From Tribonema minus (Eukaryota; Sar; Xanthophyceae; Tribonematales; Tribonemataceae), in assembly GCA_017506865.1 (NCBI GenBank), contig JAFCMP010000001.1, positions 1,550,001 through 1,614,000 of the forward strand: DNA of 64,000 nt, written 5' to 3'. Position 1 is the first letter of the stretch. Every line of letters starts with the position of its first letter. The notes under the pieces were generated by a model, which saw only the letters and a list, made by a program, of their open reading frames with translations, did no database searches and had not been told where the DNA came from. Of this stretch, positions 1-64,000 are shown one piece after another. The position numbers were made by a program, and so were the translations under genes.

Positions 1-470
1 GGGGGGCACGGACGTTGCAGTCGCCGAGTCCCTCGTCAGTGCCGGCCTCTGCCACAGGCGAGTCCTCGTCCGGTAGGTGTCGTGCCGCGCCTTCGCATTG
101 AGTCTTGTCGCCTTTGGTCGCAGGGGTGTGCTTGAACCTGTTGTCAATGTCATCTGATAGGGGTGGGAAGCGGTGGGGGGGGGGGGGGGGGGGGTAGTCG
201 CCGCATTCCTCGTCAGCGCCGGCCTCTGCCACAGGTCAGTCATTTTCTGTGATTTTGTTCTGTGGCTTTGCTGTGCCTTCTGATTGAAAGTTGTCTGTCA
301 GCGGCAGGCACGGCCCCGGTTTTTGGTCTCACAGGTGTGCGGAAACCTGTTTTCAATGTCTTCTGGGCTGTAGATCTTTAGATTCGATTTTATATAGGTG
401 TGGGAAGAGGGGGGAGGGGGTGGGTGGTTGTCGCCAAGGCCCTGGCCTCTGCCACAGGTCACCCGTTTGC
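1..470 (+). repeat. Triplicated 3' exon edge of SAM synthetase
   Basis: Three degenerate copies of the end of a SAM-synthetase exon, each finishing in ggcctctgccacag, end at 57, 234 and 457. They are followed by gcgagt, gtcagt and gtcacc. The intron parts are repeated too: a gtgtgcttgaacctgtt block near 126 recurs as gtgtgcggaaacctgtt near 332. The period is about 177-223 bp. A run of about 20 G lies at 175-194 immediately before copy 2. Confidence 0.8.
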
Positions 471-2226
471 AGTTGCTCTGCTGTGCGTTCTTTCCGATAG
501 AGTCTTCCGTTTGTGCCGGCTTCTGACGCCGCGCGCTGTTGGTCACAGACTCAGCCAGCCTCGGACTCTGCCGCAGACTGGTGTTTGCGCTCTCGGTGCG
601 CTGACGCGTGTTCCCACGTTCGCCTGCAGCGAGGCGGCTTGCGTGCGTGAGGCACGTGGCACATGACTTGTCTCAAACAGGCTGTTATTTCAGCTGGTCA
701 AACCAAAACTATGCTTCCTTTTTGCGAACTCGAAGGAAGAAATCCGTCGACCAATCAACTGATGCCTACATCCCCCCCTTCCCCCCCCCAACCCATTTAA
801 TTATTGCTCAGGGTGCTGGTCCAGCTGTCGTACGCCATCGGCGTCCCCTACCCGCTCTCCGTGCACGTGGACTCTTACGGCACCGCCATGTCGCGCTCCG
901 GCAAGTCCGACTTTGACCTCGTCAAGATCATCAACGACAACTTTGACCTCAGGTGAGGCCGCCGCTTGGGGCTCGTTGAGCCGTTGATGCAGGTGCTGAT
1001 GCACCTCCTTCCCCGTATAGTACTCAACGTCGGATCTTGCTATTGGTGAAGTTTGTCAAACCTCAGATGTGTCTCTCCTTCGAGTTGCTGCTAGACTGAA
1101 CGGAGCACCGCGACATGGTGCTGTTGTGGCGTTTGCACTTGCAGTTCCTGCACGATGATGCACCACCTTTCAGCGTAGCAGCGTGAGGGATCGTCGGTGA
1201 TGTATACACAGCCCAAGCCGCATGGCACATCTCCACAGCACGCGTGGCGCTGCGCGTCCGTACGAGGCGTTTTCATTTGAGACTGCGCACTAACTTCAAA
1301 CCCTGGGCCAAGTGCATATGTACACCTTCAACTCTGCGCTCCGGGTTACAACTTCGGCTTCACATTGACTCTCTGCCGACTTTGCACGCGCTCAAACTTC
1401 AGCCCTGTGCGGACTTTGCACACGCTGAACTTGATTTCTAAACATTTACACGCAACTTCAATTTTGCCTTTGTTGCCACCGCAGGCCCGGTCGTGCGCCA
1501 CCTCCAGCTGTGAGCTGACTTTGCGCATGCTCAACTTGACCTCCAAAGCGTTCACACGCAACTTTAACTTTGCTGCAACTTCAACTTTGCCGCCGCGCAC
1601 AGGCCCGGCTGCATCGTGCGCGACCTCCAGCTGCGGCGGCCCATCTTCCAGAAGACGGCCGCGTACTGCCACTTTGGCCGCGACGACGCCGACTTCACCT
1701 GGGAGGTGGGTGACGTGCCGCGTGCAACTTCGAACAGTTGGCATGTGGCCGTGGTGTGGCACTTTTGCTGTCATTCGTACTGCTGTGTGTTGCGTGTGTA
1801 GTTCAAGGGTGTCTTTGAAGGGTGTCTGTGGCAGGTACTTGATTGGGGTTGAGTGCGTTGAGATTGCAGCTCTGCGCACTAGCTGGCGCCGCAGACTCAG
1901 CTTCAGAATGATACCTGACAGTCACAAGGGTGATGATTCCACGGCAGATGCGCGTAATCACTTCCTGATGACTCGCTTTCAGTTCATGCCATTGAGTATA
2001 CATTGAAGTATGAAGATTTGCGCGCTTGGTATCAGCAGCAGTGCATCTTGGAACAGATTCCTTTCAGCGGCAGTGGACAGCTAGTTCTTTGTGCTCCGTA
2101 TTGTGGTAGCAGCTCCCTCCTCTGCCTCCGGCACGCGCCACACGAGATCCAGATTCTGACCACATACGTACTTTGCACGTGCCCCCTCGCCGCTTGCTGC
2201 AGGTGCCCAAGGAGCTCAAGTACTAG
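1..2226 (+). CDS. metK/MAT: S-adenosylmethionine synthetase, 3' part (partial gene)
   Basis: Makes S-adenosylmethionine from ATP and methionine; cytosolic/nuclear enzyme. Only the C-terminal part is in the window. Exons read: one ending ...[10 protein letters not shown] (best copy ends at 57; alternative copies end at 234 and 457), then 812-952 ([20 protein letters not shown] onward to FDL), 1603-1705 ([13 protein letters not shown]...[11 protein letters not shown]...TWE) and 2203-2226 (VPKELKY, stop TAG). The order and the motifs YAIG, PLSV, FGRD and the final VPKxLKY are those of the eukaryotic MAT family. Splice phases join cleanly (CAC AG|G GTG, CTC AG|G CCC, GAG|GTG). The donor after the first exon copy is GC (gcgagt), while copy 2 has gtcagt, so which copy is spliced is uncertain. 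Echo copies flank two exons. Confidence 0.92.
1365..1640 (+). repeat. Acceptor-side echo before SAM synthetase exon 1603-1705
   Basis: Degenerate tandem units of about 115 bp. Each contains a gactttgc...gct(g/c)aacttga block and a pyrimidine-rich acgcaactt tract. An acceptor followed by an exon-start copy occurs at 1486 (gcag, then gcccggtcgtgcgccacctc). The true acceptor and exon start are at 1602/1603. The echo copy runs into a stop codon (ctccagctgtga) and cannot replace the real exon. Confidence 0.75.
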
Positions 2227-3814
2227 GCTCCACTCCAACAGGTGCGCCTGCCCGCGTCGTTTGCCGCGCTGCGCGGGCACACAGCGCACCCGGGCAGCCG
2301 CACCGCACCGCACACGATTCCTCTAGAGCGCTGCCGCAGCCGTCCTTCCCAAGGGCCCGCAGCACCCGTGTGCCACATTCCTGCAGGCGGCACCCGTTGT
2401 CGTGGGGGTTAAGGGGGGGGGGTCCTTTGTGTGTGTCACCACATCATTACGTGCCGGAGAGGAGGGAGGGGGGGGGGGGGGGGAGGGGGGAGGAGGCCTT
2501 GTTCGGTGGTTGATTGATTATTGGATGCTGACACGGCCTGGCGCCACAGCGGCGGCGCCCCGTGGGCTGGCGCGCGCTGGCTCGCGCCTGCGACAACACT
2601 TTCACCATCAATAGACGTCTGCCGTCGCACACCCCTGGAGCATGCTGGCCGCGTTGTGCTTCTGCAGCTCGCCAGTGCGTGTTGTGCTATGTTTCACTTC
2701 AAAAGCTGCTCATCGTGGCCCTTGCAAAGCTGGTTTCCCATTGGCCCTTGAGTGTCTGTGCTTGCTTTGCTTGCCATTTGATGCACACAATGAGACCATG
2801 GCACGCGTGTGTCGAACCGCACAGTTCACATCAATGCGTGCATGGTACTACTTGGGAAATGTCATACTAATGTCATACTGAAGTATGTGTGTTCATCAGA
2901 GCGCACTGTGAGAGTCAGTCGGATGGCAGCCATGCACCACCACGGCACTCTGCAGTGCGGACCCCTGGCAGAGCGTGCACACATCAGCGACTGAAGCGCA
3001 TTTCATGCGCATTGCAAAGACTGCCACCTATGGGACTATCACATGCATAATGGGACGATCACATGCAAGCGAGGCGCGCATGACAAGCTCGTCAATATGT
3101 GCGGGAGCGCGCGCTGCCCGTTGCTACTTGCAGCTTCATATATCAAGGCATGCACCGCACATCACTGCAACTAAGCTGGTGGCAGCCGCATTCGAGAAAA
3201 GACTCAGGCGGCATTGGAGAAGCGACTCATTACTTTCATCACATCATGTAACTGTCATGGCGATGCACTAGACCGCAGGACCTTTTCGTCGTGCAGACCT
3301 GCAGCAGCAGCGACGCCCCAATGGCGCGAGGAAACGCAAGGCACAACACACTCGCTGCCGCCGCTCAAAGTATACCTGGAGCACCTGCTCCTGAGTACAT
3401 GCGCGCTTCGAAGCTGCGCGGGGGCCGTTTTACGGTTGGGTGTCTAGTTCAGTACGGCTCGCGCCTCGGGCGTTGCGGGCGCGGCTTGCAAAGCTACCAT
3501 CGCACCACTACACCGACACACACACACACTATCAGGCAAACGAGGCCCTGAAAACGCTGCTGGTGGGGGGCACCAGCAGGGGGTGGGGGTTGGGGGCGGG
3601 GGGGGGGGGGCTGAAGTAGCTCACAACACACCCCAGAGTCATTGCCTTCTTGTTGTCTTGGCCGCAAGAGAATAAGAGAGAAAGCGCCCAGCCGAGCCCG
3701 GTGCGCGCCCCTCCGTCATCCCGAGACGGCCGCATGCGGCCCGCATGGCGGCGCCGCACGGCAGCACGCACACACGTGCGCGCGCCGCCGCTGCCGCCGT
3801 CACCGCCGCGCCGC
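2227..3814. other. Convergent intergenic region
   Basis: Lies between the stop of SAM synthetase (plus) and the stop of the Tudor-like gene (minus), so it should carry both 3' ends. I see no exon with recognisable protein similarity. It contains G-runs at 2468-2483 and 3598-3610 and a short (CA)n stretch near 3518-3530. No polyadenylation signal stands out. Confidence 0.6.
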
Positions 3815-6678
3815 TCACACGATGTACACGAGCGTGCGCCCGTCCTCCTCATGCGCCACCATGACGCGGCTCTGCGAGTCCAGCTCCTTGAGCACCGCGC
3901 GCGCGGTCGCCTCCGTGTATGCGTCGCCGTCGCCGCGTTTCGCGTTGACGGCGTTCACGAGGTTGCCCAGCTCGACGAAGCCATTGCTGTGGTAGCGCAT
4001 CAGCTCCCCCGTGAACGCGTGCATGCAGTCGTCCGTGAAGGCCCTCGGCGCCGCCGCCGCCGCCGCCTCTGCAGCCGCCGCCGCCGCCGCTGCCGCCGCC
4101 GCCGCTGCGCCCGCCGCCGCCCGGTAGTTCGGCTCCGGCGCAGCAGCTGCGGCGGTACTGTGCAGCAGTGCCGCCGCTCCATACTGGAACGCAGCAGCCT
4201 TGGGTTCGGCGGAGGCGGCGGAGCTCCAGGCGTTGAAAGCGGCAGCGGGTCTGGCCCGCGCCGCCGCCGCCGCCGCCGCCGCTGCGGTCCCGGGCCTCTG
4301 CTGCTGCAGCGGAAGCCTGGCCGCGGGTGCGTGCTGCTGCGGCTGCTGCTGCGGCCTGGCGGCAGCGGGCTTGACGCGCTTAGGCGCCGGCGCCCGCGCT
4401 GCACGGCCGCCAGCCTCGGCACGCTTCCCAGCGGCAGCGGCGCGCCGCGGCGCGTTCTCCTTGGCGGCAGCAGCGGCTGCGGCGGCGGCGAGACTGTCGC
4501 TGCGCGCGCCGGGCACGCGTGCGCACTGCGGCGCGGCGGCGGCGCCTGCGCGCAGCGGCGTGCCATCGGCGGCCGCGCAGCACACGTAGCAGAGTTCGAT
4601 GTTCTTGTCGCTGCCGCCGAGGACGTACGTGACGTTCACGGTGCCATCTGAGGGGGGCGGCGCCGAAGGGGGGGGGAGGGGTGTCAGCAAGAGGAGGCAA
4701 GCGTCTATTCTGCGCATGATCAAGTTGCTCAAAATGGCAGTGCTCGTGGGCAGGGTATTCTGTCCGCAGCTGCACCTCAAGTGAAGTGGACAACGTTGGC
4801 TGGGTTGCAGGTAACATATGCATTGTGCCCCCACAGAATCAGCCATAGTTGCACACGTAGCTAAGTTTGAGGGTATCATGCGCAGGCTGCCATACCACCT
4901 GCTGGCGCCTCATGTGTCAGCCTTCCCAGGCAGATCTGTGTGTGTACGTCCATACGTCATGTGTGGACATGCAAGAATTCCAGCATGCTCGTCTGATGTT
5001 ATAATGAGAGGGCGGCCCAGCGCATGCTACACCATGATGCGTGAGCACGCATGTTACGTAGCAGCGGATGCACGGGATCACCAGTGCATACATTGCATAC
5101 AACAGAGGCTACTGATACGCAGTGTGTACTGATGCAAGCCGCTACTGATACTCGGTGATACTCGTTACTGATACTCAGTGATACTCCTACGTACACGCGT
5201 TGCACGTTAGCAAGAGCTGATATGTACGCAGTGTGTACTGATGCGAGCCGCTACTGAAACTCGGTGATACTCCTCATTGATACTCAGTGATACTCCTACG
5301 TACACGCGTTGCACGTCAGCGAGAGCGCAGCAGTTGCTGCAGCGTACCTGTTGATAATGCTTTTTCTGTTCTGTGCAGGAATGAGAGCGGCGATTCACAG
5401 ACAGATGGGCTGCTGCCGGAGGCTGTATCAAGGTACAATAGGTAGGCTAGTGGTACATGTCTGACCTATGTCTGTCTAGGTCTACGGCTGCGCTACTGAT
5501 ACTCGGTGATACTCATACTGATACTCAGTGATAATCCTACGTACACGCGTTGCACGTCAGCAAGAGCTGATATGCAGTGTGTACTGATGCGAGCCGCTGC
5601 TGAAACTCGGTGATACTCCTTACTGATACTCAGTGATACTGCTACGTACGTACACGCGTTGCACGGTAGCAAGAGCGCAGCGGTTGCCGCAGCGTACCTC
5701 TTAATGATGCTTTTTCTGTTCTGTGCAGGAATGAGAGCGGCGGTTTGCAGACACATGGGCTGCTGCCGGAGGCTGCATCAGGGTACAACAGGTAGGCTAG
5801 TCGTGCATGTCTGACCTATGTCTATGTCTACGTCTACGTCTAGTCTACTGTACCACTGCTTCACTGGAATACTTTACAGCGGTACACCAATACATCTCCA
5901 AGCCGCAGCAAGAGTGATGCACGCTAATTTGCTGCAGTAAAAAACGATACACTGCCATGTACGCACACGCCTGCAATACACGGCGTGTGCAATTCTCTCA
6001 GAGTGGTCTGAGCGACCAGGATCACAAATCTGCTTAAAAATCAATCGGTACACCTTGTACCTCTGTTTGAGCATCCTCGAACATGTACACATAGGATTAA
6101 GTGAACTGTACCCAAGCACCATCAGTACAGGTCACAACTTGCAGTATCAGTAGCGTACTGATAGGTTGCGTATCAGGCAGCGGGCCTTGCAGTCACTCAG
6201 TAAGTAGATGTGATTTGGATCCTCTTGCGGCCATGGTGAAAGTGTTTACAAAAGCACTGGAAAGCACATGATGTAATGTATCAATGTCGGTGCGACGTCG
6301 CCATCCGCCTTACATCACGGCAGCGCAGTGGGAGCGTTTCATGAACACCAGCAGAGGTTTGTCTGTGTTCACAGCAATAGGTAGCATCCGCCGACATTTG
6401 CACTGTGCTGACAACGTCTCAGATACAGCAGACCAGCTCTCAAAGTTAACATCTGAAGTTAGTCGTCGCCCACCTTCATTCCACTTCTTGATGCGGCCCA
6501 CGCCTCCCTGCTTGTTGATGCCAGGATAGGTCCTCTCCATGACGCGCACGCTGGGCGTGCACCTGCCGCAGTGGCAATTCCCATCCTGCTTGGCCAGGGC
6601 CAGGGCGTCCTCATGCGACCTAATGGACGCCCAGGACATCTCAGCTGCTGCGGCAGACATGGCCGTCATCAGAGACAT
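3815..6678 (-). CDS. Putative chromatin-associated protein: Cys-rich motif, Tudor-like domain, poly-Ala linker, C-terminal winged-helix-like domain
   Basis: Two exons, 6678-6474 and 4647-3815, join in phase (GAA G|AT GGC) into 345 codons plus stop. Donor gtgggc; acceptor ctcag. About residues 33-40 hold a C-H-C-G-R-C cluster. Then comes a conserved block RTYPGINKQGGVGRIKKW, continued across the splice as DGTVNVTYVLGGSDKNIEL, a pattern I recognise from Tudor-like domains of protist proteins. About 180 residues of Ala/Pro/Gln/Arg low complexity follow, encoded by long GCN runs. The last 75 residues (AFTDDCMHAFTGELMRYHSN to RTLVYIV) resemble the C-terminal winged helix of MCM3-type proteins (xxRVMVAxxxGxxxYIV). 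A nuclear, DNA- or chromatin-binding role is inferred. The start is the first Met of a Met/Ala-rich N-terminus; an upstream exon cannot be excluded. Confidence 0.62.
5110..5835 (+). repeat. Nested tandem repeat containing a duplicated plus-strand exon-like element
   Basis: Inside the intron of the minus-strand Tudor-like gene. About 110-bp units rich in gatactc(a/g)gtgatactc and cctacgtacacgcgttgcac are built into a higher-order unit of about 350 bp present twice. Each higher-order unit ends in a strong plus-strand 3' splice-site sequence (ctttttctgttctgtgcag) followed by a 70-nt open segment, at 5380 and 5730, and a gtaggc donor. The two segments read NESGDSQTDGLLPEAVSRYN and NESGGLQTHGLLPEAASGYN. 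I do not recognise the peptide. Confidence 0.7.
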
Positions 6679-9600
6679 CTCCAGTCAGAGCAGGAGTGCG
6701 CCTCTCGAGTTTCGTGTCGCCGTCGCGTGGCACTTCGCTTGCAGTGAGTGAGGTACTTGCACTGAGTTTAGAGCTAGGTGCATTAGTAGCTTTGGTGTAT
6801 CACTTTTGCCAAAGTTGGCAACTGGCAAAAAGCCACGAGTCTTACTCTACTTTACAATGTAAGCGAGTAGACGAGTAAAGCGAGTAAAACGGTTTCCCCT
6901 ATTTTTGCGCGTGATTGACAGCAGTCCTGCGCAGATGCGCAGTGAACGCGTGAACAGTTGTTGTGTCACGTGAGGCGCGCCCCCAGGCCTCCGTGCAGAA
7001 CTGTTTGCCAGCCCAGACACGCTGTACGCGTGTATGAGTTTGTGGTCAGCTACCATGACCACCGTCATATTAACAGCTTGCATCAGCTTTGTGCGTTCAG
7101 TGCCCCGACCCTGAGCGCTGCAAGGCGGAGCCCCCACCAGGCCTCTCCGTTGGCTAAGGGAGGGTACCCGTTGATGACACCGATGCACAATGCGCACACC
7201 GTGACAGCCAGCTGTGACGCTGCACGCCTCTGAATTGGATAATGTAGCAGCTCGTGACCTCATGCAACCACCCTCGGGAGCTGATGCTGATGATGATGTA
7301 AATTGATATATTGTGTCACCCTCCGGAACATGATGCCCATCCCTCAGCTGTTCGCTACTGCTACATCATCTATTGAATACTAAAGTGTTAGTTTGTTCAT
7401 AGGCATCTGCGACAAATATGTATGATGCAGGACAGTACTGCACAGTACTACAGCTCTTCAACTAGCCACTACTACAGTTGCTCTATTAAAAACCCGTCTG
7501 CCAGTGTGTGCAACAAGCAGCCTGAGACTCTGGGATGCATCCTCAGCATCAATGTTACACCTCGTGTACGCCACACAGCGCATTCATTGAAGTGTACATG
7601 TGTGGGCACAACGTCTTCAGCTGACACTGGATCATGTGCAAGGACCCGCTGATGCGACGAATCTAAAGGCATGTGTAATCTTGCTTGCCATGGCAATGCC
7701 TCAACAGTTACTGTTACACTGAATAAACTAAATAGAAGTACGTCTACTTTTTTTTAAAGTTGATCAAGTAAATGATGCGCCGAGTACGAGTTGTGTACCA
7801 CAGTCTTGCCAGTGCTTCCGAAGAGTCAATATGCAGCTTCAGCAACCGCACAAATACGTCGCAACGCGCATGCGTTCCATCAAAGTCAGCTGCCCGCAAT
7901 GCTGATGGCAGGAATTCTCTACAATTGTGGAGTGCCTCAAGCTGAGACTCGCACACTGACACTGCGACTGTTGCGATCCAATGTGCTTCCAGGGCCATCG
8001 TGATGTCAAGCAACTAGCAATAGTGACCAAGAGCACTAAGCCTGCTAGTCAGTTCCTGACCAAGCCTGGAAAAATGAAATCACAATGTGGGCTGTCCCGA
8101 AAAGGTCAACTCGAGCAGTCGTCATGATATGTTTTTGTCATGTTCTGTATTGCGGGCTTCTGAATCAATTGTGATATGTATGGTTACAAGAAAGAGAAGG
8201 GCCAGGACAATGTTGTGGTGCCTCAGTCCTAGATTCGAGTTCACTACTGCAGATGTACAGGTGTTAACCTGACGTCATGCCTCGACCTCTTAGGAATCCC
8301 CTGTAGTAGCTTGCTTGTACGTCATGACATCACTGCATTGATGGACTCGGAGTCTCACACTGTCAGGTGGCGGACATGGTGGCAGTGAAGACTGCAGTCA
8401 GTAATACCCTAACGGACAATATGTAGTTAGGTACCACTGAGTAAAACTACGACAGCGTGAGAGATTGGCAGGCAGCTGCTAGCATCATCATCCTGAGGCT
8501 GCTGCATCTCGACTACCGAGTCACGGTGGTCCGTGAGGTGGCGCGGCGGAAGCAATTGACTGAAGTTGTAGCGACATTCATGCTGAGCGCTGTCCCTTGC
8601 CCAAATGCTTGCCACATGCACGGCCAACTTATCCTGACAACTAAATGCAGACAGCCGCGTTCACCTTCATTGGTGGTGCTGCAGGGACCCCGAGCAGTAT
8701 GCCGGGAAGCCTCCGACTTGAAAAACGCATCTTCACCATGCACGCCATGGCATAATGCAGATCGCTGCGACCCTGCATGTAAGAGAAAATGGTACAAGGC
8801 AACGCCGGCGGAGCATGACATTGAGCACAAGTTGTAAGAGTGTCAGTCATACACTGTGGCACATGATGCTTCAGCACAGCACCTCATATTGGCATTTGGG
8901 AAGCTGTGTGGCAGATGATCATGAATCATGAGTTGTTTGCCTGCATCTGACATTCTGTTGATGCAAAACATTTGTCACACGTGAACAAAATGAAAAGCCT
9001 AAGGCGCTTCCACCTGGTTGTTTGCGGTCTAACTGCCAGTAAAAGTTGTGGCGCTCCAGGCGTCTGACATTCTGGCAAAGAGGGACTCCTTCGGAAGGAT
9101 ATGACAGCTGTTTGGTCACTGGTGCTCCTTGATCTTAGTGCGAACCACAGCCTAGGGCCCTGGATAGTGGCATCTGATTCAGTAGTTGTCAACAACCAAG
9201 TAATGCTTCAGATAACTTTGCGACTGCGCTCAAAGCACTGCGACAGCTATTACAATAGCTCAATCTTCTTTGCAACAATTTGAAGGTCTGATACGATGGT
9301 GATAACATCTTTTGTTGCAGACAAGTGTCAGGGTGAGCCACACAAAACCAGTCAGAGACTTCATCTGCATCATACACGATGCCATGACAAATAGTACTTT
9401 GAACACATGACTGCAGTTGGTACTACTAGTAGCACACGGCAGTACCTTAGATTATAGCGACTCCCAGTCAGTCTGGCACAATGGCACCGGACGCGGCGTT
9501 TGGGCATATAATGTTATTTGCAAAGCTGGGACTCCTCGGAGTTACTGTACTTTTATTAATTTCGCTTCGCAAGGGGCGCAAGAATCCCTCTCTTTGGATG

Positions 9601-12600
9601 TGCACTCAACGCAACATTCCTTCTGTTACTGAACTTTTTACTAATTCTGTACTACTACCAGTACTTGAGGCAGCACACATTGTCAAGTCGGACGCTATGA
9701 ATGACTGCAGAGCGCATTTGGGACTTCGCAATCAAATATGCATGCACTGATGGGATTGGGCATTTACAATGTGACACCGCGACATTCAGAGAGCAGTAAT
9801 TGCTGTCAACACAGCGATGCGTGATGCTGAGTCTATCTATACTTCAGCAAGTAGGAGTACAGTACTCGTTGAAGTTTAGAAACTAAGTTTGAAATCGAGC
9901 CCAGTACTAACTAGCCCAGGCACCTGGCCTTTTTTAAGGCCCTTAATTCTACACACTCAGGACTACTACGCAAGCGATGCACTCTCCAATTGCGGCACCA
10001 TGACTGCAGAGTAGCTGTTGTGCCTCAGCACACTCACCCTCCGAGTCGATCTCCTTCCGGATGTCTGCATCGTACCCATGGTGGTCGACTGCAGGTTCAA
10101 ACAGTAAGAAGGAACCAAATATTAAATGCTGTCCAAGTAGGGAAAGGACCTGCAGTTGTAGCAGCCGTCGCCTCGCAGTGATAGCAATGCGCAGCGCCGC
10201 ACTCGGCCTTCGGCCTTCTGCCTTGAATGAATCACATCGCAGGTGGGTCAGGGCTCGGCCCCCACGACAAACATGCGGTCACGACCAAAGCACGACAAGC
10301 ACTACAAACCAATTATCATGGGCTCTTGCAGCTTTGCACACGCAGCACCTTTCACGCTAGCACACAGCGTGCAGGGTCTTCACAAGTCTTCAAAATCAAG
10401 TAACTTGAAGAAAATGACCTTTGAATGCCAGCGCGTACAGCTGAGCCGGTTGACTGCAGCGCGGATCTCCCATTGACACAAGTTGTTTGCAGCGCCATGC
10501 GCCCTCGTTCAGCGAAGCGCTCCATCTGCACTGCGAGGCAGCGAAGCTTACCTTCGATGCGCGATACGAGCGGCAGGGGTAGTTTGCTCGTCAGGTTTCA
10601 GTTTGGTGTGTGAGGGAGGGAGGACAGACAGACATGGTTGTCCATGGACCAGTAGTGGAACGCTCGTCTCGAAGTGTTGTTTTGAACATCAACTTCGAAC
10701 CGCCGACCGAACCGCCGTGTTCGCGGGTTCCTGACACAAAACAATTTGTATAGTGTTGTAGAGCGTAGTTCGTCCCACTGCAGGGACGCTGCGCTTGAGA
10801 TAGACCTGATCACGTCTAACCGCTGCCGGGCATGGCAATTTGTCCCTTTACAGGGCCGCACGCTTTGATCTGGTAGTGGCAAAATCATTTTACGAAGGGC
10901 ACAGCGTTCAATTCCCAGTCTGCTGTCGTGCCAAGCAGCTGTCCACCGACGAGGCCAAGCGGTGATAGGGTTCTTTTTCGGCCATCGCAAAGACTTGAGC
11001 CGCAGCCGCTTAAAAAAATTTGGCTCTGCGCACTATGTAGAGGCACAGATATGGAAACACTCAGCAATACTTTGAAGTACGATAAATACAAGATCATAAG
11101 TACGAGCAGAGCAGAGTATACGTCATTTTCTTAAAAGTGTATCATTGCTCCAAACAAAGCGCAGATTCTCAAAAGCTATTGACATGTGGATTGGCTGGGA
11201 CGCTCGCATGCTGTGACATTCGTTAAGGTGCATGGCGGGTGCACGGACATCCTGCGTTGACGCCATAGTACATACTGTCATACGACATGTAGGTACGCCC
11301 TAAGCTCTTAAGGGCATCGCCCTGGCGCGCTTACGCTCGGCTCTGTCGGCAGCGCTCCACATGGCGTACTCTGGCCGTGTCACGACACACATGGCAATCC
11401 AGGGGGGGGGGGCACATGGAGGAGGACGTAGGGGAGGATCCCGAGATGCCATTTGGCGGCGGCGGCGTTTGAGTGGTTGTCGTTGAGACACTTTCAGAAG
11501 TCACACGACATGTAGATTTGTACAGCAGCATCAAGTTAGACCATCATCTGGGTTTTTTCGCGCTCTGAGCGGGAATTAATAAAAAGTAGATTCCTTACAG
11601 CAAGCTGCAAGTTAGACCCTCATCTGGGCTTTTTCGCGCCCTGAGCGAGAACTAACAACAAGTACATATTTCCCGAGATGCCATTTGGCGGCGGCGGTGT
11701 TTGTGTGGTTGTTGTTGAGACACTTTCAGACTGTCACACGACATGTAGATTCCGTACAGCAGGCTTTAAGTTAAGTTAGATGTCATTCATCTGGGCTTTT
11801 TCGCGCCCTGAGCGAGATTTAATAGCAAGTACATATGATTGTACAGCGTATACGGAGTTGGCAATGCATTCAGCACTGTGCTCAGGGTGGAAAAGGCAGA
11901 TGTATTACGCAAGGCCGGGTTAGCTAAGCGTCAGATCCTCATTGAGCTGAGCATGTCGCTGGCGCGGGAGTTGGCGGAGCGCGTCATGGCGTACACACGC
12001 GGAGCGCGAATGCTGGGCTGTGGTGCAGCGCCGGTGTCCAAGCTCCTAGGACACAGCGCAGACTAGGCTGCTGCGTTGACGTAAGCTCTTCGATTGCATA
12101 GGCAACCCGGCCTCCCTTGGGCCTTTATAAATACAAGTCCATACGTACAGCGTATACTGCGAGCTGGGATCATCAGACGTCATACATAACCGTCACCATG
12201 CTGACATCTCACTATCCCAACTTGCGGGGGTGTGAGGAAAGAGAGGGGCGTTGCCTTGATTGACAATCCTGCGCAGATGCGCAATGAACGCGTGCAAGTT
12301 TTGTTTCGTCGTCAGCGCAGGCGCCGCTTTGCCAAAAGAGAGAGAGTCAGCGCAGGCAGCGTTGAAGAGAATGAGAGCGAGCAGCCCTCTGTGGCCATTG
12401 CAGCAAAATTCTCACAGTGTAGCCTTACACGGTGTGCGCGTGTGTGTGCTCAAATGCAATGATCTGCAACACTGGCTCCCTTGGCTGCAGGGCATGCGAC
12501 ATTACTGGTCAACATGCGCTGGCACTGCCGAAGGCAATGGCTTGCATTCAGTAACCCCGGCCACTGCGATGCAGGTCCCAGGCTGGGCCTCTGACTGCAC

Positions 12601-13900
12601 ACAATGTCGCATCTCATGAGGCAGCCCTAATTTAATTCTGTTCAACTTAGGGTCGACTCACTACGTTGCATTGACCAACTGGGCGCACACTCCGTTGGCA
12701 CGAGGCAGCGTGCCGCTCATTGGCACCACATGCGCTCAAGGCAATTAGTTTTGCAGATACTGTCCCAACTGTCTGCTGCATACAGCTATATCTGGCACTC
12801 CTGACCTCAAAAGCGTGCTCACTCAGCGACCACAAAGCTGCTGGCAGGCAGGTGCGGGTTACCTACCTTCATCTCAAACACCTTCAGTACACTGATGTGA
12901 TGTTGACCATCACTGCAGTCAACTCTGTGACCATGATGACACAATCGATTAATTATCGACGATCATACCTCAACAACTCCGCCCACATCCTCGGGAATAC
13001 CCTGCAGCGGACTACTTCGTGCACAACAGAATGAAGCTTTCAGACTTGCAAAGGATGAACACCTTTAGTGCTAACAAGCCCAGGCTATAGTCACTTGCAC
13101 ACGTGCTGATGTCAAGGCAAGCAAAGGCAAGCAGCGTTGAATAATGGAAAGCTGGTGGACATTCAGTTTGGCATGTGTAGTATGAACTTCTGTTATTATG
13201 CGGCCTTTTTGCCCGGTGCAAGTCCATGAGAAGTCCATACGTCCATGAGAAGCAGAAATGATTTCAACACATAGCCCTGCGCCACCATCAACTGCATGAG
13301 GTAGCACATGACATTGTACTCAAGCACGGAGCTCTGCCCACTGTCGCCAGCACATTCATCCACAAAAAGGCATGCTGCTGGGCATGGCAAGTGAGTTGAC
13401 TGCTCGCATGCCCCAAAAAGCGACCCTTCTTGGGAGCCTTGCCATTACAGTCCCATGACTACGTGCTCAAGCACTTTTCTCAATGGTGCCTCTGATCCCG
13501 CATGTTGACGCATGTGTGTATATACTTTGAGGTGTACATTATACTTTGTAACTTTATTCTGTAGGCCTAGTCCCCCTATGAGTCATGTAGCCCATCGTAA
13601 ACAGGTGCAAGCGGGACCACAAGTGCGGCTGTGACACACGAAGTGTGCCGCATGTAAAACAGCCAAGGCGTGCACGGTGGCGCCATCCAAAGCGCGCGCT
13701 TGCGCCATCAGCAAGTGCGCCAGTCCCTGCCTTGACGCTGATATTCCGAATTGAGCATCACCATATCCGCGCCATGGCAGCAGGAGAAGCAGTGCTCAGG
13801 GATGAGCATCACCATACATCCATGGCAGCAGGAGGGCAGTGCTCAGGGCTGAGCATCACCACACTTGTGGCAGTCCGAGGGCAGTCCTCAAGGATGAGCA
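6679..13900. other. 7.2-kb region without a recognised gene
   Basis: AT-richer than the coding blocks. Open frames here are short and none matches a family I know. It probably holds the promoter of the minus-strand Tudor-like gene at its left end and the 3' flank of ALDH3-B at its right end. Recognisable contents are a cluster of repeats at 11440-11830 with a GGGC...GCCC hairpin and a TATA-like tttataaata at 12124. A 75-codon plus-strand frame at 11839-12066 is the only open frame with moderately protein-like composition; it remains unassigned. Confidence 0.5.
11440..11830 (+). repeat. Interspersed repeat cluster with hairpin motif
   Basis: A block starting cccgagatgccatttggcgg and running through gagacactttcag...cacacgacatgtagat occurs at about 11441 and 11673. 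A second block, ctgggctttttcgcgccctg followed by agcgag, occurs at about 11549 (one base changed), 11625 and 11791, and once more outside the cluster near 29138 (ctgggcttttttgtgccctg). The motif can form a GGGC/GCCC stem with a T-rich loop. Its nature (mobile element end, RNA 3' element or simple satellite) is unknown. Confidence 0.65.
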
Positions 13901-13935
13901 TCACCAGATCCGTGCCAGCAGGTCCGCGAGGGCCC
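13740..13935 (-). repeat. Stop-codon echo array past ALDH3-B
   Basis: Roughly 48-bp tandem units, each containing gagcatcacca then a catggcagcaggag-like string, at about 13756, 13803, 13850 and 13895. The last, exon-proximal unit contains the true ALDH3-B stop (TGA 13903-13901). On the minus strand each unit repeats the coding end plus stop, so the terminal exon edge has been copied three times beyond the gene end. Confidence 0.75.
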
Positions 13936-16900
13936 TACGCTTGCCGGTGTGCGCAATGAGCACCGTCTTGTGGTGCGTGAAAGCTGCAAGTGAGGGACAG
14001 CACATTGACAGTAGGACGAGATTGAGCCACAGGTTTGCACTGCTGCAGTTGAGGAAAATTACAATTTTATTCCGCAGGGGCACTCAGCATATTGTCTTCT
14101 GTGTGGCGACACCGCATGCGAGGTGATAGTCACTGTTTACCAGGGTCCTCTCGCAATGCAGGAGCCTGTAGGCTCATACAGGTACAACGCATGAAATTGC
14201 ACTGACAAGCTTGATGACGCACTGCTGACACTACCACAGCCTGTAATATGCGTCACAAGCAGGGCACGTGTTCTGTGCCAAACACGCCATGCGCAAGTCA
14301 CACAGTTCACTTGCAGTAGCAGGTCGTGGGCTGGCACTTGACATCAGGTCCTACAATACCAGCAGCAGCTGCTGCGTATTTGCAGTATTCATACTGCAAT
14401 GAAGGGGCTGAAGGCTACACGAATGTCTGATAGATGCGAAGACAGAAGCTGATCGACTTTGTTTACAACACGATGCAAGTCTGCTGACCATCAGTACATA
14501 TCATGAAGCAAAACCTATCATCAAAATTGTAGGCGCCCCTGTATGCGCCCATGCCGCTCTCCCCCTTTCCCCCAAAGGGGACATTGACATTGTCGAGCTG
14601 CGTCGCCTGTGGTACATGCACGAGGCAAGAGCACTTGAGTCAGCAGCTCGTTCAACTCCCAAAGAAAGAGCATTCCACCGTTATGCTCAGCAAAAGGAGC
14701 ACGCTACTGCCGTGCATGTCACAGCTGCTAGCACACCAACAAAGCCAACAGAAAGTGCCGGTTGCTGTATTCCCAAGATTCTGGACAGGCGTGACTGATG
14801 TGACCAACTTGACGCGCCTGTTCGTACACATGCATCGGCAGGAAGGGCATGCTGCGCACATAACCCTAATCCTTACTTTCACCCTATCCCTGATCCTAAC
14901 CAAAACCCATGCCTTGACTTGAAGACAGCTTCCACAAGCGCCACAGGCAAGCACCTTGTCGATATGCGCTTCCAGCGCATGACCACGCTGCTGCCCTAAC
15001 CCTAACCCTAACCAAACCCCAAGCGCGCCACTGCGGTCAAGTCCTGGAATGGCTAGCTCAGCAGCGCTCAGAGGCTCTGTGGCGGCCTCGCGCTCGGCCA
15101 TCGGCTTTCGGCTCCTGGTGCAAGACACTGAGGCGTCGCGCATATTGTGTGGTCCGTAAACCGCCAGGCCTCGGCAAAGTGCATGTGCCCTGAACAGGGC
15201 CTCACACTGTTCTTGAGCATGGTCACCATCAGGGCCTGCACGATCCATGTAATTCTGAGGAGGTGACGAGACTATGCACGGGCGCCGCGCCACAAGCACA
15301 AGCGAGACTTTGTACAGGCGGCGCGCCACAAGACCCCCTGTACAGGCGGCGTGTCACAAGCGCTTTGACAAACTTCAACTGTTGCCTCACCACGGCATTG
15401 ACGGCCATGCCGCCGGCGGAGACGCGCTCCACCCAGCGCTCAGCAACGTTTTTGTCCTCCGCGAAGACGTAGGCGGCGAGGGGCGTGTCCCCCGCATTCA
15501 CACACGAGATCGCCTGCAGACGGGGTGTGGCACCGGGCCCCACTTGTGGTTAGGATTGCAGTCATGTGGCCAATGCTGACCAGACAATAGCTGATTGCAC
15601 GAGGTCCCCAAACATTTAGAGTTAGGGTTAGGGGTGTGGCCATTTGCTGATGAGAAATCAGGTGGCTGCACAAGGCCGCTGTTGTTGGCGGTCGAGGCGC
15701 GACGCCGCCTTCGCGCGGCGCGGCAGCGTGCAAATTGTGACGTGACCTGCAAGCAATGCGACAAGGGCCGCGTGAAAGACTGCAGTGCCGGCAACGCAGC
15801 ACATGCACACGTGATGCCTGCAGGCGCGCACCACGTTGCTGTATTACATGGCTCGCCATTGAGTACCACAGCGTGGCTTCGTGTGCACTACTGCTGCGTG
15901 TGATGGCGTGCAGAGACGTACGCCAGAACCTGTGCGCAGGGCTCTCAGAGACATGTGCATAATCATGTGGCAGCACATGGGCTCTGCCGGTGAGTACCAA
16001 GCTGCTTGCCAACAGCAAGTGTCTCTTGTTGACTTTGCCGTGTGTGATGCGCACAGCCTCAGCGCTTCATGCGCACATCACCAAAGCCTTCTGTGCGTTA
16101 GACATAGTTGCAGGGCGGGGGGGCCCAAGGCACCGCATTTTGCGTCACACGGGAACTTCAAGCGCTGGCCACCGTAGTACACAGAAGTGCCCATGCCCAG
16201 TGCACTTTCCGTTGGGACCATCAACTGTGGTCAATGTGGTAGAACTTCAACTGAAGCTTCAACAAAATATCAACTATATCCGGGGGTCACCTCATCGATG
16301 CCACCGTCAATCGGCACAAGCGGCAGGATGGGGCCAAAGATCTCCTCGCTGAGCATCTTGCTGTCGGCAGTCGGCGCCAGGACGATGGTGGGCTCGACGT
16401 AGCGTGAGTCGCGGTCGACCTTGCCGCCGGCTATGATGGTGCCGCCGTGCTCCTCCTGGGTCGTGGGTGAGGAAAAAAACTAAAGTCAACGCGGGTCAGG
16501 TGTTGAGCGTTGGGGTACCCCTTGCTGAGCGTGAACAAGTATGGCAGGCTCGGCGCCGCGAGGCACGACCAGAGTTGGTGGGTGCAGCGGGCGTGATGTG
16601 GTGCACGGCCAATGTACGCATTTGATGACTTTGCCGCCGCTACGAGAGACCCATTTCGTCGCAAGCCGCCGCCGTCGTCGATGACTGCGTACTTTGGACG
16701 ATCACGTACAGTGGGTTCAAACGACTCGCATCGTTGCCCCAGCCTACTGGCTGCCGTCACCCTTTTGACACTCAGGCGGTTTGGAGTCAAACCCTGTTAG
16801 CCAAGACCGAGGGCGAGGAGGTGCATTTGCTGCTTGGCACCGACCAAAGTACGCAAGCAATGGCTGGGCGTCATTCATTTGCAATGCTATTCTCCCGTTC

Positions 16901-19900
16901 TTTGCATACTATCCCAGATCGCCGCGCTCCTTTGGTGTCATGCACAAGGCAATGTTGCGGGCCAGGCACAATGCTGCTGCAATGTTGTCTTCGAGGGTGG
17001 CGCTCCAGTCGTGCTCTGCCTGTTGCTGGTGACGACACTCTCGAGCCTCCAAGATTACAATCCGATCTATTACCGCCGTGCAATGCCAACTCCACCTAGA
17101 ATGCGGCAGCGCGCTGTCAGCACCCCCCAGCCCCCGCCAGCCCCCCCCCCCCCCCCTACCCCCTCTCCGTTTTGCCAATTTCACCTGGAGAATATACACT
17201 TGCAGCACAGCCAGCTTCACCTGAAGAAATGCCGCGATGCGGTCCACGTGCGCCTCCGACACGATGCGGCCGTACAGGTCGCTGGTCTTGGGGTCGGCAC
17301 CGCATACGCGCGGCAGCGCAGCCTTCATCTGCGAGCGACGGCGCAAATTGCAGTCGCAGCGTTTGAGAACGGTGGACGCGTCGGTGAGATCATATCGCCG
17401 CAGCGTTTGAGAGCTACAACCCTGCTGTCGCGCACGATCACTGGGCCTTGCGTCATGGCGCATTCGCTTCAATGCCGCACGCCTCGCCGCGGCGATGGCG
17501 CACACGACGCACGGGACCGTTCGTGATGGCTAAAGCATTGTAGCCCCAACCTTAACCTTCACTCTGTCCCTAACCTTACCCCTCACCCTAACCCTATGAC
17601 TGAGGCGCATGAGACGCCACGCACAGGCTGCGGCGCCACATGAACAGCACTGCATCGGCATCCGGGTGCCTACTGTCAGGCAGAGTGACAGCAGCCGGCG
17701 TCATGCAAGGAAGCGGACGAGATGACGTCTTGCGGTCGCCGCCTCGGATGGTGGCACGCCGACCAGAAGCGGGCTAGGAGCAGTCAGGTTGCACGGAGGT
17801 GTTGAGAGACGCACCGGGGGGGGGGGGGGGGGGGCACTTGCACCACACCAGTTTGCTTTGCCCAGAACTTCAAGCTTGGCATCTGTTAGGCTGGCTGAGC
17901 AAGGACGCGCGTAGGGTGAGCGACCACTCTGTTGAATGGTCGAGAAGCGACGGAGCGCAGGGCGCGCGGCTAACGTGCAGTCGCAGCAAACACTGTGAAG
18001 TGCTTCTGACGCGAAAGGACCGTCGCCGCCAACAATCAATGAATACCACTGGCAGTAGATCTACATGACTAGAGTTGGCGTACCGCTGACTGCTGTGAAG
18101 CTGTCATCGCACTTCAAGCGGTGACGTCCCTGCAGCCAATGTGAACGTCAACCCTCCTCACTCCCATATTGCACAAGCAACGGCCAGCTCAACACCTCAT
18201 GCGCCATTACACAGCGGTTGCAGAACCGCGTGGCTCAGCAGCACGATGTTGGCCGCAGTGCTCCACAATGCACCGTGCGCATCAACGCTCGACATCAGGC
18301 ATGCTTGAAGACCTGGAAATGAGCAAAGCTGTGTGCCTCAATGGCACTTCTGACGTCAACAGCACGTTTGATGTGAATTGGGGCGTGCGTACAACCGATG
18401 GCCAGCGCACACACACCATACACCGCTTGCACTAGCAGTGAGCGCTGTGCGCCTACAGTACTTTGGAAGTGGTGAGGGCGTGTGCGACTAGTTATCAATG
18501 TGCGTGTCACCTCTTGAACCAGCAGCGGCATGACCTCGCGGTCCGCCAGCACGTAGTCGGCCGCGATGCAGAACTGGCCGCAGTTTGCGAAGCGCCCGCG
18601 CAGTGTGCGCTCCGCGGCGATCGGCATGTCCGCGGACTTGTGTACGTACACGGGGCACTTGCCTGCGCAGGGGTTGTGGGGAAAAGGGGTAGGTAGGATT
18701 AGGGTTAGGATTAGGGTGAGGGTTGTGCCTAGCGACAGAACCAGAGGTGCGGTCAGACTTAGGGTGAGGGTGACGCTTTGGTTCAGGGCCAAGTATGGCT
18801 CTACCTCAGCGCTCACCCTACTAGGGCATCAGACATCATGTAGAATTACAGTGCCCTGACGAAAAATGTTTTGTCGTGATCACACTTGAGATTAGCATGG
18901 CGCACGTACGGACTGTGCGCGCACGCGCGTGCGCCTGCGCATCCTGCCTGGCAGATGACGGCAGCGGCGCGCGCCCATGGCTCACGTTTATTCGTCAAGG
19001 GCTGATGGGTACTTATGCCGCTGAAGTACCCTTTGAGTACAGAGTAATGCCCACCTAATTCAGCTTCTCCGTTCAGTGCACACAGTATTTGCAAGGCATG
19101 CGCAATGACGGTGCGGTGTGACCCACTTCAGGGGGACTAGTGTAGTGCGCTCGCAAGCAGTCTGCACGCGCGTCTGCGGCCTGTCTCCACCAGACAGCTG
19201 GCCAAAGCCGATAGCGCATCACATCAGATACAAATGAGGGCTGGTCGTGCCGCAACCCTTACCCTGCACCCAAGCGAACTGAAACCCAGTCCCAAACCCT
19301 AGGCGTGCATGCGACACCTACTGACACTCGCCTCCTAGCTCGAGCAGCGTGGGTGTGAGGTGCCTAATACATGTCTGCGCCAGACAGCTGGCCCAATCTG
19401 CACCGCCAAACTGTAGTAGGCAATGACACTGGTACTTGCCTCCGAGTTCCAGCAGCGTAGGGGTGAGGTGCCTGGCAGCGGCGGCAGCTACAACGCGCCC
19501 AACCTTGGTCCCGCCCGTGTAGCAGATCTTGTCGAAGCGCTGCTCCAGCAGCGCCGTCGTCTCTGCGCACACATGAGCGCACAGTGTCGCCGTGGTCAGT
19601 ACGCTCCAATATCTCAGTACTTCTTTCAAGCACATCACTACATGTAAAAGTATGTCAGACGAATGCACGCGACCGTTTGCTTTCAGAGGCAAAACTGCAG
19701 TCGGCGCTCAGTGTTCAGCCCTCTGCACTACTTCAACTTGGCAGTTGCGGACGTCGCTCCGGCCTGCCAATGACGCTAGGCGTGATGCAATACGAAGAGT
19801 GTGTTGCGCGTCCATCAGGTCCAGCCATCACCTCGGCGCGCTGCGGAAGCTGCTCATGAGCATGGAAGAAGCTGCAGCGCCACGCGCCCTGCAATCGCAC

Positions 19901-22900
19901 AATACGACATGCCCATGAGGCGGCGGTGTCCACGCAGCGGCAAGCGGCCCGCACGCACCACTCGCGCTGCCAGGGTGCGTACGAGGGGGGCGGTGCGTTG
20001 CGCACGCGCCTTGGGTTGGCGCCCCGTTGCTGCCTGTGATGACGTCGTGGCGATGTCCGTGTGGCTTTGACTGAAGTGTCCGACGAGTACGTGTTTCCTG
20101 AAGCACAAATATATCATGACAGACCGCACTGCGCACTTTGAAGTGCACATTTCGTATGACTTCAAAGTGGCACACTGTGATCGCTTCGCACGACTTTGAA
20201 GTAGCGCACTGTGACCAAAGTGTCATCCTAAGACAAAGTTTGTGGGGCGCCTCAGGGCTTGATTGCCAAAGTACGGTAGTCTCCATCATGTTTGTGTTTC
20301 CGCTGGGCGTCCATGGATTCCAACCCTAACCATAACCCTAATCCTAAGCCGTGCCCAATGGAATGTGGTGCTGGCTGCCCCGCCATGGCGAAGATCAGGG
20401 GCTCTGTGAGCGTGTGCAAAGGGCAGACCACGCCAGACATTACGTGCGCACTGCCGCATGCGTTTTGCCCACGGCAGCCGCTCTGTGGTGCTGCACGGTA
20501 CAGTATTGACGAACATGCACATGGTTATGTGAAGGTTTGTTGTAGGTGCAGCGCCGGCGGTGTCTGGCCGGCCGCGGCGCAGGGCAACTGGACTACATGC
20601 TTACGTACTGCGCTTAAGCCCTGCACGCGTGCGTTCGCTGCGCAAGTTGTCAGAACGACCGCCCTGACGCACGCGCCTGTCACCGTGTAGGAGTATAATG
20701 TGCGCGAGCGTCCTGGATGCATACGCTGTCGCTACCCAGCGCTTTGCTGACGGCACGACCATGGCCGCTGCAGAAGCCCCCAGGCCACTACAGTACCCTA
20801 CAGTGAGACTTGCTGAGCTTTGCTGCCTTGAACTTAGGGCTGACGTGAAGGTCAGCCTAACACTAACTCTTACTTAACCCCTAACCCTAACCCCCACCCT
20901 GCCCAAGCCTGCAGCGTTTTACCATATAGATCATAGTGTTGAGGTCAATACATACATACCTGGCACCGCGCCCAGCACCACCCTGACGGCCCTGGCGTCC
21001 AGGTACTTGGGGATGAGGTCGGCGATGAGCGCTGTGGTGTTGGCGGCGACCTCGGACGGCTTGATCACCACCACGTTGCCGGCAGCGATGGCCGCAATCT
21101 GCAATGTCGGGGGAGCATTTACATTATAGTAATGTATTTTTCTGTGCTTCAAGAACCACGTACATACAATTGGCGGGCGGGCGCTTTTGTCGCTTGCATA
21201 CGCCTTGACAATGGTGGCAGCATCATCACTGCCACAATCGGTCTGCTGGGCAGTCGTCGAGGGCTTTGCACGAGCGTGCGTTCAGGTGCAAGGCTTGCCC
21301 CCCAGTACCCCCTCTCTACATCCCTCCAGGGGCATGAATGACAAGGGGAGGGCCCAAGGGACTAGCCCAAAGGCCGTCACGAGGCAGGCCTTACAATGGG
21401 CAATTGTAGAGTTGAAGTACATGAGCTGCAAACAATGCCTGTCTGACGCCCTCCCCAATTCGGGGTACTGCTTGGCATGTAGTGACGGGTCAGCAGCCTG
21501 ATTGTGCGCAATGTATCCAGCGGTGACCTCAGTAACTTTAAACCGGTGTGCACAGCCATGCAAAGCACGGGTAACTTATCATCGGTAACTTATCACTGAT
21601 AAGTGGCCAGCTTAACAGTCAAGCAGTCGGGGCTCTCACCAGCGGCACCATGACCAGATTGAAGGGGAAGTTCCAGGGGGCGATGATGAGAACTACCCCG
21701 TAGGGCTCGGGTACGATCTTCCATCTGCCAACGTCCTGAGCGTCAGGGGGCGTAGCCTCCCACTGTGCGCGCGCTTTCTTGTCGAGGGTGGACATCATGT
21801 AGCGCACCTGCGCACTTAGTAGCGGAATCGAGGCGCTGAGTTGATCAGTGCTGCGGCAGCAAGGAAGCGCAAAACGGCGATGCTGTGTAACGCGTGCGCA
21901 TGTTCAGCTCGCTTTCTGTAGCGCAACTGAGCGCTGTGCAGCGGCAATGCTCAGCGTCGAGTAACGAGGCACTCAGTACACCAACGCTTCAGCACGAGCG
22001 TCATACCTCAGAGGATGAGGCAGTGGCAACTGAGTACATCAGTGCTGCGGCAGCAAGGAGGCGCAGAACGGCAATGCCGCACTGCGCGTGCGCATGTGCA
22101 GCTCGTTTCTGTGGCGCGTAGCGCAACTGAGCACTGCGCAGCGGCGATGCTCGGCGACGAGTACACCAATGCTTCAGCACGAGCGGCGCATGAGGCAGTG
22201 ACGTCGCGTAGCGCGCGCGTGACCGAGCGCGTCAGCGCTGCAGCAGCAAGTAAGCGCGTAGCGGCAATGCTGTGTAGCCCGGGCGCATGCGCAGCACGAA
22301 GGGGCGAGCGCAGACCATCGGAGGCGTTTCCGCACGATCAGCTGCGGTTCCGCACCTGGGCCCCAGATTCCTGGCCTTGACCATAGTCCCAGCCCTAACG
22401 CCAGCCCTCGCCTTAACCCTAACCCTAACCCTAACCCTAACCCTAACCCTAACCCTAACCCTGAACATAACCCCCTGTACCGTGCTCCTAAGTCTGTGCA
22501 TGACACCGATTGGCAATGCGCGATGGCAGGCATTGCTCAGTCGCCCTGACACACGCACGTTGTTTGAGCTTTGTTCCGTGGTATCTTGCACCAATGTGTT
22601 GTCACACCTCACTGCACATGCTGCTGGCGTGTTGTGAGCCAGGAGTCGACAATGCCTGTCCATTGAAGCACATAGTCCAATCCGTATTTAACCCTACCCC
22701 TAACCCTAACCCCAGCCCTAACCCTGAGCCTAATCCTAACGTCGACCCTCACCTTCACCTTAACCCCCTCACCCTAACCCTACCCCTAATCCTGACCATC
22801 TCAAGTGCGTGGCTGGCTTGCACACTCATCCGCACATCAACACACAGGAAGCGCGCGTGGAGCTGGCGATGACAGCGTGCCTGCCTAGTGGCACACAACG

Positions 22901-24960
22901 CAGCGCCGGGCCAGTGCCTGTTACTTGACACTGCCGGAGGTTAGCACTGCGTAATAGAAGTACATACTTGAAATGTGGTGAGTTCAGTGCCGTATGGTGC
23001 TGCAGATGATGTGTTCCCTCATGACTAGCTAGCACAACTGGAGTATACCTACTGTTCATATCCCAAAACATGAACATAAAATGTGAAAATGGAGTTGCAG
23101 CCCGCTCTGTGACTCATGTCGTAAGCACATCTACAGTGCACAAGGGCGTGTATCTACACACTGCGGTCTGAACCTCACCAGGTGGTGCTGGCCAGTACTA
23201 CGTAATACAGGCAGTATCAAAGTTACAGGGAGTAGAGGCTGTTGTGTAAGGCATACCCCCAGTACTTTTGTGTGGCATCGGTCCGGAAGAACACTGGCCT
23301 TCTCATGCCATCACAACTGTACTGTGCACTCATATTTCAGGAATGCATGGCCAAACAGCAAGGAAACAAGGATGTTTGTGCAGCCACCGCAGCATGATAG
23401 TTGGCGCGCACCTGCTTCTTGACGTCATCGAGGCACACGCGGATTTTCGTCGCACGAGACCTGCGCGCGCGGCACGCCGTGCACAGCGGACTGCATGACG
23501 GCGCTCAGCAACGCTCACCAAGGCAGGTATGTGTTAATCAAATTCGTTGCCACTTGGTTCTCCAGTATCACACACTGGCGCGCTTTCGGTGAGCAACGTT
23601 TGATACGTGGGGGTCCACCTGATGAGCGCTGCTGTGAGCGTGAAATTTGTTGCCATGGGTTTGCACTCTGAAGCTTACATCTCCATATTATCGCACACGA
23701 GGCCCCGTTTGAATTTGCTGCCGTTTTCAACAACTTGATGACGCGTATGGCAATTCAGACATGCTACACATTACGTCCGACGCTCACCAATAGCGCGCTC
23801 AGGTTGCGTACCAGCAGACCCAACCCCTACATTGTACAGTATCTAAGCCTTGTCAGTGACTGAGCTCATGAGAAGCCTCCAAGTAAGCTCAAGAAAGGGA
23901 TTATGCAGCAGCATGCCAGCATCTCAGGCAAGCTTCGTGCCCCACGCCAGCAAAGCATTCCATATCTGAAGAACTGCAAATGCACGTAAATGCACGCATA
24001 AAAACTTGATCTTTTAAATGAGCTATACTTCTCATGTTGACCTATTGATTACCCAGATCATGAGCTGCCAACTTACTGCGAGGCACTGTGGTAGAAATCT
24101 CTGTAGAAACCTTTGCAAAGTAGCATGTGCCAACTGGAGAGGCGCGTGTTCCTGAGCTGGATCACGCACAGTTGTGGAACATGTATGTTCTTGGCTGCAC
24201 TCGACATGCACAATCCGTCAGCTTTGTTTTTGGGGTGATTGCACCACGCGCGGTGGCGAGTGCACAGTCTTCCTGTGCCGCAGCAGAGGCGCGCCAACCG
24301 TATGTTATATATAACCTATGAGCTACCGCAGCTACAAGAACTCCACAGACTTTAACAACCCAGCATCATCAGAGAGCTGCACACAGTGGCAGTGTTGTGT
24401 GGGGTAGGGGGAGACTACATGATTGCGGCGGTGCGACACGCCTTGAGGCGATTAAAGTTTGGACCCAGTATGGGACTCAGGCATGCGTAATTTAGTGTGC
24501 AGGGGCAATACGCCTGATCATGGCTTGTTTGCTTTGAAGTCGTGGTGATGCTACGTGCACCGAAGGCATCTACCAAATCACATGCGATTACTTGCTCAGG
24601 TCTGGTGTAATTTGCCTGTTGCGCCGGCGGGAGCACAGCAACTCAGCTCTCATAGAACTAAAGCATATATCTTTTCAGAGATACTTACAGAAGTCTGTGA
24701 TGGACAAGGAGGCAAGGCAGGCCAGTTGCAGCCGACACAACGTATATACACCTTGCCTTGTACTGCTGGTGTGTTGATTCAAAATCGCACCCCATGTCGG
24801 CGGTGAGTGCAGAACTGAGCTGCTCGAGATTCTCATCAACTAGCGCCTCGATATGTTGCAGCTGAGACTTCCTGAACGACAGGGGCCTTGTGAGTCCCGT
24901 GGCAAAGCTGGCTCGCAAGTCGGATACAATGCTGGGCATCTCGGACACAGGCGTCGCCAT
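13901..24960 (-). CDS. ALDH3-type (fatty) aldehyde dehydrogenase, copy B
   Basis: NAD(P)-dependent oxidation of aldehydes to acids, class 3 family. Eleven exons: 24960-24791, 23460-23412, 21807-21640, 21098-20960, 19562-19440, 18662-18511, 17328-17221, 16455-16291, 15513-15391, 14606-14519 and 13983-13901. They total 1368 nt, 455 residues, no internal stop. Visible family marks: IIAPWNFP (Asn119), [16 protein letters not shown] (general base Glu214), NCGQFC (catalytic Cys248), EEIFGPILP and [10 protein letters not shown]. All introns sit at the same phase and place as in ALDH3-A. Two donors are non-canonical: GC after exon 5 (gcaagt) and ATAGGT after exon 10. If the latter is not spliced, the last 27 residues change. 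No C-terminal membrane anchor is visible. Introns hold telomere-like tracts and echo arrays. Confidence 0.93.
14994..15014 (-). repeat. Telomere-like tract in ALDH3-B intron 9
   Basis: Short run of CCCTAA units on the plus strand, so TTAGGG in the sense of the gene. It lies in the intron between exons 15513-15391 and 14606-14519; a looser (C)CCTAA-rich string precedes it at 14860-14910. Confidence 0.8.
15276..15365 (-). repeat. Short tandem repeat next to ALDH3-B exon 9
   Basis: Three copies of a 30-40 bp unit containing tg(t/c)ac(a/g)ggcg(g/c)cg, then ccacaag (one copy tcacaag), about 25 nt downstream (gene sense) of the donor of exon 15513-15391. I see no copy of exon sequence in it. Confidence 0.65.
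19315..19462 (-). repeat. Donor-side echo of ALDH3-B exon 5
   Basis: The exon end encoding [12 protein letters not shown], followed by GC donor gcaagt, is copied once about 110 bp further into the intron. The copy reads the same 12 residues and is followed by gcgagt (plus-strand 19320-19360). Both copies carry GC rather than GT, so the echo arose from or with a GC-type donor. The echo reaches a stop within three codons of its donor. Confidence 0.85.
21808..22275 (-). repeat. Acceptor-side echo array before ALDH3-B exon 3
   Basis: About 195-bp tandem units. The true intron/exon border (sense cag|gtgcgctac) appears on the plus strand as gtagcgcacctgcgcac at about 21800. Degenerate counterparts gtagcgcaactgagcgc and gtagcgcaactgagcac lie at about 21918 and 22118. 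A gtgctgcggcagcaagga block recurs at about 21849, 22041 and 22230. The paralogue ALDH3-A has an array at the same border. Confidence 0.7.
22390..22465 (-). repeat. Interstitial telomere-like tract in ALDH3-B intron 2
   Basis: The purest telomere-like tract in the window: about eight uninterrupted CCCTAA units on the plus strand (about 22415-22461) with degenerate flanks. In gene sense it is TTAGGG. A second, degenerate tract lies at about 22686-22800 in the same intron. Human-type telomeric units are used by many protist groups, whereas green plants mostly use TTTAGGG. Confidence 0.9.
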
Positions 24961-26422
24961 TTTTCGTCAAGGCCTCGTGATATCGTGGCACTGCTTGTGT
25001 GGAGCTCCCGTGTGGGCGCTGCCTTGTGCGCCTTGTCTCATGATCATTTTCAAATCCAGCGAGGTGACTGCCTTGCAAGGCTGAGAACACCGCTCATGAC
25101 GGCCAAGCCAAGGGCTGTGTGCCATCCTGTCTACGAAGCGCGCGGAAAACTGCTTCAAATTTGGGAGGGGCGGAAAGGTTCGGTGAAAGGGCGGAATGGC
25201 TGGAAGGGAGGGCGGGATGGCTGCAAAAGCTTAGCTAATAGCCAGCCGCCAAGCCAAGATGTGACCGAGAACGCGCTCGGAAACGCGCCAACCGCCCAAC
25301 GTCGTGACAGCGTGTCCGTGGCATGAACGCGCTCGACAGCTTGTGACGACTCCCAGTACTTCTGACCACACAACCTATTTCGCTTTGAGCTCAGCAAGTC
25401 GTTCAAGACCAGTGAGCTGCACCATGAAGTGTCTGCCAGGCCACAGCGATGCAAGCCAGCTGGCGCAACAGGATCTCCTGATAGGATGTACTGCAGAAGT
25501 AGTTCACTTGTTTCTGGCCCTTCATCGTCGCGACGTAGACCATGCCAGACCGCCAACTGCATGCACACGCCTTGAGTAATGCCACAGATCACCGCAGCGT
25601 ACGCCACGACATGAGGCAGACAGCGGTGTGGACAAGGAACCATACATGCTTGACATGGCTGGTGACTGATATATATTGGCATTGTGCTGAGCACAGGCCG
25701 CGGTTGCACTAAAACGCCAACTCACCACACAGGCGTGGATGTTGTTTCAAGATTCAATGAATTACATGAACCAAGCCTGGACCACATTACACCTCGGTAA
25801 TCCCGGTAGGCCCGCTTTGCAACAGATGGGACACTTCCAAGCATGGGACTGGTGCACCCAGCAGCGCTGGCTCCCTCCGCTACTCCTCACAAAACAAACG
25901 CTGCTGTGTTCACGTGATGGCAGGTGCCAGCGTCCGAGTGACTGCTGCACTCGCAGTGCCAGAATGGCACATCAGGATGAAGCTACGACAAAATGCAAGC
26001 AGAAGCTGACCTACAGTAGTACGCACACACGGCTTGGTGTTCCTAACTTCGACCCCTACCCTAGGTGTGAGTTTCACAGTAAGCCCTATCGTATCCTGGT
26101 GTTCACAGCTTCTTAGTCAGCGCCGTATGCTGCTCGAAATGCCGCAGTGCGGCACCAACACGCATGCACGCACGCGCACACGGGCCTTACAAGACCCTTC
26201 AGCACGCCCATGCCTCGCGCCCTCGCCGTCCGCACCGCAGTCACTCAGCTCGCTGAGCAGCCCGCAAACTGCGCCAACGCTTTGCACACGCAGCAAAAAA
26301 CGGCCGTACCGCCACACTGTGCCTTGGTGTATGCGTCCTGGCGACTCGAAGCCCACTCAACAAGCGACGACGCGTTTGAACGCCAGAAAACCAAAGCGTC
26401 GCCCTACCGACGCGCCCTCGCT
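24961..26422. other. Region between ALDH3-B start and the membrane-protein stop
   Basis: Upstream flank of ALDH3-B and 3' flank of the membrane-protein gene, both on the minus strand. I see no convincing exon. The longest frames here are antisense shadows or low-complexity readings. Confidence 0.5.
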
Positions 26423-29400
26423 TCAGAGCCCCACGACGCTGCCGCCGCTGCCGCCGCCGCCGCCACCGCAGTTCGCGAACGGCGCCGCGTACGCGTCCGC
26501 AACCTCGTCGAGGCCGCGCGTCACGCCGGCGCCGGCGGCGCAGCGGTCGGCCAGCACGGCGAGCAGCGCGCACGCGACGGGGACGTTGGAGCCGAGCCAC
26601 ATGGCGCGCCACGACGCGAGGCCGCGCAGCTGCAGCGTGCGCAGGAAGATGGCCGCGCAGTACGCGGCGCCCATGTTGGCGTTGAAGGACGCGAAGAGGG
26701 ACGGCTCGAGCGGCCAGCGCGCGGCGACGCGCGGGCGCCAGCCGCGCCCCTCCAGCGCGATGCAGAGGAGAATCGGGATGTACAGCAGCTGCACATGGCC
26801 GAACCTGCGCAGCGGCGGCGTCGGCGGCGGCGGCCGGGGCGGCGGGGGCAGCGGCGGCGGCAGGATGGGACCGCATCAGCACCTGTCAGGACTAGTTTAC
26901 GTGGGCACACATTGCACTATAAAGTCCTCCTTTTTACATTGTCACAGGCAATGAACCGGCGCAGACCACTCATGGTGGGAAATTGGGCGGCTTTTGCTTC
27001 AGCTATGGGGCGTCCCACTTCTGGCAACAGTGACAAAATCCCTAAAGCACCCATCTTGCAACATCTGACAGACTTCAGGGTAACATTTACGTAGACGAAT
27101 TGTCAGATGTGCTGTCTCTAACTTGCCGGCATCAAGGGTACTGTGGCACGCCTGGGCATGGGAAGGGTTGCACGTGTTCAATGCACTTCGCTGTACAACT
27201 ATATACGCTGTGTGGTGAGCAGGGGTGCAAGCTCAAGTGAACGAGTTGAAGCTAGGTCACCTGTAGTTGGCGTTCATCGCGTTGAGCTCCACTTGCACCT
27301 TGGCGGCATCAACGCCCTCTCTCGACCACTGCGTTGGACCACCAAACATCGAACATGGAGTAGTGTCAGCCCATCTGGAATTTGCAGCTCAAATATTGTT
27401 GCGCGTGCCTCGCTCAGCTCACGTCATGAGGTCAAGCATCGCCATGGCGCGCATCTGAGCGTATGCGTACGTGTGCACCTGCCTGCCGCATGCGATTGAC
27501 TCACGTATGTAAAGCACTTACGTCCAGAGGATGGCAGGCCATCACACAATGAGCGTGCTGTTCACGCCTTCTTGCCTTTCTGGGCTTGTAGCTGCTATGG
27601 ACCATTTGCTGGTTGTTAAATGTACATTTTCCTCGTGATGATGCAAGTGTCACATGAACTCAACGCTGACTTCAGCAGACACAAGTTTGCTGCTCATACC
27701 ACCACTAAGTGGCAGTGGAACTTGCAGATTTGGCTTGAAAAGCAGTTCTGACTGTCAGATCTCATCACACGTTCAGTGACACTTGCACTTGCACCTCCTT
27801 CCTCGAATACGGTTTTGACTGTCAGATCTCGTCTACATAGGCAACAAGGCCTGATGTGGGTATGGATGCAATCATCTGATGAAGTTTGACTTGAGGCTCG
27901 CCCCTCACCCACCTTCTTGGTTGACATTGCACGATCCTGAACCAGAAGGACTTCTGTATCCACAGAGTACCACAGGACAATGGCGATGAAGAGCACTGCT
28001 GCGACTCTGTCAAGACCCATGTCGCCAAACACTGCCGGAAAGTAAGGGGGACCAAGGGCCCACCAGGCCTGCAGCGCATTGTCATAATGCATCAGTTAGT
28101 GTCTGAGCGAGGTGTACATTACAAGACTCAATTGATGGTGATGATGTATGCAATTTCATACATATGCGGGACTCCAGTTACAGCGACATGGTGGCTAAAG
28201 TTATAGAAGTAGATAAAATAGCAGTCTTGGGCGCACACCAGGTATTTGCAAACGCCTGCACGCTGCTGCACACGAAGACATGCGAAGGGAACGCCCAATC
28301 TGTCGTGAAACAGTGTGAGGATGTCTTTGAGGGTTTTGATGTACCACACCATTCACACGCAGAACGCCAATGCTGCGCTGTGTTGCAAAATTTTGATGCA
28401 GCACGTCGTATACATGCGGAACGCCAATGCTGGGCTGTGTTGCAGCACCAATGTCCAACTCGAAACTCTTGAATGCAGTGCAGACTAGGCTCAGCTGCTG
28501 CATAGGAGGTGAACACAAGAGCACACTGAACGTCAAGCCCTCCTTTGCTTAAATATCGACAAGTCCTTGAGCACAAAGCTCGACTCCTGCTCCTTTGAGA
28601 CATCATGGACAGAGTACAAGATGCTGTACACTTGTGTCTACTTACTACCTTGAAAAATGTAAAGCTCAAGTGGAACATAGAGCACAACAGTCCGCCGTGT
28701 TGCTCCAATAAATTGTGTGTACCGCACTAGCATTTGCGATGCGGCATTTTCAAGCTGATCATCGTCAAACTGATGTGCGACCAGTTACGATGCAGATGCA
28801 TAACTTATCGTGCAGGCGTTCACCAAACGCACAATGGCGTGTGCAGGAATGCTGTAGCACAGCAGATAACCAGCCTGCTGTCATATGGCTTAGTTAAAGA
28901 TGGTGTTTGCAGTACGGATGCATTCAATTGTCAGATTGGCAGCTTCTCTTGCTTCTGTCACCAACACAAGCTCATGGGGGCACTATCTGTAGCGGGCGTG
29001 GCCGAGCGTACGCAACACTTGCTTTTAGCTGAGGTTACAAACGTGATGTGCGCACACGCATTGCATAGGCAGAGCGTCATATCTTGCTTATTCATAAGGT
29101 TTCTTCCTGCCAAGCGGAAGGTACAACAAGCACTCCTGGGCTTTTTTGTGCCCTGAGCGAGGTATTACGATACGAAATACTATCCTGACACCGGTGCCGG
29201 AACCTCGACGAGCCCATGACGGTCAAAAACGCTTCGAGAAATGATTTGATACGTACCATGAAGAAGAACAGCATCCCTTGCCCTGCTGCGTGCTTCAAGC
29301 CATGAGCTGCCTTGCCGGACACTCGCAGCAGGCGTGGAAGCAACGCAGTGCCACACGTGGCCATGCCGAGATACACGAGGACCGGCAGCGCCCAATGAGG

Positions 29401-29643
29401 CGTGGTCGAGATAGCAATACCACGCCAGGCCTGAATTACGCTGCGAAGCTGCCACCACGCATCCACTAGAACCAGAGCGGAGCCGCTGATGGCGTGTAGG
29501 TGCAGAAAGTCGTGGCGGGTCCAGAGCCTGCTCCGCCAATACGAGAGCTTGTGTGACAGCGGGCCCAGGATAGCCTTCATTGTCAGCGACTTCAATGCGT
29601 GCAAAGCCGCACTTGACGTGGCGCACGGTACTGATCTCATCAT
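26423..29643 (-). CDS. Predicted multi-pass membrane protein, unknown function
   Basis: Four exons proposed by phase and composition: 29643-29257 (starts MMRSVPCATS, ends GMLFFFM, donor gtacgt), 28265-28182 (CKYLVCAQDCYFIYFYNFSH, donor gtaact), 28068-27913 (WWALGPPYFPAVFGDMGLD, then AAVLFIAIVLWYS, donor gtgggt) and 26788-26423 (LLYIPILLCIALEG to the stop after GGSVVGL). All borders are phase 0, giving about 330 residues. Several 18-22 residue hydrophobic stretches predict at least five membrane spans; the C-terminus is Gly-rich. I do not recognise the family. An additional exon between 26789 and 27912 is possible. The start lies 91 bp from the divergent ALDH3-A start, so the two may share a promoter. 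Exon 2 and its acceptor are the least certain. Confidence 0.55.
28335..28460 (-). repeat. Tandem repeat upstream of membrane-gene exon 2
   Basis: Two units of about 58 bp, each with a ttttgatg block followed by cggaacgccaatgctg or cagaacgccaatgctg, then gctgtgttgca. It lies just upstream (gene sense) of the proposed exon 28265-28182. A third, weaker gttttgatgtac block precedes them. Confidence 0.6.
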
Positions 29644-29734
29644 CAGCGTCTCGCTGGTGGCGTCGTGGCGGAAGTTGAGGCAAAGTTCAAGTTCAAGAGT
29701 AGTTGGGTGTGCTTGCCCATTGGAAGAGACGACA
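29644..29734. promoter_or_regulatory. Short divergent promoter region
   Basis: Only 91 bp separate the proposed start codons of the membrane-protein gene (minus) and ALDH3-A (plus). It contains aaagttcaagttcaagagtag, a local doubling of agttcaag. No TATA box is seen. It is inferred to act as a bidirectional promoter; 5' leaders may overlap. Confidence 0.4.
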
Positions 29735-32700
29735 ATGGAGGCAACACCTGTGACTGACATCCCTGGCATCGTGTCTGATTTGCGAGCCAGCTTTGCCTCT
29801 GGGGTGACCCGGTCTCTGTCCTTCAGGAGGGCCCAGCTGCAGCAGATCGCGCGTCTGGTGGATGAGAACTGGGCGCAGCTCAGCACTGCGCTTACTGCAG
29901 ACCTCGGCAGGTTTGTAACAGGAGCAACATGAGCTTTAAAAAACACATATGGCTGCGGGGGGGCGCAAACATGCAACAACTTCAATCATGGAGTGATCGT
30001 CGCATCCGCGTCCTCGTGATTTTGTTCGAGTGGTGCCATGTGAGCACTCCAATTGTACAGAGAATGCTGCTGCTGTAACATTACCGTTGTCCATCGTTTT
30101 GTCATTGCAGGTCAAAGAAGGAAAACGATGACATCAGCCTTGGCGATGTGAAGACTCAGGCAAGCATCGACAGTGTGATGCACCATGTACCTACATGATA
30201 ATAATCTTTGGAATTGAACGAGCATGCTGTGATAAAAAAATCCAAGTAGAGAGAGCTGAGCGAAAATGCGCACAAAAAAATGCGTTGCATGGGCACCGCA
30301 ATCAATCATTCAAATGAGTATCGCATACGTACTACCTAGGCTGCCGCACTTGTCTTCAGCAATGTGTGCCACCAACGTGTTGCACATATCACTGGTACTG
30401 GGACATCCTCAGGATTTTCTAGTTTTGTGGCTTGCGTGATGTATACCTGGTGGTGCTTCTACTCTACACATGCTTGCTAGGACATTCGTGTAGTCTGCGA
30501 TAGCAAAAAAGAGCTTGGTACGTCCAAGGTACATTTGGCAAGGCTGCAGCAGCGAAGCCAATAGTGCTGTGCTTCGAAGTGATTTGCAGCAAAGATATGC
30601 GTCTCCTGGCATAGTGTCATCGCTGGACCGCTTGCAAGCAGTGTCAAGCAGGCAAGTCACATTTTGAGCACGTTCTGTTGCACGCACGGTGCGATGAGCC
30701 TTCATCTCAACTGCAGGCATCATCACTTGTGGGGAATACCTACCTGCTCATATGAAACAGCCAGCGCGTCAGCTAGATTCGAGGCTGCAAGAAATAAAAA
30801 CTCACGGACGGCAGCCGTTTCGACTCCATCGCCTGGAGGTGAAACAGCCATGCACTGCGAGGCCATACAATTACGGGCGTGCGCGTCATCCTGCGTGCTG
30901 CAAGACTGCGCAACGTCAACGACGACGATGACGTCCCAGCTGAGCCCTATGTCCAGCAATCGCTGCCGCCACACGCGCCGTTCATGCTCGCGCAGCCATT
31001 GCTTGAGGGTTAGGGTTAGGGTAGGGGTTGGGGTTCGGATTAGGATCAGGGTTAGGATGAGAGTTAGGATCATTATTAGGGTAAGGATTAGGGTAGGGGT
31101 TAGGTTCAGGATTAGGGTCAGACGCGCATGCCACCAGATGGCCAGGGCCATGCATGGCCCCACGAAGGAGGGGCTAAACGCGCCGACAAAGCACCTAGCA
31201 GAGCTGGGGACGCTGATCCACCCCATTGAGCCCATCGCGCACTGTGGCATGCCCGTCAAGCCCTTGAATGCGCCGCAGCGCCGCCGTGGCTGCGGCGAAA
31301 GCGCCACCGCCTGCGCGCGCGCGCGCACTTCTTTCGCCCGGTCTCAAATGCGCAGTGGCAGCCTGAGCCTCGCGACAAGCGCGTTGAGCACAGCACGCGC
31401 CATGGCATGCCCTTGAATGCACCGCAGCGCCAGCGTGGTCGCGGCGCCAGCGCCACCGTCTGTTGGCGCGCGCACACGCGCGTTCTCAGAAAACAGCTGC
31501 CCGATCCCGAACCCGCAGTACACCGCTGAGCCTCACAGTAAGCACGTCAAGCCCACTGCAGCGCCCACGTGAGCGAGCCCCGGCGAGCTCGCGCGCGCCA
31601 GGTGGCTCGGCGGTCCTCCGCTGTTATCCGCATCGACTGCTCACACGCTGAACAACGGCAGCGGTGCCCCGCCTCGCAGCTGCCCTACATGTTGTCGACC
31701 TGCGAGAAGGAGCCGAAAGCGCGGGCCGTGCACGTGCCGTGCTGCTCCGCCGCAGCGGCTGCTCGCACAATTACTCAACGTTGTCTCCGCTAGACCCTGC
31801 GGTCAAACTGCGCTCTCCATTGTTGTGTTGGGCAACGGCGGCGCCGCGCCCTCTGCAGGTGCACTACGTGCTGCCGACCTTCGAGAAGAAGGTGCGGCCG
31901 TCGCGCGTGCCGCGTGCTGCGCCGCAGAGGTCCCTAGCGCGCGCGCAAGCAGCTGTCGCTCACCGCCACTTTGCCCACCAAACCTCGCGCTCAATCACCG
32001 GCGCTCTCAATCGCCGCGTTGGGCCCCGCCCCGCAGGTGCGCTACATGCTGTCGACCTACAAATGCGCAGCCAGCGCGCATGCCGTGCGCTGCGCCGCAG
32101 CGGTCCCCTCGCGAACCGCGCCCAATCACCAGCGCTGTCAATCACCGTGTCCGCAACGGCTGCGCCCTCTGCAGGTGCGCTACATGCTGTCGACGTTCGA
32201 GAAGAAGGCGCGGCCGGTGCGCGTGCCGACGCTTGCGGACGCCAGGGACGTCGGCCGCTGGGAGATCGTCCCCGAGCCGTACGGCGTGGTGCTGATCATC
32301 GCGCCGTGGAACTACCCCTTCGGGCTGGTGATGAACCCGCTGGTGAGGACGCAGTGGCAGCGGGGGGGGGTCGACGCCAGCCCCCTGTGTGTTTTGCCTG
32401 TTGTGTGTCGCAGCTTGTGGTGCATTGGTGCTAGCTTGATGTTGTTCGTCCAACTGCACAGCGGGCAATCGCACACTCAATGCAGGACTGCGCAGTAGTC
32501 TCAATGCCCCCGCGAGTTTAGCGGACACTCTGATTTGCGCGATGGCCATGCAATGCTGTCTTGATTTGCCGCTGTGTTGCTGCTGCCATGGCAATGCTCA
32601 AGCGCATCAGTGATCATGCAGGCGTCAAAGCTGGCGCAGCATGCTGCTACGTAGGTCGTGTCTGGCAGCTGCAAGTGGTATATTGGCCAGGTTCAATAGA

Positions 32701-35700
32701 GACAGGCCCGCCTCGCAGGAAATTAAAATTAAAACTGTTGCGCTGGCTTGCTCTGTGTCATCACACAATGGCGTTCCGAGTCTGTACGCTCATGCCGAAC
32801 GTACGCTGACGACGAACCTCAACAGCCCCACATGATGCGTCAGACATCATTGCCTCTCACAGAGCAGGCGCACAAGGGTCTGACGTGCCTTTGCGCTGCG
32901 CCTGATCACCAATGACCGCAACAGATCGGCGCCATCGCCGCCGGCAACGTGGCAGTGATCAAGCCATCTGAGATCTCCGCCAACACCACAGCGCTCATCG
33001 CCGACCTCATCCCCAAGTACCTGGACGCCAGGGTCGTCAGGGTGGTGCTGGGCGCGGTGCCGGGTATGTATCTAGGGAAGCAGTGTGTGGTGCTGAGCGC
33101 TGTGTCAAGTGGCGCGAGTGATGGGTATGTACGTATTGAAGGTCTGCAGTGCCGAGTGTGTCGAGTACGCAATGACGGGTACGTCTGTACTGATGCCGTA
33201 AATGCTGAGCGTTGTTCCACGTGCATTGCACTGAGAGAGGCCGGGTATATATGTACTGAAGCTTTATGCGTTTCTGAGCGCTGCATGCGCGCCGAGAAGC
33301 ACGTATGCGGTGCTGAGCGCAGTGTCAGGTATACGGTGATTATATTGTCATGTGTTGTGCAATGATACATACCTGTTGCATGTTGACAGTGCGCGGGACT
33401 CACCTGCATAAAAATCAGCAATATCATGTGTGTGCATGTCAGATGCACATCTGACGCCATACCGACCGCTGCGTTGATGCGCAGAGACGACGGCCCTGCT
33501 GGAGCAGCGGTTTGACATGATATGCTACACGGGCGGCACGCGCGTCGGGCGCATCGTCGCCGCCGCAGCCGCCAGGCACCTCACGCCTGCGCTGCTTGAG
33601 CTGGGAGGTCAGTAATGGCAGTGTTTGTTGTGTTCCGCTGCAGCTACGGCCACTCAGCGCTGTTGCCCGTAAATACTAATGATGATCGTGTGGGCTTGTG
33701 TGGCTGTGCGCCCCAAGAAGCGTTGTTGTTCGGCATCGGCGAGCGTTCCAAGTGATGGAGAAGTGGCAGCACGCGCATTGCACAGTCCAGTAGATTCAAA
33801 GGCAAGACAATGAACGCAACAGCACGAAGTTTGAGTACCATTTGCGTCCAGGATTGCTAGGGTAATTCACCAACCCTAGGTGTCAGGGTCAGGTGCGGTG
33901 TCCCGCGCTCCTGCTGGTACTTGGTCAGGACAGTGACGCTGAGCTGCTGTGAGCATGCAAAGGCCACGCAGACATTGATTGCAGCGGGGCTGTGGTCTGA
34001 CTTGCATACACCGAGTGTGCGCATGCAGTCTACAGTAGTCTACCGTCAGTAGCATCAACACCCGCTTTGATGCAAATAGCAAGCGCATTTGAATTACGGC
34101 CAGAGTCTCGTGTTGCATTCGACCTTAAAACACGCGACGTTGAAACTTGCAAACCCAAACCCAAAAAAGTGGCGCTTTCAGCTGCGTTACACAAGCGGCA
34201 GGTCAAGCTTCATGCCAGTGATGTTAATAGGGGCTGACGCGTTTCAACCGTCAATGCGCCAGGCAAGTGCCGCATGTACAGTACATGCGCAAGCTGGCGC
34301 ACCGTTTCCGACGTCGCTGGGGTAACAACCTGATGTGCGTATGCAGGGCGAGTCCGCTCTCAACAAAAACTTCTTGTGCTGCCGATCTTTCCGAGAGTCT
34401 TCGACACTGCTGCCATCTTCACCACCGTCGCTCTCTGCCTTGTGCGTCGTCAGGCAAGTGTCCCGTGTACGTGCACAAGTCGGCGCACCTGCCCGCCGCC
34501 GCGCGTCGCATCCTGGAGGGGCGGCTGCGCAACTGCGGCCAGATGTGCACCGCTGCCGACTACGTCCTCGTCGACAGGGAGGTCGCGCCGAAGCTCGTGG
34601 ACGAGGTCCGTTGTCGACTAGAGCAAATGTTGCATGGTGGCATGCATTTGAAGTAGATGTACTTCAAGGTTTAGCAGCAAAAATGTTCGACCGGCCTCGT
34701 CGACAGGGACGGCGCGCCGAAGCTCGTGGACGGGGTCCGTTGTCGAGCAGAGCATACGCTGCGTGTCGACAGGCATTTGGAGTACTTCAGTATATGTACT
34801 TCAAATTTTAGCAACAAAACAGTTCGACCGGCCTCGTTGACAGGGACGTCGCGCCGAAGCTTGTGGACGAGGTCCGTTGTCAACGTGAAGTAGGGCATAC
34901 GCTGCGCGCCGACATGCATTTGAAGAATATTGGCTTATGGGCAAGGTCCGTTGTAAAGTAGAGCATACGCTGCGTGTTGACATGCATTTGGAGTATTCTG
35001 ACTGCGTTGAGACTGTTGTAATGACACACTTCGAAGGACCGAACCCGTGTATCTTGCAAATGCTGATTTGAGTGAAGGGGTAAAAGGCTATTCAAACCTG
35101 GAGATAGCTGGTTTTCTGCAAAAATTATGAAAGTAGAGCATTCTTCACTTATAGTTTGGGGTAGAGCACTGGAGGTTTGGCAACAAACCGCTTCGATTGG
35201 GGAAAGCAATGAAGCCACCATGGCCATAAAATGATGGACGTAGCAGTAGCACTTGGGAAGAACAAATGTGTCAGCGCACTCACCCCCGCATGACGGTGGC
35301 TCACCAACCAGGTGCGTGCGTCATTCTAAGTATACTAGTCCTTTGCATGTGCTATCTGTTGTTGACATGCGTACGCGCGTGTCAGTGCGCATGCGCTTCT
35401 CAGTCAGCACGCGTACATGTGTCAACGCTCACCCCCTGCTGCGAGTGGCTCATCGATATGGTGTACAGTTCCACATGTCAGCGCTCACCCCCCCACATGA
35501 AGTCATTGTCGCAATCAGAGGTGCGCACAGGCCCACAGGGCTGCGTCTTAGTGAGGTGTGAGGTCGAGCATATATCAAAGAGGCCTGCCCACGCTGCCGA
35601 GAAGAGTTTGTCAGAAGTACAAACACAGCGTACAATGATTACTCCGCTGATTGCGGGAGATCATGATTGAAGCAGCTGAAACACCTGGCTTGACTTTCAG

Positions 35701-38700
35701 CGAGTCTTTGCAAGAATGCTGTGCGATCATGTTGTTGAACATGGAGCAGCATGATTGAGGGTGCTGACGCGCCATGCCTGTAACTGTTTTACAATGTTGC
35801 CAACCTACATAGCGACTTTTGCAGGCCTTTTATTCAGTGCGCTTGCTGAAAACGGAGAGCGCAGTTTTGTGAGCACTACAAACGGGGACAGGGCTGCATT
35901 TTGTGAGCGCAGTGAAATTCATGGAAAACAATTCAACGCATGGGCTTGAATATCAAGAATACTGTACTTGACAAAGCTATGAATGGAGCAGCCAAGATTG
36001 ACATCACATCCATTGAGCAGCCAAGCTATGTGCATACTGCATGGTACGCTCACAGGTGTGCACGCTCCGTGCTCTCTGCGCGCCTCGATGTCCGCGCACC
36101 CCCCCCGCCAGATGAAAGACAAGCTGGCGAAGCACTGGGCCGACCCGCAGGCGCACAGCCAGTACTGCCGCCTCGTGTCGGAGGCGGGCGTGGACCAGGT
36201 TGCGGCCTTCCTTGAAGTAAGTCCTTGAAGCAAGTGCGCACCCAGTGCTCAGCTTGGGCTTTTGAAGTAAATACCACTCTGCGTATACACCGAAGCGTCT
36301 GTGCATCTTGAGCCACTGCGTGTGGTCAGTTGTGACCGCTCTACAGTTGCAAAGTACGTCGGGGGGGATCAAGCCGTTATGCAGGCATTATGCGGCAAGT
36401 GGCATTTTTCTTCCCAGTTGCTGGGGTGAAAGCGGCTCTCATGATTTCTTGCGACAATGGGACTTCAACATGTCCCGGTGGCAAACTCAACTTGAATAAT
36501 GGCACCTCAACATACCGTTTTTGCCCCTGCAGCAGGTGTGCATTACCACAAAATTTGACACATCGCAAGGTAATGCGCTGTGAAGTAGCAGTGGCAGTGC
36601 TCAGCATGGTGGGGGTGCTATGGGAACAGCATACGTACCGCATTAAGCCGGCACGTCAACCTACTTCAACGCAGGAGGACCACGGCGGCAAAGTCGTCGC
36701 CGGCGGCAAGATTGACCGCGGCGACCGCTACATGGAGCCCACCATCGTGCTGGCGCCGAAGCCCGAGAGCAGGCTCATGACGGAGGAGATCTTCGGTCCC
36801 ATCCTTCCTGTCGTGCCCATCGACGGCGGCATCGATGAGGTGAGCTGCACCCACCCTTTTTGGGGGTGGGTTTGGAGCTGGAATTCGGCATGAGGAGAGG
36901 ATGAAGGTATGCGTCAAGGGGCGTCTTTGGTCGTCTGTAGTTGTGAGCAGCGGTATTTGCTCACCATTCCTGGGGGTGGATTCGGAGCTGGTACAGTATT
37001 TGCCGCGACGAGACGGCGGAAATCTCTGCATCGTGGGGTCGTCTCTGGGCTTGAGCAGTTGTGAGCAACGGTGTTCAAGATGCGACCTCCTGTGTGATGG
37101 TGCTTGTTGAGGCTGCCACAGCGCCACGAGCGGGACGCACAACCAAGCGTTGGAAGCGAATGTACTTCCTCCGGCTTTCTGGACGCCTGAGCATGGTTGG
37201 CTTGGTGCGACAGCATGGCGTATCGCCAATCGGAAAGCTGGGTTTCCTTGGTGATAAGCGCTGCTGCACCAAGCGCCGAGTGCTGCTATGGCGGGCGCCG
37301 CTGCATGGTTGGAACAGTGACAATACTTGGGAAATAAAATAGAAGTACTGTTATTATGGGCCTCTGAGCATTGCCGCGAAGCTGGCGCGGAAGGCACTGC
37401 GAGCTGCCTCAAAAGTTACCCATGCGGACTACTGATGCATGTTGCAATAGCCCTCCTGGTGTGTATGATGAGCTGAGGCATGTATGATTTACACTACTAT
37501 TAGTAACCTCTAGGCTTCTCATCCCGTGCGCTTCTGGCGGGCCACGCTCAGCGTGCCTAAAACCTCCATGATCATGTTGTTAGCCACCATGGCAAGAGAC
37601 TGCAGTCAGTCGCCTGCGGAGCGCTGCCAGGTGATCGAGAGACGCAAACCTGGGACTAATACTTAGTAGTACGTGGAACATCTGCTATTACTAACTTTCT
37701 GCAATTTATCATTTATGTTGCGTCAAATGCAGGCCATCGAGCGTGTGAATGCCAAGGGCACCCCCCTCGCCGCGTACGCCTTCATGGACGACAAGCAACT
37801 TGCTGAGCGCTGGGTGGAGCGCGTCTCCGCAGGCGGCATGGCCATCAATCACGTGGTGCGTTGACGTGCCAGCACGTGCAGCAATGCCAGTGCATCTCAG
37901 CACAACAGGTGTCCGGTTGTGGATACATAGCTAGTTGGGTGCCGTGCGGGAGCCCTGACAAGCCATATTGATGTGCATGTCTGATCGTGGTCCAGGGTGC
38001 TCGCCGTGTCAGAGCCCTCTTTGGCGGAGCGAGGGCGCGCAGCTTTGGATTAGGTGTTGATTCTTAATTTTGTTTTCTTTGTAAGTGCTGCCACAAAGCG
38101 GCCCGAAGCTTGAAACGAGGAGAGACTCTCGCTGGGGCGCACCCAGCCCAGGCTATGCCTGCTGCTGTCCCCACCTGCGGCAATGCCGGCGCTGAAAGTC
38201 GAGCAATGTGTTTCTGAGATCGCCGTCATTTACATGAACAGCATGCCATGACACATCATCATGCGGGCTCAGCAAATGCGCCGCATGTGTGTGCTTGTGT
38301 CACTGACATGAACGCTTTGGTAACCTTGATTCATTTCGGCAGGCGGCGCATGTGAACAACATCAACGTGCCCTTTGGGGGGAAGGGGGAGAGCGGCATGG
38401 GCTCAAACAGGGGCGCCTACAGTTTTGACGGTAAGCGAACTTGCGCTATTCACGACACTGCTGGCCAATGCACCCGACAAACCACTCTTACCGATTAGTG
38501 CCTTGTCGGGGGAAAACAAATTCCCTCCACCTTTTTCAAAAACTTTGACCCCTCACGTCATCAACCGTATCTACCTGCTGACCCCCCCCCCCCCCCCCTG
38601 CGGAGCACTGCCCTGCGCATTGAAGCTCGGGGGCTGCAGGCTGCATACGCTGAGCGGAAGGAATGGTGAAAAGCGCTCGCGTGCAGGGTGCAAAGCGCTC

Positions 38701-39418
38701 ACATTCTGATTGCAACCGCTTCTTTCTACATCTGCTCGTGATTCATCACCTGGGCTCTCCCACACGCCCAAGCCCAGCGCTCAATTCATGACACAGCCCC
38801 CTGCAAGGCATGCAGCCGCAAAACTGGACAGCACCTGTACATAGTAGGCCAGTAACCTAACGCATGGTTTCAAGGCCGTCGTTGAAGTTTGTGATCGGGT
38901 GAGCTGCGTGAAGGGCGCCCTCTGAACCGCATCTTCACGACAGCATAGTGAGTGCGCCACTGTGCCACGCATTGTGATCATGCTCCATTTTTGTCAGCGG
39001 CGGAGACGGGAGGTTGGACCTAAGAAAACATCCACTTGCAGCGGTAAAATGCCTGCGTGCAGGTGTTCAGAACAGCAGCCAATAGTTCACATTTGAACAA
39101 TCGTCTGCAGCCAATACTTTTTACATGTGAAGAGGAGTCATACTTTTGTGGTCCCTGCTGAAAGCATGCATTGGCGCATGTTGTGTGGCGAATGGTCGTT
39201 GATTGCACAACCAGTACCATTGAACATTGCTGTGCCATCAATCAGATTGCAGATTTGCTTACTCAATATCCACAATGCTCGCTGCGCTCGCCTGTGCGAT
39301 CCCTCGTGCAGCGTTCTCGCACCACAAGACCGTTCTTCTCGCGGACACCGGCAAAGGCGGACTGATCGCCAATGCGCTGAGCGCTGTCAAGAACATTCTG
39401 CACACGCGCGCCGCGTGA
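29735..39418 (+). CDS. ALDH3-type (fatty) aldehyde dehydrogenase, copy A
   Basis: Same enzyme class as copy B. Exons: 29735-29910, 30111-30159, 32175-32342, 32925-33063, 33485-33607, 34454-34605, 36112-36216, 36675-36839, 37733-37855, 38343-38430 and 39312-39418. They total 1395 nt, 464 residues, frame intact. Marks: APWNYP (Asn121), [16 protein letters not shown] (Glu216), NCGQMC (Cys250, the usual 34 residues after the Glu), [19 protein letters not shown] and FSHHKTVL. Exon 2 (16 codons) ends at a GC donor (cag|gcaagc); its length and phase match the paralogue, which supports GC-AG splicing. Exon 7 is one codon shorter than in copy B, and the C-terminus is longer with no membrane anchor. 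Echo arrays occur before exon 3 and after exons 4 and 6. The start is the first ATG that leads directly into the family's N-terminal helix. Confidence 0.95.
31005..31125 (+). repeat. Telomere-like tract in ALDH3-A intron 2
   Basis: Degenerate TTAGGG-type array in gene sense: gagggttagggttagggtag at its start, then many variants (ggattagg, gggtaagg). It occupies the same intron and orientation, upstream of exon 3, as the purer tract in ALDH3-B. Confidence 0.85.
31250..32180 (+). repeat. Acceptor-side echo array before ALDH3-A exon 3
   Basis: Degenerate copies of the intron end plus exon start occur near 31677, 31860 and 32039 before the real exon at 32175. They read [27 protein letters not shown] and [10 protein letters not shown], against [17 protein letters not shown] in the exon, each after a cag. 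Spacing is about 183, 179 and 136 bp. Further upstream the array continues as repeats of cccttgaatgc(g/a)ccgcagcgcc (31261 and 31410). Copy 2 keeps an open frame through the matched part; copy 1 contains a stop soon after. Confidence 0.85.
33050..33350 (+). repeat. Donor-side echo array after ALDH3-A exon 4
   Basis: The real donor (gtatgt, 33064) is followed by four further donor-like copies: 33125 (gtatgt), 33179 (gtacgt), 33245 (gtatat) and 33329 (gtatac), at 54-84 bp spacing. Segments between them keep gtggtgctgagcgc- and gtactgaagc-like pieces matching the exon end gtggtgctgggcgcggtgcc. Confidence 0.7.
34555..34995 (+). repeat. Donor-side echo array after ALDH3-A exon 6
   Basis: The exon end tcgtcgacaggga...aagctcgtggacgag plus donor gtccgttgt (34606) is repeated with donors at 34735, 34872 and 34946. 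The copies share the same intron continuation (agcatacgctgcg, then gacatgcatttg). Echo 2 preserves nearly the whole 45-nt exon edge; the third retains only gcaaggtccgttgt. Confidence 0.9.
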
Positions 39419-42400
39419 ACGCAGTTGGGTGCACATGACCACGAGGGGCCTCTCCCCCCCGCTTCATCCCGTGACAGATTGAGCGAGTTTCTTGCAGCTC
39501 GAGTACCTCTAGGTACTGCAGCAGCCACTGGCAGCCGCCAGCACTGAGTCAAGGGACCTCAGTGAGGCAGGTGCTGCTACAGTAGGAAGTAGAACTGCAG
39601 GGAGTAATCACGTCTGTCAATACTACACGTACGCGCATGAGGCAGGTAGATCTGCAGGGGGAAGGAACAGCAGCCTGCACTCCAACTGTGCTCGTAGTGA
39701 TTGAATGTGCGCGCAGCACACATTGCCATGGTATATGATCTGCCAATGAGCATTGCTCAGGCAGTCATCTAAAGTATGCGCAGACTTGAAGCGACATTCA
39801 GGTTTTCATATGTATAGCTCACGAGAGCCGGACCATCTCTCAGTGCACGCCCAGAGGCAAATGTGATCAATGCCAGGGACCGCACATCACATACTGCTAC
39901 ATACTTGAAGCAGCTAAATAGTGGAGGTGTATCAGGGTCAGATGTATCAAAGTCAAGCGGCCAGCAAGCCCTGGCGTACATAGTACCTGCAGGTCTTTCG
40001 CACGGCAACGCAAACCCGTCGATCTATGCAACAGCGCATGTGTGCATGTCGCAGTAGCCAAATCGATCGATGAACCAATGCAGTGTCCATGTCCACGACA
40101 GCAGGGTACATGTGGCTGCTCTCGTAGGTGCTCAACAGGGACGAAGCACACATATGCATTTTCCATCAAACAACTGCCATGACACCATTGGCTTCTTGCA
40201 CTTGGCATCATATGCCCCTGTTGCTGTTTGCATGACCAGGGAAATTTCACTCTTCAAAGTTGTGCGCATTGGTGTACACTACGTACCAGTGTTAAACACT
40301 GCTGCTGCTTTGTCGATACAATATGCAGTCATGTTTCTGCCAAACGAGTCTGGTCTGTTGCATCTGCAGTGACACACAATGTCATGCATCATGTCATGCG
40401 CAACGTACTGGATTGTCTTACTGGCAGTGTCAGCTTGACTGAAACAAGTTGCGCAAGAGGCATGAAGTTTGGCGCTTTCCAGCTTCGGCTCTAAGACTTC
40501 TGTAGCCCCTGTGTAAGTACTCGCGTACCAGAAATTTCACTCTTCAAAGTTGTGCGCATTGGTGTACACTACGTACCAGTGTTAAACACTGCTGCTGCTT
40601 TGTCGATACAATATGCAGTCATGTTTCTGCCAAACGAGTCTGGTCTGTTGCATCTGCAGTGACACACAATGTCATGCATCATGTCATGCGCAACGTACTG
40701 GATTGTCTTACTGGCAGTGTCAGCTTGACTGAAACAAGTTGCGCAAGAGGCATGAAGTTTGGCGCTTTCCAGCTTCGGCTCTAAGACTTCTGTAGCCCCT
40801 GTGTAAGTGCTCGCGTACCAGAAATTTCACTCTTCAAAGTTGTGCGCATTGGTGTACACTACGTACCAGTGTTAAACACTGCTGCTGCTTTGTCGATACA
40901 ATATGCAGTCATGTTTCTGCCAAACGAGTCTGGTCTGTTGCATCTGCAGTGACACACAATGTCATGCATCATGTCATGCGCAACGTACTGGATTGTCTTA
41001 CTGGCAGTGTCAGCTTGACTGAAACAAGTTGCGCAAGAGGCATGAAGTTTGGCGCTTTCCAGCTTCGGCTCTAAGACTTCTGTAGCCCCTGTGTAAGTGC
41101 TCGCGTACCATATACTAATGTCGAAAGCAATGCACCTTGCAGACATCAAGTCACTGCTGCGCTTCTTTACGATCATCAGGCATGAGTGGGCTTCATGTAG
41201 TGCGCATGGTGAGTGAAGCTCTGAAAATGCAAGGCCTTGCACCGTAGCGTTGCCCGCCTCTCCATGATGCCCAGTGGAAAGTTTTTAGCAAAGTCGTGTC
41301 CACCACCAGCTCCAGTGCGTGTGTGCACTGTCTATCTATCAGCTGACCACAATTATTTACAAGTAATACAGCTCTGCTCCCAGTATGCGCCTGACATGCC
41401 GGCTTCAAAAACCATTGAGGCTATAGCCAACACCCAAAAAGTCAAAACAATTTCCATGTACGCATGCGATAGAAGTCATGTGCCGTTCATGTCTGCAATC
41501 ATTCAAGCTACACCCACAACATCTTATGATGGTCACCAGAGCGTAGCATTTGCAACCGACTGCAGTACAAGCAAATGCCCAATCACTTTGCTGTCATCGT
41601 TGCCGAGACAAATGCATGTGCAGCGACCCCTGGCACACACGCGCAACATGCGGCCGATGTCCTACAGAACTCCATGTTGCCTGACGAACTGCTTCGTGAA
41701 GCTGTCAGTTTGGCCACTCCAGCAGAGTTGCAAGCAAGAAACAGTTGTGCGATGACACACTAATGAAAGGTCCTCAACTGGCACAGCTAAAGTGTAGATA
41801 TTGCAGTTTGCCAGTGAGTTGCGCACAAATGAGCATTGCTGACCAACGTAATGAGATTGCGCCATCAAACCCTTTGATTGACATAGATTCTCTCCCCAGC
41901 CTGCAGAGAAAGCTTCAATAGCAGACTGAACCTTGTGTTTGACTACATGGGCTGATGCTAGAAACATACTGCAAATGTACGAGTCATCAGCTCTTACAGA
42001 TCGTTGTAATCAATGCCCACCTTCACTATGGTAAGCAACGCTGCTCAAGCCACAAGCACAAGCAGTGTCCAGTTGCAAGGAGGGCAGTGAGGGTGTACAA
42101 TGAATGATGCAGAAATATATGATTTGAAGTACATGTATTCAACCACCAGCTCGTGCGAAAAAGCACAGGAACAAAGGATAGTGCTTGGCAAGCCAGCCTG
42201 CTACATACACGCCCCGCTAAAGCGCAAAGATTGCCGCACACAGACCACTTCTTTACAGCAGCATCAAGCTATGCGCCAGGTTACCGTACACTACATCCAC
42301 CTCAAGAGCCAGTGACGCAACTTCCATAGCTGATTCTCCACCATCTGTGCTTGGACACGCCATGTCGCCAGATAGTAAGGTTGGTAGTCTGACAGCGCTG

Positions 42401-45400
42401 CGTGAGTGCCTCTCACGCTCAAGCTATCACCGGAATGCTGCAGTAGCTGGCGTTGCTTTAAAAAGTCACTGCAGCAGCGCTCCACACCCGCTGGCGCTAC
42501 CGGCCCCAATAGCGTCGCTGCCACTGCAGCGATCGCCGCTGTAACTAGCCAAAAAATACGTTTTCGCCGCCGTCATCTTTGCGCACCAGATCGCCGGAGG
42601 CAGCGGTGACGGTTGCGTTGGCCTCCCGACCAGCCTCGCTGCCATCGGAAACGGCTGCGCTGGGGGGACTGTCATCTTCACTGCCACCGCCGCCACTGCT
42701 CTCCTCGTCAGCTTTGTCGCACAAATACATTATGAGGGCTGCTGCAGCAACTTGCTGCTGCTGGTCAGAAGAGCTGCTGCTGCTGCCGCGGCTGCTGCGG
42801 GCGCGGTCCTGCGCGAATGCCATACACACGTGAGGAGGATCACGTCGTCAGAATCTGAGGTGCACGTGACGCGCAGACTGGTTGTTGGATTCAGCATGGG
42901 CTGATACCGCACGCGTCACCAACATGATAATCACGTCATCAGACTCTGAGATGCACAGACTGGGTGTTGGTTTCATCATCGACTTGATGCAGCACCTCTC
43001 TGTGCGACACCGGACTGCAAAGTGCGCCTTCCACGTCATTCATTCCGTGGATTGGCAGAAACGGTGGCTCATCGAATTTATCAAAATTGCATTGGTGCCG
43101 CTTGCGTCACAAGGGACCTCAGACCCTCATGGTACTGGAGGCCCGGCATCACGTCAGTTGTGGCTAGAGAAGGCGCGGTCCAGATGCCGACTGCACCGTG
43201 AACATAAAAATACATGTGGAGCGGCTAACTTTGCCTCACAATGACAGCTTGTGAACTTGGGCAAAAATCATGGTTGAAGTCTGTGAGAGCCGGCCAGTCG
43301 TCTGTTCCCGTGCAGCGCAATCAGTCCCCAGAGAGCACACAAGCTGCGTCTCAGGGCTGCAGCGCATGCACACTGCACCTAACTGTGCGGTTTTGACTTC
43401 CGCTGCCGAAGACCAAAACGTCCAGTCTGCTTCATGGCCATTGATAGCATTAGTTTGTCACTTGACTGATCTGCGCCGGCTAAGCTTATCATTGTCATGC
43501 ACCCAGGCACTTCACAATCTGGCTTAAGGCGTGGATAGCGAGGTAAGTCATTTGAGCATGAAGCACGGTGATTTCAACCCAATAACTTCAAGCAACATCA
43601 AATAGGGGGGGTTGGCTCACCCTGCTTATCTTCCCAAGAATAGCCAGCGTCTCTGCGAATGCCTTCCGTTATTGCTCCTGGCAGAGTGACAATCACTGTT
43701 AGTGTCAGAAAGGAACTGTACAGCGCAGCTCACACCTTGAATTCGTGTATGCTTGGGCATAGGCACAGCTGCAAGAAGTTCAAGCAGGCCTGCTCGCATG
43801 TTCCATGTGCTCGATCACATCCCACATTTAATTTAGTGACTGCATGTACGCACAAGTCAGTCTGCCTTTACTGCTGCCCTAATCGCAGGTCACAGCAAAG
43901 AGCAATGTACAAGTATGGAGGATGACCTTAGCCTCTGTGTGGGTCATCTGGCTTCCCCTGAGGCACATCAGCATCAAGGAAACGGACAATCATGTGCCGA
44001 CATACTTCACGTGAGGAAAAAGTGGAGCACATAGATTCAATTGTATATTTCAAAAAAATGAGTCATCCCACTACAAATCTCTGGCGGGCGTCTATTTGAC
44101 ATCTCAAAATTCAGGAATGCAGCTTCATACCCAGGGCATTGGGAGTGTCAGGTGAGTTGGCTGGCAAAAGCGTACTTGTCAGCTTTGGCGCGACATTGCT
44201 TGTAGGTCCACTCACTGTGCGACACTCAGGCAGGGCTTGTACCTCAGAAGTAAGAGGTGAGCATTTATGCTGTGAGCAAGGTGATTGGTATTGTATGGTG
44301 GCCGAAACACAAGCACCTTCAGCACATTGGGCCTATGCGCCATTTGTCCAGGGGTCATACGGGCTGCAGCTGGGCAGGAAAATCAAGCAGTTTATCAAGG
44401 AGTTGGCATTGCGCTCACTTACGTGCTCAGGCGGGGTGAAGTGAAAACGTTCCTTGTGCCCAATCCCCTGTGAGTGCGATGACAGGCACGCAGTCACAGT
44501 GAGGCATCCAGGATATGACTCATCAAATGGGTGCACCACCATCGTTGGCCTCAAAGTTAGCGCCAAATATGGTGCAGCGACAATTTGCAGGAACAGATAA
44601 CAGTGTTGTGCACCGGTTCAGCACTTTGTAAAACATGCCATTGAGGCCCATGGAAGCTACTACCATGGCACAACCAAAATCATTGCTGGTGACGTGCAGG
44701 CGCTGCTGCATTCGCCTAACTCACGGTGGCACGACAAGTGCAGGAAGGAGCCGTGAGGATCAAGTATAGGCCAGCAATAGTAGGCACGTAGCTGCAGCAG
44801 AGCCCCATGTAGGCAAAATAGAAAGACCACCAACCCTACCCTTAATTGCTGTGAGGGGGAGGAGCCAATAAGTAGCAACAGAATGCATCGTTGCAGTTTG
44901 CAACTATTGGGGTTCCGCAGGTGGTACCGCTGCCAGCTACTTCTGAAAATTCTACACAGACAACACATTGTTGCTGTGTGCACATGCCCGCTGCAGTTTT
45001 GTGCCTACATACCCCGGGTGCTTTCCCCTGAGCAAACATCAGTAAGAAAAATAATATCCCAGCAATATATGGCCCCCAGATATTCAAGCTGCATCTCACC
45101 GAAGTCCGAGGAGCCCTTGTTGACTTGAAGGTCCGCACTGACATGGACTGGCGCAGCTGGTTCTGAGGCACGTTCTGACCAAACACAGGCAACAAATTAC
45201 ACGTCAGCATAGCATGCGCAGTGCAGGTCCCGTTGTGGCTTGAGCTTTATTTATAATGTTAAGGCTCAAGCGCATTGTGAGTGCCCACTGTTGCATCACA
45301 TAATATCATGAAATTTCTTGCACGCTGTCAGTGATCAAATCCGATGAGTCAGGGGGCTGCACACAGCCTGCAGGATCACGATTGATCAGCTCGAGTGCAC

Positions 45401-46292
45401 AGGGAAACCGTAAGCTCAGCTTGCACTGAGAGCAGACCATGATGAAGCAATCATTCAAAGCACTCTCTCAAGTAGTTGCACGGGTGCATGACCATTCAGC
45501 TGGGGGCATTATGCCCAGCACATGTTGTATGTCTTCAGCAGCGTGTGGCGAATTCCGATCATGCAGGAATCCACCAATTTAAACGATCTCTGCTTGAGAT
45601 CTCGACACCTTTTGAAATCCTGCAGCCGTGCTTAACCCGTGAAGTGACACTGGAAGTTCGCAAAGCGCAACTAGGACAGCAATAATGATGGGCGATAAGA
45701 TACTACAGGGCACCAGGAAGTGCTCGAAAGGTCATGAGCTGCAGTGGGTGACGCAGATGTACGCTTGCGCGCTGCGTATAGATGCGAAGGCGAGGAAGAT
45801 CCGCTCTCTGTCTGACGAATGCTGATGTATCAACTGCAGCTGACACGCGATCATTGAAATGGCGGAGATGACACTTTTTGCTGGAAGAGCAACATTTTGC
45901 TAAATGCACTGAACACCGCGTGAGATTGCTTGCGAACGAGTGCGCAACGACAGGCCTCCAGCCTCATATACTCTAAGAGGATCTTTGAGCTGGCCACGCT
46001 TGTTGCTCTGCCGAAGCTGTCAGTAGACAACGCTCACACAGTCTCAACTCTACTCGAAGATGTGTTCGACGTGGTGGGCACGACGTGCGGGGGGAAATGC
46101 GCTACAGGCTCGAAGCACGACGTACCTGCCTCGTCAAGCGCGCAGCTCCAGCCGCTAGGCACCTCAGCATCCTTCTGGCTGGATGGGACAACGCGTCAAG
46201 AGATTTGTTTGCTCAACCCAGACCTTGAAGTAGGAGAGTCCCCACCCGGATGGAAGACAGGTTGAAGTACCCCTGTTGGGCAGAAAAAGAGC
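39419..46292. other. 6.9-kb region without a confident gene
   Basis: Between ALDH3-A and FTO. It holds the 290-bp triple repeat (40241-41110). Weak hints of coding: a minus-strand Ser/Asp/Gly-rich frame ending at 42545 (after a cgcgcag acceptor at 42809), and minus-strand hydrophobic segments near 43620-43730, 44740-44830 and 45005-45080. Together these could be fragments of a membrane-protein gene, but I could not join them in phase. A plus-strand frame ending at 46265, just before FTO, has protein-like composition but no recognised similarity. Confidence 0.4.
40241..41110. repeat. Three near-identical 290-bp tandem copies
   Basis: Copies start at 40241, 40531 and 40821, each opening with gaaatttcactcttcaaag and closing with ctcgcgtacca. 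I see only isolated differences (gtaagtac in copy 1, gtaagtgc in copies 2 and 3). The near identity contrasts with the eroded arrays elsewhere and implies a very recent expansion or an assembly artefact. No conserved protein is apparent in either strand. Confidence 0.95.
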
Positions 46293-49200
46293 ATGGGCAA
46301 GAAGCGCAAAGGCCGCTCTGCTGCAGCGTCCTTCACTAACGCTGAACTTGAACAAGCTTCAGCTGCCGCTGATGCACCTCGCGCCACGAAGAAGCGGAAT
46401 CGCGAAGAAGGCAAACCTGTTCGGTTCACCCATCCAGCGCTGGCTGGCAGAGATCAGACCTGGTTGTCGCCTGAGGATGATCTATTTGGAGCTGCGTTGG
46501 AGACCAGCTATCGAGGTTTCAGACTGGAGCCCGCAGCCAGCTTGGGCAAGGACATCCACACGGCTTACAGAGGTAAACTGCACGGGAATTCCCGCTTTCA
46601 TGGCGAAATGCCCATCAAATGCGGAGAAAGCCTGGCGCCCATCAGGGTCTGAATTACCCTCATTTTAAGGTCTATCATTTTCTGTGCAGCTGCAGCGCAG
46701 AAGTTTGGCTCATCGTTGTTAGTTAGTGTTGTGTAACTGGTGCGGTCGTCGTCTTCACCGAAATCAGAATTTCCTGTTGCAGTAACGTTGGCGTGCCGCC
46801 ATGCACAGCCTTGTCCGCGGTCAGCGCTGGCGCACTCCTTGAGCGTTTCATTCAATGCTTGAAGTCCTGCATCTCTAGTCATCGCAGCACCAACACGCCG
46901 TAATAGGACATGCATGCGAGCAGACTACATGTGTCCAAAGCTGTGTCTGGCAGCAAGACGAGCAGCACTACAACTGAATTGCGGCTTCAGCAGATTCTTC
47001 AATATGTGCCCGCTGCGCGCGCTCGCCACTTACGTCTTAAGATTTGCACCCGATGCTTGATGGTGTCAATTAAACACGGAACAAATGTGTTTCTGCAGCT
47101 GGCTTTTAGACTCCACCAGAGCAATGCAACTCAACTGCACTGAGCTGCGCCGCATGCCCTCCGCGCCCCGCCCGCGCCCCCGCCGCTCTCGCAGAGGCGT
47201 TCAGCAAAGTGCACGAAGCGGGGCTCTTCCTGTACGACATTGTGCAGGCGGGAGGGAAGCGCCTCAGTTCCACTTTTGTGACGCGCACGCTCGTGGGCGA
47301 GGCCGGCATCACGTACAAGTACCTCGGACTGCGCATCTTCGCGCACCCGTGGTGCGGCGGCGGGCAGGTGAGGCGCGGCGGCGGCGGCGCCGATGCTCGC
47401 CGCCATACACCAGGCTTCATGATACGTGTCGTGTGATGCTCGGTCACGGAGTTTGTAACACGGAGTTTGTAATAAACTGTAGGGCCCGGCCTCCGCCACG
47501 TCCTGGTGAGGCGCGGGCGAGGCGCATGCGCTGCTGGTGGTTTTGCTAATAGCTGCTGCGCACATAATTACGGGCATCATCGTGTGAGGTCTGGGTCACA
47601 TGGAGTGCAGCTCTGACGGTACTTCAGGCAACGGCGGTCGTCAGGCCAGATGTTCAGGAATGCAGCAGCGAGGCGCCCAGGGCACGCGCTCGCGGTGTCG
47701 CGCGTCGCTTTCGAGGTGTGATGCGCACGCTCGCAGTGCGCACCACATTGCGGTGTCATGCCAGGGCACCCCCTGCGAGCTGCCACAAAAGACCTCCCCC
47801 CAATGGCTGCTTCTACGGCCACCTGGGCCAGCGGTGAAGCTGCGCTTCCACAGTGCGTTTGATGTTCGTTGCGCTGTGCGTGTCAGTGTGTGCTCGTAGT
47901 ACGGCAATTCGGTGCCACCACTCACGCCGTAAAACGGCCTTCAGGGGCCGACCGCGTAAATGCACGCCCCGGCAGCAAGCGCGCTGACTGTGTGCGTGCT
48001 TCCGCTGTCGTGTGCGCGTCTCCTGATGCATGCTGCAGGGCTGCACATTTGCACAAGGGCCCTCAGACTGGGCGCCGCCCGGTGAACAGGCGGATGTAGG
48101 GCAGCAGCAGCAGCAGCAGCAGCATCAGAGGAAGAAGAAACACAAGGGGGAATCGGGCGCAGCGGCGGCGGCGGCGGTGGTGGCGGCAGCAGAGGATGCG
48201 GCGGTGACTGAGCTCTGGGGCCAGGGAGAGGTGGAGTCACTGGGTCCGAAGGTGAGCTCCCACGACTTTGAATGCACCTGTATGTCACACTTTGAAGTAA
48301 AACAACTGAGCAGGGAATAAAGTACGCCAGAGTGGTAAATGTTGACTCACACAAACCAGCACCAGGATATTTACACATCATGAGTGGATTTCCACATCAA
48401 GTTGCAGCAAAATTGTCCCCAGGAGCTAAGAAGCTTACATGCTGAATAGCTTTGCGCCCTAGTCGAACCAATCGACTGTTCATGTCCGCGTGTGTTTCTC
48501 AAGCAAATGGCTCCATGACCGAATGTGCACATTGGGGTTCATTGTGCCCTCATTGACGCTTGATTATGGCTTGAGATAATCCCTTCTATTCATTGATTAT
48601 TATCAGCAGAAAATTAAACGCTTGTGCGCCTATGTGTCAGCAACAATGGCTGGTACCGGCAGGCCGCCAGGCCCCTTGTGTCGACCTTGAAAGCAAGAAG
48701 CTTGCAATTGATTGGCGTTGATCGTGGTATGTTGCACCACTATGGAGCCAGCAATACACTTGACGCCAAATAATCATGAGCATGTAATTGTGGACAGCGA
48801 TAATACCTGGAGCCTTGTGGCACTTGAATACTTCAAAGTATAAATAGGTGGGAGCGTACGGGGGACAAAACTGAGCTCTGCTCGCGCAATGGTCTCATTC
48901 AATCATGCATCCAAACTTCAACTTGAGCTTGCAGGTGGTGACAGCGCTGCGACAGCTGTGCACGCTGAACGCGTGGCTGCGGCGGCGGGCAGAGCGCGCG
49001 TGCGCGGAAGAGGGCATCACCGCGCGGCTCGCTGCTGCGGGGCACTCCCCCGGCAGCTTCGACTTCAACCTGACTCTCATCAACAGGTACGCATACCGCC
49101 AGATTTGACTTCAACCTCACTATCGCCAACAGGTTTGCATATCGGCAGTTTCTGCTGCAACCAAGCGCTCATCAAGGTATGCGTGCGGGCAGCACGACTC

Positions 49201-52200
49201 CATCGGCACTTTTGATAACAGGTACTTGGAAGCAATTGTCACACCGGCGGTTGCATCATCGAACAACTCTCATTAGCAGGCATGTACGTACGCTGCAAAT
49301 GATGACGGCAGTTATGAACTCAATGTATCCTGCATCAACGGGTGGTGTATGTCGGCAGGAATGACTGCAAGTGATCTCAGCAACAGGTCTGTATGCTGCA
49401 AAGGGTGCTCACCCGACAGCGTTGCAATGACGGGTTGCAGCTGATGGCGGGTTCTTCAAGTTGAAGTTTCAGCGGAGACTGGCGCCGGTTTTTTCATGTG
49501 CACGTTGCAGCGGAGGCTGGCAGATGAGATGAGGCATGCTGGGGTCGCGCCGCTCTGCGCAGCTGCATAGTCCCATGGACAGCCATGCTTTTGGTGAGAC
49601 GAGGTTTGAACAACCCAATTCAGGTGCCTCGAAAGGATTGAGCGACATCCCCAGGCTAGGGTGCTAGGGTGTATTGCTGTGCATGCGCAACATCGCAACT
49701 TGCCAATATCTTGCTTGCGTGCAGGATGGAGCCCTGTGGGCGCTGCGAGCGGCACAACAATGCTTTCTTCTTGTGGCAGTTGCACCGTGGACTGCAAAGA
49801 GTACAATCAGTGTGACGTCAGCAGTTGAAGTACCAGAAATCCACGACACCACTGCAATCACGAAGTTAGGTGCTCGTTTGCACCACATACATCTTGGATT
49901 ATTTGCACGTGCATCCATCCTGAGATCATTTGCACGTGTTCCTCCAATGCACGCAGGATGGAGCCCAGCGGGCATGGCGACGGCTACCACGCCAAACTCA
50001 AGCCCGAGCCCATATTCGGCATGGGGAAGGTGCGCGCTTGCGCTGCAGCTTCTTGCTTTTCACATCTGCAGATTGCTGTCATCATCAAGGGACCCTCAAA
50101 TCGTGAATCCTGACCAAGGTCTGGCGTGTGTGTTCACGCTCATGATGTACGTCCATCAGCAACAGAAGTGGTCAAAAATCTACACTGGAAACCAAACATT
50201 TCTACAGCCCAGGCCAAGGTACTGGAGAAGTTTTTTGTTGTCTCAGACGTGGGCGAGCATATTCAACATTATTTCCTGTGATCCCCGCACCTTTACATTG
50301 CTACTTCGATGGGGGAGGCGCGCGCACCCACGTTGCATTTTTTTGTGCATCACATGCGCAGAGTGTTCGATTGGCCACGCAACTGAGCAATCTCTGGTGT
50401 TTGCACGGTACTCTTGTTTCACAGAGTGTGTGGCAATATTCACCTCCGGAAGCACTTGGTGTTATGTGGTGTGACGTCCGCAGCTTCACACTGCTACTGA
50501 AGCGAGACCGCGAACTCAGGCCTCGCTGAAGATGATGCTGCGAGGTTTTGTTGTTTGTGCTATCAGCAGTGCACCGGTTTGGCCAGACAGTGCTGCCCCC
50601 CCCCCTTTCTGTGCCCCGTCGCTGGACGCTGCCTTCATGCTCCATGATTGCGAGGAGAGCTGCTGGAAGCTTTTACATCTCGGCTGCTCTGCCCCCCCAC
50701 ATTAGCATAACCTGACAGGGGTTGGCTTAGGTTTTCAAAGGACAATCAGGATTGGCGTCGGTTCAAGGAAGCTTAGGATCTCAATGTCGCCATACCTCAT
50801 TTGTGACCATGTTTTCTTGCCGCGCTGCATCCCGCAGGCGAGCGTCAGCTGGCATGCGGACAGCTGCTTGGAGGACTACAGGTGAACAAGCACCCATATG
50901 CCATCTACCTGCTTGACCAAATGAGCTCTCTGTGTCAGCCAGACCTTGGAAGCAGGAGTGGCGATGGTTGTGTGCTGAAGCCTGCCGTGTCACATGCTCA
51001 GCAATAGCGTACGACGACGGCAGGGGCGGTGGCGGCGGCGGCGGCGTCGTAGGCTACCTGCTGCGTCACGCTGCGCCCGCTGCTCATTTCTAGATGCAGC
51101 GATACGCTGCGCCCGCTGCTCATTTCTAGATGCAGCGATAATGGGAGCATGGTGCTGTGTGCCGCCAAGCGCTGCGGGGTTGCCCAGTCTGTGTAGCGCC
51201 ACGGTGGTGCATATCTGAGCGGATATACTTCAATGCACAAGTACTTTGGGAGCATTGTTGGTGCTCTGCACACTGCTCTCCACACCCACGTGATCCGCAT
51301 TTGCGACGCAAACCTGCAAAATACGTACCCCCCCCACCCTTCCCCCCCTATGCTGTTCATGCTGTCGCAGCACCATCGGCGTCTACCACGTCACCACGCC
51401 TCCAGTCACAACTTCAATGACAACTTCAAAAAACCGCAGCAGCAGCAGCGGCGGCGGCGGCGGCGCCGACTGGAAGGTCGCCGTCCGCTGCAGCGCTGAG
51501 CAACTGCCAGCATCCAGCGGCAGTGACGGCTCGACAGCTAGCCCTAAGCCTAGGGTTACTGCAAAGCCACCTAAGGCTGTGGCTAGCGCCAAGGCAGAGG
51601 GAGAGGAGGTGGTGACGCCGCCGCTTGTGGTGCCGCTGCGCTCAGGCGACGCGTACTTCATGCTGGACGACTTCAACCACTACCACGAGCACCTGGTGCT
51701 CGCCGGCGAGGTAAGTCAGTATGCAAATTGAAGTAGAGGATGCAAATTGAAGTATAGTATGTGATGCTGGACGACTTTAACCACTTCCACGAGCACCTGG
51801 TGCTCGCCGGCGAGGTTAGTTTGTATAGAAGTACGTGAGCTTGTATACAAGTTATGATAGAGCACTTGATGCTGGATGGCTTTAACTCATTGTATGCGCA
51901 TCTGGCGCTGGCAGGCGAGTCAAGTACTGTAGGTGTACGTATGTATCAATATCTGATGCTGGGTGACCTCAGGCACTTCCACGAGCACCTGGTGCTGGCC
52001 GGCGAGGTCAGTCCGTGTGCACTTTTCGGTAGAAGCAGAGTTTTACCTCGTGCTGGACGACTTCAGCCACGTCCAGGAGCTCCTGGCACTCGCTGGCGAG
52101 GTAGCTAGGTGTATGTGCAAATCACATATCAGATGCTGGATGACCTCAAGCACTTCTGCGAGCACCTGGTGCTGGCCAGCAGGCAACAAGCACAATGTAG

Positions 52201-55200
52201 CTGTACTCCCGCTTCAATAATTTTTTGGAGCAGGTGTGCTCGCTGTCGTGGCAATTGGGTGTGCTTCATGTGCGTTTTGGTGGACGACATCACCCAGTTC
52301 CACGAGCCCTGGTGCTGGACGGCTAGGTGATCAAGTGCATTAGGATTAGGTGTAGCTAATTAGGGTTAGGTTTAGCTAACCCCAACCCATGCCGGCGCGA
52401 GTGCGCTGCAATTCTCCTGGCGTGCTCTGGGAAGTGGTTCGTAAATGTGGAGGGGTGCTGCTCTACTTTCTGTGCTTGGCATCGTCCATGAATGAAATCC
52501 TATTGCGCACGTCGTGCCCTCTTGTCAGCAATTTGACGCCTTCTTGTAACTGAGGCTCTTCTGCTATGAAGATCGCCTGCATGAAGCTTGTGCTCTTGAA
52601 CTGAGACCCCACTGCATTGGAGCTGCTCTGCATTTCAGAAATGGAAGAACTCCGCAGGTTCGATTGTGAAGTGTTTGCATGATTTGACTCAGTGTCAACC
52701 TGTACATTTAAACAGACGACGATTTCCAGGGCGTCACTCTGTGATTTGTTCGCACTCGATGCGTAGCAAGCGTTTTCCTACAATCATCTGGCGATTTATG
52801 GCAAGTTGGCGTTTTCTTCAAGATGTTACTTGTGCTCACAAGCAGGCTGAGTTTGCAACTCTGTATGTAAACACGTTGGATTTCACAAATCACTGCTTTC
52901 TTTGTGTACGTCCGATACCCCCGTCTCTCCAGCCTTGCCGGCTCCTTCTCAACGCACAGACGCACCACGCCTTCATTGCACCATCACTCAACATGTTGCG
53001 CACAGGTTTGGTTGCATGTCCAAAAACTGCCAGCTCTTCATGTGTGATTCAGGCCTCAAAAGACTCAGAAATACATGGTTGTGCAAACCATTTTGATGCT
53101 GGGCACCGTCTCTGTGACCTGTAAGCACCAACAGTGCTGCATGGCAGGACACCCTGCCTCCCCCCTTGACAGCTCCCACTAACTCATTCCAGCTGCAAGG
53201 CCGCCTCCGCATCCCTTTCCTGACCTAACCTCAACCCCAACTTTTACCTCTTACCCCATTCCTAACCTGACCAAAACCCTAACATGAGGTTTGGTATGTA
53301 ACCCCCATGTATGTATGTAACCCCCAATCCTAACGTAATCGAAACCCTGACCATTGAGGTTTTGCATGCGTTGATCGCTGCTGCCGCGACGCAGGACACC
53401 CTGCGGTACTCCAGCACGCACCGCGTCAGCGTGCGTGAGGGGAACACTTGGGCGCAGATCTCGGGTCGCTGCAGAGAGGTGGGTGCCTGCAATCATTGTA
53501 GCCCAGTTATGGGTCAAGTAGGGTTAGGGCTAGCGTTAAAGTAGAATTTGGGTTACAGTTAGGGTGAGGCTTACGATGTGGGCGCAGATCTCGGGGCGCT
53601 GCAGAGAGGTGCGTGCCCGCAATCGTTGTAGCCCAGTCATGGGTCAGGTAGGGTTAGAATTGACATCAAACGAGAATTATTAGGAATTGGGTGTGCGTGA
53701 GGGTCAGGGTTGCGCCTGGACGCCAGCAATCGTGGGCGCAGATCTTGGGGTGCTGCAGAGAGGTGCATGCCCGCAGCTGTAGCAGAGGGTCAGGTTAGGT
53801 GGGATGAGGATTGGCATTTAGACTACGCGGGCTCAACAATCGGGGGCGCTGCGGAGAGGCGGTGTGCCTGCACCTGCACCCGTAGCAGGCGCTCTGGCTG
53901 GGCGGGGTCAAGTCAGGTTTAGGGCAACAGCTAGGCTGGTGGTGGGGCTCAAATAAAGGTTAGGTTAGGGTCGAAGTTATGGACGGAGGTGCCTCTTACT
54001 GTATGTACAAAAACTGCTGTGAACAACACATGAAGGTAGGAATGGGCAACACACACATTCTTCTGTAGTACTGCACCTCAGTGTGCGCCTCATATTGTGC
54101 CGCCCTGCACACATGATCGCCAATGGCCAACAACCACGCCAGCAATTCCGGGAATGCAGTAACGTAACTCAGCGTTGTGAGCGCCTCAACCCTAACCCCA
54201 ACACTAGGCAGCCGGCCTGAGCGCTGACAGCATGTACAAGGCAAAATGGCATGCTTGAAACGCTCGCATCGACATCATCACGCTTCAGAATATCGCGGCG
54301 CAAAAGCTGGCGGTTTCGACAGAAACGGAGGCAGGCAAGCGCGCCTCGGGAGGGCGTCGCAGAGAGTCGTGTGCGCCATGCCTCCCGAAGCGGTTGTTTT
54401 GTGATGCGCCAGCGCATCACTACAGAAGCGACCTGTCAACGAGGTAACAGCGCTCAGTGCCACGGGCTTCACGCTCCTGCCTCTTCCTCACAGCCGCCCT
54501 TGCGCTTCGCTCGTTGCACGCGCCGCACGCAGGTGCTGAGCGTCTCTGCCCCGACGGCGCCGGCGCTGCCGCTCGCGCAGCTGCGCGCGGAGCAGGCGCT
54601 GCAGACGGAACTGGAGGGCGAGTGGCTGTACCAGTTCTGGGCGCAGGGCCGGCGGCACGCGCGCCTGCACCCCTGGTGAGCATCCGACCTCGGAGTCGTA
54701 GCAGGTTTCAAGTTGTATTTCAAGCGCCTGCAGCTTCCATGTGGTTTATACTGTGGTGCGCAAGCGGGTGCTCGCGTCATCTTGTTCTAGGACACTCACA
54801 ACACACCACTCAAGCTCCCATGTATGCTCGTTGCGCGAGCGGGCGCTCGCGTCATCACGTGCTAGAACACTGACGACGCGCCGCTCGAGCGGAGGGGCGT
54901 CGCTGTCGATCTCTTCACTGCACGCGGAATGACGACCGTCCAGCGCCTGCACGCTGCTCACCACCGTAGACTCACAAACAGCATTACACCATCGTTCAGC
55001 TGCTTCGGGTTGCAACGCGCGCTTTGAAGCGCCAGCGGCAGCGCGCAGTGCCGCGCAAAAAAATGGATGGCGCCGCAGCAGTGCTCTGTGTGCTCCCGCT
55101 CAACCGCCGCCCCTTGCGTGCATGCGCGTCTCAGATGAAGGCGGCCCATGGTTAGGATGGGGCTGTCCTTCAAGTGCTTAAACTTCATCGCATCGTGCGC

Positions 55201-57662
55201 TTTGAAGCACGACCACCAGCGCATGATGCCGCGCGAATGGAATGCGCCGGAGCAGTGCTCCACGCGCTACGTGCAGCACCGCTCAACCACCGCCCCGCGC
55301 GCGCCTGCGTGTCTCAGGTGGAGGCCGCCCATGAACGCCATGGGTAGAACTGGGCTGTCGTTCAAGTGCTTCAAGAAGTGTATTGCATCGTGCGCTTTAG
55401 AGCACAAACACCAGCGCATAATGCCGCGCAAGTTGACGGCGCCGCAGCAGCGCACCACGCCTACATGCAGCACCGGTCAACCAGTCATCTTTCGCGTGCG
55501 TGTGCGTCTCAGGTGGAGGCGGCCCATGAACGCCTTGGTGCGGTGGTGGCGCGAGCTGGAGCGTCGGTCGCACGCCGCGGTGACGCACCTGCTTTCGCCG
55601 CAGAGCGAGGTGAGCGTTGTTGCAAAAGCAAACTCGTGTTCGGCAGTGCTGAGGTGTAGATCAATGTAAAGTTGTTCCAAATCTCTTATACTGACTCGAA
55701 CGCTAAAAAGCTTGCACACAGAAGTCTTTTTTTGCCTACTGTGGTTATGGTGGCACTGTTTGACTCGTGGCCAATGACTGCAGCAGCGGCGACCACGGTT
55801 ATTGGTGGAAGGCACTTGCGGCTAACCATCCCTTGTCACCTAGAGCTCAACGATCTTTTTAATTCGTTTTTCATTCATACTGACAATTCGTACATTCTCG
55901 CCTCGTCCCCTGCAGTCCACGTGCAGTGCAGCAAACATGCTGCACAGTACTTGTGTCCTCTCTGCAGCGCAGGCGCATGCTGGTCTTGCGCATATGGACG
56001 TTCAGCAGCAGCGACGGACATGGCACGTACTCATGAGAGTTTCAAAGGCAGCCAGCTGTTCGGCGCCTGCACTCCGCCCGCCAGCGGGCTCCATGTAGTT
56101 CCCGGTTTCTACAGTCTTGAGTGCGTGCTACAATTAGCATCAGCAGGCGCTGTTTCAAATCGTTACCACGCCAGGGCGCTCAGCTAGCGCGCATGTGCAA
56201 TGAAGACGCTTTACCGCTGCCTGCAGCCGGCGTCTCAAGCGGTAAGCCCACGCCAGGATATATCTTCACAGCACTTGGCGCAGCAGCGCTCCACTGCGTG
56301 TGACGTCGCGCTTGGAGGCCATCGCTGAAGGCACGGTCGCGCCTCGCGATGCAGACAATCCGCATGATTTACACAGCACAGCGGCCGCGATATCCACATC
56401 ACCATGGCTTTCGACGCAGGGGGGGGAGCTGCCGCACACCGTGAAAGCGCTCGGAGGCACTGCCGCCACTGCTTCACGCAGCAAGCCCCCCGCCACTTGC
56501 TGCGCACCCCGCTCCGCTCCACTCAGCCGCACCCCATCATTATATGCTGCGCTCCGCCGCTGCTGATAGCGCTCTCCCTTATCGCAACATACACCGTTGT
56601 CATACCATCCGCCGCAGGGTGCGGAACTGCCGCGCGCCGTGGAGACGCTCGCGCGCTGCCTCGAGGCGCGCCGCCAGCAGCGCGCACGCTGGGCGGAGCG
56701 GCTCGCCGACGCCGCCTACCGCGCGCTGCCACCGGACGCTGCGCCGCTACGCCCGGGCCTGTGGGGCGGCGGTGGCGGCGGCGGCGGCGGCAGCGGCGGC
56801 GGCAGCGCAGCGCTGCCGTACGATTTGACGGGCACCGTCGCGAAGCTGCGCGAACGGTGAGCGGTCGATCTTGGTATTTTCAAGTAGTTTGTATGTTTGC
56901 CTTGGTGACACTGCCTGTTGAGCATTGCGCCAGTGCCCTCCTTTCACGTACGCTTCATTGCATGCTGCTGAAATACACTGCTCAGAGCCGCTAGCAGCTG
57001 TTCGCCCAGGTGTTGTCACTGCTACGCATCTCGGTGCCTGTGCGATACTAGTGCGACAACACCTGTGCCGTACAGGTACCGATGTGCATCGTACCAACAA
57101 GACCTCTGGGCACGCACACAGCGTACCCCTCAAACCCCTCACACAGACCCCACCTTAAAAAGGTAGGTGCTTTCGAAGACGATGACGAGACGTCATCTGT
57201 TCTATCACCATGTCGTGCAGGTATGCGGCGGCGCACAAGGCGGCGACGGGCGGCACGGCCGTGGCGACAAGCGCCAGGGCCCTGGTCGCCGGCGCCACTA
57301 GCAATTGGGCGGCGCTGCAGCAGGGCAAGGGCGGCCTGGCGGCGGCGTTGGCCGGCGCCGCGGCACACCGAGCGCAGCAGCAGGCGCCACAAACACAGAA
57401 TGGTGGCGGTCCTGCTGCAAAGCAAGGGAAGCCGAAGGGGCTCAAACTAAAGAATGGTGTCGGCGTCAACAGCGGTAATGGTTATGCCAGCGGCACTAGC
57501 GGCGGCGGCCGTGGCGGCGACGGCAGCGGCGCAGGCCCTGGTGGACACAGCCTTGGAGGAACTGGCGTTGGCGGAAGGCCCGGCCATGCTGGTGGCAAAC
57601 ATGCCGTTGGGAAAGCCGGTGGCAAAGTCAAGAATGCCAACAAGCAGAAACGCGCAAAATGA
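46293..57662 (+). CDS. FTO: FTO-type Fe(II)/2-oxoglutarate nucleic-acid demethylase
   Basis: Oxidative demethylase of N6-methyladenine-type marks in nucleic acid, probably nuclear. Twelve exons: 46293-46572, 47195-47367, 48090-48251, 48935-49086, 49957-50029, 50838-50881, 51371-51710, 53395-53478, 54533-54675, 55513-55609, 56618-56856 and 57221-57662. They total 2229 nt, 742 residues, every junction in phase. Collinear with vertebrate FTO: TWLSPEDDLF; GITYKYLGLR; FDFNLTLINR; EPIFGMGK; SVSWHAD (iron ligands His286, Asp288); GDAYFMLDD; HLVLAG (His402); LRYSSTHR (2OG-binding Arg412 and Arg418); EWLYQFWAQG; WWRRPMN; LPYDLTGTVAKLRE. Arg124, Tyr134, Tyr136, Asn250 and Tyr390 also match active-site residues. 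The residue after Asp288 is Ser where human FTO has Glu. Extras: a Gln/Ala linker (exon 3), a Ser/Gly/Lys-rich insert (exon 7) and a Gly/Ala/Lys-rich C-terminal tail of about 145 residues, possibly nucleic-acid binding. Confidence 0.94.
49040..49400 (+). repeat. Donor-side echo series after FTO exon 4
   Basis: The exon end ttcgacttcaacctgactct...aacag with donor gtacgc (49087) is followed by decaying copies with donors at 49133 (gtttgc, best match, tttgacttcaacctcac), 49177 (gtatgc), 49222 (gtactt), 49280 (gcatgt) and 49387 (gtctgt). The first three spacings are 44-46 bp. Confidence 0.75.
49710..49990 (+). repeat. Acceptor-side echo before FTO exon 5
   Basis: The exon 5 border gcag|gatggagcccagcgggc (exon start 49957) has one earlier copy, gcag|gatggagccctgtgggc, at about 49725, 232 bp upstream. 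The two cag/exon starts share a tgc-rich lead-in. Confidence 0.7.
51655..52335 (+). repeat. Six-fold donor-side echo array after FTO exon 7
   Basis: The 50-nt exon edge encoding MLDDFNHYHEHLVLAGE (true donor gtaagt, 51711) recurs starting at about 51765, 51870, 51957, 52051, 52134 and 52279. Donors after the copies: gttagt (51815), tcaagt (51920), gtcagt (52007), gtagct (52101), gcaaca (about 52182) and gtgatc (52326). Copies 1, 3 and 4 keep the frame and most of the residues; copy 1 reads MLDDFNHFHEHLVLAGE. This edge encodes the third iron ligand (His402). Confidence 0.93.
52338..54215 (+). repeat. Telomere-like tracts in FTO introns 7 and 8
   Basis: Scattered degenerate TTAGGG-type strings at about 52338-52385, 53516-53575, 53645-53665 and 53935-53975. 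CCCTAA-type strings on the same strand lie at about 53225-53345 and 54188-54200, so orientation is mixed. Some lie inside the repeat unit of the exon 8 echo array. Confidence 0.75.
53440..53900 (+). repeat. Donor-side echo array after FTO exon 8
   Basis: The exon edge tgggcgcagatctcgggtcg...tgcagagag with donor gtgggt (53479) is copied with donors at 53609 (gtgcgt) and 53763 (gtgcat), plus a remnant near 53840-53860 (ggggcgctgcggagag followed by gcggtg). Unit length is about 130-154 bp and includes telomere-like sequence and a gtagcccag(t)catgggtca block. Confidence 0.85.
54745..54905 (+). repeat. Two-copy tandem repeat in FTO intron 9
   Basis: Two units of about 76 bp. Each begins gcgc(a/g)agcggg(t/c)gctcgcg, then tcatc, and continues to a ctaga/ctagg-acact block and a cgccgctc/caccactc block. 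No exon sequence is recognised in it. Confidence 0.7.
55000..55535 (+). repeat. Acceptor-side echo array before FTO exon 10
   Basis: Units of about 183-195 bp. Exon-start copies after ctcag at 55135 (atgaaggcggcccatgg) and 55318 (gtggaggccgcccatgaacg) precede the real exon at 55513 (gtggaggcggcccatgaacg). The intron part is repeated as well: catcgtgcgcttt(g/a)(a/g)agcac, cagcgcat(g/a)atgccgcgc and the poly-purine-poor lead-in. The copy at 55318 matches 19 of 20 bases of the true exon start. Confidence 0.92.
56215..56660 (+). repeat. Acceptor-side echo before FTO exon 11
   Basis: The exon start gcag|ggtgcggaactgccgcgcgc (56618) has a degenerate copy near 56418, gcag|gggggggagctgccgcac, followed by accgtgaaagcgctcggagg matching gccgtggagacgctcgcgcg. 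The period is about 200 bp. A third, weaker copy may start near 56224. Confidence 0.7.
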
Positions 57663-58180
57663 ACATTTCACAGCAAGCATACAGTATGCAGTATGCGATA
57701 AGTCATCAAGTATGTCAGCGTGTGCTATCTGCATCGGTGTGGTGACTGCGTGTGCGGCCAACAATGTAAGCTGGTGTGAATAAGCTGCTGTCAAGGACAA
57801 CCTGCTGCAAATGAGATGCGTTTTTTGACTTGTGTATCACAGTGTGCCTGCATGCCATTGAAGACTTAACGCATTGCATCTTGGGGATATTTCTGACCCC
57901 CAAGATTGCACTTGACGGTGAATCTACAAGTGCTGGAATGTCACACCAAAAGACAGATGGTTTCACAGCAAATCAAGGTCTGACGCGACAATTGCCAGCC
58001 CCGCTTCAGTAGTTGAGTAAAGTGGCCCAGGTACAGCACCTTGCCGGCCTTGCCTGTCAGTCATCACTGCGTCAATGATGTGGGTGGTGTGGGACCCAGA
58101 ACGATGTTCAACTTCAACTGGCGAGTCCTGTCGCTTGAACTTCACTGGATTGCGTTGACCTTGACGCTCATTTTGACGCG
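57663..58180. other. Intergenic region between FTO and the F-box-like gene
   Basis: 518 bp between two genes on the same strand. No exon recognised. It should contain the FTO 3' end and the promoter of the next gene. No clear TATA box; aacttcaactgg and gaacttcac occur shortly before the ATG. Confidence 0.5.
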
Positions 58181-61100
58181 ATGAACCAGCTAGACGAAGC
58201 TGATGCCGCTGCCGCCTCTGGCGGAGACAGCGGCGGCGCTGTGATGAGAGGCCGACGCACCGCAAACAAGCCTGCAGTCAAGAAGCGAGCCCCTAAGCGC
58301 AAGAAAGATACCAGCAGCAGCAGCCCGGCAGTCGTCTACCATGCCACCCCCGGGCAGATGCCGCCTTCGGTCGTGCCGAACATGTTGGACCTCCTAAGTG
58401 TGATGGATTTGTGTGGTCTGGGGCGTGTCAGCAGGTAAGCAGAGCAGCAATGCCGTCATTTCAGGTCTGTCAATCAGAGACCAGATCCTGACCCTCGGAT
58501 TAGTTTGCCTGATCACGACACATCATGTGCCGTCCACATTCAAAGAGGAAAAGGTGATTGGCGATGCGGTGTTGAAGCTGGCATGTTCGCGCTGCAGCAC
58601 AACTCATTGTGGGCCGCGCTTGCCGCGCTAGTCTGATGTCCGCTCCCCTCAAAATCGCTCAGAATTGATCTGAGTCGCCCATGCTGATTGCAGCATGCCC
58701 CATGTCTGCTGCAGCATGTTGGGCTTGACCTGGTCACAAGACGCTGGGATGATCGACTTTTGCCAAGTCCCCCAGCGTCAACTTTCAAATCTTGCTCACA
58801 ACAATCTATCGAAGGCAAGGCACTGTTCACGCCCCAGTACAGTCAGTTCGAGTTCGTCGCCACGTGTATAGGCAAGCCTTGTGCTCGCAGCCATTGTGCA
58901 AATTTCCATGCGTGGGGATAGATCTTTCTCTTCCCTGGCTGCAGCCATTTCTGTGCCTTATTTGGCAACACAGCTTTCGGCACTACTACGTTCACCGATT
59001 TCGTGCTGTGCTCCCAGCACACGGCGCCCACGGGCGCTGCGAACGCCAGCACGCGCGCCAAGCGACGACCCTATCTGACGCCCGACTGCCGCCGCACATC
59101 ATCATACACTCACCGTCACACACCCCACGCCATAACTGCCGGCCCTCCGCGCCAGGGCCTGGCGCACGGAGAGCCAGCGCGAGTGCCACTATGCGCGCCG
59201 CGCGACGCCCGCCGCGCTCGACCCCTACGCCTTCTACGCACAAGACGAAGAGACGGGCGAGCGCACGGAGGAAGTCCCCTTCACAGAGCTCGGGGAGGCG
59301 CGGCTGGCGGGGCTGATTGAGGCGTGCGGAGCTTGGAGGGTGGTGGTGGCGCTGGCGTCGCGGCGCTGCGTGGGGTGCGGCGCGCGGACGGGGTGGTTCA
59401 GCTACTGCGCGTGCGCGCGCACGTGCGCCGCGTGCTTCCGCGCGCCCGCGGCGAAGCTGGGCAGCTTGAGCTACGCCAAGGTGCGTGCGCGTGTGGTGTG
59501 CGCATGCGCGCGCGGCAGCGACGTGGGTACCTATGTAATGAGGTTTTTGCGCTGCGTCGCGTGCGGCGTGCGCACGGGGTGGATCAGCTACTGCGCGTGT
59601 GCGCGCACGTGCGCCGCGTGCTTCCGCGCGCCCACGGCCAAGCTGTGCAGCGTGAGCTACACCAAGGTGAGTTGGGTTCGTGTGCGCATGCGCGCGCAGC
59701 GGCATGAGGGTAGGTATGTCATGAGGTATTTGGCGCTGCGTCGGGTGTGCCGTGTGCTTCCGCCGCCCCGCGGCGAAGCTGTGCAGCGTGAGCTACGCCA
59801 AGGTGCGCGCGCGTGTGTGGTCGTGTGGTGCGCAGCAAGAGCGCCACGCAAAGGCATGTGCCTATGCGTGGCGTCAGGAGGCGACGTGGCAACTGACGGT
59901 TTTCGTCGCACGGACGAAGTCGTGCCAAGGTGTGGGCTCGTCACTAGGCTCCATCCACATTCAGATACCGTTTAAACCACATTCAGCGAGCCATCATGTT
60001 GTGAGTGATGAGCTTCGTTGAGAGCAATCCCTAATCGCAACACTGGTTATGACATATGCTGTTTGTGCTGTTTCTGGGGTTTGGGCACAGTGCATGTTGC
60101 TGACTCCCCACTCCATCCCCCCATCTGCACCAACAACCGCTCCGTGTAACTGATACCGCCCATCTTGCCCAGATGCCTGCGAGCACTTTGCGAACGCAGC
60201 CATCCTCACCACTTGCGCTCTTGCCGTAACACACGCTATACATGCGCAGGCGCACTTCCTGCTCAGCGCCAGCCAGGAGGCGGAGCTCGTGACGCTCGTC
60301 GTGCCGGAGGCCGCGGAGTCCGGCTGCGTGGCGAACCGCAAGGCGTCGCTGCCCATCACGCACCTGGGGCGCGCGCGCGACAGTGCCATCAGGCGCTTCG
60401 GCTCCGAGGAGGTGACTGCCATGTTGTTCAAGTGAACTGGCAACTACAGTTGCAATTGTGGTCCCGAGGGCATCATGCACCTCTCGCGCGCCAGCGCCAT
60501 CGATCGATTCGGTTCTGAGGAGGTGACTCTGGTGTGTTGAAATTGCCAATTGTTGTGTTGAAATTGATCCGAGCATACTGTGTGCCTACGACATACATCC
60601 GTTGGATAGCATAGTACGGCGACTCTTGAACACGTGTCGTAGATGGCTGCATTGCGCAGCACGCTGCATGTTGGAAGGACAAAGTAAGTGCGCTGGCTTT
60701 GCATCAGGCGCTTCGGCTCCGAGGATGTGACTTCTATGTTGGTCAAGTTGACTTACAATTGCAGTTGCAGTAATGGTCCAGAGGGCATTAGGCACCCCGC
60801 GCGCGCCATCGCCATCAAGCGCTTCAGCTCCAAGGATGTGACTTCTATAGAGTTGGATTTGTGTCCTAGAAGTCAATTTAATCCAGAACGGAAAACTTTT
60901 GTGTTCAGTCTGCAGCGATGAGGGGGAATATACTGAAGTATGCGATTGGTCGGAGTGTACTGTTCACGCCTGAAGTGCGTCCGTTTTCCCTGAAGTGCGT
61001 CCGCTGCATCGTCTGCCCACGCGAAGGTTGCTTCACTGCTGAGCGCTGCTGCCGTGTCCGCCGCACCGGTGCCCTCTCCTGCAGGCGTTCGACGCGGAGA

Positions 61101-62517
61101 TGACGAGGCGCAGGTCCAAGGCGCAGGACGGTCACGACGCGCGCTACAGGGCTGCGCAGGTGGCGACGACGGAAGCGCGTGCCAGGGGCGACGCCTCGGC
61201 AGTCATCAAGTCCCCTTCGTCGCCGCGCATTCTGGGTGAGCATCGCTACGTCCTGCACAGACATTTGGCCCCCTTCATCCTTTGAAATCGGTGGTTTTCT
61301 GGGGGCTTGGGTGGGGCAGTTCCGCAGCCAGGGCAGTGTGAGCAAGTACCTCGCGAGTGCGCTGGTGCCTCACACCCGCCAGCTCTCCACCAGACCCCCC
61401 CTGGGCACTTGGCCGACACTGACTTGGGGCCACGGTTCCCGGACTCCTTCAGAGTTGCAATTGTTGCTCGGCACCCCTGCGGGGCACTCTGGAGCACCGC
61501 AGATGCCCCCACTAGTAACGCAAACGGCGGACGGTCGATGGCGTGCCCGATGTGCCCATCTTGCGCAGGCAGGACGCGCAGTGAATCTGGAGCTCGAGAA
61601 AAGGTCCCTGAAATGCCGGTCATGTAACTGACAAAATGACAGTCAGTTGAGAAATGTGGCTGTTTTTTTTAGTGGCAGCGCTCATCAAGGGTTTCCGCGC
61701 TCGGCCGCCCGAGATGCCCGGACAGCAGACCGCCCGCCTTATACTTCTAAAGGCGATGTTGCATCACGGTTCAGCCGCGGGCGGCAAATGATGTGCCTGT
61801 GTCAGCTCAATAGACTCACACCTTCCATCGTGCACGTACAGTGCGCTGCTGACTGACTGATCGCATGCACATGCACGCGTACACCGCAACCGACGCACGC
61901 TCAAGCAGTCCAGAAGGAACGCGATATGAGAACCCCCCTCCCCCGCGCCGTCCCGCTGCATCAAACTCACCACATCGCTGCAAGATGCCTAGCTCCTTCG
62001 TTTGTTGCGCGCTGCTAGCGCTGCCTCTATGACATCCCATCCGCTGCCTGCTCACGTCTCGGTTTGCGACAAAGTTTGCTGAGCACTGCGGCTCCACATG
62101 TGGCCCCCTCCCTGCTGTTCAGCTCCATGTGCGCGCTCAAGCAGTCCACCAGACGACGCAATATGCGAACCCCTCCCCCCCGCAGTCTCGCGGCATCGCG
62201 CACTCACCACCCCCCGGCGCGTGCCGCGCGCCTCGTGCCGCTGCCTACCTACACACCCCGCAGGCCTGGCCAACGAGACCAACTACGTCGGCGCCAACCA
62301 GGCGAGCGGCCACGTGTACGGCGCCAAGTACGGCCACGTCTTCGTCTCCGACGACGCCGACGAGGTGCGCGAGCGGCTCAGCGAGCTGCCGCCGCGGCTC
62401 AGCCAGTCCGCCGCCGTGCCGCCCGCGCTGCGCCCCGCCGCGTACTACCTGGACATGCAGCCGCTGCACGTGCTCGGCGTACTATTCGGCATTGAGATCG
62501 TCCAGGGGGACTACTGA
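58181..62517 (+). CDS. F-box-like protein with Cys-rich (zinc-knuckle) motif
   Basis: Five exons: 58181-58434, 59156-59480, 60250-60411, 61085-61235 and 62264-62517. They total 1146 nt, 381 residues, all junctions in phase. The N-terminus is low complexity and basic. About residues 66-88 (MLDLLSVMDLCGLGRVSR|AWR across the first splice) resemble an F-box helix pattern (LxxLsxxDLxxLxrVSRaWR). A Cys-rich knuckle follows at 156-178: CVGCGARTGWFSYCACARTC, then AACF (CxxC, CxC, CxxC). Then a segment (SYAKAHFLLSASQEAELVTL...) whose order of zinc knuckle and helix loosely recalls XPA-like zinc modules found in some F-box proteins. An RxxRSKAQD basic helix and a C-terminal segment ending GVLFGIEIVQGDY close the protein. 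Inferred role: substrate adaptor of an SCF ubiquitin ligase. The family assignment is tentative; the gene model is firmer than the function. Confidence 0.62.
59365..59940 (+). repeat. Donor-side echo array after F-box-gene exon 2
   Basis: The real donor is at 59481 (gtgcgt). Copies end with donors at 59667 (gtgagt), 59803 (gtgcgc) and a remnant at 59930 (gtgtgg). Copy 1 keeps the whole Cys-rich knuckle in frame (LRCVACGVRTGWISYCACAR, then TCAACF). Copy 2 keeps only the last part (VCRVLPPP frame-shifted; gcgtgagctacgccaag identical). Confidence 0.92.
60375..60850 (+). repeat. Donor-side echo array after F-box-gene exon 3
   Basis: The exon edge encoding SAIRRFGSEE with donor gtgact (60412) is copied three times, with donors at 60523, 60727 and 60838, all gtgact. 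Spacings are 111, 204 and 111 bp. The shared intron part includes aattgca/gttgcagt and a gagggcat(c/t)a block before each copy. Confidence 0.92.
61885..62205 (+). repeat. Two-copy repeat in F-box-gene intron 4
   Basis: A block of about 60 bp recurs at about 61893 and 62135: (c)gctcaagcagtcca, then acg(c/a)(g/a)atatg and gaacccc-C-rich. The interval is about 242 bp. A matching copy of the exon 5 start is not obvious. Confidence 0.65.
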
Positions 62518-62815
62518 GCGCTGCCGCCGCGGCTCAGCCAGTCCGCCGCCGTGCCGCCCGCGCTGCGCCCCGCCGCGCACTACCTGGACGCGCCGCCGCT
62601 GCACGTCCTCGGCATACTGTTCGGCATGGAGATCGTCCACGGGGACTATTGAGCGCTGATGATTCCTCCGGGGGGGGGGGGGGGGGGGGGGGCACGTAGC
62701 CATGCTCAGTGGCACGGGCGGTCCCTAGGTGCGCCGCCCCCCCCCGCACGTCATGATCCTCGGCTTGCTTTTTGGCATGGGCCATGTGCGCAGCAGCCTG
62801 AAGTTCCGGTGTGAC
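62385..62815 (+). repeat. Stop-codon echo array past the F-box-like gene
   Basis: The last 135 nt of the coding sequence, including the stop (LPPRLSQSAAVPPALRPAA to GDY*), is copied almost intact at about 62521-62652. The copy has its own in-frame TGA and reads LHVLGILFGMEIVHGDY. A third, eroded copy near 62741-62790 (cacgtcatgatcctcggctt) follows a run of about 23 G (62670-62692). Confidence 0.93.
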
Positions 62816-64000
62816 GTACGCGACGGCATTTTCCGGTGCGCGTGCGGAGGCGCTGCGCGCGGCACCCGTGCTGAGCGCTGGGGTGGGGCAGTGATGACAG
62901 CAGCGCTCCGCGCGCGTGCGGCGCGCAGATCGTGACCTGGCGCCCCCGGGGCCCCAACGCATGCGCGACTGTTCTGCGACAGGCCGATCATTTTGCAAGT
63001 TGAAGTTTGGAGTATCAAGAGAACGCGGGGAGGGGGCACCAGAGATGGCAGTGTAGGTGGCAGCTGCAGCTGCACAGCGCCTTGACTTGCGGTCACTGTC
63101 GAGGGGGGTCTGACACACTGCAAACTATCACCGCATTGCACCACAAAACCCAGCAAGCGATGACCGAACAGGAGCCTCGATTGAATGGGCAGGCAGTGTG
63201 CAAGAGCGGGGGAGGGGGGGGGGGATCAGCAGCGCGACATGCACGGCAAAAAAAGAACCAGCACGGTGTCGCACGAGAATTGTTGCTGGAGCACGCAGCA
63301 CTGGCACAGCAGCCAGAAGTTATGTATGTGAGGAGCTGCTGCCGTTCTGAATCACCCGCGTAGTCCAGCTGCATGCTGATGACCGCCTCCCGCACTGCCA
63401 GGCATCGGTCACTGGCAGGGCATCAAGCAAATGAGCCTGCAGCTGCCTGGGATGTCCATACAGGGGTGGACGTACGTTGATACTAAGCTATGTATGTACT
63501 GCCATTTGGTCATAATACGTGCTCGCATTGTGTCCATGCAAGGGGGGAGGAGAGTGGAACCGAGGCAAGCACGCCAGTGTGTAGGCTGCATACTGAGCGC
63601 GCCATGTTGCAAGGTGCAAGCATTCGATGAGAGGGGTGGTCCATACAATGCAGTTTTTTGATAATCATGCACGGCGATGATGGTCCTTGTGAACTGGCAG
63701 CGCTTGAGGGACATTTTGTGAACCTGTCTTGACGTGAACGCTTGAGGACGTTGTGTGAACCTGGCTTGAGGTGAAGTGAGCGCTTGGCTGGATGGCACAG
63801 TTGCTCGGTGGTGAGAGATCTACGTTTTTGTTGGTGGCGTTTTGCACATGGATGTCAACACGCATGTCCCGGAACTGGTGTGTGCGGACCCACTGGAGCT
63901 GCACCGCATGCGTTAAGCCATGACGTCCAGGTGATCTTCAAAAAAAGGTCTGCAGCGTTTCCGGGCAACGGGATGGCGACTGTAAGGGGGGGGAGATGCC
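62653..64000. other. Right-end region without a recognised gene
   Basis: Downstream of the F-box-like gene. Apart from the third stop-codon echo and G-rich runs (62670-62692 and near 63210-63222), I recognise nothing. Near 63700-63790 a gtgaacctg(t/g)cttgacgtgaa-like block is locally doubled (about 45 bp apart). Confidence 0.5.

Follow-up and report, generated by a model that had tools for sequence, protein, structure and literature searches.

The window analysed here comprises 64,000 bases of the Tribonema minus genome (contig JAFCMP010000001.1, positions 1,550,001 to 1,614,000) and carries parts of a SAM synthetase gene, two ALDH3 genes on opposite strands, an FTO gene and a further gene that holds the arrays between 59363 and 62658. 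At several exon edges of these genes a segment is repeated in such a way that the unit crosses the exon border, and the copies beyond the one attached to the exon are referred to below as echoes. These arrays are real, and the units under study duplicate the exon edge of the gene in which they lie. Introners, mobile elements that make introns, would be expected to place the sequence of a single element in introns of many genes. The features at exon edges are as follows:

1..484, plus strand: SAM synthetase intron-4 donor echoes, with the exon-attached copy situated outside the window to its left; the array begins at window position -141 and the donor is at C1:1549897
1397..1633, plus strand: SAM synthetase intron-5 acceptor-side echo (exon start 1603; echo copy 1397-1510)
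19320..19473, minus strand: donor-side echo of exon C of the minus-strand ALDH3 gene (GC donor at 19439)
31653..32228, plus strand: acceptor-side array of exon A of the plus-strand ALDH3 gene (exon start 32175; three exon-anchored echo hits)
34563..34996, plus strand: donor-side array of exon D of the plus-strand ALDH3 gene (donor 34606; period about 130)
49050..49152, plus strand: probable FTO donor with a 46-base echo (donor 49087; the match of the exon to FTO is weak, E = 0.021, under Pfam's cut-off)
51654..52328, plus strand: FTO donor array (donor 51711; the exon end has six echo hits)
53449..53817, plus strand: probable FTO donor with two echo hits (donor 53479; the exon piece alone has no Pfam match)
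59363..59817, plus strand: presumed donor (about 59481) with its array, in the gene without a Pfam match
60354..60848, plus strand: presumed donor with its array, in that same gene
62385..62658, plus strand: stop-side echo of the same gene (135 bases in two copies, each of which terminates with an in-frame stop)

The initial annotation had counted about 18 such edges in five genes. Six edges in or at the window have firm protein support (two in SAM synthetase, three in ALDH3, one in FTO) and two more are probable FTO donors; the full count was not reproduced. Border-crossing arrays were found in SAM synthetase, FTO and each of the ALDH3 genes. The F-box-like label of the gene with the arrays at 59363-62658 is unsupported, since a Pfam search with four pieces of this gene returned nothing below E = 0.2. 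A codon-bias search of the flanks for further genes yielded SAM synthetase alone. Chaperonin genes located on different contigs, and a single border in HSP70, carry border-crossing echoes as well.

Other arrays of the window lie away from the identified exon edges:

5112..5850, no strand assigned: array belonging to the wider duplication process, with no exon identified at it
21836..22298, minus strand: counter-example in the minus-strand ALDH3 gene, where an array lying upstream of exon A leaves the exon start at 21807 uncrossed
40241..41110, no strand assigned: very young array of 3 x 290 bases, 99.8% identical, tied to no identified exon
28334-28444 and 31257-31477, no strand assigned: further arrays touching no identifiable exon

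Local tandem duplication and its placement

The exon-edge arrays are one face of a wider habit of tandem duplication. In the 274 kb examined, 18% of the bases lie within a local direct-repeat copy at a threshold of 40 bits, and repeat clusters occur about once per 2 kb. The abundance of repeats is far beyond chance: at least 40 bits was reached by 436 direct pairs and by none in one shuffled copy, which likewise contained no pairs of at least 60 bits. Tandem duplication is expected to leave copies in direct orientation at short distance, and among the pairs of at least 60 bits within 1.5 kb 239 are direct and 2 inverted. The copies of pairs within 1.5 kb are spaced by 74-823 bases and the identity of pairs is continuously distributed from 70 to 96% (5th-95th percentiles in both cases).

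The placement of the arrays was studied on 64 introns with borders defined by homology (128 borders). SAM synthetase, being the choice of the initial annotation, was excluded from the main counts; the two ALDH3 genes, chosen in the same way, are inside them and contribute 2 crossed borders of 30. Eleven of 42 chaperonin junctions were dropped for too large a gap in the profile (locus L025, with two protein-level echoes, yielded none) and one of 16 ALDH3 junctions for its poor score; four chaperonin echo matches had been set aside prior to exon joining, and one junction of locus L027 was hand-picked from the second-best candidate.

In this set repeats cross 15 of 128 borders, compared with 15.5% of 7731 intron points, and for the first 46 introns 14 of 92 borders, for which 600 random draws averaged 13.65. 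Loci L022 and L029 contribute the majority of the 15 crossings (9); none of 26 is crossed in loci L024, L026, L032 and L033, whose introns lack repeats, and none of 26 in loci L023, L027 and L030 either, even though intron arrays are present there. The raw rate is a fair measure but weights intron arrays by their copy number, and for this reason simulations and a count by arrays were added. Of the 32 arrays that touch introns, 15 (47%, CI 29-65%) straddle a border, each of them crossing exactly one, while neutral random-duplication simulations gave 40, 50, 41, 42 and 46%. Adding SAM synthetase changes the figures to 18 of 138 borders against 15.2% of intron points and to 18 of 35 straddling arrays. 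Exon edges as special sites were thus not confirmed: neither the proposed habit of duplicating exon borders nor the expectation that repeat units cross borders more often than random points is borne out by these counts. The rule that donor echoes lie downstream and acceptor echoes upstream holds by construction: it is forced, because the protein would be disrupted by a copy that landed in the exon.

The tests weighted by copies give a different picture of the independence of placement from borders. The neutral simulation, which models duplication without transposon insertions or array turnover, was recalibrated after a first version with far too high coverage (56%; border/intron 0.30, one-sided 0.73-0.82). 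The copy-weighted ratio of border to intron crossing is 0.76 (0.45-1.12) against 0.29-0.41 simulated, and that of borders to points 80-250 bases inward 0.78 (0.49-1.09) against 0.49-0.55. Intron coverage is U-shaped, with an edge-to-middle ratio of 1.96 (1.22-5.4) where the simulations gave 0.58-0.78. In the exon-anchored one-sided test 18 of 92 borders scored and 81 of 1080 intron points, a ratio of 2.6 (bootstrap 1.5-4.3; simulations 0.86-1.93). The excess over neutral simulation amounts to roughly 1.4-2.6x in the copy-weighted tests and to 2.5-3.4x in the U-shape measure.

These values would fit a process in which tandem duplication is very roughly twice as likely at exon-intron borders as elsewhere in genes, for example due to transcription-coupled breaks, R-loops or forks stalled at the step in composition between exon and intron. 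Zhao et al. 2014 (PMC3887541) report that tandem repeats become more frequent near the ends of introns in every one of the 31 species compared, above all in two green algae, which points in the same direction. The array counts, however, contain no such excess, and scoring of the intron side only with the outermost copy gave 3 of 92 borders and 47 of 1720 intron points, a ratio of 1.2 (0-3.75) that shows no excess on few hits and at low power. We consider even this weaker border preference unlikely, and a border-targeted mechanism is not needed. If the bias were true, introns would grow from their ends, which would explain the reported pattern in green algae, and such lengthening would be directly testable in this genome.

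Decay of the echoes

Changes by codon position were counted in an exon-anchored set covering 25 of 95 borders, with hits accepted down to 27 bits; five of these borders (SAM synthetase, three FTO donors and ALDH3 exon A) were added as named in the initial annotation or as having an echo already seen. Of 32 border-crossing alignments 9 were dropped as their border letters were not resolved. The exon side is less diverged in all 23 resolved pairs, and the ratio of exon-side to intron-side divergence over 13 borders is 0.46 (0.38-0.55), the neutral expectation being 0.5. Mismatches between exon and echo fall on the three codon positions as 80/74/135 of about 1010 sites each, a ratio of 1.76; for a neutral echo combined with synonymous drift in the exon we expect about 1.7, close to the observed ratio, this being an estimate rather than a computed value. 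The surplus copies drift like neutral DNA.

These data bear on the idea that the echoes are a selected splicing device in which series of decoy sites, or of sites for alternative splicing, are lined up. The initial annotation was right that echoes often keep GT or AG, the splice dinucleotide being retained in 19 of 23, and some echoes retain long open frames (chaperonin genes C51, C5 and C135). The retention, however, is the same as in adjacent letters derived from the exon (exon-side identity predicts 18.9; intron-side identity, which counts change in both copies, 14.8), so that conservation of the dinucleotide beyond its surroundings was not found in these 23 echoes. Echo-to-echo variable columns number 51/44/65 by codon position (about 211 columns each), and their depletion at positions 1 and 2 is not significant (p = 0.12). 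The coding constraint suggested by a first codon-position count (11 borders, 15/9/36) was not repeated in the larger exon-anchored set. With a divergence ratio that also fits neutrality, the splicing device is not supported and appears highly improbable, while another of the three readings originally offered, a neutral slippage ratchet, is close to our result; the third was an enzyme that acts at sequence resembling splice sites.

A probable neutral origin of the echo pattern

We favour, with a probability of about 0.78, the explanation that random local tandem duplications together with selection on the protein account for most of the echo pattern, with no new splicing system involved. Small tandem duplications would arise genome-wide and largely regardless of splice sites, probably by staggered-break fill-in or replication slippage. 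Those inside exons would be purged by selection, and tolerance would extend to duplications that lie within introns, between genes or over a single exon border, the latter because the transcript may still splice at the outermost, exon-attached copy, which is presumably the spliced one. The surplus copy would then drift as intron DNA, with the functional copy staying frozen in its exon half, so that the arrays come to resemble echoes decaying from an intact edge. An array that crosses a border should also stay recognisable for about double the time of one lying wholly within an intron.

Such arrays are a trap in the reading of genomes: where the surviving duplications are not much shorter than introns, chance alone makes about two fifths of them straddle a splice site, and an apparent directionality is then added by selection. 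At the same time each border-crossing array has one half that is frozen and another that is free to change, and it thereby offers an internal clock with which neutral change can be measured and the duplication dated.

Comparison with known systems

Intron gain by tandem genomic duplication (PMC2891723, PMC4974935) likewise involves tandem duplication of splice-site sequence, and in the potato case (PMC4974935) the duplication crosses an intron-exon boundary; although frequent tandem duplication, a process capable of producing such introns, is present here, existing introns are lengthened with no new intron found, none of 69 introns has the terminal-repeat signature linking donor and acceptor in register, and seven intron positions are common to both ALDH3 paralogues although their border-crossing arrays differ, so that these arrays look younger than the introns. 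An origin of this kind is disfavoured and appears very improbable.

Duplicated (mutually exclusive) exons place copied coding sequence beside an exon. The echoes also adjoin an exon and contain coding sequence; they differ in that all 15 straddling arrays cross one border only and in that the echoes as a group lack coding constraint, and duplication of a whole exon with both splice sites under such constraint was found in none of the 15.

End joining at staggered breaks (PMC8355091), a plausible source of small tandem duplications, would give the same product. Among our pairs of at least 93% identity, 21 of 30 have a spacer between the copies instead of abutting directly, although one short-period satellite accounts for 13 of the 30 rows.

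The minisatellites of repeat-rich green-alga genomes share with our case a high density of tandem repeats in introns. TRF coverage is 76,182 bp/Mbp in the 274 kb examined and 42,059 bp/Mbp in C. reinhardtii, as reported in PMC3887541 under settings that differ from ours. The motifs discussed there are short (di-, tri- and hexanucleotide), whereas the units here are mostly tens to hundreds of bases long, diverged, and in some cases include coding sequence.

Exon-edge echoes and their genomic background

As the initial annotation claimed, several repeat units crossing exon borders are present in the window, and the arrays of echoes, that is, of surplus tandem copies of a border-straddling segment on the intron side or past the gene, are real. 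The units studied are copies of the own gene's exon edge. Homology confirms the SAM synthetase gene, two divergently transcribed ALDH3 genes with seven intron positions (exons A to H) in common, and FTO, for which two exon pieces exceed the Pfam cut-off, one lies below it (E = 0.021) and two have no match. The label "F-box-like" given to a further gene is not supported, four pieces having returned no Pfam match at E < 0.2. Three echo matches precede exon A of the plus-strand ALDH3 gene.

Features of the window (window positions)
17544-17596, 22414-22473, 22689-22797 and 31006-31121: interstitial telomere-like TTAGGG/CCCTAA runs in or adjoining the ALDH3 genes
21836-22298: array just upstream of exon A of one ALDH3 paralogue, not crossing the border
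31653-32228: array preceding that exon A in the other paralogue, crossing its border
40241-41110: the youngest of the arrays observed, with three copies of 290 bases each at 99.8%
51710: FTO exon end, followed by six echo matches of that exon's last bases

The paired arrays upstream of exon A may reflect chance or a shared hot spot, and the copy number at 40241-41110 may be strain-dependent or an effect of the assembly.

Exon-edge echoes also occur elsewhere in this long-intron eukaryotic genome (158.18 Mb, 554 contigs), which may have green-algal affinity and of which the window covers C1:1550001-1614000. Of the 56 exon matches of the chaperonin family search, four represent a partial duplicate of an exon edge (two on contig C51, one each on C5 and C135), and the SAM synthetase search gave one, at C1:1544004. 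Inspection by eye at the protein level found none among 80 HSP70 and 14 Aldedh matches; at the DNA level one HSP70 border (locus L034) is crossed by a repeat. Two echoes ahead of a chaperonin exon start on C51 (L025:180-840) still encode a large part of the protein edge and are a good candidate site for echo splicing.

Two HSP70 paralogues on opposite strands of C522 (L032, L033) agree at 99.6% in intron 5 and at 98% along a 122-base stretch of intron 4, whereas the matches within introns 1 to 3 reach 75-85%, except one 16-base exact match; the pattern resembles gene conversion of the 3' part. The HSP70 genes at G000:C179:221650-223642 and G000:C90:846742-848762 have first exons with the same match (67 bits, positions 1-103) and somewhat different second exons, as in a recent duplication or a haplotype copy. 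Near-equal Aldedh exon matches lie 36 kb apart on opposite strands (G000:C521:151125-151286 and 187317-187478).

Local direct repeats are plentiful in the window. Across a contiguous 274 kb (L001, the window and L002-L021), pairs within 1.5 kb numbered 436 direct and 43 inverted at 40 bits or more, and 239 and 2 at 60 bits, with none at either threshold in one shuffled copy. Repeat copies cover 18% of the bases, clusters occur about once per 2 kb and pair identity spans about 70 to 96% (5th to 95th percentile). This density, spacing and spread indicate that tandem duplication is pervasive and long-lasting.

Placement of duplications relative to borders

The best reading, with a probability of about 0.78, is that tandem duplications arise at random, with selection on the protein deciding which of them survive. 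Exon-breaking ones would be removed by that selection; the exon copy would stay frozen and the remaining copies would drift neutrally. A border-specific system behind the arrays is not shown. Borders were set in 64 introns (31 chaperonin, 15 ALDH3, 18 HSP70) by joining consecutive profile matches in frame at GT-AG (or GC-AG) sites, and crossing meant a repeat copy at 35 bits with 10 bases on each side. Such copies cross 15 of 128 borders versus 15.5% of 7731 intron points; for the first 46 introns the figures were 14 of 92 borders and 13.65 expected from random intron points. When every array counts as one, 15 of the 32 lie across a border. Five simulations that place duplications at random and remove those breaking an exon, and that already include the frozen-copy effect (a twofold detectable lifetime), give 40-50%, because the units are not much shorter than the introns. 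The border-specific habit proposed initially is thus not borne out by these counts, and that echoes always sit on the intron side of a border is no finding, since any copy placed on the exon side would put DNA into the protein.

It is unlikely, though arguable from several measures, that duplication modestly prefers exon-intron borders or intron ends. Copy-weighted crossing at borders is 0.76 of the intron rate (simulated 0.29-0.41) and 0.78 of that at points 80-250 bases in (simulated 0.49-0.55). Repeat coverage along introns is U-shaped, with an edge/middle ratio of 1.96 (1.22-5.4) versus 0.58-0.78 simulated; by absolute distance, however, there is no drop within the first 200 bases. An exon-anchored search placed echoes at 18/92 borders versus 81/1080 intron points (ratio 2.6; simulations 0.86-1.93), whereas neutral-side-only scoring, a weak test, gave no preference (3/92 versus 47/1720). 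Two loci (L022, L029) account for 9 of the 15 crossed borders, which also counts against plain neutral placement. A simulation with the frozen-copy effect leaves the excess at borders unexplained, which makes the border bias slightly likelier and neutral placement slightly less so.

Decay of the echoes and age of the arrays

Among 23 resolved echoes at 13 borders, corrected exon-side divergence is 0.46 (0.38-0.55) times its intron-side counterpart, and in all 23 pairs the exon-side letters have diverged less. The ratio fits the twofold expectation for a frozen exon copy with everything else drifting. Splice dinucleotides are kept in 19 of the 23, against 18.9 predicted from exon-side identity and 14.8 from identity on the intron side, where changes in either copy count. 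Exon-versus-echo mismatches at codon positions 1/2/3 (80/74/135) are as expected from a neutral echo and synonymous exon drift, for which we estimate a ratio of about 1.7; echo-versus-echo differences (51/44/65) are not significantly uneven, and an earlier, smaller codon-position count (15/9/36) ran in the opposite direction. Coding use of the echoes, or selection on them, is therefore not supported, and the selected splicing device suggested at first finds no backing.

Border-crossing arrays, unlike the introns, are not common to the ALDH3 paralogues, and thus look like later additions that lengthened old introns. Intron gain by tandem duplication, discussed for Drosophila (PMC2891723), is disfavoured, as 0 of 69 introns had a repeat linking donor and acceptor in register.

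Comparison with other genomes

Our literature search found no description of exon-edge echoes under that or a similar name. Published work describes conspicuously long introns among Chlamydomonas relatives (PMC8226300), the Haematococcus genome (PMC6330051), a break-repair route yielding small tandem duplications (PMC8355091) and a potato duplication across an intron-exon boundary (Ma et al., PMC4974935). Zhao et al. (PMC3887541) describe a very high density of tandem repeats in C. reinhardtii and, across 31 plant and algal species, above all two green algae, a rise of repeats toward intron ends, for which they suggest a possible link to splicing. A simpler candidate cause of that rise is that border-crossing arrays stay detectable for longer, although our simulation gave no U-shape.
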